Positions 1 to 64,000 of a stretch of 64,000 nucleotides of DNA are shown in pieces. The notes under the pieces are model-generated. The model made no database searches and was not told the origin of the DNA. It saw only the letters and a list, made by a program, of their open reading frames with translations. A program made the translations under genes and the position numbers. The stretch is from positions 13,957,196 to 14,021,195 of the forward strand of contig CAIIXF020000004.1 in the NCBI GenBank assembly GCA_903813345.2, read 5' to 3'. This stretch comes from Owenia fusiformis (lineage: Eukaryota > Annelida > Polychaeta > Sabellida > Oweniidae). Every line of letters starts with the position of its first letter. The first letter of the stretch is position 1.

Positions 1-89
1 TAATTAGCATCAAGTACTGATGAATATGACAAAATTAATAACAATGAATCTGGGATACATATTTGAACGAGGTTCGCGTAACCGTCAAT

Positions 90-435
90 CATTTTTGCTC
101 CTTTCTACCAATTCTTGAGAATCAAATAAAATGTATTTCCGAACCTTGTTGGAACAAAATAGCATATACAGACTGTTTCTAGACTTCTCAATATTATAGT
201 TAATAACTATAATAAAAGTATTCAAAAATTTAAAACAAAATCCCCCCAAAGTAGTTAAAAATCAAGATAAATCTTTTATTTCATTAACAAGATACTTTTT
301 TAAAATCAACCAATATTTCCTTTGTACAATTACAATATTGAGATACCTAAACATGTTGTGTTTATGTCGTTTTGTTCCAATGAAGTTCGGGAAGATGTTT
401 CATTTCACTCTGGAAACATGATACCAAGAACAAAA
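90..435. mobile_element. Long fold-back (MITE-like) element, copy 1
   Basis: Imperfect palindrome about 345 bp long. The left arm contains TTCCGAACCTTGTTGGAAC and the right arm TTTGTTCCAATGAAGTTCGG, reverse complements of each other with mismatches. The interior arms TTTTAAAATCAACCAA and similar continue the pairing. A diverged second copy lies at 17520-17885. No coding capacity. Confidence 0.75.
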
Positions 436-917
436 CAAGTGCTTTATGTATTTTCTAAAACAATATAGATGAAAGTATATATATGTTTTTCAAATTATAT
501 TGTTACCATTCAAAAGATGACCATTAAATTGACGATGTGTTACATTTTTAGATTTTGTTTATGACTGGTAGAGAAACGTGTCTTCAAAAAGTTCTCCATA
601 TCGATACCACTCCTTTTAAGTTTCTAGTTTCATATTCACCAAATCTTTTGAATATAATTATGTATGATACTGTATGAATGTGTAAGAAATGTCTCAGAAA
701 AACAACTTTATCCGAGCAAATATAGGTTGTTTGTCTTTGCAAATAAATATGAAATATAAATACATTAAATGTTGTTTGTCTAAACAAGTATTAATTATTA
801 TAATGAATAAAAAGTGTTTGAATTCTATTTGTGTGATGTAGTTGAGTTTTTGACAAATACCATAGATTTCATAGGCTTGCAATGTAAGCACCATCTCCAC
901 CTAGTTAGTCAATTATA
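436..917. other. AT-rich DNA without recognised feature
   Basis: Short overlapping frames on the minus strand between 584 and 900 have no family resemblance. I see nothing else here. Confidence 0.5.
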
Positions 918-1480
918 ACCAGAACAACGGCAATGCCAAAGCGTAGCGAATCTCATCGAACAGAAATGGCTGGCATTTTTACATACGAAATATATCCCTG
1001 AGAAGGTCAAATCTCATTTTTGAACTTTTATGTGATTTTGAAAAAATGGTCAATTTGAAGCAAGTTTAAAAGATATATTTTTGACCTTGAGAAGTAATTG
1101 AAGGTTAAATCTCAAATCTAGTCCGATTTGAACTTCTGAATACTTGTAGGTGATATTGAAAAAGAATTGGTCAATTTACAATTTGAAGCAAGTTGACAAA
1201 AAACTTTTTTACCTCGAGAAAGTCGGATCTTATATCTAAAGTCAGATTTGTACTTCTGAAAACTTGTACACGATTTTTGAAAATTGAAGTCAGCCAAAAC
1301 AGGTGCAAGTTGTAAGAATTTGTTACAGACGCCGATCGCCAACCGCCACCACAAGAAATGGAGACCATAACAATATGTCACCACTTTTTGCTGGTGACAA
1401 TAATTATGCCATCGAACGAAGTTCGGAGGGATATAGGGAACGCCTCCGTCCGTCCGTCCGTCCGTCCGTCCACTCATACA
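918..1480. repeat. Composite dispersed repeat ending in (GTCC)n
   Basis: Starts with AACCAGAACAACGGCAATG...GCGTAGCGAATC, the same terminal text as the element at 38045, and holds modules (AGTCAGATTTG, AACTTGTA) seen inverted at 22600-22690. It joins at about 1320 to a piece with GTTACAGACGCCGATCGCC, and then to ATCGAACGAAGTTCGGAGG followed by a GTCC microsatellite (1447-1470). The order of parts implies rearranged or nested copies. Confidence 0.65.
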
Positions 1481-3500
1481 ATACCCCATGTTTCCTCCGT
1501 CCACTTTTCGAAAAAAACATTTTTCGATATTTTTCATTTATTTTGTTTTAAAATGTATTTTTAACAATCAGATACTATAGAATACTCCCCCACGCATCTG
1601 TAAACGGCAAATTGAGCCGCAACAATGATTTAAGCACAAGTTATAACCTTTCAAATATTTTCGACTGGGGTATCTGGCGCGTGGCTGAAAAAATTTGTTC
1701 TAGACATCGCTGGAAATAGCCGTATACACCAATGGAAAGCGTTTTTGAATCCCTATTTTATGGTACTGATCACAAAAAAAAACAATGACGTATAGTATAC
1801 GGTTTTCTCCGTCCACCGAAAAAATGGACCCTATCTTGTTACAACATTCGGACCTATCTCTCATGAGATCAGAAACTCGAGGGAAATTATTTTTCATATC
1901 TTTCTCGCTCGATTCTTCCGCTTAAACTTCGTCAGATTTGAGAATAGGGTCTAAGGAACATCCCATTGACGGGAATTTCTCCACTTTTGAATATATTTTG
2001 AGAAAACTGAAGTGATCGAGATTGATTTTTACGCTCCTTTTACCCCATGTTACGAGCGTTTTTCGTAAAACGATAATTGTTTAGATTAAAGTCCCAAAAC
2101 ATGATATTATACATTCAGAAACATATTTAAAAAATCACTGCTAATAAAGTACACACATAGAATCTCCTTTGCAAGAGCACAGTACGATAATGAATACGCG
2201 ACATGAAAAAGTGCTTGCCCGTCTACGCGCCTTTTACCCCAAGTTACGAGCGTTTGCGTCGCTTAATATTTTTTTTTGATTTTTTGTTGTCTAATCATAT
2301 TATCGACAAAACTACCATACAATCTGTTTGAAAATATGTTTACACAATTAAGACACGCATTTTAGAAAAATAATACATACAATGCTCAATTGATTAAAGC
2401 GCTATGCGCATTTTAAGATTACGAATGGTGACCGTCCATTGATTTTGAACACCATATGTATTAACTTTATGTGAAGCAAGTTATCAATACTTGTATGTTG
2501 GTATCGCGATTACTTGACGAATTCTAAACATATCGTATGAAATGACATATCCAAAAACCTATTGTTACCTTAATACCTTATCATTTTTTGCAACAAAACA
2601 ACTTACTTTTTAAAGAAATTCACATTGTATTTCAAAGTTTACATGTATGTTTAATTTGCTTCAATTTTTCATTTATTATTATCAACTATTAAACGTCATT
2701 ACAGCAAGCATATTGTTCAATAATGCATTGGTATGGGAACTGGGTTAGTCCATAATAAAAAACTGATTCGGCATTTGAACAATCAAGTCTTTATTATGTG
2801 AATAAATAAAATGGAAACCAGCTTAAAATAGCCTAGGCCTAGTACCTTTAACGTGAACGTGAACATGGCGTTGCAACAACAGATTTATAACTCGCAATGG
2901 TGCAGCTGCAACAGATCCAAACAAATGAACAAATAAAAATACACTAAAGTAGTACTAAGTGTTTTACATGTTTTAGCGTTAAAACTTAGTTGTTTTTACA
3001 ACTTAGTATTCAGATAGGCATAATTACAGCAATATAAAAACAAATGTAGTAATAAACATGTTATAATACACTGGAATAATTTTTAAATGCAGTTTTGAAG
3101 AAATTTCTGAACGCAGCAATCAAAGCTTATCTTGAGGAACTATATCCCGGGAGTTCTTTTCGTTCAGTATCCTGGCGTAATCGAGCAGGGAGAGCAAAAG
3201 TCAAAAATCTGGTAAGTTCAATTCAAGTCGAATTAATCATCATCTTGGAGTTATTGTGATGTTGTAAAGCATACGTGTGCTCTTACTTATTTTAGATTAT
3301 TGTTAACGAATTAATTTTCAATCTAAGAAGGCAAATATGTATGTAAAACAGTATGTATGTAAAATTAATAATCATCTTGATGTACAAATAAACTCTGGTG
3401 TTGGTCACTGTTTTGTAGGCCTAATATCACCTACAGGGGTTTGTCTGGAGGATCAAATACTTTCGAAGTCCCTTGTCATAAATTGTAGGCTTTGTAATGA
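1481..3500. repeat. Diverged repeat with TTTTACCCCATGTTACGAGCG motif; otherwise no gene
   Basis: Related phrases occur at 2038-2057 and 2229-2251 and resemble the ACGCGCC...TACCCCAT text at 21270-21360. The remaining sequence to 3500 shows no gene or clear repeat. Confidence 0.4.
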
Positions 3501-3504
3501 CCTT

Positions 3505-3690
3505 CGATAGCAAGTCGCTACTACAGTCTCAGCTGTAGTGGCTAGCCTTTATGGCTCAGGGGTAGAGCGTCTGACTCGAGAGCGGGAGGTCCTGGGTTCG
3601 ATTCCCCAACGGGGCATTGAATTTCGAGTCTAGTATCTGGCTCGGTACACTATAGCATAGCATGCCCAAGGGTCGTTACAGCTTAAAATA
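3505..3690 (+). mobile_element. tRNA-derived SINE, copy 1
   Basis: A 73-nt tRNA-like unit (3545-3617) has A-box TGGCTCAGGGGTAGAG and B-box GGTTCGATTCC. It is framed by sequence shared with the copy at 16725: upstream GATAGCAAGT...GCTACTAC...CAGCTGTAGTGGC and downstream GGGGCATTGAATTT, then a TCTGGCT...ACACTATGC stretch. The acceptor arm does not pair well, so this is a retroposon head rather than a working tRNA. Confidence 0.75.
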
Positions 3691-5640
3691 CAAAATGGCT
3701 CTGTCCTGTACTCCAGATAAACCTCTTTGCTGTTACCGGGACCATATGGGCTTTTGAATGCCCATGCTGGGACTGTGCCGAAATGATGAGTTGATTTTCT
3801 ATCACCATTTCCAAAGCATTGTCGATGTACATATCCCTACAGTATTTTGTGACATTTTACATTAAGAAATACTGTATCAAAAAGTTCACACAATTTATTT
3901 TTCAATTTAAAAGCTGCTTCAACCCGGAAAACAACCTCAGGCAATGACTAAATCAATCAATCTTTTGTAGGAATTTCATTGTAAGCACGTTCTGGTCCAA
4001 TACATAGTTATTGAAATAGACGCAGACATCCCAAATTCCGAAAAATCTGTTTCTGTTCAGATTTTTTCAAAAAATTTACACAAATCATATTTTTGGGCTT
4101 CATGGAATATCACTTGTGAAAGATGCACAGTTATCCACCTCAATAGAATTGAATATTTGTTTTATTATTCACTGTCATATTCCTCATTCACATTAATGGA
4201 ATAACAAAATATCGGTGTCTAATAAATCATAACAATGTACTCATGAAATATAGAAATAAAATTACACCAGACAAAGTCCTGAATATCATTTGATATTCAA
4301 CGGAAGTCACATGACTGAGGAAAGCAAACTACATGCAGTTACTTGACGGATTACATAGAATATTAGTCAGACAGTTTAAATAGTCTATGATTTCAATTGT
4401 CAGTGTTTCAGCATTTAAGTCCTGGACTCAGTGCATTGTTGACTGATAATCATTCCCCAAAGGTGTTGTTTTAAACTTTGCATGAGATCTGTAGCAATGA
4501 ATGCTAAGTGGAATGGAAATGGAAACAATGTCTGATAGTTTAGTAGGAAGTAAGGGGTCCCATGCACCCTAAGCTTAACAAACTTTTAATTATAAATTTT
4601 TTACACCCATAACTTTAAGAATGTTGATGTTAGCAATGCCATCTCATGTCCCATGGTGCCAGTTATTGAGGAATTACAAATGTATACTTCCACCCCCCAA
4701 GAACGCACCACTACTGAGGGCAAAATTTTTATTTCTTCGTGTCATAGAATTTTTTGACATCACTGAGCTTTGTTAATTTTATTTAGGTTTACTGTACATG
4801 TACATTGTATTATACATTGGATGCATTATTTGTTATTTATCCAAAAGCGCCCCCCCCCCCTATTTTTTGTGCCTCATGTCATATTTTTCAATACCCAGTC
4901 ATCATAAAACATTTTGTATGAGGTTTTCCTTCATTTATGTTTGGTTCAGATCCTGAAAAAACTGATAAATACAATTTTTTCACGAGTGCATAATGCAAAA
5001 ACTATACACAATGATGATTATACAATATCATCCAATACTTGATCTGACAAACCTAAATACTGCATTAAATAGTCAACATGTTGAGCCTTATTTACGATTC
5101 AAATAAAGGTGAGAGATCATACTTATTTGTTTTTGTTAGGTATCGTTGTAAACACATTGTAGTATTGACCTAAAAAAAATGTGCGTCCAAAAAACGGAAA
5201 TATTTTCAATTTTTGCGTCCTCCAAATTATTTTTGAGTCCTTAACATGTACGGGACGCCGTTAATGCAAGCCCTGAGTATGTATTCACATAGTATCTTTC
5301 ACCAGCAGGGGTTTCATTAGTAGCAGGCAACAGGTGATTTTCACCGATCGTTTTAACAAAATCGCCTGTTGTTTTTAGGTACTTTTCAATTTTTCCATGT
5401 TAAGTTTATCATTCCCATTAATTTTGCCTGTTGTTTTCAATTATTTAGCCTGTTGTGAGAAATTCTAGTGAAACCCCTGCACCAGTATGGTTCTTATGTT
5501 TATTCCAGTATGTATATTTAGCAAAAGTCTTACCCCAGTATGAATTTATTTATTTATTCTAGTATGTATATTATTGTCTGGTGCCTCCTAAGCAATCATG
5601 ATTTGAATCAACTAAATTTGAACTGTTATGTTGAATGATA
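3691..5640. other. Non-coding stretch, no feature recognised
   Basis: Contains a C10 run near 4850 and low-complexity AT DNA. No frame longer than background and no repeat match inside the window that I could see. Confidence 0.45.
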
Positions 5641-5880
5641 GATTTCTAGTCCAGTCCAAGATAACAATTAATGCGCTGGTACACACTGATTAACACAGAA
5701 TTCATTGAGATGACAAGCCCATTACTAAGGTAATTATCAAAAGAATAATTTTATAATTATAGAGCACTCTGAAAAGGAAGGTTTCAGAGGATAGCATGTA
5801 TTTTAGATTGTTGTAATTTCATGTTCTTAAGCAGTTTTAGCTTCAAACCATGTTACTAATTTTATTAATTTATTCTAGTT
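5641..5880 (+). repeat. Dispersed repeat, direct copy of 13260-13520
   Basis: Shared landmarks in order: GATTAACACAGA / CTAATTAACAGAGA, ACTAAGGTAATTATC / ACTGAGGTAATTATC, GGAGCACTCTGA-type text, CAGAGGAT, ATGTATTT and CATGTTCTTGA or CATGTTCTTA. Type of element unknown. Confidence 0.6.
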
Positions 5881-6779
5881 ATTGGACTTTAGGAGCAGCC
5901 CTCACCACAGTGTTTTCTCCTACTCCTCCCACTAATAGCTTCTAAATTCCATATAGATAATCCAGAATGTTTTACTTTTGTAAGTTCTCTAATGCAATGC
6001 AACATAAAAAATGAAATTCCTTTTTCGCCAAGTTCAACCCAGGTTCCCAGTAGAAGCATAGTAGATACTTGAAATATTTGGTTGGAAGAAGGAGAAAAGG
6101 TGTTGGGAATAATCAATAAGAAAAGAAATCAATAAATTATAATTTCCTAAGAAATAATATTTATCTTGTTGGATAAAAAAACATGTTTGCAAGGTTTGTT
6201 CTCAAGATATTAGTATGTCTAATTCAAAAGGCTTATATTTTACTATATTTACTCAAGGAATGGTGGAGCAGCGCAAATTAATGATAATTGACATTTTCAA
6301 TTTCTGTTGTTCTACTGGAGCATGCGTCATGTGTTTTGATACCAACGACATTTGATGTGTGCTATTTTGATGTCATCGCAACTGAATATAATAGTGTTGT
6401 AATGTATATTGAAAAAATTGCTCATGATTTCTAAAAAACAACTTAAATGATGGATTGTTGGATATATAAGCAATGCAGTTTAATGAAATAGCATGTTCTG
6501 AATGGCTTGAATTTGACGCACCTTATCTAGCTATGTGTTTTCACAGTGAAGGAAGAGGTACAAAACAAAATTTATTTAAAAATCATATGTTATTAAAAAT
6601 TTATGTTTTATATTTGAACAGTTGCTTGTATATACTAGTATACATGTTAATGATTTATATTTTTAGCAACCCATATCAAAAGGTTTTGATTATTTCTCCA
6701 TCAGGGAATTGATAAAAGATTTTGAACATGAAATAGTGAATCAAAAATATCACATAATTCTTGACCCAAATGGCATCCT

Positions 6780-8906
6780 GGCCACATCCCCCAGCACCCA
6801 TTTTTTAAACCACTATCAGGAATACATGTCTTAAAATAATAATTATAAATTTGTGCTAGTCTATTCTCAATACTATTAAAAAATATAAACCTTTCCTCAT
6901 TGAACTTTGGACAAGTAAAAAAATCTATGTTCAGTAGTTTCTTTACAACTGTATTTTTTATTTATTTTTTTTAATAAAATTTATTTCAGTTAAACATAAT
7001 TATTTACAGGTGTGGTACTAAAATGAGGTTTCGAATTCATAAAGAGTATTTAGGTTACTCACACATTTTTCAATATACCATTTGTGAATAGATAACTGCT
7101 AACAGTATATTTTTGTAATTCTTTACTTTACCTATTCCATATATTTGATTGGCAGTTATATTTTGGAAATGTTTAGTCCAAAATTCAGCAACTGCTTTGC
7201 ATTTACCAAAATGATGCTCTAAATTATCTATTTCATCACAGCTTATACATTTGCTTGAATTTAAAATACCATATCTATGCAGTAAAAGATTACATGGATA
7301 TATTGAATGTAAAATCTTCAGTATTCACAATATTTTTAAAATCATTATTACATTGAAATATGGTTAAATCTTTACATAGGGTACCATACAAATACAGAGG
7401 TATTTTCCTCCAGCTGCCATTTCTATTTTCTCCAAATCCATACATCTTTAAGGAGTCAAGCATAAATTTTATCAGTATGAATTTTATTTTTCTGAAGATC
7501 TCTGCATCTATCGCATTCTCTTACTCAGTCATTTCTGATCATTAGCTTTGCATCTTAGACTCTGGTATCACATCTAATGGAGCATGAAAGCACCCCCTAT
7601 GACATCACACAATTTACAAGATCGATTTATTTAATTCTTAAAGCACTTTACAACATATTCAAGTTAACATTTTAACGTGTTTGGTAATTCATGAGAGTTT
7701 ATTATGAATGTAAACATGGTTAATTAAGGTCATTTTCTCAATTATTTTATTTGCCCCTGGTGCCTTGATTTCCTGTTACTATGGCAACCATTTCTTATTA
7801 AATATTTCTGTTAAACTAAGTATTTTTTGCTGAATTAATAAGACATTCTATTGCACATTCTGTGAAAATTTCATTAGAATATATTAAGAAATAAAAAAAT
7901 AAGAGAGATATTATGAGAACTTTACGATCAACCCTCGTATAATGGCAAACCTATTGTTGTGGAGGTATACTAACATCATGATTAAAAGTACATCACATCA
8001 ATTACAGAAACTTTTCAGAATTGATTTACACCCAAATAACATCAAATCTGTATGACTTAACGGTGTCTTTCAAACTAATTTTGGACAGATGTTCAATACC
8101 TTATTGTTATGATTCACGACCTGCTTCAGGTGCCCATAACACGGGTTGCTATGGCAACCATAACTCTGACATAAAGTAATATTTGTGCCTCCTAGATTTT
8201 GTGGAAATGACAATGAATGTTTGGAGATACGATGTATGAAATTTGGTGTTCTAACTCCAATTAGTTACTGAGATAGGGCTCTGTTTGTGTTATTTGTTGA
8301 TCGCCCCTTGTATAATCTATTCGTCGTATAATGTTTTGATTTTTATGGCGCCATGTGAACATTTTCTCATTGGGATGAAAAAGCCAAGTATTATTCATGT
8401 TATTTTGATAGATTTATTTCATTAATATTATGGTTTTTACCACTGATGTTATCATCATTTGGTTCTAAAACACAATTAAAATCACCAGGTATAATAAGAT
8501 TCACTTTATTTGAATTGAAGTCTTTGATGTAACCATTTAATTTATTGTAAAATGATATCTTATCTTGGTTTTGATTTGGTACATAGGTGTTGATGCACCT
8601 AAACACTTCATTTACATGAGTAAGTTCTAAAATCAAAATCCTACTTTCCTGGTGAAGAATGCTTACATCAGTGTATTCAAAATTTTTCTTAAATAAAATG
8701 ATTTCTCCTTTGCTGTGTGCTGTGCCAGGGTTAGCATAAATATCAGTACCCCATTCCATTTTCCAATTATTTATCAAATCATCTGTTATATAGCGCTCTT
8801 GCAATATCGCAATATCACAATCAATCTGCTTCAAATATTTGAAGCAAGAGTATCTTGTAAGCCGTTGCCGTAATCCTTGGACATTTCCTGAGAATATTGT
8901 TATCAT
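6780..8906 (-). mobile_element. Decayed L1/Tx1-like LINE with internal deletion
   Basis: On the minus strand an endonuclease fragment (8906-8400) is followed about 0.9 kb later by a typical L1/Tx1-group C-terminus. The latter reads FGENRNGSWRKIPLYLYG (about 7440-7390), then, after a frameshift, KILHSIYPCNLLLHRYG and a CxxC...H...C zinc knuckle (about 7320-7180), then a degraded tail to about 6800. The whole reverse transcriptase core expected between the two is absent. Endpoints are approximate. Confidence 0.75.
8400..8906 (-). pseudogene. LINE APE endonuclease N-terminal fragment
   Basis: 168 open codons with the apurinic endonuclease layout: FSGNVQGLRQ at the N-terminus (metal-binding Asn), DIAILQERYI (catalytic Glu), and PGDFNCVLEPNDD (Asp and Asn). 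The C-terminal SDH motif and reverse transcriptase are missing because the frame ends at an interior break. The GDFNCVL-P-D form is typical of L1/Tx1-like rather than jockey-like elements, so this is a different family from the LINE at 9.8-12.9 kb. Confidence 0.8.
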
Positions 8907-9806
8907 TCAAACATATTTGTAAAGTGTGTATTTAAATTATCCAGGATCCTTCACTGTAGGTGGTATGCATTTCATGCTATTAGGGATTTCAGAAAGAGGG
9001 CTCACTGATTCCTTGCATTTTTTGTTTTTCAGGGTTTTCACAAAGTGGGCTTACTTGGTCCCTGTTACGCTTAAAATGTTTGTCTAATTTGCTTTGCGTT
9101 TTCTTTTCTTTACAACTGTATTATCAACTCCTGAAAAGGGAATGGGGATTGAAATGTGATAAAGTGAAAACGACAAATCCAATCACAAAACTATTTCTTC
9201 TTTTCACAACCTTTATTTTAAACTTCTCAAGACATTTTAAAAAAAGTTTTGTGATGTAATGATCCAACCTGAACATGTTAAAAAAAAGACAAATCCAATG
9301 TTATTTTCTTATAGAGGAAACTCATGCTATACCCTCTGTATCAAAAGTCTTTTCCTATTGAGAAAACCCTTAAATAACTTTTGTATAAGGCAAGAAAACT
9401 GAATGAAACTTTCCACGCATAATTTGAGGCATATAATACACCCTCTGTGAAAATTTGGAGACAATTGATTGATTTTTACTCAAAATATCACATATAGAAC
9501 ATAGCATATACCAAAAACACCAATGTGACTTTTTCCAAGTTTGTGACGTCAAACTTACCTAAAATTGCCAAACTGACCACAATAAGCACTGCTATCCTTA
9601 ATATATCAATGTTTGGTGCATTATGATTCAGAATTATTGCAATAAAATGGAAATATGATAGATTCTTTTGAATTAAATACCAAAAGTACATCAAGAATAT
9701 TTAGAAGATAAACCCCTGAGAAAATCATATTGACACATTAGTCACAAAATTATACTTATTGATGTCATTGGGCAGGAAAGGGGTGAATATTCAGGAAATA
9801 TGGCAT
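8907..9806. other. LINE target-site flank with one arm of an inverted repeat
   Basis: 9463-9562 is the reverse complement, with few changes, of 13148-13245 (shared core GTGATATTTTGAGTAAAAAT). Before the LINE landed the two arms were only about 0.5 kb apart. The rest shows nothing recognisable. Confidence 0.6.
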
Positions 9807-12746
9807 AACAATGAACAGAACTATAAGTCATATCTATATGCAATTTATTATAGGTCACCATCGCAAACTCAAAATGAGGCAAATGAATTCTGCACTAGGT
9901 TCTCAAACTCCTGCAATTTGGCACTTGACTCTAACCCAGAAGCTATTTTTATTAATGGAGATTTTAATGCAAGGAGTAAACAATGGAGGGCCTTAGACAA
10001 TGAAAATTTCACAGGAAAAAAATTATTTGAACACATTGAAGAACTTGGACTTTTTCAGCTTATAGATGAACCAACGCGAATAAAAAATACCAGTAGATCA
10101 TGTATTGATCTTCTCATTTCAAATAGCCCTGATATTATAACAAATGCTTATGTTTCTCCTCCTATTGGTAACACTGACCATTGCTCAATAAACACGGAGT
10201 GTTTTCTTAAAACTCTTAAAAACCGTCCTTATTCAAGAAAAATTTGGAAATATGACCAAGCAGATATAAATCTAATTAACAACTCAGTTAGAGCAGCAGA
10301 CTTTGATCACTTGATAGATAGTAGTAATGATTTAGATGACATAGTAAGCAATTTTTCTAGAGGGTTACTTGCAATTTTTACAGATCTTATTCCAAACTCT
10401 GATATTGAAATTAAACCTACGGATAAGCCATGGTTTACAAGCGATATCAAAACCTTGATAAATAAAAGAAATAAATTACATCGTAAGTACAGGAAAACAC
10501 ATGATGACAAATACTTTAAGAAATATACTGATCAATGTAATCTTGTTAATGATGCTATTCGTGAGGCCAAAGAGGCAATGGAATCAAGGTTGTACTATAA
10601 ATTAAGTAATCAGAGATATGGAAGCAAAGGATACTGGTCAATTGTAAGTAGGCTTTTGGGAAAATCTAAAAATAGTAAAATACCACTTCTTTGTGATGCT
10701 AGGGGTAACAGTTACACTGATAGCCATGACAAAGCAAACTTGCTACTGTCTCATTTCACTGACAAATATCATATAAATTATCAAGAAGGAAATGAAACTT
10801 TTATTCCAAGAACTGATCAATCTTTTGACCTACTCTCTACTAATGATAGAGAGGTTTATAGCATTTTACTTGGGTTAGACACAAATAAAGCTACTGGCCC
10901 TGACATGTTAAGCAATAGAATGCTTAAAATGGCAGCACCATCTCTTTCACCGATATTATCAAAATTATTAAACAAAATGTTCATTCTTAATAAATACCCC
11001 CAACCTTGGAAGGTAGGCCACGTTGTAGCAATTCATAAAAGTAAAGACAAAACAGATGTAAAAAATTATAGACCTATAACTCTCCTGAGCTGTATATCTA
11101 AAGTTGCAGAACGCGTAATCTTCAAAATACTTTTTGACCATCTAATTGTGAACAATTTATTTTATAACCTCCAAAGTGGCTTTTTGCCAGGTCACAGCAC
11201 CCAGGCACAGCTTCTAAGTATAATTGATGTCATAACTAATGAAATTGAAAATGGGGCCAATGTAAGGGGGATTTATCTTGACATTTCGGCCGCCTTTGAT
11301 TCAATGCCCCATGGGCTACTATTAAAAAAACTGGAAATGTATGGTTTTGGTCATAACATCATAGAATTAATGAAATCGTACCTATCAAATAGACAAGTGA
11401 AAGTTGTATTGGATGGCCAAGAGTCTGAACTATCTGAGATGAACCATATAAACGCAGGAGTACCTCAAGGCTCCATATTAGGCCCCCTCCTGTTTCTAAT
11501 TTATATCAATGATTTACCTGATAACTTAAATACCAAATGTTTTATATATGCAGACGACACGTCACTTTACCAATCCTTCACAGCTGAAACAGCAGCTGAT
11601 AAGAATAATGAATTACAAGAGGATCTAAATAAAATTCTCTTATGGTCAAATACATGGAAATTAAACTTCAAAGCTAGTAAAAGTAAAGATATGACTTTTT
11701 TTAATCCAAGAAAGCGCGAAATTTTGACCCCAGATCTTTCCCTTGGTAATGACAAGTTACCGAGAGTAAACAATCACAAGCACTTGGGCTTGATTTTGGA
11801 CAAAAATCTCACTTTTGACTATCACATTACTGAACTTGTAGCAAGAATAGATAAACTCATAAATCCGTTAAAAGTCTTCAGTAAGAAAATAAGTGGTAAA
11901 CACCTTGAAACAATTTTTAATTCTTTTATTTTGCCACTCTTTGATTATTGTGACATTCTTTACGGATGTGCAAATTTGACAAAACTACAACTTTTAGACC
12001 GCCTTTACTATAAAGCTGCAATTATTTGTTCAGGTGCCATGCATGGAACATCAGCCACAAAAGTGTTGAATACTTTAAATTGGCCCACACTCTCAAATAG
12101 ACGTCAATATCATAGAGCTACCTTTATGTATAGAGCTCACAACAACTTGCTGCCTTCTTATGTCACTGAGATATTTGAACCACTAAAAAGAAATCAAACA
12201 CATGAACTAAGACACCAACTTGACTATATTTTACCAGTTAAATCCAAATTTTATGAAAGATCTTGTATCTCAAAAACAATATCAGAATGGAATCTACTCT
12301 CATCTGATATAAAGAACTCATCTAGCTTAAGCATATTTAAATCAAGCCTTAAAAGCAATATCTTTAACGAAACTGTTATTAACTCATCAGAATTGTCCAT
12401 CTCAAGAAATCAAGAAATTATATTTAACAGAGTACGATGTGATTTCATTTTCAAGGCTCACCTTTACTCGCATAACTTTACCAATGTAAATTCCCCAATC
12501 TGCTCATGTGGTATTAACAGTGAAACAACCAGCCATGTGATTTTTCGATGTAACTTGAGATTAACATTCTGGACTGAATTAGAAAACCAACTAAAAAATA
12601 TGAATATACAATACTCCCGTAAATATAAGACACAACGTGATAAACTTTCTCTGATCCTCAATGGTGATAAAACATTAAGTAGAGCTGAGAATCTGATTGT
12701 TTTAAAGTGCAGTGCCATTTTCTTCGAGCGATGTGTAAATGTCTGA
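9759..12746 (+). CDS. LINE ORF2-like protein: partial endonuclease, reverse transcriptase, Cys/His end
   Basis: Open frame of 995 codons. The first ~20 codons come from host flank upstream of the insertion junction (9819), so the annotated ATG is accidental. Element-encoded parts in order: C-terminal half of an APE-type endonuclease (YRSPS, NGDFNARS, NTDHCSIN near residues 31-140), then reverse transcriptase with NYRPITLLSC, GIYLDISAAFDSMPH, INAGVPQGSILGPLLFLIY and the catalytic FIYADDTS, then a thumb region and a C-terminal Cys/His motif (CSCG...HVIFRC). The catalytic Asp pair is intact. The N-terminal half of the endonuclease and any ORF1 are missing, so this copy could not move on its own. 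Clade (CR1, jockey, Crack or related) cannot be settled by eye. Confidence 0.92.
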   Translation: MMSLGRKGVNIQEIWHNNEQNYKSYLYAIYYRSPSQTQNEANEFCTRFSNSCNLALDSNPEAIFINGDFNARSKQWRALDNENFTGKKLFEHIEELGLFQLIDEPTRIKNTSRSCIDLLISNSPDIITNAYVSPPIGNTDHCSINTECFLKTLKNRPYSRKIWKYDQADINLINNSVRAADFDHLIDSSNDLDDIVSNFSRGLLAIFTDLIPNSDIEIKPTDKPWFTSDIKTLINKRNKLHRKYRKTHDDKYFKKYTDQCNLVNDAIREAKEAMESRLYYKLSNQRYGSKGYWSIVSRLLGKSKNSKIPLLCDARGNSYTDSHDKANLLLSHFTDKYHINYQEGNETFIPRTDQSFDLLSTNDREVYSILLGLDTNKATGPDMLSNRMLKMAAPSLSPILSKLLNKMFILNKYPQPWKVGHVVAIHKSKDKTDVKNYRPITLLSCISKVAERVIFKILFDHLIVNNLFYNLQSGFLPGHSTQAQLLSIIDVITNEIENGANVRGIYLDISAAFDSMPHGLLLKKLEMYGFGHNIIELMKSYLSNRQVKVVLDGQESELSEMNHINAGVPQGSILGPLLFLIYINDLPDNLNTKCFIYADDTSLYQSFTAETAADKNNELQEDLNKILLWSNTWKLNFKASKSKDMTFFNPRKREILTPDLSLGNDKLPRVNNHKHLGLILDKNLTFDYHITELVARIDKLINPLKVFSKKISGKHLETIFNSFILPLFDYCDILYGCANLTKLQLLDRLYYKAAIICSGAMHGTSATKVLNTLNWPTLSNRRQYHRATFMYRAHNNLLPSYVTEIFEPLKRNQTHELRHQLDYILPVKSKFYERSCISKTISEWNLLSSDIKNSSSLSIFKSSLKSNIFNETVINSSELSISRNQEIIFNRVRCDFIFKAHLYSHNFTNVNSPICSCGINSETTSHVIFRCNLRLTFWTELENQLKNMNIQYSRKYKTQRDKLSLILNGDKTLSRAENLIVLKCSAIFFERCVNV

Positions 12747-12932
12747 AATCCTCCACAAAACAATTTTTATCTTATTGTATCTCATTTATTTTAATCAATA
12801 GTATTGATTGAATACATTGTATATTGTAATTGTAGAACGTGGCTAATAATGCTAATAGCACAGCCACTCACACTGTATTTTGTATTGTATTCTTTGTACA
12901 AATGAATAACTTAATAAAAAAAACAAAAAAAA
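9819..12932 (+). mobile_element. 5'-truncated non-LTR retrotransposon (jockey/CR1-type LINE), recent insertion
   Basis: One LINE copy bounded by a perfect 12-bp target-site duplication AACAATGAACAG (9807-9818 and 12933-12944). It begins inside the endonuclease domain, which is the usual result of incomplete target-primed reverse transcription, and ends in an A-rich tail after AATAAA. The 3' UTR of about 185 bp follows the stop at 12746. No inactivating mutation is visible in the retained coding region, so the insertion looks young. Confidence 0.93.
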
Positions 12933-13147
12933 AACAATGAACAGTTAGGCAATACTGTTTTAAGACCCAAGTGTAAGGAATTTTGCATTGTTATTATACA
13001 GCTTTCAGTGACACCTTTATTTTATGAAATATACAACTCTCATGAACAGGATCATTAGTAAAGTCTATAACATATTCTGATTGCTCATTATTAGCATATT
13101 ATATATAATTATCTTTGTCCACTTAGTTTTGCAGAGCAGCCTGACTT

Positions 13148-13520
13148 TGGTAAGTTTGACGTCACAAAATTGGAAAAAGTCACATCGGTGTTTTTGGTAT
13201 ATGCTATGTTCTATATGTGATATTTTGAGTAAAAATCAATCAATTGTTATGTTGATGAAATTCTATTTCCAGGCCAAGTAAACAAAAATAGTGGCACACG
13301 CTAATTAACAGAGAAAATAAACTACTTTAGAATTCATTCACTGAGACCATGGGGTATAATGCCAGGACCAATTCTGCACTACTGAGGTAATTATCTAAAA
13401 ATTATTGAATAGTTATGGAGCACTCTGAGATATATATAAGAATATATCAGAGGATTATAACATGTATTTCAGTTTGTCCTAATTTCAAATTGCATGTTCT
13501 TGACTTTGAATTTAGTCTCA
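13148..13520 (+). repeat. Inverted-repeat arm followed by dispersed repeat
   Basis: 13148-13245 pairs with 9463-9562, and 13260-13520 is a direct copy of 5641-5880. The two parts may be one element whose ends are repeated elsewhere in the window. Confidence 0.55.
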
Positions 13521-14211
13521 TACTATTCCTGACAAATTAAGTAAACAGACACTATGGCCTATTTTGAAATATTTCAGGATGAAATTCAACAGGATGAGTT
13601 TACAATGATAGTCATGACTCAAATATCAGTTCCAGTTGTTTCCACTATTGTAATTTATATTTCTAATAGAAATCAGAACTTTTGGGGTGTGTTGAGACCA
13701 ATAAGATTAGATGATTTGGTTCAACATCAAGAAAACTGGAACTGGGAGGTAAAATTCTGGCCAGTAAGATTAGCACAGTACAAGTGAAGAAACACGGTAT
13801 TTAATATATAGGCTTAATCAAGCACCAAACATTTTAGTGTGTAAATTATTTCAGAATATGCTGAACACCATATTCCATTAGGTAACATGTGTTTCTACTG
13901 ATATTTTGAATTTTTCAAATATACCCCCAGTGTCTCTCTATCTTTATTTTTCAAAAAACTCTAAATATTTGTTTATTCCACTTCAGGAACAGTTGTATAA
14001 TTGATGTGTGCATATCCTGCCATTTGAGTGAAATCCATGTATTTTCAAAGTGGTGTTTTTTTACCCTCCCTGTAGGTTAGAAGGCATTTATTTAACTACA
14101 TTGACTTGAGCAATGATGGAGACATAGTGGCATCATTATCTACCCTAGCTAGTCCAGAGTAAATAAACAGTTTATACTTACTTTTCAATAGGTGGCAGTT
14201 TGATCAAATTA

Positions 14212-16125
14212 TGAAGGTCCTGAGGGTAGTTCCTCTCCTTGAGAGTCAATCATATACATCCTGAGAGTAGTTCATCTCCACTCATAGTTAACCATGAAGG
14301 TCCCCAGGGTCGTTCCTCTCCCCAAGAGTCAATCATATAGGTCCTCAAGGTAGGTCAACCTCATTGATAATTAACCATGAAGGTCCCTAGGGTAGTACCT
14401 CTCCCCAAGAGTCAATCATATAGGTCCTCAAGGTAGGTCAACCTCATTGATAATTAACCATGAAGGTCCCTAGGGTAGTACCTCTCCCCAAGAGTCAATC
14501 AGATAGGTCCTCAAGGTAGGTCAACCTCATTGATAATTAACCATGAAGGTCCCTAGGGTAGTACCTCTCCCCAAGAGTCAATCAGATAGGTCCTCAAGGT
14601 AGGTCAACCTCATTGATAATTAACCATGAATGTCCCTAAGGTAGTTCCTCTCACCAAGAGTCAATCATATAGGTCCTCAAGGTAGGTCAACCTTATTGAT
14701 AGTTAACCATGAAGGTCCCTAGGATAGTTCCTCTCCCCAAGAGTCAAGCTTATAGGTCCTAAAGGTAGGTCAACCTCATTGATAATTAACCATGAAGGTC
14801 CCTAGGGTAGTTCCTCTCCCGAAGAGTCAATCATATAAGTCTTCAAGGTAGGTCAACCTCATTGATAGTTATCAAGGAAAGTCCTGAGGGTAGTTCCTCT
14901 CCCCATGAGTCAATCATATAGGTCGTCAAGGTAGGTCAACCTCATTGATAATTAACCATGAAGGTCCCTAGGGTAGTTCCTCTCCCCAAGAGTCAATCAT
15001 ATAGGTCCTCAAGGTAGGTCAACCTCATTGATAATAAACTCTCCCCAAGAGTCAATCATATTATAGGTCCTCAAGGTAGATCAACTTCATTGATAATTAA
15101 CCATGAAGGTTCTGGGAGTAGTTCCTCTCCCCAAGAGTCAATCATATAGGTCTTCAAGGTAGGTCAACCTCATTGATAGTTATCAATGAAGGTCCTGAGG
15201 GTAGTTCCTCTCCTTGAGAGTCAATCATATAGGTCCTCAAGGTAGGTCAACCTCATTGATAATAAACTCTCCCCAAGAGTCAATCATATTATAGGTCCTT
15301 AAGGTAGATCAACCTCATTGATAATTAACCATGAAGGTTCTGGGAGTAGTTCCTCTCCCCAAGAGTCAATCATATAGGTCTTCAAGGTAGGTCAACCTCA
15401 TTGATAGTTATCAATGAAGGTCCTGAGGGTAGTTTCTCTCCTTGAGAGTCAATCATATAGGTCCTGAGGGTAGGTCAACCTCACTGATAGTTCACCTTGA
15501 AGGTCCCAAGGGTAGTTCCTCTCCCCAAGAATTATTCAAGGTAGGTCAACCTCATTGATAGTTAACAATGAAGGTCCTGAGGGTAGTTACTCTCCTTGAG
15601 ACGCAATCATGTAAGTCCTAAGGGTAGGTCAACCTCGCAGATAGTTAACCATGAATGTCCCGAGGGAAGTTGCTCTCCATAAGAGTCATTGATCTAGGTC
15701 TAAAGCTAGGTGAGCCTTACTGATAGTTAACCATGAAAGTCCTGAGGGTAGTTCCTCTCCTTGAGAGACAATCATAAAGGTCTTGAGAGTAGGTCAACCT
15801 CACTGATAGTTAACCATGAAGGTTCTGAGGGTAGTTCCTCTCCCTGAGAGTCAATCACATAGGTCTTTAGGGCTGGTCAACCTCATTTATAGTTAACCAT
15901 GAAGGTCCCAATTGTAGTTCCTCTCCCCAGGAGTCAATCATATAGGTCCTCAATGTAGGTCAACCTCATTGATAGTTAACCATGAAGCTCCTGAGGGTAG
16001 TTCCTCTCCTTGGGAGGCAATCATAAAGGTCTTGAGAGTAGGTCAACCTCACTGATAGTTAACCATGAAGGTCCTGATGGCCGTTCCTCTCCCTGAGAGT
16101 CAATCATATAGGTCTTTAGGGCTGG
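14212..16125 (+). repeat. 83-bp minisatellite, about 23 units
   Basis: The unit runs from GAAGGTCCCTAGGGTAG through CCTCTCCCCAAGAGTCAATC, AGGTCCTCAAGGTAGG and TCAACCTCATTGATAATTA. The two halves of the unit (about 43 and 40 bp) are themselves alike: each starts AGGTCCYNAGGGTAG and ends near an ATCAT/ACCAT word, so the array grew from a ~41-bp ancestor that was first doubled. Some units are shortened (15030, 15260). Confidence 0.93.
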
Positions 16126-16724
16126 TAAAATTTAAGGTAGCCATTTGTGCATCAATGGTGCATATGAAAGAAAATGATTCAACAACTAAGGCCTTTAGTT
16201 TAAATTTTTAAGTGGCATTTTATTTATTTATGTATATATATATATTTATAAATCTAAAGTGTCTGGACAAAAATTTGTTCAATAATTTAAAGACTTTGAT
16301 GTTCCGCATATGGGCACGATGAGATTATGAAATAATTTACAATGTACAAGCTCCTATGTTTGGTCCAAATGCTCATCCAATTAATAAATAAGCAATGTTC
16401 AAAATTATTTTTGTATTTTGACAAATGATCATGGTAACTTCTCTGAATTCTCAGTATTTAATTGGATATTTATTCATAATTGTACTCGCCTTATATTGTC
16501 AGAAAAAAAGTACAATTTACCTTTGATTACAAAATGCACTCCACCTTTTTTTGATAGTTTTTAAAAATATAAATCCAACTAATGTGATTTTGATCTGCAA
16601 ATATTAATTTGTTAATATAAAACTTTTATTTTCAGCAAAAAGAAAAGTCAAGATCAGTCATGTTAACAAACAGCTATTACAAGTCAGCAGAGTGTCAACC
16701 TGGTTATTGTTATGACCCAAGGGG

Positions 16725-16935
16725 AATGACTAACGAACGAGCATAGTGTAACAAGCCAGATAAAGAAATTGAAAGAAAGTGTGCTAAATTCAATGCCCCA
16801 TGTGGGAATCGAACCAAGGACCCTTGGATCCAAAGTCTGATTCTCTACCGACTGAGCTCTAAAGGCTTAAGCCACTACAGCTGGGCCGTAGTAGCAACTT
16901 GCTATCAAGGGTCCTCACATTATGTTAACAACAGA
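16725..16935 (-). mobile_element. tRNA-derived SINE, copy 2
   Basis: Minus-strand copy of the same family. Its 73-nt tRNA-like part is 16866-16794 with GAGCTCAGTCGGTAGAG (A box) and GGTTCGATTCCC (B box). The text between the boxes differs from copy 1 (ACTTTGGATCCAAGGG here), so the two copies are old or belong to different subfamilies. Confidence 0.75.
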
Positions 16936-17519
16936 GTTGAGCCTGGAAATATGGGACCATATGAATCAATAAATATTGTATCAGACCTAGCACAAAGATA
17001 ATTAATTATTATACAGCTACCTGTAGAACCAGGTGAATAATCAAACATAGTGCTGATTCATCAAATATACTCTTTTGGAATATATGGCCAAGTGAAGGGC
17101 CAAGTGAAAAAACATTGTATAGTGTTACATGAGACAACAAAAATAGAAGTAGGCTACTGCTTGCAGAACAATCAAGTATTTCTGCTGAATAATGGATATA
17201 TGGCTAATTTAAAACTAAATGGTACAAAAACCTTGATAGGGCAAAGATGAAGAGTTTACACTGCCCCCCACCAGGAGGCTAGTGCTAATGGCAAATGTAA
17301 TAATTGTTATGATAGCAATGGACACATTTTAAACGAATACTGAAAGGTTGGGTATCAATATGGTGAACTCTTTGAACACATGTTTCTCTTAAACCAATCA
17401 TAAAAAATTCTGAAAATTTTACACATTGTCAATTTAATGGTACATGGTCATCTTTTGATTTAATTTGAAAAAAATGTAAACACTTTTCTCTTTATTGTTT
17501 AAGAAAACTCATCAGACAC

Positions 17520-17885
17520 TTCTTTGTTCTTGTTATCATATGTTCGGAATGAAATGAAACATGTATCCGAGCCTCATTGGAACAAAATGCCATAAACACA
17601 ACGTGTTTAGGTCTCTCAACATTGTAATTGTGCAAAGGAAAGTTTGGTTGATTTTAAAAAACGTATCTTCTTAATGAAATAAAAGGTTTATTTTCATTCT
17701 TATCTATTTTGGGTTTTTTTGTTTTAATTTTTTGAATACTTTTTGTAAAATCAACCAACTTTTCCTTTGTATAACTATGATATTTAGAGGTCTAAGAAAA
17801 TGTTGTATAAGCTATTTTGTTCCAACAAGGTTCGGAAAGAAATTTTATTTCATTCTCAAGAATTGGTAGAAAGGAACAAAAAACA
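17520..17885. mobile_element. Long fold-back (MITE-like) element, copy 2
   Basis: Same family as 90-435. Arms: ATGTTCGGAATGAAATGAAA to GTTGATTTTAAAAAACG on the left, and AAAATCAACCAACTTTTCC to TTCGGAAAGAAATTTTATTTC on the right. The outer text CAAGAATTGGTAGAAAGGA equals the reverse complement of the left end of copy 1. Confidence 0.75.
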
Positions 17886-18886
17886 AATATATATAAATAA
17901 TTCTTGCATTAAATTGTTGTCAATCAGTCCACATTACATTAATAAGGACCGTGTTTTTTTACAGAATGATTTTTAAGAGAAAAACATTGTTGAATTCAGT
18001 TCACCATATCGATACCAATCCTTCACCCAATCTATGAAGTTGTGAAGTTCAAGTAATGAAAGTGTCTAAAATGGATAAACAGTCATTAAAAGGCTTTTAA
18101 AAGTTATGAGACTCCTACAATTGTGGGATACCTGTACTATACATTCCTGATATTCTAGCTCAGCAATCTTAGCAATTGGAATGTCATTGACATTCAAATT
18201 AATTATTTGATTTGATCATTTTAATGTTTGTGGGAAATTCAATAACTTTAATTTCTGCTGATGTTCTATGCATCTAGCACCATATATAATTATTTCTGTA
18301 CAGCTTTTTTACTACCTTGGAATTTTGGGCATGTGTCATCATGGGCTTTCAACTCTAATTGAAAGCCCATGGTGTCATTAAGGGCTTTTAATTCAAAGTA
18401 AGTGTATGGGGCACAACTGCACAAGGGATAGTGCCAGGGCTACATGGAGGTTGGGGAGGATGGGGCACTTGTGCCAAGTTCACAAATACATGTACTTTCT
18501 CATAATGGCTCACTAAATATTTTTTCTTAAGGACAGTTGAGCAACGTGTGTATATGTAGAAATATCTAAGCACAAGTGCCAAAGGGGAAAAAAGGGTATG
18601 GTGCTTCCTCTGGTGTGTCTGAGCGTTAACATCAGCTGCCTCTAGTCAGATCTAGTTTATTAATCAAATGTTAATTCTTCTTTTATAGACAAATCAAACT
18701 GCTGGACTACACCAGTACACTAATGTTCACAATCAATGAAATCAATATTTCATAAAAGCAAATGACCTAATCTCCTTTTTATGGAACTGTAATTCTGATA
18801 AATACTGTCCAGTCCTTTCCTTTTAAAAATTGATTGTTCTCTGATTCAGTTTGCACCTTGTTCAATTTAGATATTTTGAGTAAAAC

Positions 18887-19200
18887 TTAAAGAGGCATTA
18901 TGCCATTGGATAGCACAATCAAGACCCCTCTGGACTTTTTTGCATATTGAGTTTCACCACATATATATACCCATCTACTTACCAAAGAAGTCCCAAATCC
19001 CCCTCTTTCAGAGTTTATTTTGCGATTGTGCTGGCCGATCTAATTATTTTCGAAGATAATAATCTAATTATTTTCGGCAATAATATACCTAAAAGTTATT
19101 CTCAAGATATATCCATGGTATGTGAGATATTATATGAGCAATAACAATAGGACATCATTGATTGTCTGCTGGAGAAACCTATGGCATAATGCATCTTTAA
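18887..19200. mobile_element. TTAA-flanked MITE, copy 1
   Basis: 306 bp between TTAA duplications (18887-18890 and 19197-19200). Terminal inverted repeats of about 20 bp: AGAGGCATTATGCCAT on the left and ATGGCATAATGCATCT on the right. TTAA targets are characteristic of the piggyBac superfamily, but the tips are not the classical CCC, so the family is only inferred. No coding capacity. Confidence 0.8.
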
Positions 19201-21289
19201 GAGTAAGAAAGATTTCAAAAATTGCTTTAAATTTAAAATAATATTTTTGAAGGGAGACACAATTATTATTATTTTCACCAGAGCTACATGTATGGCAATA
19301 CAAAATATGCAACACAATTTTTGAATTTTATGTACATGTATTTCCAATCATATCTGAATATCTTAGTGAATATCTTTTAGCTATTATACCTAGTATAATA
19401 CTGCATTAAAATACTAAATTAAATTTAGAAGTTGGTACAAATATTGGTAGCATAGGATCACATGTTACAATTTTTTTTAAACTGGGCAAGGTAATTCATA
19501 TAATATATTCTAACCCATAAAAAGTATTATATTAAAAAAATTGTTAAAAATAGAACCTAAAATTCCACTTGTAATTTGTTATAAAATGTGAAACATGAAC
19601 AAATAAAAATATGCATTTTACCCCATCATTCATGTCAGTATGTATTATTTTTGTGAACTTTAAAAATAAAAATCAATTTTTATGGTGGAGTCATTTTTAA
19701 GTACAATATTACTTGCTTGACTATGAGGAGGAATCAATCATATTGTCTACTATATATACTACTTTATTGTGAGGTATATAAGGACCTTCAAGAGAACTAT
19801 TTTGGTCATTTGAATTATCATGTACAGGCTGATGGCTTAGAAATTAAATTTCTTTTTGAAAATAAGACTTGTAGCATGGTAAAATACATTAGGGAGGCAT
19901 TTAACGATTCATGAACCTGTTACTCATATTTATATTTTGAAATTATTCCTAAATGTTAATTAGAAGTGGTTAATAAGCCCAAAGTGGGCTCGGTTGTTTG
20001 ACATAAACATTATATTTTGACTTTATTTTGTATGACTTACCACTATAAATAAAAATAAAAACAAACAAACAGACTATTCTTTTTAATAATTAGTCTATCA
20101 ATTTGATATCTAGGCCTAGTGTCACGTTAACTTTGTCTCTCTCTTAAAGGCCCTTCCTTGTATTTTTAAACCTCTAATACTCTTCCTCCCTAAAGAGAAA
20201 CCTAAATATAAGTATCTAGTCAGAGAGAAACAATATTTGTATAAAGTTTTAATACTGTATGTATCCTTCAGGGTGAAGATCTTTAGTCCACGTGGATGTG
20301 ATTCCTGAAGCTAGTACACATTTGTACCCTTAGAACACTTTAGTATCTTTTTTATTTGTCCTTAGTGAAACATCACCTTAAGGAGGAGTATGTCTGGTAT
20401 AATTGTATCTCCAAAACGAGAAACGTTTCTTTTGTCTCGTCTAGGAACTTCTATAGTTAGTATTAATTTGGACTTGGAGAAGTCCTTATGCATCACACCT
20501 TTTCTTCTTAATGTGAGACATTTTATGTTAGGAGGATACATGGTAGCGCAGCGAACGAGCACAATAATAGTGGGGTCTGAGGTCCCAGAAAATCTCTAAA
20601 TTTCAGAGCATATATCATGTTTCAAATCAATGAAATATTTTATTTCACAGAATAACTTGAACAATTTTCAATACGTTGGTTTAGGGGAGGGGGCGTTTCC
20701 GGTGACCCCCTGGCTCCACCACTGAGATTAATCGTGTTTTAACACGACGTAATGACGCTGTAATAATGAACCCAATGAATGCTTTTTAGTTTTTTGTTGT
20801 TGGATTAAGTTAGACTTATTTTATATTTTCGATTCAACGAAATAATAAAGATCTCTAAATTCGATTGTCTGACAAAAGTACACCTGCTAATATCGATCTG
20901 TAATCTCGGTTAACAGTATCGGGAAATGGTTTAAACAGTCAACCTCTACATAGGTCGATAATTGAATATGTTGTGAAAAGTTAATGGACTGCTATAATAC
21001 CTCTACCTCTGCCCTATCAATTATATATCATTGAAAATAATAGCTTTCGAAATATCTCCATTAATAAACGATAAACATCCTCTAAAAGTTGAGAATTGCA
21101 TGTGATAATAAAACTGGCGCTATTTTTCGTAGAAATACGTTAAATGCGGTCATATTCTAACTAAATTGCCTCATGAAACGAATTCGCGGTAAATACCCGA
21201 AAATTTGCTTTCCGTCCTTCACGAGATCCAAATACCCCATTCTGAATAATAGACGGACAAAAAGGACCAAATACCCCATCCACGCGCCA

Positions 21290-21345
21290 GATACCCCATG
21301 TCCACGCGCCTAATACCCCATTATGGGGTAAAAGGCGCGTGGCAC
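21290..21345. other. Strong GC-rich hairpin
   Basis: CACGCGCCTAATACCCCAT at 21303-21321 followed after one base by its near-complement ATGGGGTAAAAGGCGCGTG, giving a stem of about 17 pairs with a one-base loop. It lies in the ACGCGCC/TACCCCAT repeat that borders the GTCC microsatellite. Confidence 0.75.
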
Positions 21346-21360
21346 GCGCCGAATACCCCA

Positions 21361-22620
21361 TGTTATTTCCTTCCGTCCGTCCGTCCGTCCGTCCGGGCAA
21401 TAACTCAAAAATACCGCTGGCCCGATTTTGTTCATATTTTGTACACATTTATCCAATGGCGGTAGAAGTTCTGCTCGAAAACCGATTTTCAAAATGGCCG
21501 CTCCAAAAAATGGCGGCCATTTTATTATTATTTTATTTTACGATTTTTGCTGTAACTTGAAAAGTAGTGGAGCGATTTTGTTCATATTTGGTATGTGAAT
21601 ACTTTAAGCATGGTACAATATCTAATGACATTTTGGGTAGTAGGCGGCCATTTTGAAAAATGGCCGCCATTTTTACGTGTGTTTTTTTACATTTTTTACT
21701 ATAATTCAAAAAGTAGTAGAGCAATTTTGTTTATATTTTATATGCGAATACTATAAGCATGGCGCACTGTCTAATGACACTTTTGGGTAATAGTCGGCCA
21801 TTTTGAAAAATGGCCACCATTTTTAAGTTTTTTACTAAGAGGAGGGAAAACCCCATGATTCAATTGATGACATACGATTTCCTCCTTCGCGCACCTCCTT
21901 TCCCGGAACTATGTATATTTATACTTCCCTCCATCTTGGTTTTCAAATTGACCTAGTTTTAAACCAATCAACGATCGACTCGCTAAACCAATCAGCGACG
22001 ATGTCATTTCAATACAGATTTACATTATAAGCGTATGTCATCTTTGAACCCTGGGGTTTCTCCCCCTCTTTTTTAACTGTTACTTGAAAAGTAGTAGAGC
22101 GATTTTGTTATTTGATATGTGAATACTCCTGAGCCTTGCACACTGTCTCATGACATTTCGCGTAGTAGGCTGCCATTTTAAAAAATGGGTGTCATTTTTA
22201 CTTTTTTTACGATAACTTGAAAAGTATTGGATCGATTTTGTTCATATTTGATATGTGAATACTTTAAGCATGGCACATTGTCTAATAAAACTTTGGGGAG
22301 TAGTCGGCCATCCATCATTATGTGTGTTATTTTACATTTTTTATTATAACTCAAAAAGTAATAAAGCGATTTTGTTCATATTAGATATGTGAATACTTGT
22401 AAGGATTGCATACTGTCTTATGACATTTTGAGTAGTAAGTGGCCATTTTAAAAAATGGCCAGCATTGGCGATTTTTTAAGAATTTTTTATGTGGCTACTT
22501 AAAAGCATATTACTTCTTCGGATTACAACTTGGCTAGTGATCAACCATCTTGAAAATGGTGGCCTTTCTTATGGGTGTTATTTTATGATATTTGCTTACT
22601 AGTACTCGATTCAAATTGAC
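21361..22620 (+). repeat. (GTCC)n-headed array of GGCCATTTT units
   Basis: After a GTCC run (21371-21395) come about six diverged units of roughly 140-170 bp, each with AAAAGTAGTRGAGCGATTTTGTTCATATT, ATGTGAATACT, a GCAY...TGTCTAATGACA block and one or two GGCCATTTTGAAAAATGGCC palindromes. The same unit in reverse orientation forms the array at 38085-39010. A separate inverted-repeat element interrupts it at 21838-22070. Confidence 0.85.
21838..22070. mobile_element. MITE-like insertion in the GGCCATTTT array
   Basis: Terminal inverted repeats of about 38 bp with mismatches: AGGAGGGAAAACCCCATG...GATGACATACG on the left and GTATGTCATC...CTGGGGTTTCTCCCCCTCT on the right. About 230 bp, non-coding. 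Target duplication not certain. Confidence 0.75.
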
Positions 22621-24670
22621 CAACATTTTTCAAAATCATCTACAAGTTCTCAGATATTCAAATCTGACTTAAGATTGAACTCGTATATTGTGAGCAACTT
22701 TAGGTGGTGACATTTTGTCATGTTAAAGCCTCGTTAACTATTTGTTTGGACATTTCCCACCCACAAGTGGTGTGGCTATAACAAGACTACAAGGCATTAA
22801 TACAACAAAATTTCACCCCCTCTTAAGTTATTGCAAAATGTTACAGAAGCCGAATGTCACCACTTTTTGAGCTCTAGGCTAATACGTAGTTTAAAACAGT
22901 TTTGGAACTTCACAAGCAATTTGTTTAATATGATATTACTGAACACACCATTCATCATATTATATCAAATGTTGTTTTATTAAATAAACATTGTGTATTA
23001 TGTACATGTAATGTACAAATACTACAAATACTACATATCCAATATCCTCACAACTTCAACTAAATATGTGTCTCTTACAACTACAAGAGCCCATTGTATT
23101 TTTCAAATAATAATATAAAACATTCATAAACTCTAGAGGCAATGTAATATCAATTTCAGCAAAAGTAATTGAGGAAAAATCAAACCAGTTTCCTAGCCTT
23201 GATTTATGCTTACAAAATGACAAAACCTCTCTAATAGGAACACCTCTCAATGTGAACGCTTTTTTCAGTCCCATTTTCAAACTGTCATGGACTTCCATGT
23301 TAAAAAACTCAAATGTGAACACCTTTCAATCTGAACACTTGGCAGGTCCCAGTGGTGTTACATTCTACTATACCTAACACCTAGAAATGCATAAGATACT
23401 TTGTCTAATTGTATTGTTTAGTATATTTTTGAAAGTACCTTATTAACATCTAACATTCAACCAATAAACCATTAATAAGGAACATACAAATAAAAACAAG
23501 TACATTATCATTACTAATAAGCCAAATGGGTTGCTCATGAACACCAAATGCAAGGTATAGTAGAGTGTTAGGATTAGACAGGTTTAAATGCTGCCAATTA
23601 AAATTCTAGCATTCTTTGGATTGCCCTTGGATCTTAAGGCGCTACTCTTAAAGTCTTGGTATATACGTCAATGAGCCATGGACTGTAAACGTTCTATTTT
23701 TAAAGGTGTTCTATTACAAAGGTTTTATTGTATTATCTTTTTTCCACAAGCATTCAACCTTCTCCAACAAATTATTTTATGAAACTTGAGATATTTATAT
23801 TAAACCAGGCATCTTATATTCCTAATTGCCAATAGAGGGCTCTCATAACTGAAACACAGTGGCAACTGAAGTACCGATAACATAAATAATGTGATGTCTT
23901 ATTCCTCAATAGTTTAGCTCACTCTCACAGGGTTTGGTGTCAGGGCTGGTATAAAAGTGAATATTGCTTTGGTATTTCAAATACTGGTTGCCATATATTT
24001 ATATTGTGACCTAATTTAGTTAATGTAAATTTGGTAAGTGTAACAATTTGTAACAGACAAAAATGTGACGATTTGTTACGGAAACCAAACACGCCAGTAA
24101 CAAGAAAATGTTGACTCATAATGATATTTTACCACTTCTCAGTTGTGATATATAAAATATAACATACTAGTAGTTTTGCTACTTCATTGCTTTTGCAGCA
24201 CCCTTTGCAGACTCATTTTTGTCCAAAAAATTAGAAAGATTTGAATGAAGTTGAATAAAAAAATAAATAAACAATCCAATCGGTCTTATATAGAGGAACT
24301 TAAGCTTATCTTAACATTATCTTAAAGAGTGTGATGACTAGGAATACTATACTAGATATAGTATGCTGTTATATCACAAGCAAATTGAGATGCATTGTAC
24401 AGTAAAATGGAGAAAAAACCTATAGTAAGTGGAATCCCCCAGGGACAACAAAATAATGTTCCACTTTGAGGTGTTTCACTTCTGGCAAAGTTACATTTTC
24501 TCTGATCTTCAAGAATGGTGCCAAGCTAATGAGTATTTTCTCCAAAACAGAATGTGATTTTGAACAGAATACTCATCAGCCAGTCACCAGTACTGAAAAT
24601 ATGAGCAAATGTGACCAATGCATTCACAGAGGTTTAGTTAAGATTGAGTCAATAGATCAAAGGATTTGAA

Positions 24671-24676
24671 TGGTTT
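24671..24676 (-). terminator. Candidate TRIP12 poly(A) signal
   Basis: An AATAAA hexamer on the minus strand about 305 nt past the TRIP12 stop. It is the first canonical hexamer I noticed downstream; AT-rich DNA makes chance hits common, so this is only a candidate. Confidence 0.3.
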
Positions 24677-24861
24677 ATTTAACTATACATAAAGAAAATA
24701 TTGCAAATACTGGCTTTAAATCACTTAGGCTATTATATAAACATGGAAAACAATGTGAGTATGAAAAATAGGACAATAAATATTCCCTTTTATATTCACT
24801 CTTGAAATGACTCCATGAACACAGGTTTCTCTGTAAATACCGACGTGTGTGTTAAGAAATA

Positions 24862-24970
24862 GATAAAGGGCTCAATGATAGATGAAAGGATAACTGCCAT
24901 TTTTCCATGCCATAGTCCATCACTTCCTTAGATGAGTAGTCTAGGAGTTTTGGGTAGTTAATGCATGTCA
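24862..24970 (-). repeat. Tandem copy of the TRIP12 terminal exon end, past the stop
   Basis: A diverged ~109-bp copy of 24971-25085. It preserves GATAAAGGGCTC...GATGAAAGGA, and the equivalents of the catalytic-Cys codon and the TACTCATCTAA text, with several substitutions and small deletions. Being downstream of the TAG it would be 3' UTR. Confidence 0.85.
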
Positions 24971-24981
24971 GATAAAGGGCT

Positions 24982-27900
24982 CTATGACAGATGAAAGGAC
25001 AACTGCCCTTCTTTCCATGCTAAAGTCAGTTTTTCTTTCATTACATCTTTAGATGAGTAGTCCGGGAGTTTTAGGTAGTTGACACATGTCATAACTGAAG
25101 GTAAGAAGTCATCAGCATTCTCGTTTCCTTCCACGGGTTTCCTTACTATAGTCAGCGGGGGTGTAAGACTCTTGAATCCTGGAAATAATTTCCTTGATTA
25201 AAAACTATATTCAAAAATAATTTATCTGTAAAACCTGTCTTGTAATCTGAGCAAAAACTGCTTTTGAATATTAAAGAGGAGACCAATTGTCGTCAACAAT
25301 AAAGTTGGAGACTATTACAATATGTTGTGGTGGTGACATAACAGAACTCAGTCAATCAGTGATCTACCCATGATTTTTTCTCAGATTGGTGCAAAATTCT
25401 CATTTTCACAATGTAGACCAAAATTGATCAAAATATGCCAATTTTCATGATTTTTCTCATTTTCAAGTGTGTGCAAATGGATTAAGAGGTGGGTGCAAGC
25501 CTATTTTCAAAATCTCAGGTGGGTGCTGCACCCTTTGAACAATGGGGTTTCTTCTCTTAGTGTAATTAAATTAAGCTGTTTGTAACAAAAGATTCTGGGG
25601 TCCATTTTTGGAACCGTTGTAACTTACGATTTGGTCATGAGTCATTGTTTGTCAAAAGGTAGACAACGGTTTTTCTCGGAATCGTAACTCACGATAGTAC
25701 CTAATAAACGGACCCCGGTATAATAAAGAACAAATTGTATATACCTGAGATTTTGAAACTTTTTATTGTCATTTGGAAAACCAGAGAAAAATAAAACATC
25801 TCCAACCAAATTCTCACCTCCAACTGGTAACCGAGGCGACCCAGTTACAAACTGCAAAAATCCCCGCTGTTCCTCTGGTGTCATTTCCGTCAATATCTCA
25901 TAGAGGAATTTGACAGCTTGACTGTCATGATTGAAGCCATGGTCCGGCCGACATGACTCCATAAGCATTTTAATGTCCCATTTCTCTTCTTTTGAGCCAC
26001 AGAAAAGCTGCTCTAGCTCCTCTGGATAGAAACTCAAAAGGTGTTTCACAGGGAAGATACACTCAAAGCCTTCTAGGAAGGACTCAAACTGCTTGGAGAC
26101 CCCTTCTACTAATGTCCAATGCACAACCAACTGAAATGAAAATGCATGTACGAATCAACAGGATTTCATAATTTTGTATTTATGTGCTGATGGACATATA
26201 AGGCCATATTAAATAAATATATGTTTAACATCCTCTATGATCCTAAGGTTGATATTTTTCAGAAAAGTTTGATCCTAATGACAATTGTAGCTTAAAAATT
26301 GTAATTTCATATGAGAAGAGTTTTTGGATTGAAAACTCTGTAGTGAGTTGACACTGAGCAGCCATATTTTTTGTCAGATTTCCAATGAAGAAAAAGACCA
26401 TCGGGAATTTTGATCAGTCTTGTTAAGTTTATTCAAAACATGAAAAGAGGCTCCTATCATTATGAATGTTTCAATCACTATGGCAACGATAAACAACATC
26501 AAAGGTCTGAAAGTGGACCCAACAGGACTCAGAGATTTATCAGGTTATCACAAATAGTACTACAGGCTTAGTGACCTAAAAAAGTACTGTGTAAAAATAC
26601 CAGTCATTGAGTTAACTAAAAACTCGCAGACTCGAACACAAAAGCTGCACCTACCCGTAGATACTCCTCCAGATTGTCTAAAGTTACTGCTATATCTCTG
26701 CCTCCTTTCTTCAGCTCTAAGTTAGTGCTTCCCACCGACAGTGTGAAGTCTAAAGCGAGATCATCCACGCTACACCCATCTACTGTAAGATTCTGCATTG
26801 CTAACTCTCTGCTTACTTCAGTCTGTAACAAACCAAACGGGGTATTAATATGCAAAATGTCACTCCCTGCCATTTGTCACAGATGCAAACGCTGAACACC
26901 AAATGCCAAACGCCGAATGCCATCACAAAAAAGTTGGAAATGAGACCACAGCAGTATATAACCACTTTTGGTGGTGACATAGTAAGATAGAAGCTTATAT
27001 GTGTAAGAATACAATTTTAAGGGACAAAGTCCATGAAGCGCAACTAACAGGACATGGTCCATTCAATACAGCCTGACAACATTCCAATACTAATTGATTC
27101 CAACTGATTAAGTTAATAAAATAATTTTCCAAAAATAATTGAAGTGAATATTAGAAGTGTTTTTAGAAAGTGAAATCAAATATTTTCAAGACCCATGCAT
27201 GAAACAAAATGTTGATATTTGTTCGCTGGAAAACATACAATACTTACATGTGACTTATCGCTTTCTATGAACTTTTTCTGTCGTACCACTTCTTCTAATT
27301 GGTAGAAAGATTTGGCAAGTACGGGGTCTACATATTGTAAGTCACGGGAACAAAGCATGGACTCTTGTCCTAGCAGCCACTTGTAGAAGGCTTGACTAAG
27401 TGGGATATCAATCTGAAATAAATGACATCAGATAAGGGGGGATAACATATAGTAAATAAAACATGGAGCATCGGATAAGTGGGGATTATGCTTAGTAAAC
27501 ATGGAACATCAGATAGGTGGGGATTACTAGAGGTGTCAAGTATTAACCGGTTAACCGCCGATAATGCCTTGACCGGTCTGAGTTTTTATGGGCGGTTAGT
27601 TGACCGTGTATAATTCTGTTATTTCCTGCGCTTATTTTGAATGCTAATCCGTTTGGTTTTATGGTGTCAGTTTCACGTAAGCTACTCATACATGTCATAA
27701 GTCCCATAACTCCTTACAAACATCCAATCAGCAACTTTAATCCCTGCCACATTGCTTTCCCGCGCTTACTTTGCATTTTAATCTGTTTGTTTTTCAAGCG
27801 TCAGTTTCATGTGAGCTACTCATACATGTGATAGGTCCGATAATTCCTTACAAACATCCAATCAGCAACTTTAATCCCTGCCACATTGCTTTCCCGCGCT

Positions 27901-30513
27901 TACTTACATAGAATAGCGTAAAGCTTGACGAACGTAAAAAATAAACGCCGATATATAATTTTTCCAATTTTTTTCAACTTTCAAGATCGAAGATGAAGAT
28001 TTCATTTGAAATTATAAGTTCAAATTTCCCGCCGGTTAACCGACTTTAACCGGTAAAAACCCCCGGTTAACCGGTTAATGCTCAAGCGGTTAATTGACAC
28101 CACTAGGGATTACACATAGTTAAATAGGGAGCATCGGGAAGTGGGGGATTACACAGTAAAACATGGAGTGTCGGATAAGTGGGGATCACACATAGTAAAA
28201 CATGGAGCATCAGATAGGTGGGGATTACACATAGTAAAATAGGGATCATCAAATAACAGTTTTCATATGTTGTGTCACAAATTATGAAACAAGCGTTACA
28301 TAATTTGGGGTCATATATTATAAATCATGGGCCATAAGGATTCATTTTCAGCCATACTTTCTAAAAGATAACACAAACTAATAATAGCAGCCAACAAAGA
28401 ATTAAACCAGTATTTGTAAAATGAAAATGAGTTGAGGAAGTTTAAAGAAAGTGTTTTCCAGGCAACTCTGATCCAAGACAGCTTGGGTGAGGCTTAACCT
28501 TGGTGAGAACTATTAGGTGACACATTAATGTTCTAAACTTACCATTCTCGAGTCCATGAGGGATTTGGCAACAAACTTTCCCATAAACTTGAATTTATTG
28601 CGAACTTTGGTGACGTGAGCTGTTTTAGCATTCCTTCCCAATGGCTGGGGAAAGAGACCAGGGGCAGAGTGCATATACAGTACCCCTTCGCTACCTACAA
28701 AAATATGACAAACATTTAAACAAGGCATTAACATGCAAAGGATAACCACTTGCCATTTGTTACAGATGTTGAACACCAAACGCCAAACAACATCTATCAA
28801 ACGCCGAACACTGTCCACAAAAAAGTTGAAGACCAAATTTATGGTAATGCAATACATTATCAGGGTATGTTACAGAGAAATGTTTATGTATTGATGTACA
28901 CATTTCTTGTCACGGTAAAAGATGTAAAATTCACTTCAGTTTTATGTCTACTTTGCTTAATTGATTTGCAAATTCTTTACTTAATAATATGTGTAGTTAA
29001 CAAAATCCCTGCGCTACCCCCATAAATGTGGGGTTGATTTTCCAAATTATCCACCCAAATACTTGTTTATTGTAATCTTGGGGTTTTATTTTGTTTGACA
29101 CAAAGCTGAATTTTTTCTAAATAACCACTAATCCGGCTTACTTTCAACAAGATTTCAATACATAGGTCACGGGGGCAATTTGGAAAATCAACCCCACATT
29201 TATGGAGGTACCCTGTACAGAGGCCACATGTACCTTTAGAGTCCTTGAGCTGAATCTTTTCACCACGCCACATCTCTAAATCAGCACGTTGTAGCTCTAG
29301 GGAGACAAGAGCGTAGAATTCTAGTGTTGGACCTAAACCTGTTCCTACTTCTGTCTCGTATTGAATCTCCAACAGAGCCTTGGAGGAACCCAAGTCTTCC
29401 ATGACCTTTTCTGCTTGTTTCAGTAGATCTTCACGAGATACCATCCTCTGAGAAAGTAAAATAGATGATATAAGCATATAGAGGGTTATAGTTAGCTAGT
29501 TATCTGGTTATAGTGGGTGATGAAACTTGACAAGAGACCCAATTCGCCAGGGATAATTTAAAACCATGAATAGAAACTTTGACGCTCTAATTTCCCTCAA
29601 TCACAAAGGGACACAATCTGTCAGACTGATATTAACTTATGGAGTTACATAAGTAGCTGGGACAAGCATATCAGCTTTCACTTTTTCAAGAAACTAAAAA
29701 AGGCTTCAATCAATCCCCTTCTCCCTATTCATTAAACCTTGAAGTTTAAGATTTACCTAAATGATTTTTAGGTTACAATGATCAAAAGAAATGTAGGATA
29801 TGTAAATAATAAACCTCTGGAGTACATACCTTCCTCCTATCAAGGCGAGGAGCCACACGGTCAGAGCCCTCTGTGTTTGTGGCAGGTTCTGCTGAGCCAT
29901 CCTGAAGACGCATCATGGCACGGTCACGGTCAAATGATGTTGCATAGAACAGTAGCTGCCTTGTGTCAAATGGTAGCAGAAATGGACTGGAATGAAAGAA
30001 AATAGTCATGTGATCCTTTAATCTTCAAAAGTCACATGACCGCTGTCTACTGATGTATCAACCACAATTTTTACCATCTCTACCTCTTAAAAAGTGAAAT
30101 AACTAAAAACATTTTGAAATGGAACCAAATTACAAATGTACACTTCAAATAAACTATTTAATAACAAAACTGATATCTAATCTAGTTTTAAACAATTGAT
30201 AACATAAATAGAGTACCAATGCATATAAACAACAAGTACAACATGAAACCAGAGAATAGAGTATCTAGAAACTGATATCTAATCTATTTCTAAAAAATGA
30301 TAATATAAATGTAGTACCGATGCAAAAAAGTACAACATCGAACTAGAGAATTGGGTATCTAGAAACTGACCAGGTTCTTGCTACTTCAGCCAACCAGGAA
30401 GGGAGGTTACCAGTCATGATAACGAGAGGATCTTGAAGCTGTCTATTGGCTTTGGCTGCTAGTTTACTGCTGACATATTCTACACTGGAGAGCACAGCTT
30501 GGTATGTTGAGCA
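24982..30513 (-). CDS. TRIP12: TRIP12 pre-HECT and HECT catalytic exons
   Basis: Eight exons, residues about 1699-2200. [16 protein letters not shown] and [18 protein letters not shown] mark the pre-HECT part; the HECT N-lobe has [19 protein letters not shown], and the C-lobe exon carries [13 protein letters not shown] with the catalytic Cys at codon 25086-25084 (residue 2167, 33 residues before the stop). The protein ends in QLSFHLS, nearly the same as human TRIP12. The TAG stop is at 24984-24982. The first exon of the block (30513-30371) uses a GTCAGT donor and has four further upstream copies of its acceptor. Confidence 0.95.
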
Positions 30514-33500
30514 CTGCAAAAAGAGCACAATATATTCAGTGTTGCATGGCATATTGGCTGCTAGTTTACTGCTGACATATTCTACACTGGAGAGCACAGC
30601 TTGATATGTTGAGCACTGCAAAAAGAACACAATATATTCAGTGTTGCATGGCATATTGGCTGCTAGTTTACTGCTGACATATTCTACACTGGAGAGCACA
30701 GCTTGATATGTTGAGCACTGCAAAAAGAACACAATATATTCAGTGTTGCATGGCATATTGGCTGCTAGTTTACTGCTGACATATTCTACACTGGAGAGCA
30801 CAGCTTGATATGTTGAGCACTACAAAAAGAGCACAATATATTCAGTGTTGCATGGCATATTGGCTGCTAGTTTACTGCTGACATATTCTACACTGGAGAG
30901 CACAGCTTGATATGTTGAGCACTGCAAAAAGAGCATAAATGATATAAACTCAACGAGTTCACATGTCTCAAACTCACAAACTCATGGTTACGACACAGCA
31001 CCTAGCTTGGTTTGTTCAGCATTCTAAAACATCTTTTGTCAAGTACAAGCCCCTATGATCTCCCCAGGGCATTTGAGTGCTGTATTCAAGCGAGATTTTG
31101 AAAATGACGTGTACCCACTTAAATAGAGAAAATTGGTTTGTTTGACCAATTTTGGGAGGCGTTGTTAAACGTTTGACCCAAGAAGAACCCCAAACTTTGT
31201 AATTTGATAGTTTCATAAAAAACTGGTATGTTTGACCAATTTTGTAGTGAAACTTTCGACCAGAGAACACCAAATTTTGTTATTTGATTGTTTTGTATTC
31301 TATTTAGGTTACATACCTGATAAAGGCTACCCCAATGTCTGTTGAGAGCATGGATGACACGTAGCAATGCAAGCACGTCGACAGATGGATCCTTGCCACA
31401 GAACGTAGGGGGCAGCACAGGCACCAGATAGCCCTCTAGTGGTGAAACTATAGGGGGACACAGACCATCTGAAAACAAATTCAACAACATCATAGATTTT
31501 GTTAAAAAGAAGATATTTTCATGCAATATGTTAGATGTTCAAGTTTTCAAAAAGTAATGACAAGAAAAAAAGAATTCCAGTAAATAACCAATATGTATTT
31601 TTAAGCAGCTTATCACATGTATCAAATCTTTTTCAAAATGCGTTCTAAAATTAGCAGATTAAAAGTCAATCCAAAGACATGTAATATGCAGTAGGTACCT
31701 GTCCAGAGTTCATCTTTTTTACTTTTTGGCGCAGCTTTTGTCTTTGTCTCTGATTTGCTTTTCTTAGGACTTGCACCCATGGCCTGCTCTCTCTCTGCTT
31801 CTGGTGCTGGTTTGTACCTTAAATGTGAATCAATATGAGAAAATGTGAAACAAAATGTGAAAGAATGTCTTAGAAGCTACATCCATGGCACAATCTCTTA
31901 ATATTCACTGTTTTTGGTATATAATGTGCCGATTCAAAACAATTTTTTCCAAAATTAATTTAATCGTAAGCTAAAACCCCCAAAAATCAATAGAGCAGAA
32001 GAACACTCCGAGAATTAACAGTTTAAGACAGGGCATTGACAACACAAAGTAAAACAACTGTAACACTATGTCACTATTTCATAAATATTTACCATATTGT
32101 GTGAGATTGTACCCATATGTCTGCATTACCCAATGGGTTCTCTGTGTCTGTGTCAGTCTCATGGCCAGTGTCATGCGAAGTACTGTATTGCTTAACAGCC
32201 TGGTATACTGTCATATTGTAGGGTATCACATGATCTCCTAAAATATGGGAAACATATGTGAATCAATTTGTAAGATATGTGAATCAATGGGAAAGAAATG
32301 TGAATTAAAGAGGAAAATGTGAATCAATGGGACCGGAGAGAAATGTGAATTATCTGAAACGAAATGACTAAAATATGTAAATCAATGGGATAAATGCAAA
32401 GGTATCCCATACTTAAGGACATTGAAATTGTCATCTTTAACACAGTCACTATTGTCAATATTATCACAGTTTTGTCCAAAAATGGAATTTTCACTGCAGA
32501 GAAAATGGGTTGTCAAGTCGGTGCGAGCCTATTTCTGAACTCTCACGGAGGACCAAAGCACTACAAAGGTGGAAGGATAACCGATTTGTGTTAATTGTTT
32601 ACCTATGAGGAACTGCAATTTGTGTTTCGCTGTGCCTTGTGTTATAAAGACTGCAGCCATAGTGTCATCAATGTCATCATCGCTGTTGTCATCATCATCA
32701 CTTATATCATCAGCATCCTAGAAAAACAAGATTAAAGATTTATGAAAAGGAGTACATTAATAAATGAGCCTCGCCATAGGAAAACCGGTCTTATCACAAA
32801 AATTTAAATTGTGCTACAGAACCAAAAATGTGCCCAAGATTAAGAGGAAAATGTGCTAAATTCAAATCCACCTTTTTGGTCTATATAAGCAAGGAAAAAT
32901 TGTTAAGACACAAGCCATGGCTCATTTGAAAGGTCTCTTTGTGCTTTTTAATAAAAACAAAAAATCAAAACATTGAAAAAATCTGTGATAAGACCCCCTT
33001 TCCTGTGGCCTGGCTCAAATATGGTACCATAAATATCACACAAAATTGAGCAATAAAAGAGCAAAATTGCCACCACAAAATTAAAGCCTCTGTCACATTT
33101 GCTAGCTCTACCCAACTGTAGTTTCACAAAATCCATATAGAAAATCCACATCGTACTGCTTATCCCCGTACAATTGCCGTAGTACAAATGTGACTGAGGC
33201 ATTACATGTACACAGCATACCCAAAATCAGATGGCGCATTACCACATTAGGTGGAGACATAAAATCCGTTTCTGTCAACTACAATACTTAACATTAGACT
33301 AAGGATCAAGCTAAATACAAGCAAAAAAAATCCAGATAAAATGAGTGGTACTCACTGATGTGCTATTGTTTTTGATGCGACCGAATCCCCTCATAACAAG
33401 GTACCTCTCTATTGCTTGGGTGAGAGCAAGTGGATCTATTTTCACTGGACCACCTCTCCACTGCCGTAGATTTCTGCACTCAGGGTGACGTTGTAAATGG

Positions 33501-36500
33501 CACTGAAATATAAAAGGAGTATGATACATGCAAGTGGTGGTGAATAAAAGATATTGCAGACTGAATATAGTACCAATGTTATATTAATGATCAAATGCAT
33601 TTTTAGTATTAGGCCTAATGATCAAATGCATTTTTATTATTAATGATCAAATGCAATTTTAGTATTAATAATCAAATGCAATTTTAGTATTAATAATCAA
33701 ATGCATTTTTAGTATTAATGATCAAATGCATTTTAGTATTAATGATCTAATTCATTTTTAGTATTAATGATCAAATTCATTTTTAGTATCAATGATCAAA
33801 TGCATTTTTAGTTCAGTAATACATAATTAAAAGTTATATATTAGCTCCAATATCAATGTGCAGGTACAAATATTGTTCATTAAGGTAAGAGCGTGATGCA
33901 ATATTATGGACGGAACTAAAATTATGTACGAGAGATATTTAATTATTTAAAAATTGTTTTCAGAATTGTATTTATTGTTGTTCCAAGGTGGAAACAGTAA
34001 AAAAAACAAAAATTATTCCAAAAAAGAAAAGTTAGTGGATCCAAAATCTGAAAACCTGGTGAACACAAAAAGGACTATTTTCTCTGGCCTTACCTTAAGC
34101 TGGTGAGTATTGAAGAAACGTAAAGCATTAGAGCCTCGTCCAGTGCTTGCTGTGCCTCCTGGCAGATCATGGACTTTAACTTGGAACTGGAATAGAGAGA
34201 TATATTTGGGGGTTATGTTAAGGGAGGTTTCACAATGAGGTTTTCAGGACACCAATTTCCAGGTTTGTTTTCTTATTTCAATCAAGACCCAGAGCACTGT
34301 AGCAAGTTGAAACAATGCATCTCAGAAAATTATTATTTGATCAAACAACAAGTAAGGGGACTTGTTCCATTTTGCCCTGATTGAAACCTATGAACTATCT
34401 GTATGGTCGAATATTTATTGATTCCTGGTACATGACATGAAACTCTATCACAACATACTTCCCAAAGTTGAATGAGCCTTGGCCAAAATATTTGTATTTG
34501 AAGAACCATTGCTTTGGTTCATATTTACCTGTTCCAGTTGGTGAACACATCCAAGTAGTTTACTGACTAGTTGTGCTATGTGGGGTGGTACAGACATGTC
34601 TAATTCTATCACAGCAGCAGTATCTGGACTCTACAAGAAATGGGAAAATGTGAAACATGTAAGATATGTGAAACAAATGAGGAAATGTGAAACAAAATGT
34701 GAATTTTTATTTGAATTTGTCTATAGGTATTGCACTTTTAAATCAGATGATTGGCAACGATGAAGAAAAAACTAAATATTTCAAAATATATATTTTACAG
34801 GTAACTTATCTTGAGAGACCAACACTGCCCAGTAAAGTGATCTAGAAATAAACCTAGAGCAGTTGGCATGGAAATGGGGTTTGAACAATTGGCATCCCAT
34901 AAATAAATATAAAACTTTAAATTCTGAAAACAAACTAAGCCACTCACAGGGCAATTCAGGAAGACATGTAGAAATCTGCGTAATCTCAGCTCTCGTTGAC
35001 TACAGTCCTCTGTCAAATATGCCAGTAATTTCCGTACAAGATTACTATGGATTACTTCAAATGGGGAAACATCACTCTTCTTTAGTATAGAGGCCATTGT
35101 TTCAAGGGCTTCCAACTCATTCTCCTGCAAAAATACATTGAAAACTGAACAAATGGACAGTGAATATTTCAATTGAGTGTTTTTTCAAATGGGGAAACAT
35201 CACTCTTCTTTAGTATAGAGGCCATTGTTTCGAGGGCTTCCAACTCATTCTCCTGCAAAATACATTGAAAATTTAACAAATGGACAGTGAATATTTCAAT
35301 TGAGTGTTTTTTCAAATGGGGAAACATCACTCTTCTTTAGTATAGAGGCCATTGTTTCAAGGGCTTCCAACTCATTCTCCTGCAAAATACATTGAAAATT
35401 TAACAAATGGACAGTGAATATTTCAATTGAGTGTTTTTTCAAATGGGGAAACATCACTCTTCTTTAGGATAGAGGCCATTGTTTCGAGGGCTTCCAACTC
35501 ATTCTCCTGCAAAATACATTGAAAATTTAACATATTGTAACATGGTCATTTTCACATTGTTTATATTTCTACAATTCATATTGACCAATCCCCATCCATG
35601 TCATTTTAACAGGTCCCTTCATTACTTTACACCAGTTTCAAATATTTAATTCCAATGTTTTCATTTCTTTTGTATACTTTCTACTCTAGTTTCCTTTGTT
35701 TAAACCAGTTTTTTAGCTTTTCATGGTGTGATGGTTTCATACTGTTTTTGTATTCCATATAATGGCATTCACTCACATGTAACTGAGTTTGGGTGTTGTC
35801 TTTACTTGTTAGTGTTGCCTAGAGTTTGTAACTGTTATACACAGAGTATTTCAAATAGATATTTTAGAAGACATTTTAACTACATTTCTACTGTTATATT
35901 TGATTGCCACCCACGGGCCTCCAATCGCCCCGTTACAATATGGACAGTGAATATTGTCCCAGTATTTTTGTCCTGGTAGCGTTCAGTTACATTGTTATTT
36001 AATATGGCTTAGGAATCAACAAACTCGGTGATAATATTCCCAGGGGGGATGGGGACAATAGCAAAGAGGGGCAATATTCGGGCAATTTAGAAAATAATAT
36101 TGTCCTAGTATTTATTCTCCTGGTACAAACACAATTACATTGTGACATTGTTCAGTCTGCAAATAATAATTTTGGGGCCTAAACAAAATAAAATAGGACA
36201 ATATTAAACATTGAACTTTCTTTAGAAACAAGATGACATGTTAATAACAAATTAGTTGCTATGAAACATACCTCTTTTTCTAACATAGTGGTTGCAGCAG
36301 AAAGTCTGTTAAGTACATCCAATGCAGGGTTAGTGGAGCCTTGTTTCTCTATGTTGCTATCTCCATGTTCCTTCTCAAACTTAATAGCTATAACAAAACA
36401 GAATATGGTTTAAATACTATCTTCATGATGATAATGATTTTTTGCCGGCAATTGAAGATGGCCAAAGATGCTTGTACCATATCCAAAGATGCTTCAAGTA

Positions 36501-39500
36501 ATTTGACTGGTATATCTTGAGCCATCTTCAAAACATTTTCAGTTATTGTTCATCAGTGCTTCACAATGCTTATTGCTGATTTCACAATGCTTATTGCTGA
36601 TTTCACAATGCTTATTGCTGATTTCCAAACTTCATGTTGAAGTCCATTATCAAACACTTTACTTTATATTTTTATCTCATCACTGGTATTATATTTATTA
36701 TGTATATGAAAATAGGGTCCCAATGCACCTGTTGGTCTGGAAAAACAAAATTGTCCGCACAAACAAATCTTAAGGAGGACTAATAATAATTGTTATTATT
36801 ACCCTGATCTTTGATCCAGGAGCGAACCTTCTCTTTGTTGTTAGACAAAGGACCACTGTTGTTACGCACCAGACATGTCTCATGCTGAAAAACAAACAAA
36901 TAGTCATGACCTTATTTGCTTATTAACTCAAAATAATTCTATTTCATGTAAATTTGATTGAACATGTGATAACAATTAAGCATATTGTATATGTGTGCCT
37001 TAAAAACAAGGGGACATGTTTTAAACAAATATATATCAGTGATCTCCCCCAGCAAGTCGGCGCATCACCCACCTGTGATTTTAAGAACAGGCTTGCACCC
37101 ACCTGAAAATCCATTTTCACCCGCTTGAATTAGCCATATCTTGACCAAATGGTTTAAATTGTGAGATTCGGAATTTTGCACCCACTTCAGATAAAATCCT
37201 GGGGAGATCACTGTATACACAAAAACTATTCTGAAAGTTGGGGATGGGCAAACTTGGTACAGAGACTTGACCTGACAATGTGCAGCCAGCGTGAGTGGTG
37301 GAGTCATTCTATTCATAAAAAATAAATATTAGCTTGAACAAATCCATTAAGAAGGAATACTTACATGCGGTTTAGGAGGTGGTTTCTCTGACGTAGACGA
37401 CCTTCCCCACCTAGAAGGGTTTAGACTGGACAGGAAGGATGCCCTTGGACTAGCACTGGAACTACTTTTACTTGAGTCTTTACCTAGAAAGTTAATAACA
37501 CTGGTTTACAAACTTTAAATCAAATCAGATTTCCTATCTGTGCACCAAACAATCAATTCACAAAATTAATTATGGACATTATATCTGCACTAATTCTACT
37601 TGTATCATCAGAGAAGTGTAAAATACTGGAACTACTTTATTTGCATCTTTACATAAGGTAATGTGACATATTTTTTATTTGACGAGCTAACGCTATCCAC
37701 TAACCTAGTGATTTTCCGCGACTAACGGGGGTTGACTTGGATGGAGCACCTGATTTGGGCAGATCAGAAGGGGCCTCTGTTGCACCTTTACTCGTCTTGC
37801 GTGTTGACACTCTCTTGGGAGCTTTTTTCCTCTTTAGGACATCACTCAACCTCCTGAAATATAGAGCAGTTTAAATTGTTTGAGATGCTTTAAGTAGCTG
37901 ACAATCATGTTTGGGTAACCCTCTGCAACAGCCAGAATACAAATTTAGTAAATAAGTTTTTTAATCTAAAGTTCAACTAATCAAAATTATCATATTAAAA
38001 TAAGGGTTCTGGACTCACATCTGACTTGTTTAATTTAAAGTTCAACCAGAACAACAGCAACGCCAAAGCGTAGCGAATCCCATCGAACATTTTTCAAAAG
38101 GGGCACCTTCTACCAAAAGTGTCATTAGACAGTACAGTGTGCCATGCTTATAATATTCACATACCAAATATGAACAAAATCGCTCTACTACTTTTCGAGT
38201 TATAGTAAAATACGTTAAAATGGTGGCCATTTTGAAAAATGGCCGTCTTCTACCAAAAGTCTCATTAGACAGTGTGAAATGCTTATAGTATTCACATACC
38301 AAATATGAACAAAATCGCTCCACTACTTTTCGAGTTATAGTAAAATACGTTAAAATTGCGGCCATTTTGAAAAAAATGGCCGCCTTCTACCAAAAGTGTC
38401 ATTAGAATGTGTGCCATGGTTATACGTATTCACGTACCAAATATGAACAAAATTGCTCCACTACTTTTCCAGTTATAGTAAAATAAGTTAAAATGGCAGC
38501 CATTTTTCAAAATGTCCACCATTTTTCAAAATGGCCGCCCGCCTTCTACCAAAAGTGTTATTAGACAGTGTGCCATGCTAAAAGTATTCACATACCAAAT
38601 ATGAACAAAATCGCTCCACTACTTTTCGAGTTATAGTAAAATACGTTAAAATGGCGGCCATTTTGAAAAATGACCGCCCTCTACCAAAAGTGTCATTAGA
38701 CAGTGTGCCATGCGTATACGTATTCACATACCAAATATGAACAAAATCGCTCCACTACTTTTCGAGTTTTAGTAAAATAAGTTCAAAATGGCAGCCATTT
38801 TTCAAATTGTCCGCCATTTTTCAAATTGTCCGCCATTTTTCAAAATGGCCGCCATTTTTCAAAATGGCCGCCTTCTACCAAAAGTGTCATAAGACAGTGT
38901 GCCATGCTTATAGTATTCACATACCAAATATGAACAAAATCGCTCCACTACTTTTCGAGTTACAGCAAAAATCGTAAAATAACGAGTAAAGGCCGCCATT
39001 TTTCAAGATGGCTGCCATGTGCTTTTTTAATATCTACATTTATAGCTTTATTAATGTCCTATATAATTTTTTTTACATTTTAAACATATTGCTATTACAG
39101 TTTTACATATTGCACCTAAATTACTGTAAAATCGGCACTAAAATGGCCGCCATTTATAAATGAGCGGCCATTTTGATAATCGGCTTTCGAGCAGAACTTC
39201 TATCCCCATAGGGTATATGTGTACAAAATATGAATAAAATCGGGCCAATGGTATTTGAGTTATTGCCCGGACGGACGTACGTACGTACGTACGTACGGAG
39301 GCGTTCCCTATATCCCTCCGAACTTCGTTCGATGGGATAACTAATCAAAATTATCATATTAAAATAAGGGTTCTGGACTCACATCTGACATCTGCTTGTC
39401 AACTAATCAAAATTATCATATTAAATTAGTTGTGGACTTACATCTGACTTGGGCTTGCATTACGTCCTGAATCAGCACTCCCGCCAGGTGGCGCTGGTGT

Positions 39501-42500
39501 CGTGAGACTTGTCGACGATGCACTCCCAAGACTGGTCTGCGAAGAGGACCGTTCCGGTGAGCTCTGATTTAGGCTACTACTACTGCTACTTGATGCATCT
39601 TTAGATGCTCCTGCTACTGCCTTCTTTGGTGAAGTATCCGCTATTTCAACTTCACTAAGACGTTTGATCTGATGCATAACACCTAGAGAGAAAAAGATGC
39701 ATGTAGATATAGAGGTTCTTGTATAAATACATGTTTAATTAAGAGTAAAACTGCATATTGGTGATTGTGACTTTATTAAGCAGGGCTGCATAAGAATATC
39801 ATATCAGAAATTAAGCTCAATCGTAGTCTTGGAAGTTTATGGACCCCTTCTGCAATTTATCTTGAGTTGTATGGACTGTCTCTATAGGCAAAGGTACCAT
39901 CAAATCAATAATAACAAGGCATTAACATGCAAAATGTCACCACCATTTGTTACGGACGCCAACCACCGATCAGCATAAGCACATTCTTGCTAAATAAAAT
40001 GTATGTAGTTGCATACGATGAAAAGGTCTTACCTTCTCTTCTGAAGAATACACTGAAAATATCTGGTAGCTTTCCCATAAGGATGTAGGACATTTGTAGG
40101 GCACCAACTACAACCTTAAGGTCATGGGAGGCCATCATAGATGCAATATGACTGAAAATGTGAAACAATAGCTTTTGTGCAAAGTACTAATGATCAACAT
40201 GCATACATTGAGTTTCTGAAACAATATTGGTCTTCTTAGTATCAGTATATATAAAAAAAAAAGATGACATGACTGTGAAGATTATTTCTGAAAATATAAA
40301 ACATTAAGGATTAAAAATCAGTTACCTTGATACTGCATGTTGCTTGAGAACACTTTGTAGGAGATCTGGGTTTGCAAAGTAGACCATTCGCAAGATAGCT
40401 TGAAGACATTTATGCCTCACCGATGGACCAGCCTGAAATGTGTTCAAGCAAAATGTGAAAGTCAGCAGCAAAATGAGAAAATATGACACAAAATATGAAA
40501 ATGAGCAGCAAAATGAAAAATGTGAAACATGATGTGGAAATGGTAAAATCATTTTTCTTCCAAGAACTTAATATCAGAGGAGAATATTTTTCAAATTACA
40601 GTTGTCAAATTACAGTTGTCAAATTAAAGATGGAATAAAATCAAAACGTTAAGAGTTTTGAAACACCAAATATGAAAAGAAATCTATTTCTCTGACTATT
40701 ACTTACAGAGGAGCTGTATACTTCATATAGAACACCAAACAGAGACTGAATAAACGAGGAAGCCAATTCAGTCTTCTCTGCCAATACTTCCGCTCTCGAG
40801 TCACTCCTGGTCACCGATGCAGTTGCTATAGAAACAAGACAAAGTGTATTGATATAGTTGCTATAGAAACAAGATTAAGTTTTAATATTCAACCATGATT
40901 CTAACCTACTATCTAAGACCGCCTCTACCTTTTTAGAAGTTCGGGTAAAAACTGCCAAAAGTGCAAACTGAGAATGTGGGAAATAGTTCCTTGTTTCATA
41001 CATTTTTCTGATATGTGAATATTCTTTATTATACCGAAACATTTTTAAAATTTTGCTCGCGTTTATAGCAAAGTGCTTGTGCACTTACGGTCAAGTGCTT
41101 GTGCACCTGTTGTCAAGTACTTATGTACTTACAGTCAGATTTTGCTGCAAGTGGGTTAGGTTTGCGCTGTACAGGACGTGCAGTGCCACTGTCTTCATTG
41201 ATTTGTTGCATGGAGTGGAAGTCTATAGTGTAGGTCCTTCCCATAGTAGAGAGACATGCTTCATCTTCCCCTCCCTGGTGGGCTGCCTGCAAATATATGG
41301 GAAATGTGAAACAATAGAAAATGTGAAACAATGGAAAATGTGAAACAATGAAAAATGTGAAAGAATGGAAAATGGGAAAAAATGGGAAATAGGAAGAGAT
41401 GAAATGTATGTTGAATGTAAATTATAATCTGAAATGATAAGATTCTCCCCTCGATGTGCTACTTGACAACAAAGAAAGTGTGAGAGAATGAAAAATGTGG
41501 ATAAAAACATTTAGGATAAAGTGAAATAATGAAAAATGTGAAAATATGGTGTGGTTTCTTTCTATGCAGCAGTTCATCCCTGTAAACTCAATGAATACTT
41601 AGATAGATTCTTAACTTAAACACATTCATACCTCGATTATTCTGCTATCAATAGTTGTATATGGGTGCCAGAGTCCTCTATCATCCCTCCATTGCCAAAT
41701 GACAGCATCTGTGTTAACTGTAGGGTGGCGCCTCAGCATGGAGTCAACTGCAAAGATGCCATCTGTGGGAAGCTTGGGCATCAACTCACTGGAAATAGAA
41801 ACAAAAATGTGAAAATGGGAGAAATTAAGATACTAGATGTGAACATTATGAAAAAGGTACAAAAAATTGGAAAATATTAAGGGATAACGTAAATGTGAAA
41901 ATTACAGAGAAAAATGTGAAAAATTATTGCAAGAATACAAGAGAAATATATGCAGTAACATCCATGTAAATCACACCACATAGTTATCTCATCTTTGAAA
42001 TGCAGTGCAAAAATAGAATGTACTTATTGCTAATTTTCAAAGAAATAAATTGATTTGAAATGTGGATGGTTTATATGTGTCTTACCCTATCAAGCAGACA
42101 AGTTCATAAAGCTCCTGTGGAGTTCGGGCCACTAGTTCTATAAGCCCAGTAGATGGCTCTGAGGTCCCCACCAGTAGGAAACACAGTGTGTCTGCTATAT
42201 CTGAAACACCATAGAACAACATGTATCAATATAATGCAGACCTTAACCTTAAGCCTCAACAACATTTACTCTGACGGCTGTACAGCGCCCATAGCTTCAT
42301 GAAATAGTTATCTTTTCAACATTAATCAAATTAATATATCAAACCAGGGAGATATCCAGATAAAAATGTGAAATTACTACTTATTTCATCAATTATTAGT
42401 AAACAAACAATTATCTTTATGAACATTACATAACAATAGACAAGCATAATATTAAAAAATAGAATATGAAACTGATTAGAAAATGTGAAATATTCTTGAA

Positions 42501-45500
42501 AATGTGAAAAATGGGAAATATTTACTTTGTTTGAGTAGGACAACAGCCAGATCGGAGCAGTTGGCACACATGACAGCGAGCATCCTAATGACCATCACAA
42601 ATGTTCCCGTGGGGATCAATGGGGGAGTCACAACCAACTGAAATATGGGAAATGTGAATAAATGTGAAACACAGATAAAGACTGATTTCTCAATTCATTG
42701 AGCAATGTGTAAATGTACGCATATCTAAAATGGCCCTATAAATCAATTCTGAGTATTTTATAGAAAATGTTAACAGATAAAGCATATTGATCCAGAATTT
42801 ATCTCATGAATAGTTATTTCATGTTAAAATGAAAATGAACCCAATTATTATCTACCACTTAAATAGAAAAATTGTACCATTCGCTGGTTCACAGTTCACA
42901 CAGTACAAAAGCATATTTCTCCAAAAACAAGCAAGAACTAGAAACTTCTTGATAAATTGAATTAACTTAAAAATGTGAAACAAATGTGAAAATTAACTCA
43001 CCAGTTGTTGTGTGTTACTGAGTAGTCCATGTGCAGCTATTTCTTTAAGGATCCTCTCATCATGTTGGTAATTCTCAACCAGGCGTGAGAAACACAAACA
43101 AGTACTCTCAACTGACTTCTTGTCCTGAAATGGGAAACAATATTTGAAACAAAATGTGAAACTAAATATGAAAATGTGAAACTTTAGATAATTCTAAAGA
43201 AGAGTAAGAAACACAAAGAAGTACTCTCAACTAATTTCTTGTCCTGAAATGTGAAACAAAATTTGAAACAAAATGTGAATCCAAATATGAAAATGTGAAA
43301 CTTTAGATAATTCTAAAGAAGAGTAAGAACGGTAGTCTAAAGCCATTAAAGAATCAAAAAGTGCTTAGGAACTTATTGAAGCACTGAGTAACTTGATTTT
43401 GTATGTATCCTACACATATGGAGCATTTCTAAAAGTCTTAAGCCAAAAATAATCTGTTAAACTTACTGAAGTATTGACTCTAGCACTGAGTAAAGCGAGA
43501 GATTCCCTAACATAGTGGAACTCGTCTGGGTTGATATTCTGGCAACAATTGGCTGTGATTGCCAGTGCACAACGTTGAGCATTGATGGAGAAGAAATCAA
43601 GAAACATCAGACAAGCTCCTATACCACCCTATAATAATAATAATATCAAGGCATTCAATGGTAAAACATCTACAGCTGTATACAGAGATCATAATACTCT
43701 GACAATTTGTAGTCGAGGAACTTCTCCCACAATAATCTTTGATCATACTATTTAGTTTAAATTTTCAAATAAATTTAGCTATTTAATATAATTTATTCAT
43801 AAATAGTTTAAAATTTTTTTATTTATTTTTTTTATTTCTATATTTAATTTAATATTTTATTTATCTTTCTAATGAAAATAGCCATTTAGTTTAAATTTTC
43901 TTTTGGATTTGTTACAAGTACATAATATTTGGCAACATTGTCTCTAATATTTTCTCATGTCAATTTTTATTATCATTTCTTCAAGATGTAACACCATATA
44001 AAACTTCAATGAAACTAACTAATATTTCATAGCTAAAGTCACCCAATAATTTTAATCAAGAGTCATATAAATGTGTAGATAGTAACTACATACTGCATGT
44101 AAGATGGCTTTGCAGTGTCTCCGTGACAACATCTCTAATGCTGTGAGGGCTTGTTCAGCAACATCCATGCACTGGATGACTTGAAGCTGAAACACAAACA
44201 TTCATGATTCAATAGTGTCTCCTTAGCAACAACATCCATGCACTGGATGACTTGTTGCTAAAACACAAAACATTCATGATACAATACTTAGTGTCTCCGT
44301 GACAACATCTCTAATGCTGTGAGGGCTTGTTCAGCAATATCCATGCATTGAATAAAATTGTAGCTAAAACACAAAACATTCATGATACAATACTTAGTGT
44401 CTCCGTGACAACATCTCTAATGCTGTGAGGGCTTGTTCAGCAACATCCATGCACTGGATGACTTGAAGCTGAAACACAAAACATTCATGATACAATAGTG
44501 TCTCCTTAACAACAACATCCATGCACTGGATGACTTGTAGCTAAAACACATAACATTCATGATACAATAGTGTCTCCTTGACAACATCATTAATGCTGTG
44601 GGGGCTGAATCTTTGAATAAAAGGACACATGGCTTAATCGTACATTGAATAAAATTGATGCTGTTATCACTGATATCGTGCTTTTCCGAGTTTAAAATTT
44701 TTGATTTATGTGGTTACCTTTTCAAGAAAGACTGGCACCGCATCCACTACAACAGCAGATGACCTAGGCAAAGCTTCCATCATATATGTCAGTGCCCGAC
44801 ACGCATGGTTCATCATGTCAAAATTATGCTCCATGCGGAGTAGGGATATCAACGCCGGAACTACTTGTTTTATTGGGAATCCAGCTAGAGTGTCCTCGTT
44901 ACCCATGACGAGTAGTTGACACATCTCTATGACTGAGGTCAACTGAGAGCCTTCGTCTCCAGTGGATTGTATACCAGTCAATAGTTGTTGGGCTTTATTC
45001 ACTGAAATGAAAATGCACACTTAAATAAGCGAATGTTACAACACATGAAAAAAGGTAGTATTTAATTTTGTGATCTGAAGTTAGGCCAAGGAAAATTAGT
45101 GACTGCATTATGGATTGGAGGACTGGAATAAGGCCAAGGAAAATAAGTGACGGTATTGAATTATGAACTATAGGACTAGGATACTTGCCTTTGATATTGA
45201 AAAACAGGTATAAAAATAACTTCCCAATCACAGTGAGTATATAGGAATAAAACATAACTCTTTTATTAACACAGTACTTCAATGTAAGAAATAAATTTTC
45301 GTTATTCAAGTGTATGTGTATTTATTTAAACAAAATATTGTAATATAAAGTTGATGTTCACATACTTGTACCACCGCTCATGGACCTGTGAAGCAGCTGA
45401 TGCATTCTGGGACCAAGAGCCCCAAAAAGATGTGATGGCAGACCACGTGCCTCAAGTAGAGCCTGTAGTCTTCCTACATCTGAGTCCATTTCTCCGTCAG

Positions 45501-48161
45501 CTTCTGTGGGTAACAACATTGCTGCTGCACCAGTCGTACTGGATGCTGAAACCATTGAGGCTTTTGTAAACTAAATATTTATAGTGTGCATAAATTTTAT
45601 CATAGTTGTGGTTAAAAATACTGTATGTATAAAATAAAGATTTCTCACATGAATAAACAGTTCAAAATTGAATAAACAGTTCAAAACTGAATAACTGGTC
45701 AAATGTTCTTGGAGATGATTCAGGCGGTTTCATAGAAAATATTTTGAAAAGAATTTAAGCCTAAGACTTGACGCATTGTGGCTAATCCATTCCACTCTGG
45801 TGTTATTTCCTAAACTTCACTCTCAATGCTGCGCATCTCGTGCAAAGGTTGATATAACACACTTTTGAGGAATGATTCAGTCTGCAATGCACGGAGTCCA
45901 GGGCTTAAATCCTTAAACAATGTACTTATTCTCTCACCAGCACTTGCACCTTGTGTGGATTCATCTGTGGGTCCCCCACTACCTTCTGGTCTTGCTCCAC
46001 TGGATGAACCTTCTCCATCTTGACCAGACATAGCTGTAGAGAATGTTGATGCAGTCGCAGCGAATGCACTGCTGTAAGCTGATTGGTTGGGCTGGGCGGA
46101 GTTGCTCTTACTACTAGCCGACCTCCTAGAGCTAATAAAACATATAAAAACTCAAGAATTGTATGAATCAAGCTTAAAGCAATAAATCAAATGAAGCGCC
46201 TCTAAAAACAATCAGTCAGAATTAGAGAAATCTTTCTTGATCTATTCTGAACATTCATACAAATATCTAAATAAACTTTTCTGTAACTGTTCTGCGTTCA
46301 TTATTATTCACTAATTTTGTGTTTCTACAAGCTCAAAATTACTAGATGTGGTCAACATATTGAACATGTATAAATCTAATAATTTTGTTGAAATCCCAAA
46401 AAATCGTTAAAATGACAAACTTTTACAATACCTGCTACTTGCGCAGGATCCCGTCTTTCTGTGTCTGGAGCTGCGCCTTAAGCTCTCAAGCTCTGGCGAC
46501 TTGACCTTACGACCTTTACTCTGCGACCTTGAACTCTGGTTAGAAGTGCTTGGGACTGGCTGACCTTGACTAGGATCAGACTCTTGCTCAAATTTAGCTC
46601 GTTTCTTGGGGTATATAAACAAAGATGATGTGGCTTGGTGACTCAGCTGATTAAAATGAAATGTGACAGTGCCGTCACTTGAACCAGGTTGAGTCGTCTG
46701 AAATGTAGCACTATTACTTGCTTTCAGTTTCCTTGTGAGTTTCTTCTTTGGAGGCAATTGTTGAGTGGGTATTGAGCCAATGCCAATACCTTGTGTATAA
46801 TCTGGGGCCGAGTTGGTGTTATTCACTTGTAGGGAAGGTGGCGTAGTAGTCTCAGTTTGGGGTAGATGAGATTTATTTGTGTTATAATAAGGCAACCCTG
46901 GTATAAGTGTAGCTTTAGGGTTTGACCTTAATGCTCGTAATTCACTTGGTCCAGAAAATGACCTTTTCTTGCTTTTCTTATTGTTTGTAGGGGTTTCTAA
47001 AGGAGGTGTTACATCCAATAATAATTCATTTAAAGTTACAGCTCTTTTTGAAACTGAGGTCTGTGCTTTACTATTAGATGCTTTGCTTTTTGATTTCTGT
47101 TTCTTAGATTTAACTTTATTCAGTTGATGAGTTGTATGTGGTGCAGTTGATTCCGACAGACCATTTAAAAGTGCTCCTAAATTAGTGGTGGCTTTAAAAG
47201 AATGTGGGCTTCTATCAGTGGTACTAGCTCCTGTAGTTGATGTCAATGTACTAGGAGCTGTACTTGTAACTGTACTTGAATTTGTACTTGTACTTGAAAA
47301 ACTCCTTTTACGTGTTCTTTTAGCAGGTCCCTGTTGAGAATCGAAGTTAATGCTAGAGTTTGACGACGAAACTGGCCCAGTTCCGTTTGGTACAACCGTG
47401 GGCTTTGTTTTTCGACCTTTTGGTTTAGTTTGATTCTGGATGATGAATTCTCCACTTGAGGTTGAAATACGACTTGCACGACGTGAGTCAGACACTAACG
47501 CTGCAGTATATTCGTTGTCTACACTCCCTTGACTGCGTGTGCGTCTGCGTGCTGTTTGAGAACCACGTCCTGTAACAAAGTATTGAAAAATAAGAAAGTA
47601 TTTTATTATTGATTCAATGTCAATGTGGAACTCTTGATTTTGCTACAGATAATGCATCAATTCTGTTTCCTTTTAAACATTCCTAAATTCATTTTCTTGA
47701 CACATTCTGTAAAACAATTTGCCTGCCCTAATCCACCCTAAGTGTGAAAGAGGCATACCTGAATTTGATTCTTGCGTTGAAGTTAATTTACGCCGTTTTG
47801 TTGAGGTTGATTGACTTCTACCTTGACCCGACGGCTGCTTCTTCCGTGTTTGACCCTGATGACCTTCACTCTCGCTACTGTATGAACGGGAGCCCCTAAA
47901 ATATACAAGAAAATTAGTTATCTTGATAATTAAGTTAGGCAGATTTGAATGACCTGGAAACTTCTGGTAGGCAGAATTGAATGAGTAATCTGACTAACTT
48001 TCAAGAACTTATAAACACCTTGATTTTGTCTTTGAGTTGTCTACTTGGACGTCCTGTATTCCTGGGCGGGTGGAGCGTCTTGTAGCAGTTGCCCCCTTAG
48101 TGAGAGTTGCCCCCTTTGTGACAGATGCCCCCTTAGTGACGTCACTACTGAGGTCGGCCAT
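24982..48161 (-). CDS. TRIP12: TRIP12 HECT-type E3 ubiquitin ligase, 37 coding exons
   Basis: E3 ligase that accepts ubiquitin from an E2 on a cysteine and passes it to lysines of nuclear substrates (known roles of the family include ubiquitin-fusion degradation and chromatin/DNA-damage control). Exons, in minus order: 48161-48019, 47895-47759, 47569-46432, 46131-45938, 45545-45366, 45001-44718, 44186-44094, 43628-43467, 43124-43002, 42637-42526, 42200-42086, 41788-41632, 41286-41133, 40825-40707, 40432-40326, 40151-40033, 39682-39442, 37853-37705, 37483-37365, 36884-36803, 36387-36272, 35124-34948, 34630-34529, 34186-34094, 33502-33356, 32717-32603, 32237-32093, 31817-31699, 31468-31317, 30513-30371, 29986-29830, 29447-29234, 28694-28543, 27412-27248, 26822-26655, 26130-25818, 25178-24982. 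All have GT/AG ends with compatible phases; the sum is 6603 nt, 2200 residues against 1992 in a human isoform. The start ATG at 48161 is the first in frame, in a weak context (C at -3, G at +4), so the exact N-terminus is inferred. Confidence 0.95.
25595..25718. mobile_element. Small MITE-like inverted repeat in the last TRIP12 intron
   Basis: Ends CTGGGGTCCATTTTTGG and its partner AATAAACGGACCCCGG, with inner AACTTACGAT and ATCGTAACTCACGAT also pairing. About 124 bp, non-coding. Confidence 0.6.
26835..26990. repeat. Dispersed intronic repeat, GTYACAGAYGC/GGTGGTGACAT family
   Basis: GCCATTTGTCACAGATGC...CGCTGAACACCAAACGCC to AACCACTTTTGGTGGTGACATA. Related pieces occur at 28719-28870, 39910-39975, 1318-1400, 22700-22735 and 25270-25345; several start AAGGCATTAACATGCAAAATG. 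Probably a MITE family with subterminal GTCACCACC/GGTGGTGAC. Confidence 0.6.
27420..28255 (+). repeat. ~38-bp minisatellite split by a transposon
   Basis: Units like AACATGGAGCATCAGATA + GGTGGGGATTAC at 27425-27527 and again at 28106-28255, interrupted by the hAT-like element at 27528-28105. The array begins within about 10 bp of the TRIP12 acceptor at 27412. Confidence 0.8.
27528..28105. mobile_element. hAT-like non-autonomous transposon with perfect 8-bp TSD
   Basis: Flanked by GGGATTAC at 27520-27527 and 28106-28113. Terminal inverted repeats TAGAGGTGTCAA and TTGACACCACTA; inside them lie ACCGGTTAACCG-type palindromes at both ends. 8-bp duplications and a TAG-GGTGTCAA tip fit the hAT superfamily. 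The interior holds a ~135-bp direct duplication (about 27625-27765 and 27766-27905). No transposase is encoded. Confidence 0.9.
30105..30370 (-). repeat. Donor-side tandem repeats next to TRIP12 exon 30513-30371
   Basis: Units of about 100 bp with TATCTAGAAACTGA and GATATCTAATCTA; the unit boundary lies at the exon's donor (GTCAGTTTCTAGATA on the minus strand becomes ATCAGTTTCTAGATA in the copy). At least two copies and part of a third. Confidence 0.75.
30452..30925 (-). repeat. Five 102-bp copies of acceptor plus 5' exon half (TRIP12)
   Basis: Exon starts repeat at 30513, 30615, 30717, 30819 and 30921 (constant 102-bp spacing). Each unit has a CTTTTTGCAG (TGTAG in the fourth) acceptor, about 62 bp of exon beginning TGCTCAACATA, and about 40 bp of intron. 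The unit is a multiple of three and open in the exon frame from the fourth copy to the real exon. The TTG-TAG at the fourth acceptor is an in-frame stop for any transcript spliced to the fifth. Confidence 0.95.
31317..35124 (-). CDS. TRIP12: TRIP12 exons between scaffold and HECT
   Basis: Eight exons, residues about 1349-1698. Landmarks: [58 protein letters not shown], then an Asp-rich acidic run (exon 32717-32603), [15 protein letters not shown], and KKDELWTDGLCP leading into [19 protein letters not shown]. All are in the order seen in vertebrate TRIP12. The exon 35124-34948 is preceded in its intron by three tandem copies of its acceptor and first ~70 bp. Confidence 0.93.
32765..33017. mobile_element. 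MITE with GAGCC...GGTCTTATCAC ends, copy 1
   Basis: Terminal inverted repeats TGAGCCTCGCCATAGGAAAA and CCTGTGGCCTGGCTCA with inner GGTCTTATCAC / GTGATAAGACC. About 250 bp, inside a TRIP12 intron. Second copy inverted at 56918-57165. Confidence 0.8.
33586..33820 (+). repeat. ~27-bp AT-rich minisatellite
   Basis: About eight units of AATGATCAAATGCATTTTTA + GTATT with point changes, in the TRIP12 intron between exons 34186-34094 and 33502-33356. Confidence 0.9.
35125..35530 (-). repeat. Three extra ~127-bp copies of acceptor plus exon 5' part (TRIP12)
   Basis: Exon-start equivalents at 35252, 35379 and 35506 beside the real 35124. Each unit keeps TTTTGCAG and about 70 bp of exon (GAGAATGAGTTGGAAGCC...), then intron text AAAAACACTCAATTGA. 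The 127-bp period is not a multiple of three and the intron part gives TGA in frame, so use of an upstream acceptor would truncate the protein. Confidence 0.95.
36272..40825 (-). CDS. TRIP12: TRIP12 central exons after WWE
   Basis: Eight exons, residues about 998-1348. The first three continue the armadillo-like scaffold ([43 protein letters not shown]). Exon 39682-39442 is a Ser-rich linker with HQIKRLSE at its start. Exon 37853-37705 has [14 protein letters not shown], exon 37483-37365 has [14 protein letters not shown]; both are conserved landmarks of TRIP12. A 1.3-kb composite repeat with GGCCATTTT units sits in the intron between 39442 and 37853. The donor end of exon 39682-39442 is duplicated in that intron. 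Confidence 0.92.
36560..36632 (+). repeat. 22-bp repeat, three copies
   Basis: TTCACAATGCTTATTGCTGA units in tandem in a TRIP12 intron. Confidence 0.9.
37029..37213. mobile_element. MITE with GTGATCTCCCCAG ends
   Basis: AGTGATCTCCCCCAG on the left and CTGGGGAGATCACT on the right, with CACCCACCTG/CACCCACTTC text inside. Partial relatives: 49745-49853 (ends CTGGGGAGATCACT) and 25365-25560. About 185 bp. Confidence 0.75.
37976..39440. repeat. Composite GGCCATTTT element inside a donor-side duplication
   Basis: A ~50-bp intron segment ending in the exon donor region (CAACTAATCAAAATTATC...GGACTCACATCTGAC) occurs at 37976-38026, 39341-39390 and, as the real donor, 39395-39450. Between the first two sits a 1.3-kb repeat: AACCAGAACAACAGCAACG at 38045, about seven units with ACCAAATATGAACAAAATCG and GGCCATTTT palindromes, then GTAC repeats (39272-39296) and CCTCCGAACTTCGTTCGATGGG. 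Confidence 0.85.
41133..41788 (-). CDS. TRIP12: TRIP12 WWE domain exons
   Basis: Two exons, 41788-41632 and 41286-41133, coding residues about 894-997. The WWE signature is clear: [15 protein letters not shown] in the first exon and [12 protein letters not shown] followed by [13 protein letters not shown] in the second. WWE domains bind poly(ADP-ribose) or related ligands, and in TRIP12 this is known to connect the ligase to PARylated partners. The aromatic residues and the QQIN/R-Q-R elements expected of a functional fold are present. Both introns around the exons end in the AAATGTGAAAC-type module noted in the findings. Confidence 0.95.
42086..45001 (-). CDS. TRIP12: TRIP12 armadillo-repeat exons
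   Basis: Six exons covering residues about 598-893. Helical repeats are recognisable from conserved strings such as [28 protein letters not shown] and [13 protein letters not shown]. This scaffold is known to help recruit substrates in the family. Splice phases are 0 at most joins. Two of these exons (44186-44094 and 43124-43002) have tandem partial copies of themselves lying upstream in the intron, described separately. The exon at 43628 begins GGTGGTATAGG directly after TTATAG. Confidence 0.93.
43125..43325 (-). repeat. Partial copy of TRIP12 exon 43124-43002 acceptor region
   Basis: About 119 bp upstream of the exon, 43200-43243 repeats the first ~40 bp of the exon with its CCTGAAATGTGAAAC acceptor side, and the following intron text recurs as well. 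Confidence 0.85.
44187..44615 (-). repeat. Array of partial copies of TRIP12 exon 44186-44094
   Basis: Exon-start equivalents at about 44256, 44363, 44468 and 44540. Spacing alternates between about 70 and 105 bp, so long and short units are mixed. The copy at 44468 keeps a good TTTCAG acceptor and most of the exon (to the CGGAGACAC text) but has TAAG where the real exon continues to its donor; others are degraded. Confidence 0.9.
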
Positions 48162-48214
48162 AAGAACCCTTGGTCCTGGATTGGTACATGCCCGGGGCAA
48201 TACCAATTGACAAA
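45366..48214 (-). CDS. TRIP12: TRIP12 N-terminal disordered region (first five coding exons)
   Basis: Residues about 1-597. The first visible exon (48214-48019) has an acceptor at its upstream edge, so at least one untranslated 5' exon lies further right and was not found. Exon 47569-46432 is one unusually long 1138-bp exon coding a Ser/Thr/Lys/Arg-rich low-complexity segment with basic clusters suited to nuclear targeting and DNA contact. Its end contains [15 protein letters not shown], which closely matches the conserved LRRS...TGSCAS patch of vertebrate TRIP12. Exon 46131-45938 could equally begin 6 bp later because two AG acceptors lie in frame. The last exon of the block has [13 protein letters not shown], the conserved lead-in to the armadillo domain. 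An out-of-frame ATG just upstream (in GGCATGTACC) opens a short overlapping uORF. Confidence 0.9.
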
Positions 48215-48333
48215 CTGCAAAACACGAATAACAGTTAAGAACATTATACTAATTACAACTGAAAAGTACAAGTAATCAGGTGAAAAGATAAGAACATGCA
48301 ATGATCTTCTTGGGGATTTTTTCAACTGAGTGC

Positions 48334-48840
48334 TTAAAGATGCATTATGCCATAGGTTTCTCCCCCAGACAATCAATGATGTCCTATTGTTATTGCTCAT
48401 ATAATAACTCACATACCATGGATATATCTTGAGAATAACTTTTGGGTATATTATTGCCGAACTATCGGAAATAATCAACAGAACAACCAAACTCCAGAAT
48501 TAAACACAATAGATTGCTCGGCTAGCGAGGGGAATCCCCATTGAGTCACACGAACGCCCACAAGCGCCTTGAACCAGGCAGCCTATAAGGTTTATGATAA
48601 ACAAATCCAACGACCAATCAGATAAGAGGAGGACTTTTCGGTATATTCAAACTTCAGATTGAATTAATTTCTTCGAAAATAATTAGATCGGCCAGCACAA
48701 TTGCAAAATTAACACTGAAATAGGGGGATTTGGGACTTCTTCTTTGGTAAGTAGATGGGTATATATGTGGTGAAACTCAATATGCAAAAAAGTCCAGAGG
48801 GGTATTGATTGTGCTATCCTATGGCATAGAGCCTCTTTAA
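48334..48840. mobile_element. TTAA-flanked MITE, longer copy 2
   Basis: Inverted relative to 18887-19200, also bounded by TTAA (48334-48337 and 48837-48840) with AGATGCATTATGCCATAGG and ATAGAGCCTCT ends. It carries about 190 bp of interior absent from copy 1; the copy 1 junction lies at a short repeated phrase around CGAAAATAATTAGAT, so copy 1 is an internal-deletion derivative. It sits just upstream of the first TRIP12 coding exon. Confidence 0.8.
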
Positions 48841-48841
48841 T

Positions 48842-50100
48842 CCTCATTCTACTGTACTCCCAGTTAATTTTGTGAGTTTTGATTTCATGAATTTTGAGCA
48901 ATTGCAATAACCCAGATTCGAGTAGAAATAATCTTGATTTACGTCATAAAAATCAGTCAAACTAATATCATATTTGAAATCTACATGTAAAATTACATCT
49001 AGAATGTGGTTTTAAAAAGTGTTTATCAACTTTTAAAATTAATTTTCTTTGAAAATGTGACTTCTAGCTCGGGAGATTCCCCATAGACCCCATGCTATAA
49101 AAGCACAAAAAAATGAAATGTCTTTTCTTTTAGTGGACAGGTAATATTTTGCTTTACTGGACATATTTTCATTAGTATAAGTATCAGACGCATAAGGGTT
49201 ATATGAAAACTGAGCCACTTAAATTGATAATATTCAAGTTTAAGGGAACTTTCTCATAAACCTGCCATGTTAATTGACCCGAATCAGCCACCTGGTGGTG
49301 AAACTGGTAACTACCTACTAGCATTTGGGTAATTGAAGGCCATTCAATTTTGCTGATTTCACAAATTTATTTTCATTAACCTCTAAATCGAACATTAACT
49401 GCACCTAGTAAATGTCATATTTGGATAAGATTTACAATTACTAGATCTTGGTCTAAAGCATGCTGCACCTCAACCTCTACTACATCATTATTTTTTGGAT
49501 GGTTTGGTCTAATAGGCCAGTATAAGAGACATTGTTGCTAGTATCCCATGTATCGCTCAATAACACTGGACTGACAAAATACTCAAAACATCGAAGTCCC
49601 AGATAATAACACATTTAACAAATCCCTGAGGATTGGCAAGTTTTACCACGATTATTTTTCACAAGTTCACCATTATCCGTGCAAAATTAAATGACATGCA
49701 AAAATACTTGGACAGGAGTACAATGTCTGCTTTTTGGTAAAAGTATCTCAATATATCACACTTTTGGGAGGAGCTGAGATTTTCCATTGGAGGAAATGTT
49801 ATTTTCAGATTGGGCGCTGCACCAAAATGCTCTTATGCTGGGGAGATCACTCGATAAGAACATTCATAATTTTATTGAGGGACAATTATGTTACAAACTG
49901 AAAAAGTACAATGTGGTTACACCTTTATAGACTGCTAAGGAACGATTTCAATTTTAAAGGGGGCAGGTAAAGTAAGTTTGAAAAGAACTGGAGTCAATCC
50001 AAAATGTAACGATTATATTTTGGGATATCATTGAAATATTAACAACCAGATGAATGTGTTATTTAAGGGATAGTGTCAGTAGCTGCAGAAAACTTAGTCA
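48842..50100. other. Non-coding; TRIP12 5' intron or intergenic
   Basis: No exon recognised. A partial GTGATCTCCCC-family piece ends at 49853. The TRIP12 untranslated first exon and promoter must be somewhere right of 48214, but I could not place them. Confidence 0.4.
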
Positions 50101-50103
50101 AGC

Positions 50104-50415
50104 TCTCATGGTACTAAAAAGGAAATGACAAAATAGGAAGTGACAAAACCATGCTGTAAATAAAACATTTTTTGAACCAAGATAACAGAGTTCAGTTTTG
50201 ACCTCTAGTTTCACATATCATTTACATGGCTAGGATCACAATGTACATAGTCAGAATGACCCTAAACATGATGAAATAACTTTTGTGACTGTGACTTCAT
50301 GTAAATGATATGTGGATCTAGTTAAAATGACTGGAGGTCAAAACAGAACATGTTATCTTGGTTCAAAAATGGTTTTGTCACTTTCTATTTTTTCATTTCC
50401 TGTTAGTACCATGAG
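50104..50415. mobile_element. Imperfect palindrome, MITE-like
   Basis: Outer ends CTCATGGTAC and GTACCATGAG; inner pairs include AACCAAGATAACA / TGTTATCTTGGTT, TTTTGACCTC / GAGGTCAAAA and CATATCATTTACATG / CATGTAAATGATATG. About 310 bp, non-coding. Confidence 0.85.
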
Positions 50416-50504
50416 ACCAAGGAGGATTGGCTTCCAGGATCGAAACTCGATATTTTCCAACAATGTTGTTATTTTCTGAAATTCTAACCGACTATAAATT
50501 TAGT

Positions 50505-50740
50505 GGGGGGAATTTACCCCTATATTAGGCAGAATATTTCAGATGGTGATACAAGTATAAACTTTGGCTTTTCTGCTTCTTAAAACCTTTTTCAAAAAAT
50601 CTGTCCCTGTGATCGACGGAATATTTCACTTCTTCCCCCCAAAATCCAAGATGGCCGACAAAGTATGACTTAAATAACATGTAGGGTGGGCAAAATTTCT
50701 TTTTTTTTGGAAAATTCATGCTCTCATGGTGAAATGTTGT
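50505..50740 (+). repeat. Inverted third copy of the 53-kb LINE-derived unit
   Basis: TTAGTGGGGGGAATTTA, GGTGATACAAG and CTGTCCCTGTGATC here match the reverse complement of 53820-53960 in the same order. The shared piece includes CAAGATGGC-type sequence at the far end. It is a diverged dispersed copy. Confidence 0.6.
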
Positions 50741-51349
50741 TCTTAAAGGTGAAAATAGTCATGTGAATTTTTTTCAAATTTTTAAACTGAATTTTAGCCC
50801 TCTCCCATGGCCCCAAAGTGTGACGATTTGGCGTAAAATGGGAAATAATGTTCATTTTCTAGGTTCAAATAAAGAATGCAATGACAAATATCATTAATTA
50901 TTATTTAAAAAACATCTAATAACTTTGCCTGATACTACAATATGAAGATTTCAATTATTGAAAAATTGAAAGTATTTTTTAAAAAGCGTTGAAAGTGCCC
51001 TACCCCATAAAATTGGAAAAAGGAAGTTGTGGTCAATTTTATCATTCTGTAGGATTAAGTTAGAAACGTACATCAACAGAAAACAAATAAGTACATTCAG
51101 ACCATCTTCAAAGGTAACTGGATATTATAATATGATTATTATAACTATATAGGACACAACATATTTTATATATGTGTATGATTATATGTTTATGGAATAC
51201 ATGTATCACTATGTAATTGTAATGTAATCATGAAAAAGAGAGGTTGCTTTGATTTCATCAGAGTATGATTAGACATGTTTATCTCTATGTTTAGAGCTGT
51301 AGTATACAACATGCACACATAACACATAATACTGTTATGAACTCAAGTC

Positions 51350-51610
51350 AAAATAAATAATTAGGAGTTAAGCAAGGTTCATTCCTGACACCCTTCTTAT
51401 TTTGTATACTCACAAGTTGGTACAATGGATACTCTATTTAATTTAATGAATTTAACATCATTGGTACTACTGTTCTATAATTAGGAATATACATTCACTA
51501 ATTTACAACAAAATCAGTTTTTAAAAGTCATTATTACATAGAAGTCGTTTAAGGTTCACTTTTGACACCCTTCTTATTCTTTACACTTACAAATGCACTA
51601 ATTTACAACA
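51350..51610 (+). pseudogene. Reverse-transcriptase fossil fragments, plus strand
   Basis: Around 51362-51410 the plus strand reads LGVKQGSFLTPFLFCIL, matching the reverse-transcriptase GVxQGxxLSPxLF block. A second related piece lies at 51541-51595 (GTTTAAGGTTCACTTTTGACACC). No open frame surrounds either; they are LINE relics. Confidence 0.5.
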
Positions 51611-52978
51611 AAATCAATTCGTGTAAATTGCCAAAACAACTGAACATTGAGTACTGAGTGAGTTTTGCAGATTTATCAATATCAATGTATTTACCAATAC
51701 CATGTTTTACAACTACAACACAAATACTACCAGCAAGAAAATAATTGCAGAATTTTGACATTAGTTTAAACAATGGAGTGTCATTGCTTGTGGCACTATT
51801 GTCCTTCAGGTTTTGTTGTGATTAGCATCTTTAGTCTTTTTTGTCAGTTTAATTTCCATTTTTTCTGCTTCTACCCCTAAAGCTGCATACAAACTCAGAG
51901 AGGTTGGAAAACAGGTTGATCAAACCTCACTCAGTTATTCAGCCAGCTCTGCACAATGCAGCCATAGTCACCATTTTTCTGTTTGGCCTATTTCTAAGAG
52001 AGCCTTGTTCCACTCTGTTGCTGTAACTCTAGCAGAATTTAACAGCCAGGAAAGGGACTATCATATTGGTCTGATGTGATGACAATCAAGTCATTTGGGC
52101 AATAAAGGAGTCTCATTGTAATAGTCATTACAATAACTCACCTTCCAATCTGTTGCCTGAATCACATATGTTGCTTTAGGACTCTTTGGGCAGTTTGAAG
52201 TACTTGTGACAATTGGGTCAATATTTTGATGTTCTATTAGGCCGTCCTGCCTTGCCTAGTTGGTTGGGTAAGTTTTGTGTCATTTAGTATTCTATAAGGA
52301 AATGACAGGGAGCAACATATGACTGCAACATTTGATATGATTCCCAGGTTACTAGGTTTTTTAGTTCAGTGAAGATACACAGAATGGCTATTTCAGTGTC
52401 ATTTGCTAGAGTGACCCCATCAATCCATGAAAATGTGATACGGTACGTTGGATGTGGGTTACCACTTCTCATTTTAAATTCATTGCACTCCTTGTGGCTC
52501 CTTTCATAAGGATGTTCATAGCTGCCATGAATAGTATAATATGCAGCCTGCCATGATTCCCTTCTCTAAAGGCTGCCAACCAGTTGTGATTGTTTCAGTC
52601 AAGAATCTCAACTGAATACCTTCAAGGTGCTCTATCTCAAGGCCAATCACATGTTGAGGAACATTATAATGCTTCAAAGCTATTGAGTTCATTTGTGTGG
52701 TACACTGCTGCCTTAGTTATATCAAGCCATACAATTGGCAAGTTGGTTTTGTGTTGCTTTGTTTCTGCTATTAGCTGTGTTATAGCTGCAACATCACATG
52801 GCCTTTACTATTGACCTCACTGTAGACAACTCGACATGGGGCTCTAAACCCAGCAAGTCTCTAGACATGTTTAGTTTGCTTTTGTAAAAAATCTGTACTT
52901 AAATGTACAGTATTGTGCAATTCCACATGTAATTCTGTATAATTGTCTTGTCAACTTGCCCTTATTTCATCATACTAT

Positions 52979-53960
52979 TAAGAGATTGTGATAATAATGG
53001 ACTAAGGTAGAACCTTGGACGACTACTTCAATGTTTGCATTGATACTTGGTTGACAATATTCTCATTCAAACTTGAAATATATTCTTGAATTATGTCTTA
53101 GATATTAAATGTATTAGAGAATGTTATAAAGAAATTCAAGTTCTAACAGAGAGGGCCAAAATAGAACCTTGAAGAACTCCTATAAAACTCTTTTTGCCAA
53201 AATTCAAATCAAAGAAGATCATAGCATTTCTAAATATATTTGCATTTGCACCTATTTTTTAACCATATTATCTCTATGTATGAATCTAAGGTGTCATTTT
53301 TACCGAATTATGTACATATTTCGACAACCTTAAATTTTTTACTGAAATAGCATTAGGTTTGGCTGACTCGAGGGATGGAATTTTTCTTATTTGCCTAATT
53401 AACTGACAGCCCATAAATTTGCATATCGCAATTTTGAATATTTTCCACCGAATTCAAAGAGATTGTGATAATAATGGAGTGTAGTAGAACCTTGCGGGAC
53501 TCCTTCAAAGTCTCCTTGGTACTTGTAAGACAGTGTTTTCATGTAAACTTGAAATATTAGATTGAATTATGTGTGAAATATCAACATTATTCAAGAACAC
53601 AAGTTTAATGACTAAAGTTGTTGCAAAATAAGAGTGCTCCCAAAATAGAACCTTGTAGAATCCCTATATAAAGTCATTTTGCCCAAATTCAGCTCATTAA
53701 TGAATGTAACTGTATTTCTAGATATAATGTACATGCTTTACTACTGAATCAATGTAATTTTAAACCATATTTATCTCTATATATGAATCTAGAGTGTCAT
53801 TTGTATCGAATTACACATATACGGCAGCCATCTTGAATTTTTTCCTGAAATAGTGTTCAGTTTGATTGATCACAGGGACAGAATTTTTCCAAATAGTTTA
53901 AATAACAGATTAAGCCAATAAATTTGCTTGTATCACCATTTGAAATATTTTCCACTAAAT
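52979..53960 (-). repeat. Tandem ~480-bp duplication containing reverse-transcriptase fossil
   Basis: Two diverged copies, about 52979-53458 and 53460-53960, align over shared landmarks such as GATTGTGATAATAATGGA near their left ends and TCTCTATATATGAATCTA-like text inside. On the minus strand short windows translate to reverse-transcriptase motif text: GVLQGSIL near 53165, GILQGSILGALLFC near 53650 and GVPQGST near 53500. No long frame remains. This looks like old LINE-derived DNA that was duplicated. Confidence 0.6.
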
Positions 53961-56917
53961 TCCCCCCACTAATTCAAAATAAACAGTTCAAAGAATTTGA
54001 ACCAATATCTTGATCAATTCTTTTGAGTTTTGGTATTTTTCATTATGAAATTAGACCAAAATTGACGATTCAAATGATGAAGTGAACAAAATGGTTGAAT
54101 TTTGTATCACAACATGCCCATATATGGGACAGATTATCAATGTTACACTCTGGTTAAATTTGAAAGGGAGGGGGAGATTAACAAGTTTTGGCTATATGAC
54201 TAAGTGAAAAACATCAACTGGAGACAAAAATATGGGAGATGTGACAAACAACAAACTACAAATTACTGTTAACGTAAGGGCACAATCTTCAATTTGTGCT
54301 TTGTAAGAAAATGTCAAAAACCTTTTCTGATATTCAAGATTTAGACTGATGAACAATGTGGAACATCAAATAGCCAAAATGTCAGATGGAGGATTATGGG
54401 AAATTCTGCATGTTAATTCCTTGTAAATTTCTTGCTCATCTTGGTGGCTTCACTTGGGTGGATATACACTAATATTTGTTTCATCATTCATGATAGCTGT
54501 TATGCATAGGCTAGGGCTTAAACTGATTGATTTGACCTCATCCAGTGTCACTTTTCTTGTGTAGAGTCAAAAATGAACAGGACCCATTCTCAAGAAACTA
54601 GCTGTGGACACGGGGGTACATTCACTTAGTCAAGCTGTAATCTTCGTTTTTCTAGACCCAACATTTATGTTGCTTATATTTACAGTGCAAAGGTCACGCA
54701 CTCGTCTGCAACATTTTACAGCATTTTATGCTCCGCCATTTGCTTTTTTCTCTGCTTTTGTCTGTGCTTTCAAGGTCATTGTTTTACTTACTGAATACAA
54801 GTCATGGCCTGAAGGGGTCAAATCTATGTTAACTGATTTGATATTTATTTCATTGTTTCCGAATCAAGTGTCATTATTGCTCGTGGAACTGAACATAAGG
54901 CGTTCTCTGTAAAGGTCTTGATAGGGAAACAAAGACGCCATTTTTCTTTAAAAAATGTGAAAATAACCTTAAGCAATGAGCTAATTTCTCGCTCGTTTGT
55001 CATAGTACACTAAAAAATATCCAATAAATAAGAGTCATACATACTTATAATTCCAATATATTACTCTTTTTTGAGATATATGCCAGTTTGGAGTAGTTTT
55101 GGACGATTTATGCGAGACGTCTCCGAATCTGGATCAATGATATTCTGTACACCGAATCACATACCAAAATATATAGATCCGTCTTAAGATATAGTCCATA
55201 AAATTACATACTCAAAATTAAATCAGTATAAAAAAACAGTATGCTTGATTAATTACTATATCATGGATGGAATAAACTTGTTTGACAACAAAAAGTATGC
55301 ATTTATCACATTTGTTTTACTATTAAAACGCATTATACAATAAATCAGATCAATGCGCGTATATGTATTTAGTTTTCGTTTTGTGCTGCACTGCGCGAAA
55401 CATTATGTCGCAATACACAAAAACTCGGGGTACAACACTTTTTCATTGATTTTCATTTTTTGTGAGATTCTCACTTCTCAGATTTGTTAAACGCAGGTAA
55501 TATAAAATATTTTTTTTCAATGAAGTACACTTTTATTTAAAAAGCAATCCGTTTGACTGACATAGGCTTAGATCCAATTGTTGCCCAAGGAGAGAAAATG
55601 CTGACAACTTAGAACTAAACGTTTAACCTTACATATTGAGCCATATTGACCCTTTTCCATATAAAAAACATATGGCATCATGGGCATTGGTAGGGCTAGA
55701 ATACATGTTAATGTATTGCCAGAGTCACTTAATTTCTTGATTTAAGAAATAATTCCATTTGGATCAACTTAAAACTCCATTAGAATGTAACTATATGATC
55801 TTACTGACACGTGGATTGTGATTTTACATTAAAATTGTGATCCTTGTAAGAGTTTATGCATTTTTAACGGTTTTTTAGCCTGACCTCTTTTAGACAACTG
55901 GAAGATCATTAGATTTTGATTACAGGTAAATAACAGTGCAAATCAAAGTTGTTTTGTTTGAAAATTACACAAAGAATTCAAATATGGTATCAAATAGAAG
56001 AAAATGTTAGTCTTTAATGGTTAAAGATGCAGATCTCCTAAAATCTCATTAAAAAACGAGACTTTAACACAATTTCAAAGCTATATGGAAAGAGGACCAT
56101 TACGAATGTTGTGTTCCATTTTCATAGTAAAAGGGTAGTTATTCCTTCTAAACCTTTAGGTCTCAGGGTATTTTAACAAGCTATTCACAAATGTCAACGT
56201 TTTATGAGACTGTCAGTGAAATAAAAAATACATTAAAATTATTTTATAACTTTTTATTTGCTTCTTAAACATTATTTACATTTACATAATATATACAGAC
56301 TGTACATTATCTATTCTGCATTCAAACAAATGATGAATGCAAATACTGGAGTTATCAATTGTACATGGCAAAATATCAATAGTACCCCTCATACTTTTCA
56401 AGAAATCAAATAAACCAACTTTAAATATTAAGCCTAATCAGTAGTTTAGCTTTAACACAAGTTTTTTTTTATTCAAAACACTGTTACTAAAATCATTGAA
56501 TACAATTTGAGATTAAGTTATAGAAAAATATTTAATTTTTTGACAACATTTTGTGTGGGGTACTATTCATACTTTTCTTGATGGCAGATTTGAACAAGAT
56601 ATACAGTCATTTAGTACCATTACTAGATGTAACACAATAAAATCTGCATATCCAGACAAAACACCTATTGATGTTAAAGCTTTTTAGTTTTTAAGGCCCA
56701 ATTTTGTTCTTTATTTACTGAAATAAAATGTTTAAACATTTATATTTAAACACCTATTTTTAATGCTTGGATTGTACTACTGCAGTTCTACTACAGTGCT
56801 ACAGATCAGCAAGCCAATCTTCTATTTACTAATTACTACATACACCTGAGTAGATTTGAACAATTATCAAAATGAATTGAGAAATTCACTCTCATGTTTT
56901 CATTCAACTTTAAAATC
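53961..56917. other. Non-coding stretch with a small CpG-containing patch
   Basis: A 102-codon plus-strand frame at 54604-54912 has no recognisable domain and no codon signal I trust. Minus-strand AAAATGGCGTC at about 54936 and CpG-bearing DNA at 55350-55440 are possible but unproven 5' exon or promoter material for TRIP12. Confidence 0.3.
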
Positions 56918-57165
56918 TGAGCCAGGGGCCAAAGGAAAAAGGGTCTAATCACAGATTTTTTCAATATTTTGATTTTTTGTTTATCTTAAAAAGCACAGAG
57001 ACCTTTCAAATGAGCCATGTCCTATGTCTTAACAATTTTTCCGTGCAGATATAGACCAAAAGACAGATTTGAATTTCGCACATCTTCCTCATAATCTTGA
57101 GCACATTTTTGGCTCTGAAGCACAATTCTAATTTTTGGTGATAAGACTGGATTTCCTATGGCCAG
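56918..57165. mobile_element. MITE with GAGCC...GGTCTTATCAC ends, copy 2
   Basis: Same order of landmarks as 32765-33017 in reverse: GGGTCTAATCACAGATTTTT, AAAGCACAGAGACCTTTCAA, TGAGCCATG, and GATAAGACTGGATTTCC with CTATGGCC at the end. Diverged by scattered changes. Confidence 0.8.
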
Positions 57166-57376
57166 TATAATGGTTTTCCAAACAAAATAGCATTGCTGTT
57201 CAAACTGCTTGAACAGACAGCTAATACAATGTACATGATGTAGCTCTTTAAGAGAAGAAAGCAAAATAATGCAATGTGATAATGTATATAACAAAGTAAA
57301 AATATAAATTGGTGGACGGACTTCAAAAATGTAGAATAGATCTATGTAAGTACAAACATGTCTTAACTTAAGTTTT

Positions 57377-57475
57377 AGTCTTGCTTCAAGACCCTTGAAC
57401 CCCCTCCCCCTATCTGCTTTAAAACAGGTTGTTAATGTAGATAAGGGGAGGGGTCCTTGGTCTTGAAGCAAGACT
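57377..57475. other. Hairpin AGTCTTGCTTCAAGAC
   Basis: Arms 57377-57392 and 57460-57475 are perfect complements; inner CCCCCTCCCCCTATCT / AGATAAGGGGAGGGG extends the stem with small gaps. Confidence 0.85.
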
Positions 57476-57557
57476 AGTCAAGTATTTAAAATACATGTGT
57501 GAGCATTTTCCACATTGTATCTATTGACTCCCATGTTATTTAGGGATAGTGTCATAT

Positions 57558-57724
57558 TATCAACAGTCATGGAAAAACAAAGTTAATCTCGTTATGATTT
57601 GACCCCCTCCCCACCCACATCCCCTCATCTAACAATTTTAAAATTAGCACTAAATAAACTTAATCATCACTCATCCCCTCCCCTAATGAAACTAACTTTG
57701 TTTTTCCACAACCATTGATAATGG
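57558..57724. mobile_element. Fold-back element
   Basis: TTATCAACAGTCATGGAAAA...CAAAGTTAATCTCG pairs with AACTAACTTTGTTTTTCCA...CCATTGATAA. About 167 bp with CCCCTCCCC tracts inside both halves. Confidence 0.75.
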
Positions 57725-58179
57725 AAACCATCCTTTACATCTCTTAATACATAGTCAATGTAAACCATTTATACAACAATTCATAAGAGATGTTTATGTT
57801 AAAAAAACATGGCTAAAGTAAAATTGGACGGATCATAGGAATGTCAACAATTATTTTGCTGTATGAAATGCATGATGGTGTAAAATAAAAACTTTCAATG
57901 ATTAATTAAATTTTAGTTTTTAGTTTTTTAGTTTTTTAATCCTTCAATAAATATAACTTATTGTATGATTGGTGACTGGCAGCAGGTTACATCCTTTAGT
58001 ATAAATCTAGATGACCAGCAGATTTTTTTTGCTATTTTGAATTCACAATGAGGCACTTAGTTCAACTGCTTCTGGATACATGTACTATAATTTGTAATTC
58101 ATGTAATTAATTCAAGAATGATTTGTCTCTGTAATAATTAAAACTTTTTTACTACTTAATCTTACTACTTAATTCCTAT

Positions 58180-58395
58180 GTTTTACAGTCACTGAGGCTA
58201 CAGAAATATCCAGGCTAAAGAACCATCAGGCTACAGAAACATAAATATAGAATTGTTGAGGATACAGAAACATTGAGGCTATAGAGCCATTGAGGCTACT
58301 GAAAGATTAAGGCTATAGAGCCATTGAGGCTAGATACAGAAACATTGAGGCTATAGAGCCATTGAGGCTACATAAACATTGAGGTTATATTATAA
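58180..58395 (+). repeat. GAGGCTA minisatellite
   Basis: Irregular ~20-bp units such as CATTGAGGCTATAGAGC and CATTGAGGCTACAGAAA. Confidence 0.8.
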
Positions 58396-58469
58396 ACATA
58401 AATATGCTATATTGGAACCAAAATAAATCCCTAAACAGTTTAATAATTATATTAACACAACTTGGTTGC

Positions 58470-58700
58470 AGAGTTATCACAGTCAGTGGCAGATTCTATC
58501 ATATTATCTTCAAGTATGCAATATGTAAACATGAATGATATATGTAATATTTTATGTTTCTCTTAAAGGGGCACCAAAGACTAGAGCAATGGCAGATTCA
58601 ATCATATTATATTCTTGTATGCAATATGTAAACATGAATGATATATGTAATATTTCATATTTCCCCTAAAGGGGCACCAAAGACTAGAGCAATGCAAATG
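58470..58700 (+). repeat. ~114-bp tandem duplication
   Basis: GGCAGATTCTATCATATTAT...AAAGGGGCACCAAAGACTAG occurs twice in succession with few changes. Confidence 0.85.
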
Positions 58701-60493
58701 TTTCCATTTGAAGTTATTGAAAATATAAGATGAGACATGTCCAAACCTTATTTGAACTAAAAAGTGGAAATAAATCCTTAGCTTGTCTCTAGTCTTTAAT
58801 GCAACTTTCATATACACTTTAACAAGTATTTCTTACAACTTTTTTATTCAATCTGAATATAAACAGCAGAGCTCCTATGGAATATTTTCCAATTTATCAT
58901 TGATTTCCTCATTTTCAATGCACTCTTAGATTTTAATCAATGGAGATTTTGCAAATACTTTTTCATGGACCAATAAACCAAACTCATTTGTAAATATCAA
59001 AATTATTTTGATTTCCAAGGAATAAATCCTTCAAAATCCTTGGAGTCTTTGAGAATATTTTGATAAATGAGGGCATTCTTTTACACTAATAAATAACAAT
59101 TGCCGGAATCCTTTTTTACTGAGCATTGTAGAACAATCATTCTCGAATTCTTACTTTCAATTAAAACTTTAACTTTAAAACTAAAGTTAAGACAATATAC
59201 TTATTTTTGTGAAGTGCTTAATATTCCAGATGGAGCAATGGCGGACATCTTCATAAAGCATTGAATTTAATATACATGTAGTTTAAAATCAAACAATGGA
59301 GATAATTCAATACCATACTGCTTTACTTATATTATATTCCTTTACAGCAACATGGGATTGTAAACTAGCCTCTTGTTTTATGGCAACATTGTCTTTAACA
59401 TCTATCCTATCATATCAAACAATTATATCTAGAATATATAGAAACAATTCAAACTTACAAATACCATATTCTCTCTAATGGGCGCATAGTTCCAATGAGC
59501 GCAGATGGGACTTTAATGATGAATATGATCTCAAGAAAACACAAAGTTTATGCATTAGTTTCAATTATTTACACAACAAGATATCAATTCATGATTATAT
59601 GTAATGCAGAGAAAGAAATATAGGAGCTGTAGTATGTAAACCTTAGAGATAACAACCAAAAAGATTAATCAATATTTTTTTTCTGAAATTTCTGCATGTG
59701 CGCTTATTGAAATCTTTGAATATTTTACCCTTTTAAATTTAACTTTGGGGAGTACACTCAATAGAGAGAATATGGTAATTTCAATGTTCAAAACATGGAC
59801 ATCATACCCATGTTAAAAACATTTAATCTCATTCTATGTACAGTTCTTTTCAGCGTTAAAATCATGGCTGAGAATATAAATTTTCCTTCTCATTTGGTGT
59901 AATGCATTTAGTACTGTATTTGTTTTAATGTTACACAAGCTTTTATTTAGCTGATTTTATTGAGTTTGAAATTTTTGCCCAAAACCCTGAAGAATAATAG
60001 TGTATGTAATGGCACTAATACTTATAGAACAATAATATGATACAGTCTCAACTTTTGCCATCTTCCAAAAAATTTCAGGGGAGTTCACAGAATTTGACAA
60101 TTTTTGCCCAAAATCACTTGGAAATTGATCAGAACGGTGGAAAACTGCATAATTTTGAAAGATTTATTGACCAGTGCATTGTTCGCTTGAACCACCCAAA
60201 CCCCCTGACTATGGGCCTGTGATATTTTATGTGTTTTGGGTCTAAATATATGTTTTTATGGCTTCCTAATTAATACTGATTCCCTGACAGCCCATTTCTG
60301 ACTTTTATATCATATTGGTTTGGGCCTAGGTTTCTTTGCTTTATATCAGTAATGCTAAAATTCACCAACTAAATAGGCATAAAAATGAATTTAAATAATG
60401 CCAAATTAATAACAAATACAGTTGGCTCATCTGTTGAGTCCTAATGTTTGTTGATGTGTCACATGCTCAATAAGGCGGAAAGTTTTGTATCAA

Positions 60494-60562
60494 GTTGATC
60501 AATAAGTTCTTGAAAAGGCTCTGATATGAAGACAGACTTTTTCTCGTAACTTATTGATCAAC
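60494..60562 (-). other. Hairpin just past the FBXO36 stop codon
   Basis: Perfect 15-bp inverted repeat, GTTGATCAATAAGTT at 60494-60508 and its complement at 60548-60562, with a 39-nt loop. It starts about 42 nt after the stop codon, so it would lie in the FBXO36 3' UTR. Function is unknown; it may be a remnant of an inverted-repeat element. Confidence 0.7.
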
Positions 60563-60603
60563 CTGGTATGTACAATATGGAGATTTTTTCGATTGGGGAC
60601 ATT

Positions 60604-63600
60604 TTATTCATCAGTGTTTTCCGTCATGAAAGCCTCTTCTGGTACAAGTCCCTCCCCTTTTTCTGATAATTTACGCTTCCTTGCTTGTCTTCTTAACTGA
60701 ACCTGAAAATATAATGATCCCATTTTTGATAGTCGTTTGATACTAGTTTGGTCTATGTTATTCATAGAAAAACAATTATCTGATAACAATTGAACTATAC
60801 ATGAACCGATTTACAAACTTGAAATTTTGATAGAGAATTTTGCAATTTAAATGGGTTTCCCTAATAGGGTCAAACACTTTCGATAAAAATAATTTTGAAT
60901 AAATATACTGATAATTTGACAGGGTCTGATTTACTAACCTGAAGTTGTAGTTTGTTTGTAAAGAAAAGTTTTTTCCAGCCTTCTTTTTCTGCCAAGTCCC
61001 GTAACTCATCTGTTACTGGAGTTTCACTACTATCAATGTAGATCTTTTCCCATAATTCATTACTGCTACAAAGCTAAAAATTTAAAAATTCATAATATTA
61101 CATGATAACATGGGAATATATACAGCTAAATAAATGACAATTTATTTGTTTTATTTTATTTTTTTGTGGAAACTATAACAGGGAGATTATTGGAGCCCTG
61201 TGTAATTCAAAAAACAGGAAAGGAAACAGAAAAGGCTTGTAACTCTACTTACTTATGTCCACTTACTTTCAGTCCCTCCTACTTACATCTGTGTCCCCCT
61301 CTTTCATCCCACACCACCCTACTTACAGTCACCCAAGTCACAGTCCCCTCCGCATACTTCCAAATCTCTATAACAGTCACAATCTCCCCCACTTCGATCA
61401 CCCCTAGTTAAACCCCTACTTACATTTGCACCCCTCCCCTTCCCATGCCCAAACCCCCTACTTGAATCCCCAATCACTCCTACTTACATTTGCACCCCTC
61501 CCACTCACATCCCCAATCCCCTACTTAGATCCCCAATCACCCCTACTTACATTTGCACACCTCCCCTCTCACTTACATCCCCAATCCCCCTACTTAAATC
61601 CCCAATCACTCCTACTTACATTTGCACCTTCGTACTTAAATCCCCAATCACCCCTACTTATATTTCCAACCCGCCCCCTCTTCCACTTATATCCTTAATC
61701 CCCCTACTTGAATCCCCAATCACCCCAACTTACATTTGCACCCCTCCCCATCCCACTTACATCCCCATCCCCCTACCTAAATCCCCAATCACCCCTACTT
61801 ACAGTTGCACCCCTCCCCTCCCACCCCAATCCCCCGACTTGAATCCCCAATCACTCCTACTTACATTTGCATCCCTTCCACTTACATCCCCAATCTCCCT
61901 ACTAAAATCCCCAATCACCCCTACTTACATCTGCACCCTCCCTCTTCCGCTTACATCCCCAATCTCCCTACTTAAATCCCCAATCACCCCTACTTACATT
62001 TGCACCCTCCCTCTTCCGCTTACATCCCCAATCTCCCTACTTAAATCCCCAATCACCCCTACTTACATCTGCACCCTCCCTCTTCCGCTTACATCCCCAA
62101 TCTCCCTACTTAAATCCCCAATCACCCCTACTTGCATTTGCACCTCTTCTTCTTCCGCTTACATCCCCAATCTCCCTACTTAAATCCCCAATCACCCCTA
62201 CTTACATTTGCACCTCTTCTTCTTCCGCTTACATCACCAATCTCCAATAGTACATCGCTAATCACTCCTACTTACAGTTGCATCCTTCCCTCTTACATCC
62301 CCCTCCCTCTTACTTACATCCCAAACCTCCAATACTTACATCTCTAAAATGTTTGGAGACCTGTGCCAGATGAGCAATATCTTCTAACTCTAGGAAGCGA
62401 ATGATTCTCAATGCTATGTCATTCTCTAGTCTGGGCAGATAGTCTAGGCGTCCTTGTGTTATCCCATGTACATACTCAACCATGCCCTTGCCAAACACCC
62501 TGTGGATCTCACCTATAATGCATTTATTACATACAATATAATGCATTTATTACAAACGATATAATGCATTTATTACATATGATATAATGCATTTATTACA
62601 TACGATATAATGCATTTATTACATACGATATAATGCATTTATTACATATGCATTTATTACAAACGATATCATGCATTTACATTTGATATAATGCATTTAT
62701 CACATGATATAATGCATTAATTACATATGGTATAATGAATTCATTACAAACTTTTTGGAACTTAAACACTTTTATCAAAATTTCTACTCAACAAAAATTT
62801 GAACATATGATGATCCTTAATACATAACAGTGACTCACAGTATATTCATTTCAAATAAAGAGATCCTCACTCAAAATTATAAAATATTACAAATTCTTCC
62901 AAATACACTTAGCCTACTGATAGATATTCATATTTTATTCCATAATACTACTGTTTTCCCAGGGAAATATGAAGGAATAAAAATCGTATTGAATCGTGTT
63001 ACATGAAAAAATCGTATTGTCCCCGGGAAAAAAATCGTATTGATGCGTATCACATGAAAAAATCGTATTGTCCACGGGAAAAAAATCGTATTGGAACGTA
63101 CTAACCTATTTTTGGTTTTCCTGTTATTTTTAACCTTACCTAATTGATAAAAGCATTTTCAAAATGTAACATTTTAGTGGAATGTATTATGGAATAAATA
63201 GGTTATTTCTGGTCGGGATTGAATATGGGTTTCATTCCTCGGAAAATATGATATTGACCTTGGGAAATATCATATTGACACTCGGTCGCTGCGCTCCCTC
63301 GGTCAATATCATATAACCCTTCGGTCAATATCATATTGTCCCTCGGAATAAAACCCATATTCAATCCTTCCCAGTAAATAACCTATATATATTTAATGAT
63401 ACGAGAAATATCGTTCAGCTTTTCAATGATATTTAGCACTGCAATGATATCTATAGCTCCTTCAGTTTGATATTTTTGAAGAAAAAAAAATTAAACAGCC
63501 ATCTAGTTATTGATTAAAATTTATTAAATTTTCCCATGTAGGCTATACATGACAATATTCAGCTATAAAATGGCAATGTCAAAATCAAAATTCAAAACGA

Positions 63601-63789
63601 AACTACTTTTAATTTTAAAAATGCATACAGTAAAAGTTAATTATGCTTTGGGATATCATTGAAACATTTTCATGGATTCTTACTCTGCAAGCGTTCATCA
63701 TATTCAAAGTCCTCATAGGGTCCTCGTATCTCTGTTGGGGGAAACTTACCCTCCACACGGGGGGAGATTTTCCATAAACGAAATATAAC
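60604..63789 (-). CDS. FBXO36: FBXO36-like F-box protein (5' partial at window edge)
   Basis: Substrate adaptor of SCF-type ubiquitin ligases through its F-box, which binds SKP1. Four exons join in phase: 63789-63684 (VIFRLWKISPR), 62512-62340 (F-box; LPRLENDIALRIIRFLELEDI and AQVSKHF), 61073-60939 (LCSSNELWEKI, GWKKLFFTNKLQLQ), 60702-60604 (basic tail, stop TAA). They total 171 codons including stop; human FBXO36 has 188 residues, and the missing ~32 N-terminal residues belong to an exon right of 64000. The order and the strings VIFR-WKIS and LFFTNKLQLQ match FBXO36 rather than other F-box proteins. An AATAAA hexamer overlaps the stop codon (60608-60603). Both introns flanking the F-box exon carry minisatellites abutting the splice sites. 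Confidence 0.9.
61255..62340 (-). repeat. Minisatellite of donor-like GATGTAAGT units in an FBXO36 intron
   Basis: On the minus strand the array starts at the F-box exon donor (GAGATGTAAGTATTGG) and repeats GATGTAAGT and GATTGGGGAT phrases over 1.1 kb. In the regular part (about 61900-62220) the unit is 69 bp and holds two GTAAG sites: GATGTAAGCGG and GATGTAAGTAGGGG. The same strand is G-rich with many GGGG runs. Apparent plus-strand proteins here (for example 61839-62183) are translations of the repeat, not genes. Confidence 0.93.
62513..62745 (-). repeat. ~24-bp minisatellite abutting the FBXO36 F-box exon acceptor
   Basis: About nine units of GTAATAAATGCATTATAT (minus strand), the last of which reads AATAAATGCATTATAG and supplies the acceptor AG of exon 62512-62340. 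Confidence 0.93.
62985..63110 (+). repeat. AAAAAATCGTATTG tandem repeat
   Basis: Alternating phrases GAAAAAATCGTATTGTCC and CGGGAAAAAAATCGTATTG with period about 53 bp. It is bordered by TATTCCATAATAC (62937) and GTATTATGGAATA (63185), which pair with each other, so it may be the core of an inverted-repeat element. Confidence 0.75.
63198..63386. mobile_element. MITE with ~38-bp terminal inverted repeats
   Basis: ATAGGTTATTTCTGGTCGGG..GAATATGGGTTTCATTCC on the left and GGAATAAAACCCATATTC...AAATAACCTAT on the right. The centre has ACTCGGTCGCTGCGCTCCC and repeated TCAATATCATAT words that pair again. In an FBXO36 intron. Confidence 0.85.
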
Positions 63790-64000
63790 CTTAAATAAAT
63801 AAATAACATTCATGAACATAAAACAGTAAATAATTTAAATAAAGTAGTATGGTACAACCCATATTCTAGTCATGTGTTAGTATGTATAAATAATGACTCC
63901 CATTGGGAACACTTTTCAGAATCCAAAGACCAGTTAAATAAACCTCTATGGAAAATCTCCAAAGTGGAATACATTTGAGAGGTATCAAAGGTGTTCCACT

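Follow-up and report, generated by a model that had tools for sequence, protein, structure and literature searches.

Tandem arrays lie at or across exon/intron junctions in two genes, TRIP12 and FBXO36, of a 64-kb stretch of DNA from Owenia fusiformis (the whole stretch analysed, hereafter the window), and they raise the question of whether splice junctions attract tandem duplication. A sequence-only reading had counted at least nine such places and argued that junctions would seldom be struck this often if duplication were random; the arrays do exist, at the positions that it gave, except that the one at 24,982 involves no splice junction. TRF output and sequence reading revealed that segments straddling exon/intron borders were copied head-to-tail, leaving rows of intact extra splice sites, and that such arrays recur in several unrelated genes of O. 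fusiformis beyond these two. The arrays are probably mirages, i.e., minisatellite-like duplications of exon/intron boundaries, produced by steps of duplication and exchange and presumably compatible with normal splicing in spite of the decoy sites. According to TRF, the array unit holds a boundary of the host gene at TRIP12 exons 7, 20, 28, and 11 (E7, E20, E28, and E11; the numbering, E3 to E35, is our own), and by reading it does so at E5, E12, and E15 as well as in other genes. Boundaries of both types are affected, with nine acceptor and 11 donor arrays in a tally of 20.

Four TRIP12 arrays, previously read as an acceptor plus the 5′ part of an exon, were borne out as acceptor-spanning; all the window arrays with coordinates given below are on the minus strand. 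The E5 mirage (44,114–44,595, with the low edge set by reading and a TRF edge at 44,230; acceptor at 44,186) has a unit made of the intron tail, the AG, and the first ca. 73 nt of the exon, and several upstream copies, some with internal deletions; three aligned upstream decoys are found besides the internally deleted copies. At E7 (43,088–43,329; acceptor at 43,124), TRF and alignment define two copies of a 119 bp unit, composed of about 82–84 nt of intron and 35–37 nt of exon. The E20 mirage (35,056–35,532; acceptor at 35,124), also from TRF plus alignment, contains 3.7 copies of a 127 bp unit. The upstream edge of its first copy probably resumes at about position 35,955, past an insertion within that copy (35,531–35,942, no strand assigned) whose 20-nt inverted ends are 80% complementary: the missing upstream part of the unit has a 16-nt match at 35,955, and only 0.5% of 396 control fragments do as well. 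Filler DNA was considered as a repair signature at E20 and rejected, since this match, separated from the first copy by the inverted-repeat insertion, makes filler unnecessary. The E28 mirage (30,452–30,935, TRF and alignment; acceptor at 30,513) has 4.7 copies of a 102 bp unit and four decoy acceptors. Because the unit length is a multiple of three and the reading frame is open in three of the four spacers, added E28 copies could be translated. For E28, by contrast with E20, the portion of the unit that is lacking ahead of the first copy has no local source, the longest match being 8 nt. We also observed, outside of the earlier set, a small duplication at the E12 acceptor (40,825), spanning 40,821–40,873 with an offset of 35 bp, which was found by reading and is absent from the TRF list. 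Ahead of exon 32, an array of 39-bp units (27,420–28,250), interrupted by an inverted-repeat insertion at 27,532–28,101, continues by reading to the acceptor region at 27,412, close to which a minisatellite had been noted earlier, but TRF sets its edges 292 and 437 bp away from the closest junction.

The claim of donor-side arrays held for E15 (donor at 39,442) and for FBXO36 (62,340), both of which are followed by donor copies, and a third array lies just beyond its donor. At E15, reading delimits the donor together with the first further copy, at +59 nt (39,345–39,451), and a second copy at +1,423 nt, near 38,020, past a repeat element with 135-bp units. The third case is a 94 bp × 2.1 array after exon 28 (30,167–30,369), which starts 1–2 bp inside the intron (donor at 30,371). 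An additional donor array, not included in the initial set, was detected by TRF at E11 (41,071–41,137; 22 bp × 3) and extends 5 nt across the donor at 41,133. At the end of TRIP12, the final coding stretch recurs in decayed form 3′ of the stop codon (24,876–24,981), with 50% amino acid identity over 24,971–24,876. In FBXO36, a donor-side array (61,240–62,345) reaches 1.1 kb beyond the donor and contains GTAAGT 21 times in sense and never in antisense orientation. The same exon is preceded by a minisatellite of 23-bp units (62,514–62,750) that ends 1 bp from the acceptor, in agreement with the acceptor-only minisatellite described earlier at 62,512.

The copied splice sites are largely intact, although the counts are biased upward, since a copy had to be alignable by similarity to be included: AG was retained in all 12 aligned copies from five TRIP12 arrays (E5, E7, E12, E20, and E28), and GT in 27 of 27 copies from E11, E15, and, among the further loci described below, L002 (two arrays), L009, and L018, as well as in eight of 12 from FBXO36. 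Arrays from L013 and L004 were omitted from these counts, their donor calls being wrong or too weak. At E5, E7, E28, L002, L009, and L018, the real site is equaled or outscored by some of its decoys. Conversely, it outscores its decoys at E11, E12, E15, and E20, where strength could decide which site is used. The exonic overhang, from 12 of the 20 tallied arrays, ranged from 3 to 119 bp and was ≤5 bp in two (1.1 expected); over the same 12, the ratio of overhang to unit length was compatible with a uniform distribution (KS p = 0.34).

Our best reading combines local tandem duplication of the ordinary kind with minisatellite turnover, both tolerated if the exon-proximal site is used, and has a junction excess on top. 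A local duplication would copy a segment of ca. 20–140 bp that happens to straddle a junction; unequal exchange or slippage would then expand and homogenize the copies, as in minisatellites, while the outermost ones would drift or acquire insertions. The extra copies sit on the intron side, and the spliceosome could keep pairing the exon-proximal donor and acceptor, through nearest-site or exon-definition choice, leaving the mRNA normal. Straddling duplications would thus be tolerated, whereas repeats of whole exons or interruptions of exons would be purged by purifying selection. The excess, which is not predicted by random and tolerated duplication alone, may reflect either mutation biased toward the DNA that flanks exons or a longer persistence of the arrays.

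The excess was evaluated in 20 further loci from the same genome (L001–L020), in which 211 exons were called automatically. Exons were kept only if both site scores were at least 4, and a locus had to retain three or more of them, leaving 19 loci with 149 exons; arrays inside an exon, or beyond the span from the first to the last exon, were excluded from the counts. Donor positions at L013 and L002 were corrected by hand before the final count and no exons were added by hand. Reading identified straddling arrays in L002 (two), L006, L008, L009 (two), L013, L014, and L018, and TRF position plus unit indicated three more, in L008 (two) and L009. The L013 donor at 2,863 was rejected in favor of the true donor at 2,799, which places the array 17 bp inside the intron, and this array is not counted as spanning in the final set; likewise, the array at 7,909–8,123 of L004 was dropped, its exon call being too weak to pass the site-score filter.

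The earlier reading had proposed comparing array edges with shuffled positions, and in this sample of loci the comparison gave an excess among strong arrays that weakens with looser settings. Eight of the 20 strong arrays from the 19 loci span a junction, against 1.9 expected with a unit-length null (p = 0.0005, the lowest value that 2,000 shuffles allow) or 2.8 with a whole-array null (p = 0.004), i.e., a 4.2-fold or 2.9-fold excess, and nine of 20 are within 15 bp of a junction (2.4 or 3.3 expected). These figures favor a duplication process biased to exon-intron junctions, for instance through the repair of breaks tied to transcription or chromatin close to the ends of exons, which would make junctions hot spots; we regard this as a serious possibility, if somewhat short of an even chance. 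The R-loop or repair-linked duplication suggested in the earlier reading may be a source of such a bias. The alternative that exons are simply where the origin of a repeat can still be recognized does not account for an excess based on TRF. Against a bias, the breakpoints are not at the junction itself, a longer persistence of the arrays could yield an equal excess, and the shuffles treat arrays as independent when a single family, the dynein heavy chains, accounts for 15 of the 20 loci. With the loosest threshold (scores down to 45) the 19 loci gave eight of 55 arrays against 2.9 (p = 0.006) or 4.9 (p = 0.11). The counts that still include the L013 and L004 arrays were, for an initial 15 loci whose exons were unfiltered, seven of 35 against 4.1 (p = 0.09), or six of 16 strong arrays against 3.1 (p = 0.06), and, for the unfiltered exon set, ten of 62 against 4.0 and ten of 23 against 2.7; filtering of exons lowered the expected spanning counts. 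Pooling the window with the other loci, with one array later dropped still counted, resulted in a ca. twofold excess, with 13 of 79 against 6.9 (p = 0.014) or, for strong arrays, 12 of 36 against 5.5 (p = 0.003).

The window by itself shows no spanning excess. Four of its 24 TRF arrays span a junction, compared to 4.1 expected with unit-length seeds, while placement of whole arrays gives an expectation of 6.0 or 9.5. The argument from the rarity of chance hits fails for TRIP12 and FBXO36 because the introns are short (median of 374 bp) and the array units long. Random tandem duplication with no junction preference, for which short introns, long units, and purifying selection would suffice, also agrees with the similar numbers of donors and acceptors in the tally and with the uniform overhang. 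We nevertheless consider it rather doubtful as a full account, in view of the excess in the independent loci.

A different proposal is that the arrays are kept for splicing regulation, with the repeats of one motif, TTTCACATTT, acting as putative clustered YCAY-like sites common to several exons of one gene. Clusters of YCAY-like sequences are binding sites of Nova-type proteins. Pyrimidine-tract arrays of the TTTCACATTT family precede the acceptors of E11 (41,297–41,404, 10 bp ahead), E13 (40,447–40,529), E21 (34,638–34,696), E25 (32,245–32,332, with one mismatch or in the shorter TTCACATT form), and E26 (31,821–31,862); these five are further observations, not among the arrays first reported. 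Together with E7, they make six acceptor-side arrays that have this sense-strand motif in common and are, in consequence, not independent. In TRIP12 the motif occurs 25 times in sense and never in antisense orientation, in nine of 32 introns, and 18 of the 25 copies lie within 150 nt of an acceptor, a zone that makes up 31% of the intron length. The 200 kb of L001–L020 hold three sense and one antisense copies; if one mismatch is allowed, the counts are 46 for the TRIP12 introns (15.6 kb) and 97 for the other loci (290 kb). The frequency of YCAY upstream of acceptors was also higher in TRIP12 (2.73 per 100 nt, n = 32) than elsewhere (1.84, n = 121; one-sided Mann-Whitney p = 0.03), but this difference is weak and partly restates the motif. 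Moreover, the doublet pattern recurs across the genome (106 forward and 104 reverse occurrences, vs. three and three for a control read backwards), which makes a dispersed minisatellite the simpler origin of these arrays. The units of the large mirages also differ between genes, and a regulatory role appears unlikely.

Slippage at the pyrimidine tract, suggested previously as the initiator of acceptor arrays, is very improbable. Nine window arrays are within 15 bp of an acceptor, against 2.8 (unit-length null) or 3.9 (constrained null) expected, but 7.4 are expected under an unconstrained null (p = 0.29) and six of the nine belong to the TTTCACATTT family. For the spanning arrays the idea found no support: donors are as frequent as acceptors in the tally, the TRF excess in the 19 loci is donor-sided (six donor vs. 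two acceptor), and the overhang varies widely instead of concentrating at the junction; this parity and breadth argue against slippage. An assembly artifact is more improbable still, for although the 98% similarity among copies in the E20 and E28 arrays could lead to assembler errors, copies at E5 and E7 differ by point changes and internal deletions, some arrays hold inserted elements, straddling arrays recur in unrelated genes, and a search of the assembly for a second full-length copy of the E28 region, the one region so searched, found none; the published O. fusiformis assembly, presumably the same as that analyzed here, was made with PacBio reads (PMC9977687).

The closest parallel to these arrays, from the parts of the reports considered, is that of the amphioxus mirages, found in the globin genes BflGb6 and BflGb9, Adh3 (as cited in PMC3087553), troponin C, and PGBD5, and with RT-PCR support for normal splicing (PMC3087553; PMC3902484). 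They too resemble minisatellites, being tandemly duplicated exon/intron boundaries, both 5′ and 3′, with units of about 10–160 bp, copy variation, splice signals kept in many copies, and outer copies outside of homogenization (PMC3087553; PMC3902484). They were, however, described gene by gene in cephalochordates, whereas ours come from several genes of an annelid, with a measured excess, and are known from genomic DNA alone. Intron gain by tandem duplication of AG/GT exon segments (the Rogers model; Drosophila, potato) also involves local duplication that copies splice signals, but there, as far as the source passages go, an exonic duplication makes a new intron (PMC2891723), while in our arrays the duplicated junction already existed, and the intron merely gains length. 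The CeRep25B minisatellites of Caenorhabditis elegans are intronic, near splice decisions, and tied to alternative splicing; in the passages describing them, they are one family in many genes, not derived from the junctions of the host gene (PMC4039745). Introner elements are the same sequence present as whole introns at many sites, while the units of our large arrays are gene-specific and the TTTCACATTT arrays fill parts of introns. A search of open-license PMC papers for junction-spanning arrays in any annelid found none; the nearest annelid case is that of the earthworm metallothionein genes, in which intron 1 holds repeats of minisatellite size and a duplication of exon 4 is missing from the final transcript; the passages considered do not mention repeats across junctions (PMC12783039).

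It is conceivable, at rather less than even odds, that junctions are true hot spots of tandem duplication in this lineage, and that many strong intragenic minisatellites (eight of the 20 sampled) are rows of functional-grade decoy sites. If so, new exons, alternative sites, and intron growth could draw on a permanent supply of them throughout the genome, outside of the cephalochordates from which such arrays were described; confirmation at the genome scale would show that introns grow and splice sites are duplicated in this way more generally, and not as a peculiarity of amphioxus. The arrays would also offer a natural experiment on how the spliceosome chooses among near-identical sites, of which there are up to 11 in L009.

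TRIP12 lies on the minus strand, and 33 of its exons (numbered 3–35) were located by reading of the sequence together with the human protein sequence. As first placed, all were bordered by AG/GT save exon 3, later moved by 2 nt, and exon 35, which terminates at the stop. The median length of the 32 TRIP12 introns is 374 bp and exons are dense; the FBXO36 exons occupy 60.7–63.8 kb of the same strand. Genome-wide searches covered an assembly of 498 Mb in 525 contigs, with the window on a 32 Mb contig (C4), and included three profile matches (best E 5e-7) to the haemoglobin-linker domain Eryth_link_C, typical of annelids. The published genome of Owenia fusiformis is described as 505.8 Mb in 12 chromosome-scale scaffolds (PMC9977687).

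Using TRF and reading, we saw tandem copies at all the places where the sequence-only reading had described arrays with a unit boundary at or across a splice site or at an exon end; the copy at 24982 is present, decayed, 3′ of the stop codon and not at a splice junction. Four TRIP12 acceptors (exons 5, 7, 20, and 28) are preceded by intronic copies of the intron tail, the AG and the first 37–73 nt of the exon, and the exon 15 donor has two additional copies. The 1.1 kb directly after the FBXO36 donor contains 21 sense and no antisense GTAAGT, vs. a sense-strand density of 0.5 per kb in TRIP12. Two further junction duplications occur at the exon 11 donor and the exon 12 acceptor of TRIP12. Outer copies diverge from inner ones, as exemplified by insertions that break the first exon 20 copy (with 20-nt inverted ends) and split the exon 32 array; in amphioxus mirages, minisatellite-like duplications of exon/intron boundaries, cluster boundaries are described as excluded from homogenisation (PMC3087553). 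Separately, repeat units of ~135 bp make up a dispersed element, its ends AAAATGGCGGCCATTTT-like, that is found at 38042–39200, at 21506–22478 and in loci L012, L014, and L006; one copy separates the duplicated exon 15 donors.

The argument that random duplication would rarely meet junctions fails on the window alone, because the spanning count does not exceed expectation and most acceptor-side arrays are not independent. With each array as a unit-length seed, barred from containing a whole exon or sitting inside one, 4 of 24 arrays spanned a junction vs. 4.1 expected; a whole-array null gave 6.0 or 9.5, above the 4 observed. Under the seed null, 11 arrays were ≤15 bp from a junction vs. 5.3 expected. 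Acceptors account for the whole excess, with 9 arrays for an expected 2.8 (donors had 2, expected 2.7), and six of these nine belong to the TTTCACATTT family.

These TTTCACATTT repeats (31.8–43.3 kb, minus strand) are concentrated in TRIP12, with 25 sense and no antisense copies in 9 of the 32 introns, 18 of them within 150 nt of an acceptor, as opposed to 3 + 1 copies (sense + antisense) across the 200 kb searched in other loci. Allowing one mismatch, there were 46 in 15.6 kb of TRIP12 introns vs. 97 in 290 kb of other loci. The composite TTTCACATTTT-N0-20-TTTCACATTT had 210 genome-wide matches, overlaps counted; seven, among the matches listed, which cover the window's contig, are in TRIP12, all on the sense strand. 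The recurrence of TTTCACATTT in many introns may reflect a shared splicing signal, or may be due to a spreading minisatellite.

An excess did appear outside the window. We sampled 29 stretches (290 kb) from 15 dynein heavy-chain and 5 HECT loci (L001–L020), with exons from paralogue similarity and splice-site scores trained on the window, and arrays from TRF; filtering left 19 loci and 149 exons, two donors being corrected by hand. Among strong arrays (score ≥100), 8 of 20 spanned a junction, where the seed null predicts 1.9 (p 0.0005, the lowest value that 2000 shuffles can give) and the whole-array null 2.8 (p 0.004). For all 55 arrays (score ≥45), the eight compare with 2.9 (p 0.006) or, under the whole-array null, 4.9 (p 0.11). 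The first run (15 loci, unfiltered exons) gave a weaker excess: 7 of 35 arrays spanned a junction where 4.1 were expected (p 0.09), as did 6 of the 16 strong ones, for an expected 3.1 (p 0.06). Pooling window and other loci, one later-dropped array still counted, yielded about twofold: 13 of 79 arrays, with 6.9 expected (p 0.014), and 12 of the 36 strong ones, with 5.5 expected (p 0.003). These statistics treat arrays as independent, use an incomplete annotation and draw 15 of the 20 loci from a single gene family. Comparison with shuffled positions, as proposed, gives an excess of spanning arrays in the sample and none in the window.

Two arrays left out of the counts have units resembling acceptor plus coding sequence: 91 bp x19.5 (L002, 11397–13170) and 110 bp x1.9 (L008, 18258–18464; both joined coordinates). 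Similar 17-bp acceptor-like minisatellites, about TGTTCCACTTACAGAG, occur in L004 (131–175), L009 (7021–7056), L015 (9395–9443), and L020 (2980–3012), and L006 (15757–15910) seems to carry the motif in opposite orientation.

By reading and TRF, straddling arrays comprise nine at acceptors (exons 5, 7, 12, 20, and 28; L008, two; L009; L014) and eleven at donors (exons 11 and 15; FBXO36; L002, two; L006; L008; L009, two; L013, its donor at the limit of the retrieved sequence and its exon beyond; L018). For the L008 pair near 11,000 and the second of the L009 donor arrays, the assignment comes from TRF position and unit sequence. Exonic overhang, measured for 12 of the 20, is 3–119 bp; scaled by unit length, it is consistent with a uniform distribution (KS p 0.34); offsets therefore vary, with breakpoints not clustering at the splice site. 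Unit length is a multiple of three in only 3 of these 12. Leaving aside L013 and L004, aligned decoys (extra splice-site copies) are intact everywhere but in FBXO36. The true site is strongest at exons 11, 12, 15, and 20; some decoys equal or exceed it at exons 5, 7, and 28, L002, L009, and L018, where the choice of splice site would have to depend on its position and not on its strength.

Other repeated segments were seen in the genome. A repeat dispersed in 17 places (e.g., C1:25257117–25257257), with an open 161-aa frame and an identical HECT-domain fragment score in each copy, is perhaps a mobile element with a captured piece of a HECT gene. One myosin-head segment (profile about 27–83) has 12 tandem matches in 8 kb (C9:37986009–37994334), which may form an extensive series of mutually exclusive exons, and a dynein AAA_6 segment (profile about 58–160) is in three copies within 5 kb in L004 (C9:7082562–7087388).

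As far as sequence can define them, the junction arrays are mirages in the amphioxus sense. They differ from those of amphioxus, and add to what is known of mirages, in coming from probably another lineage, in affecting several unrelated genes and in showing a measured excess at junctions.
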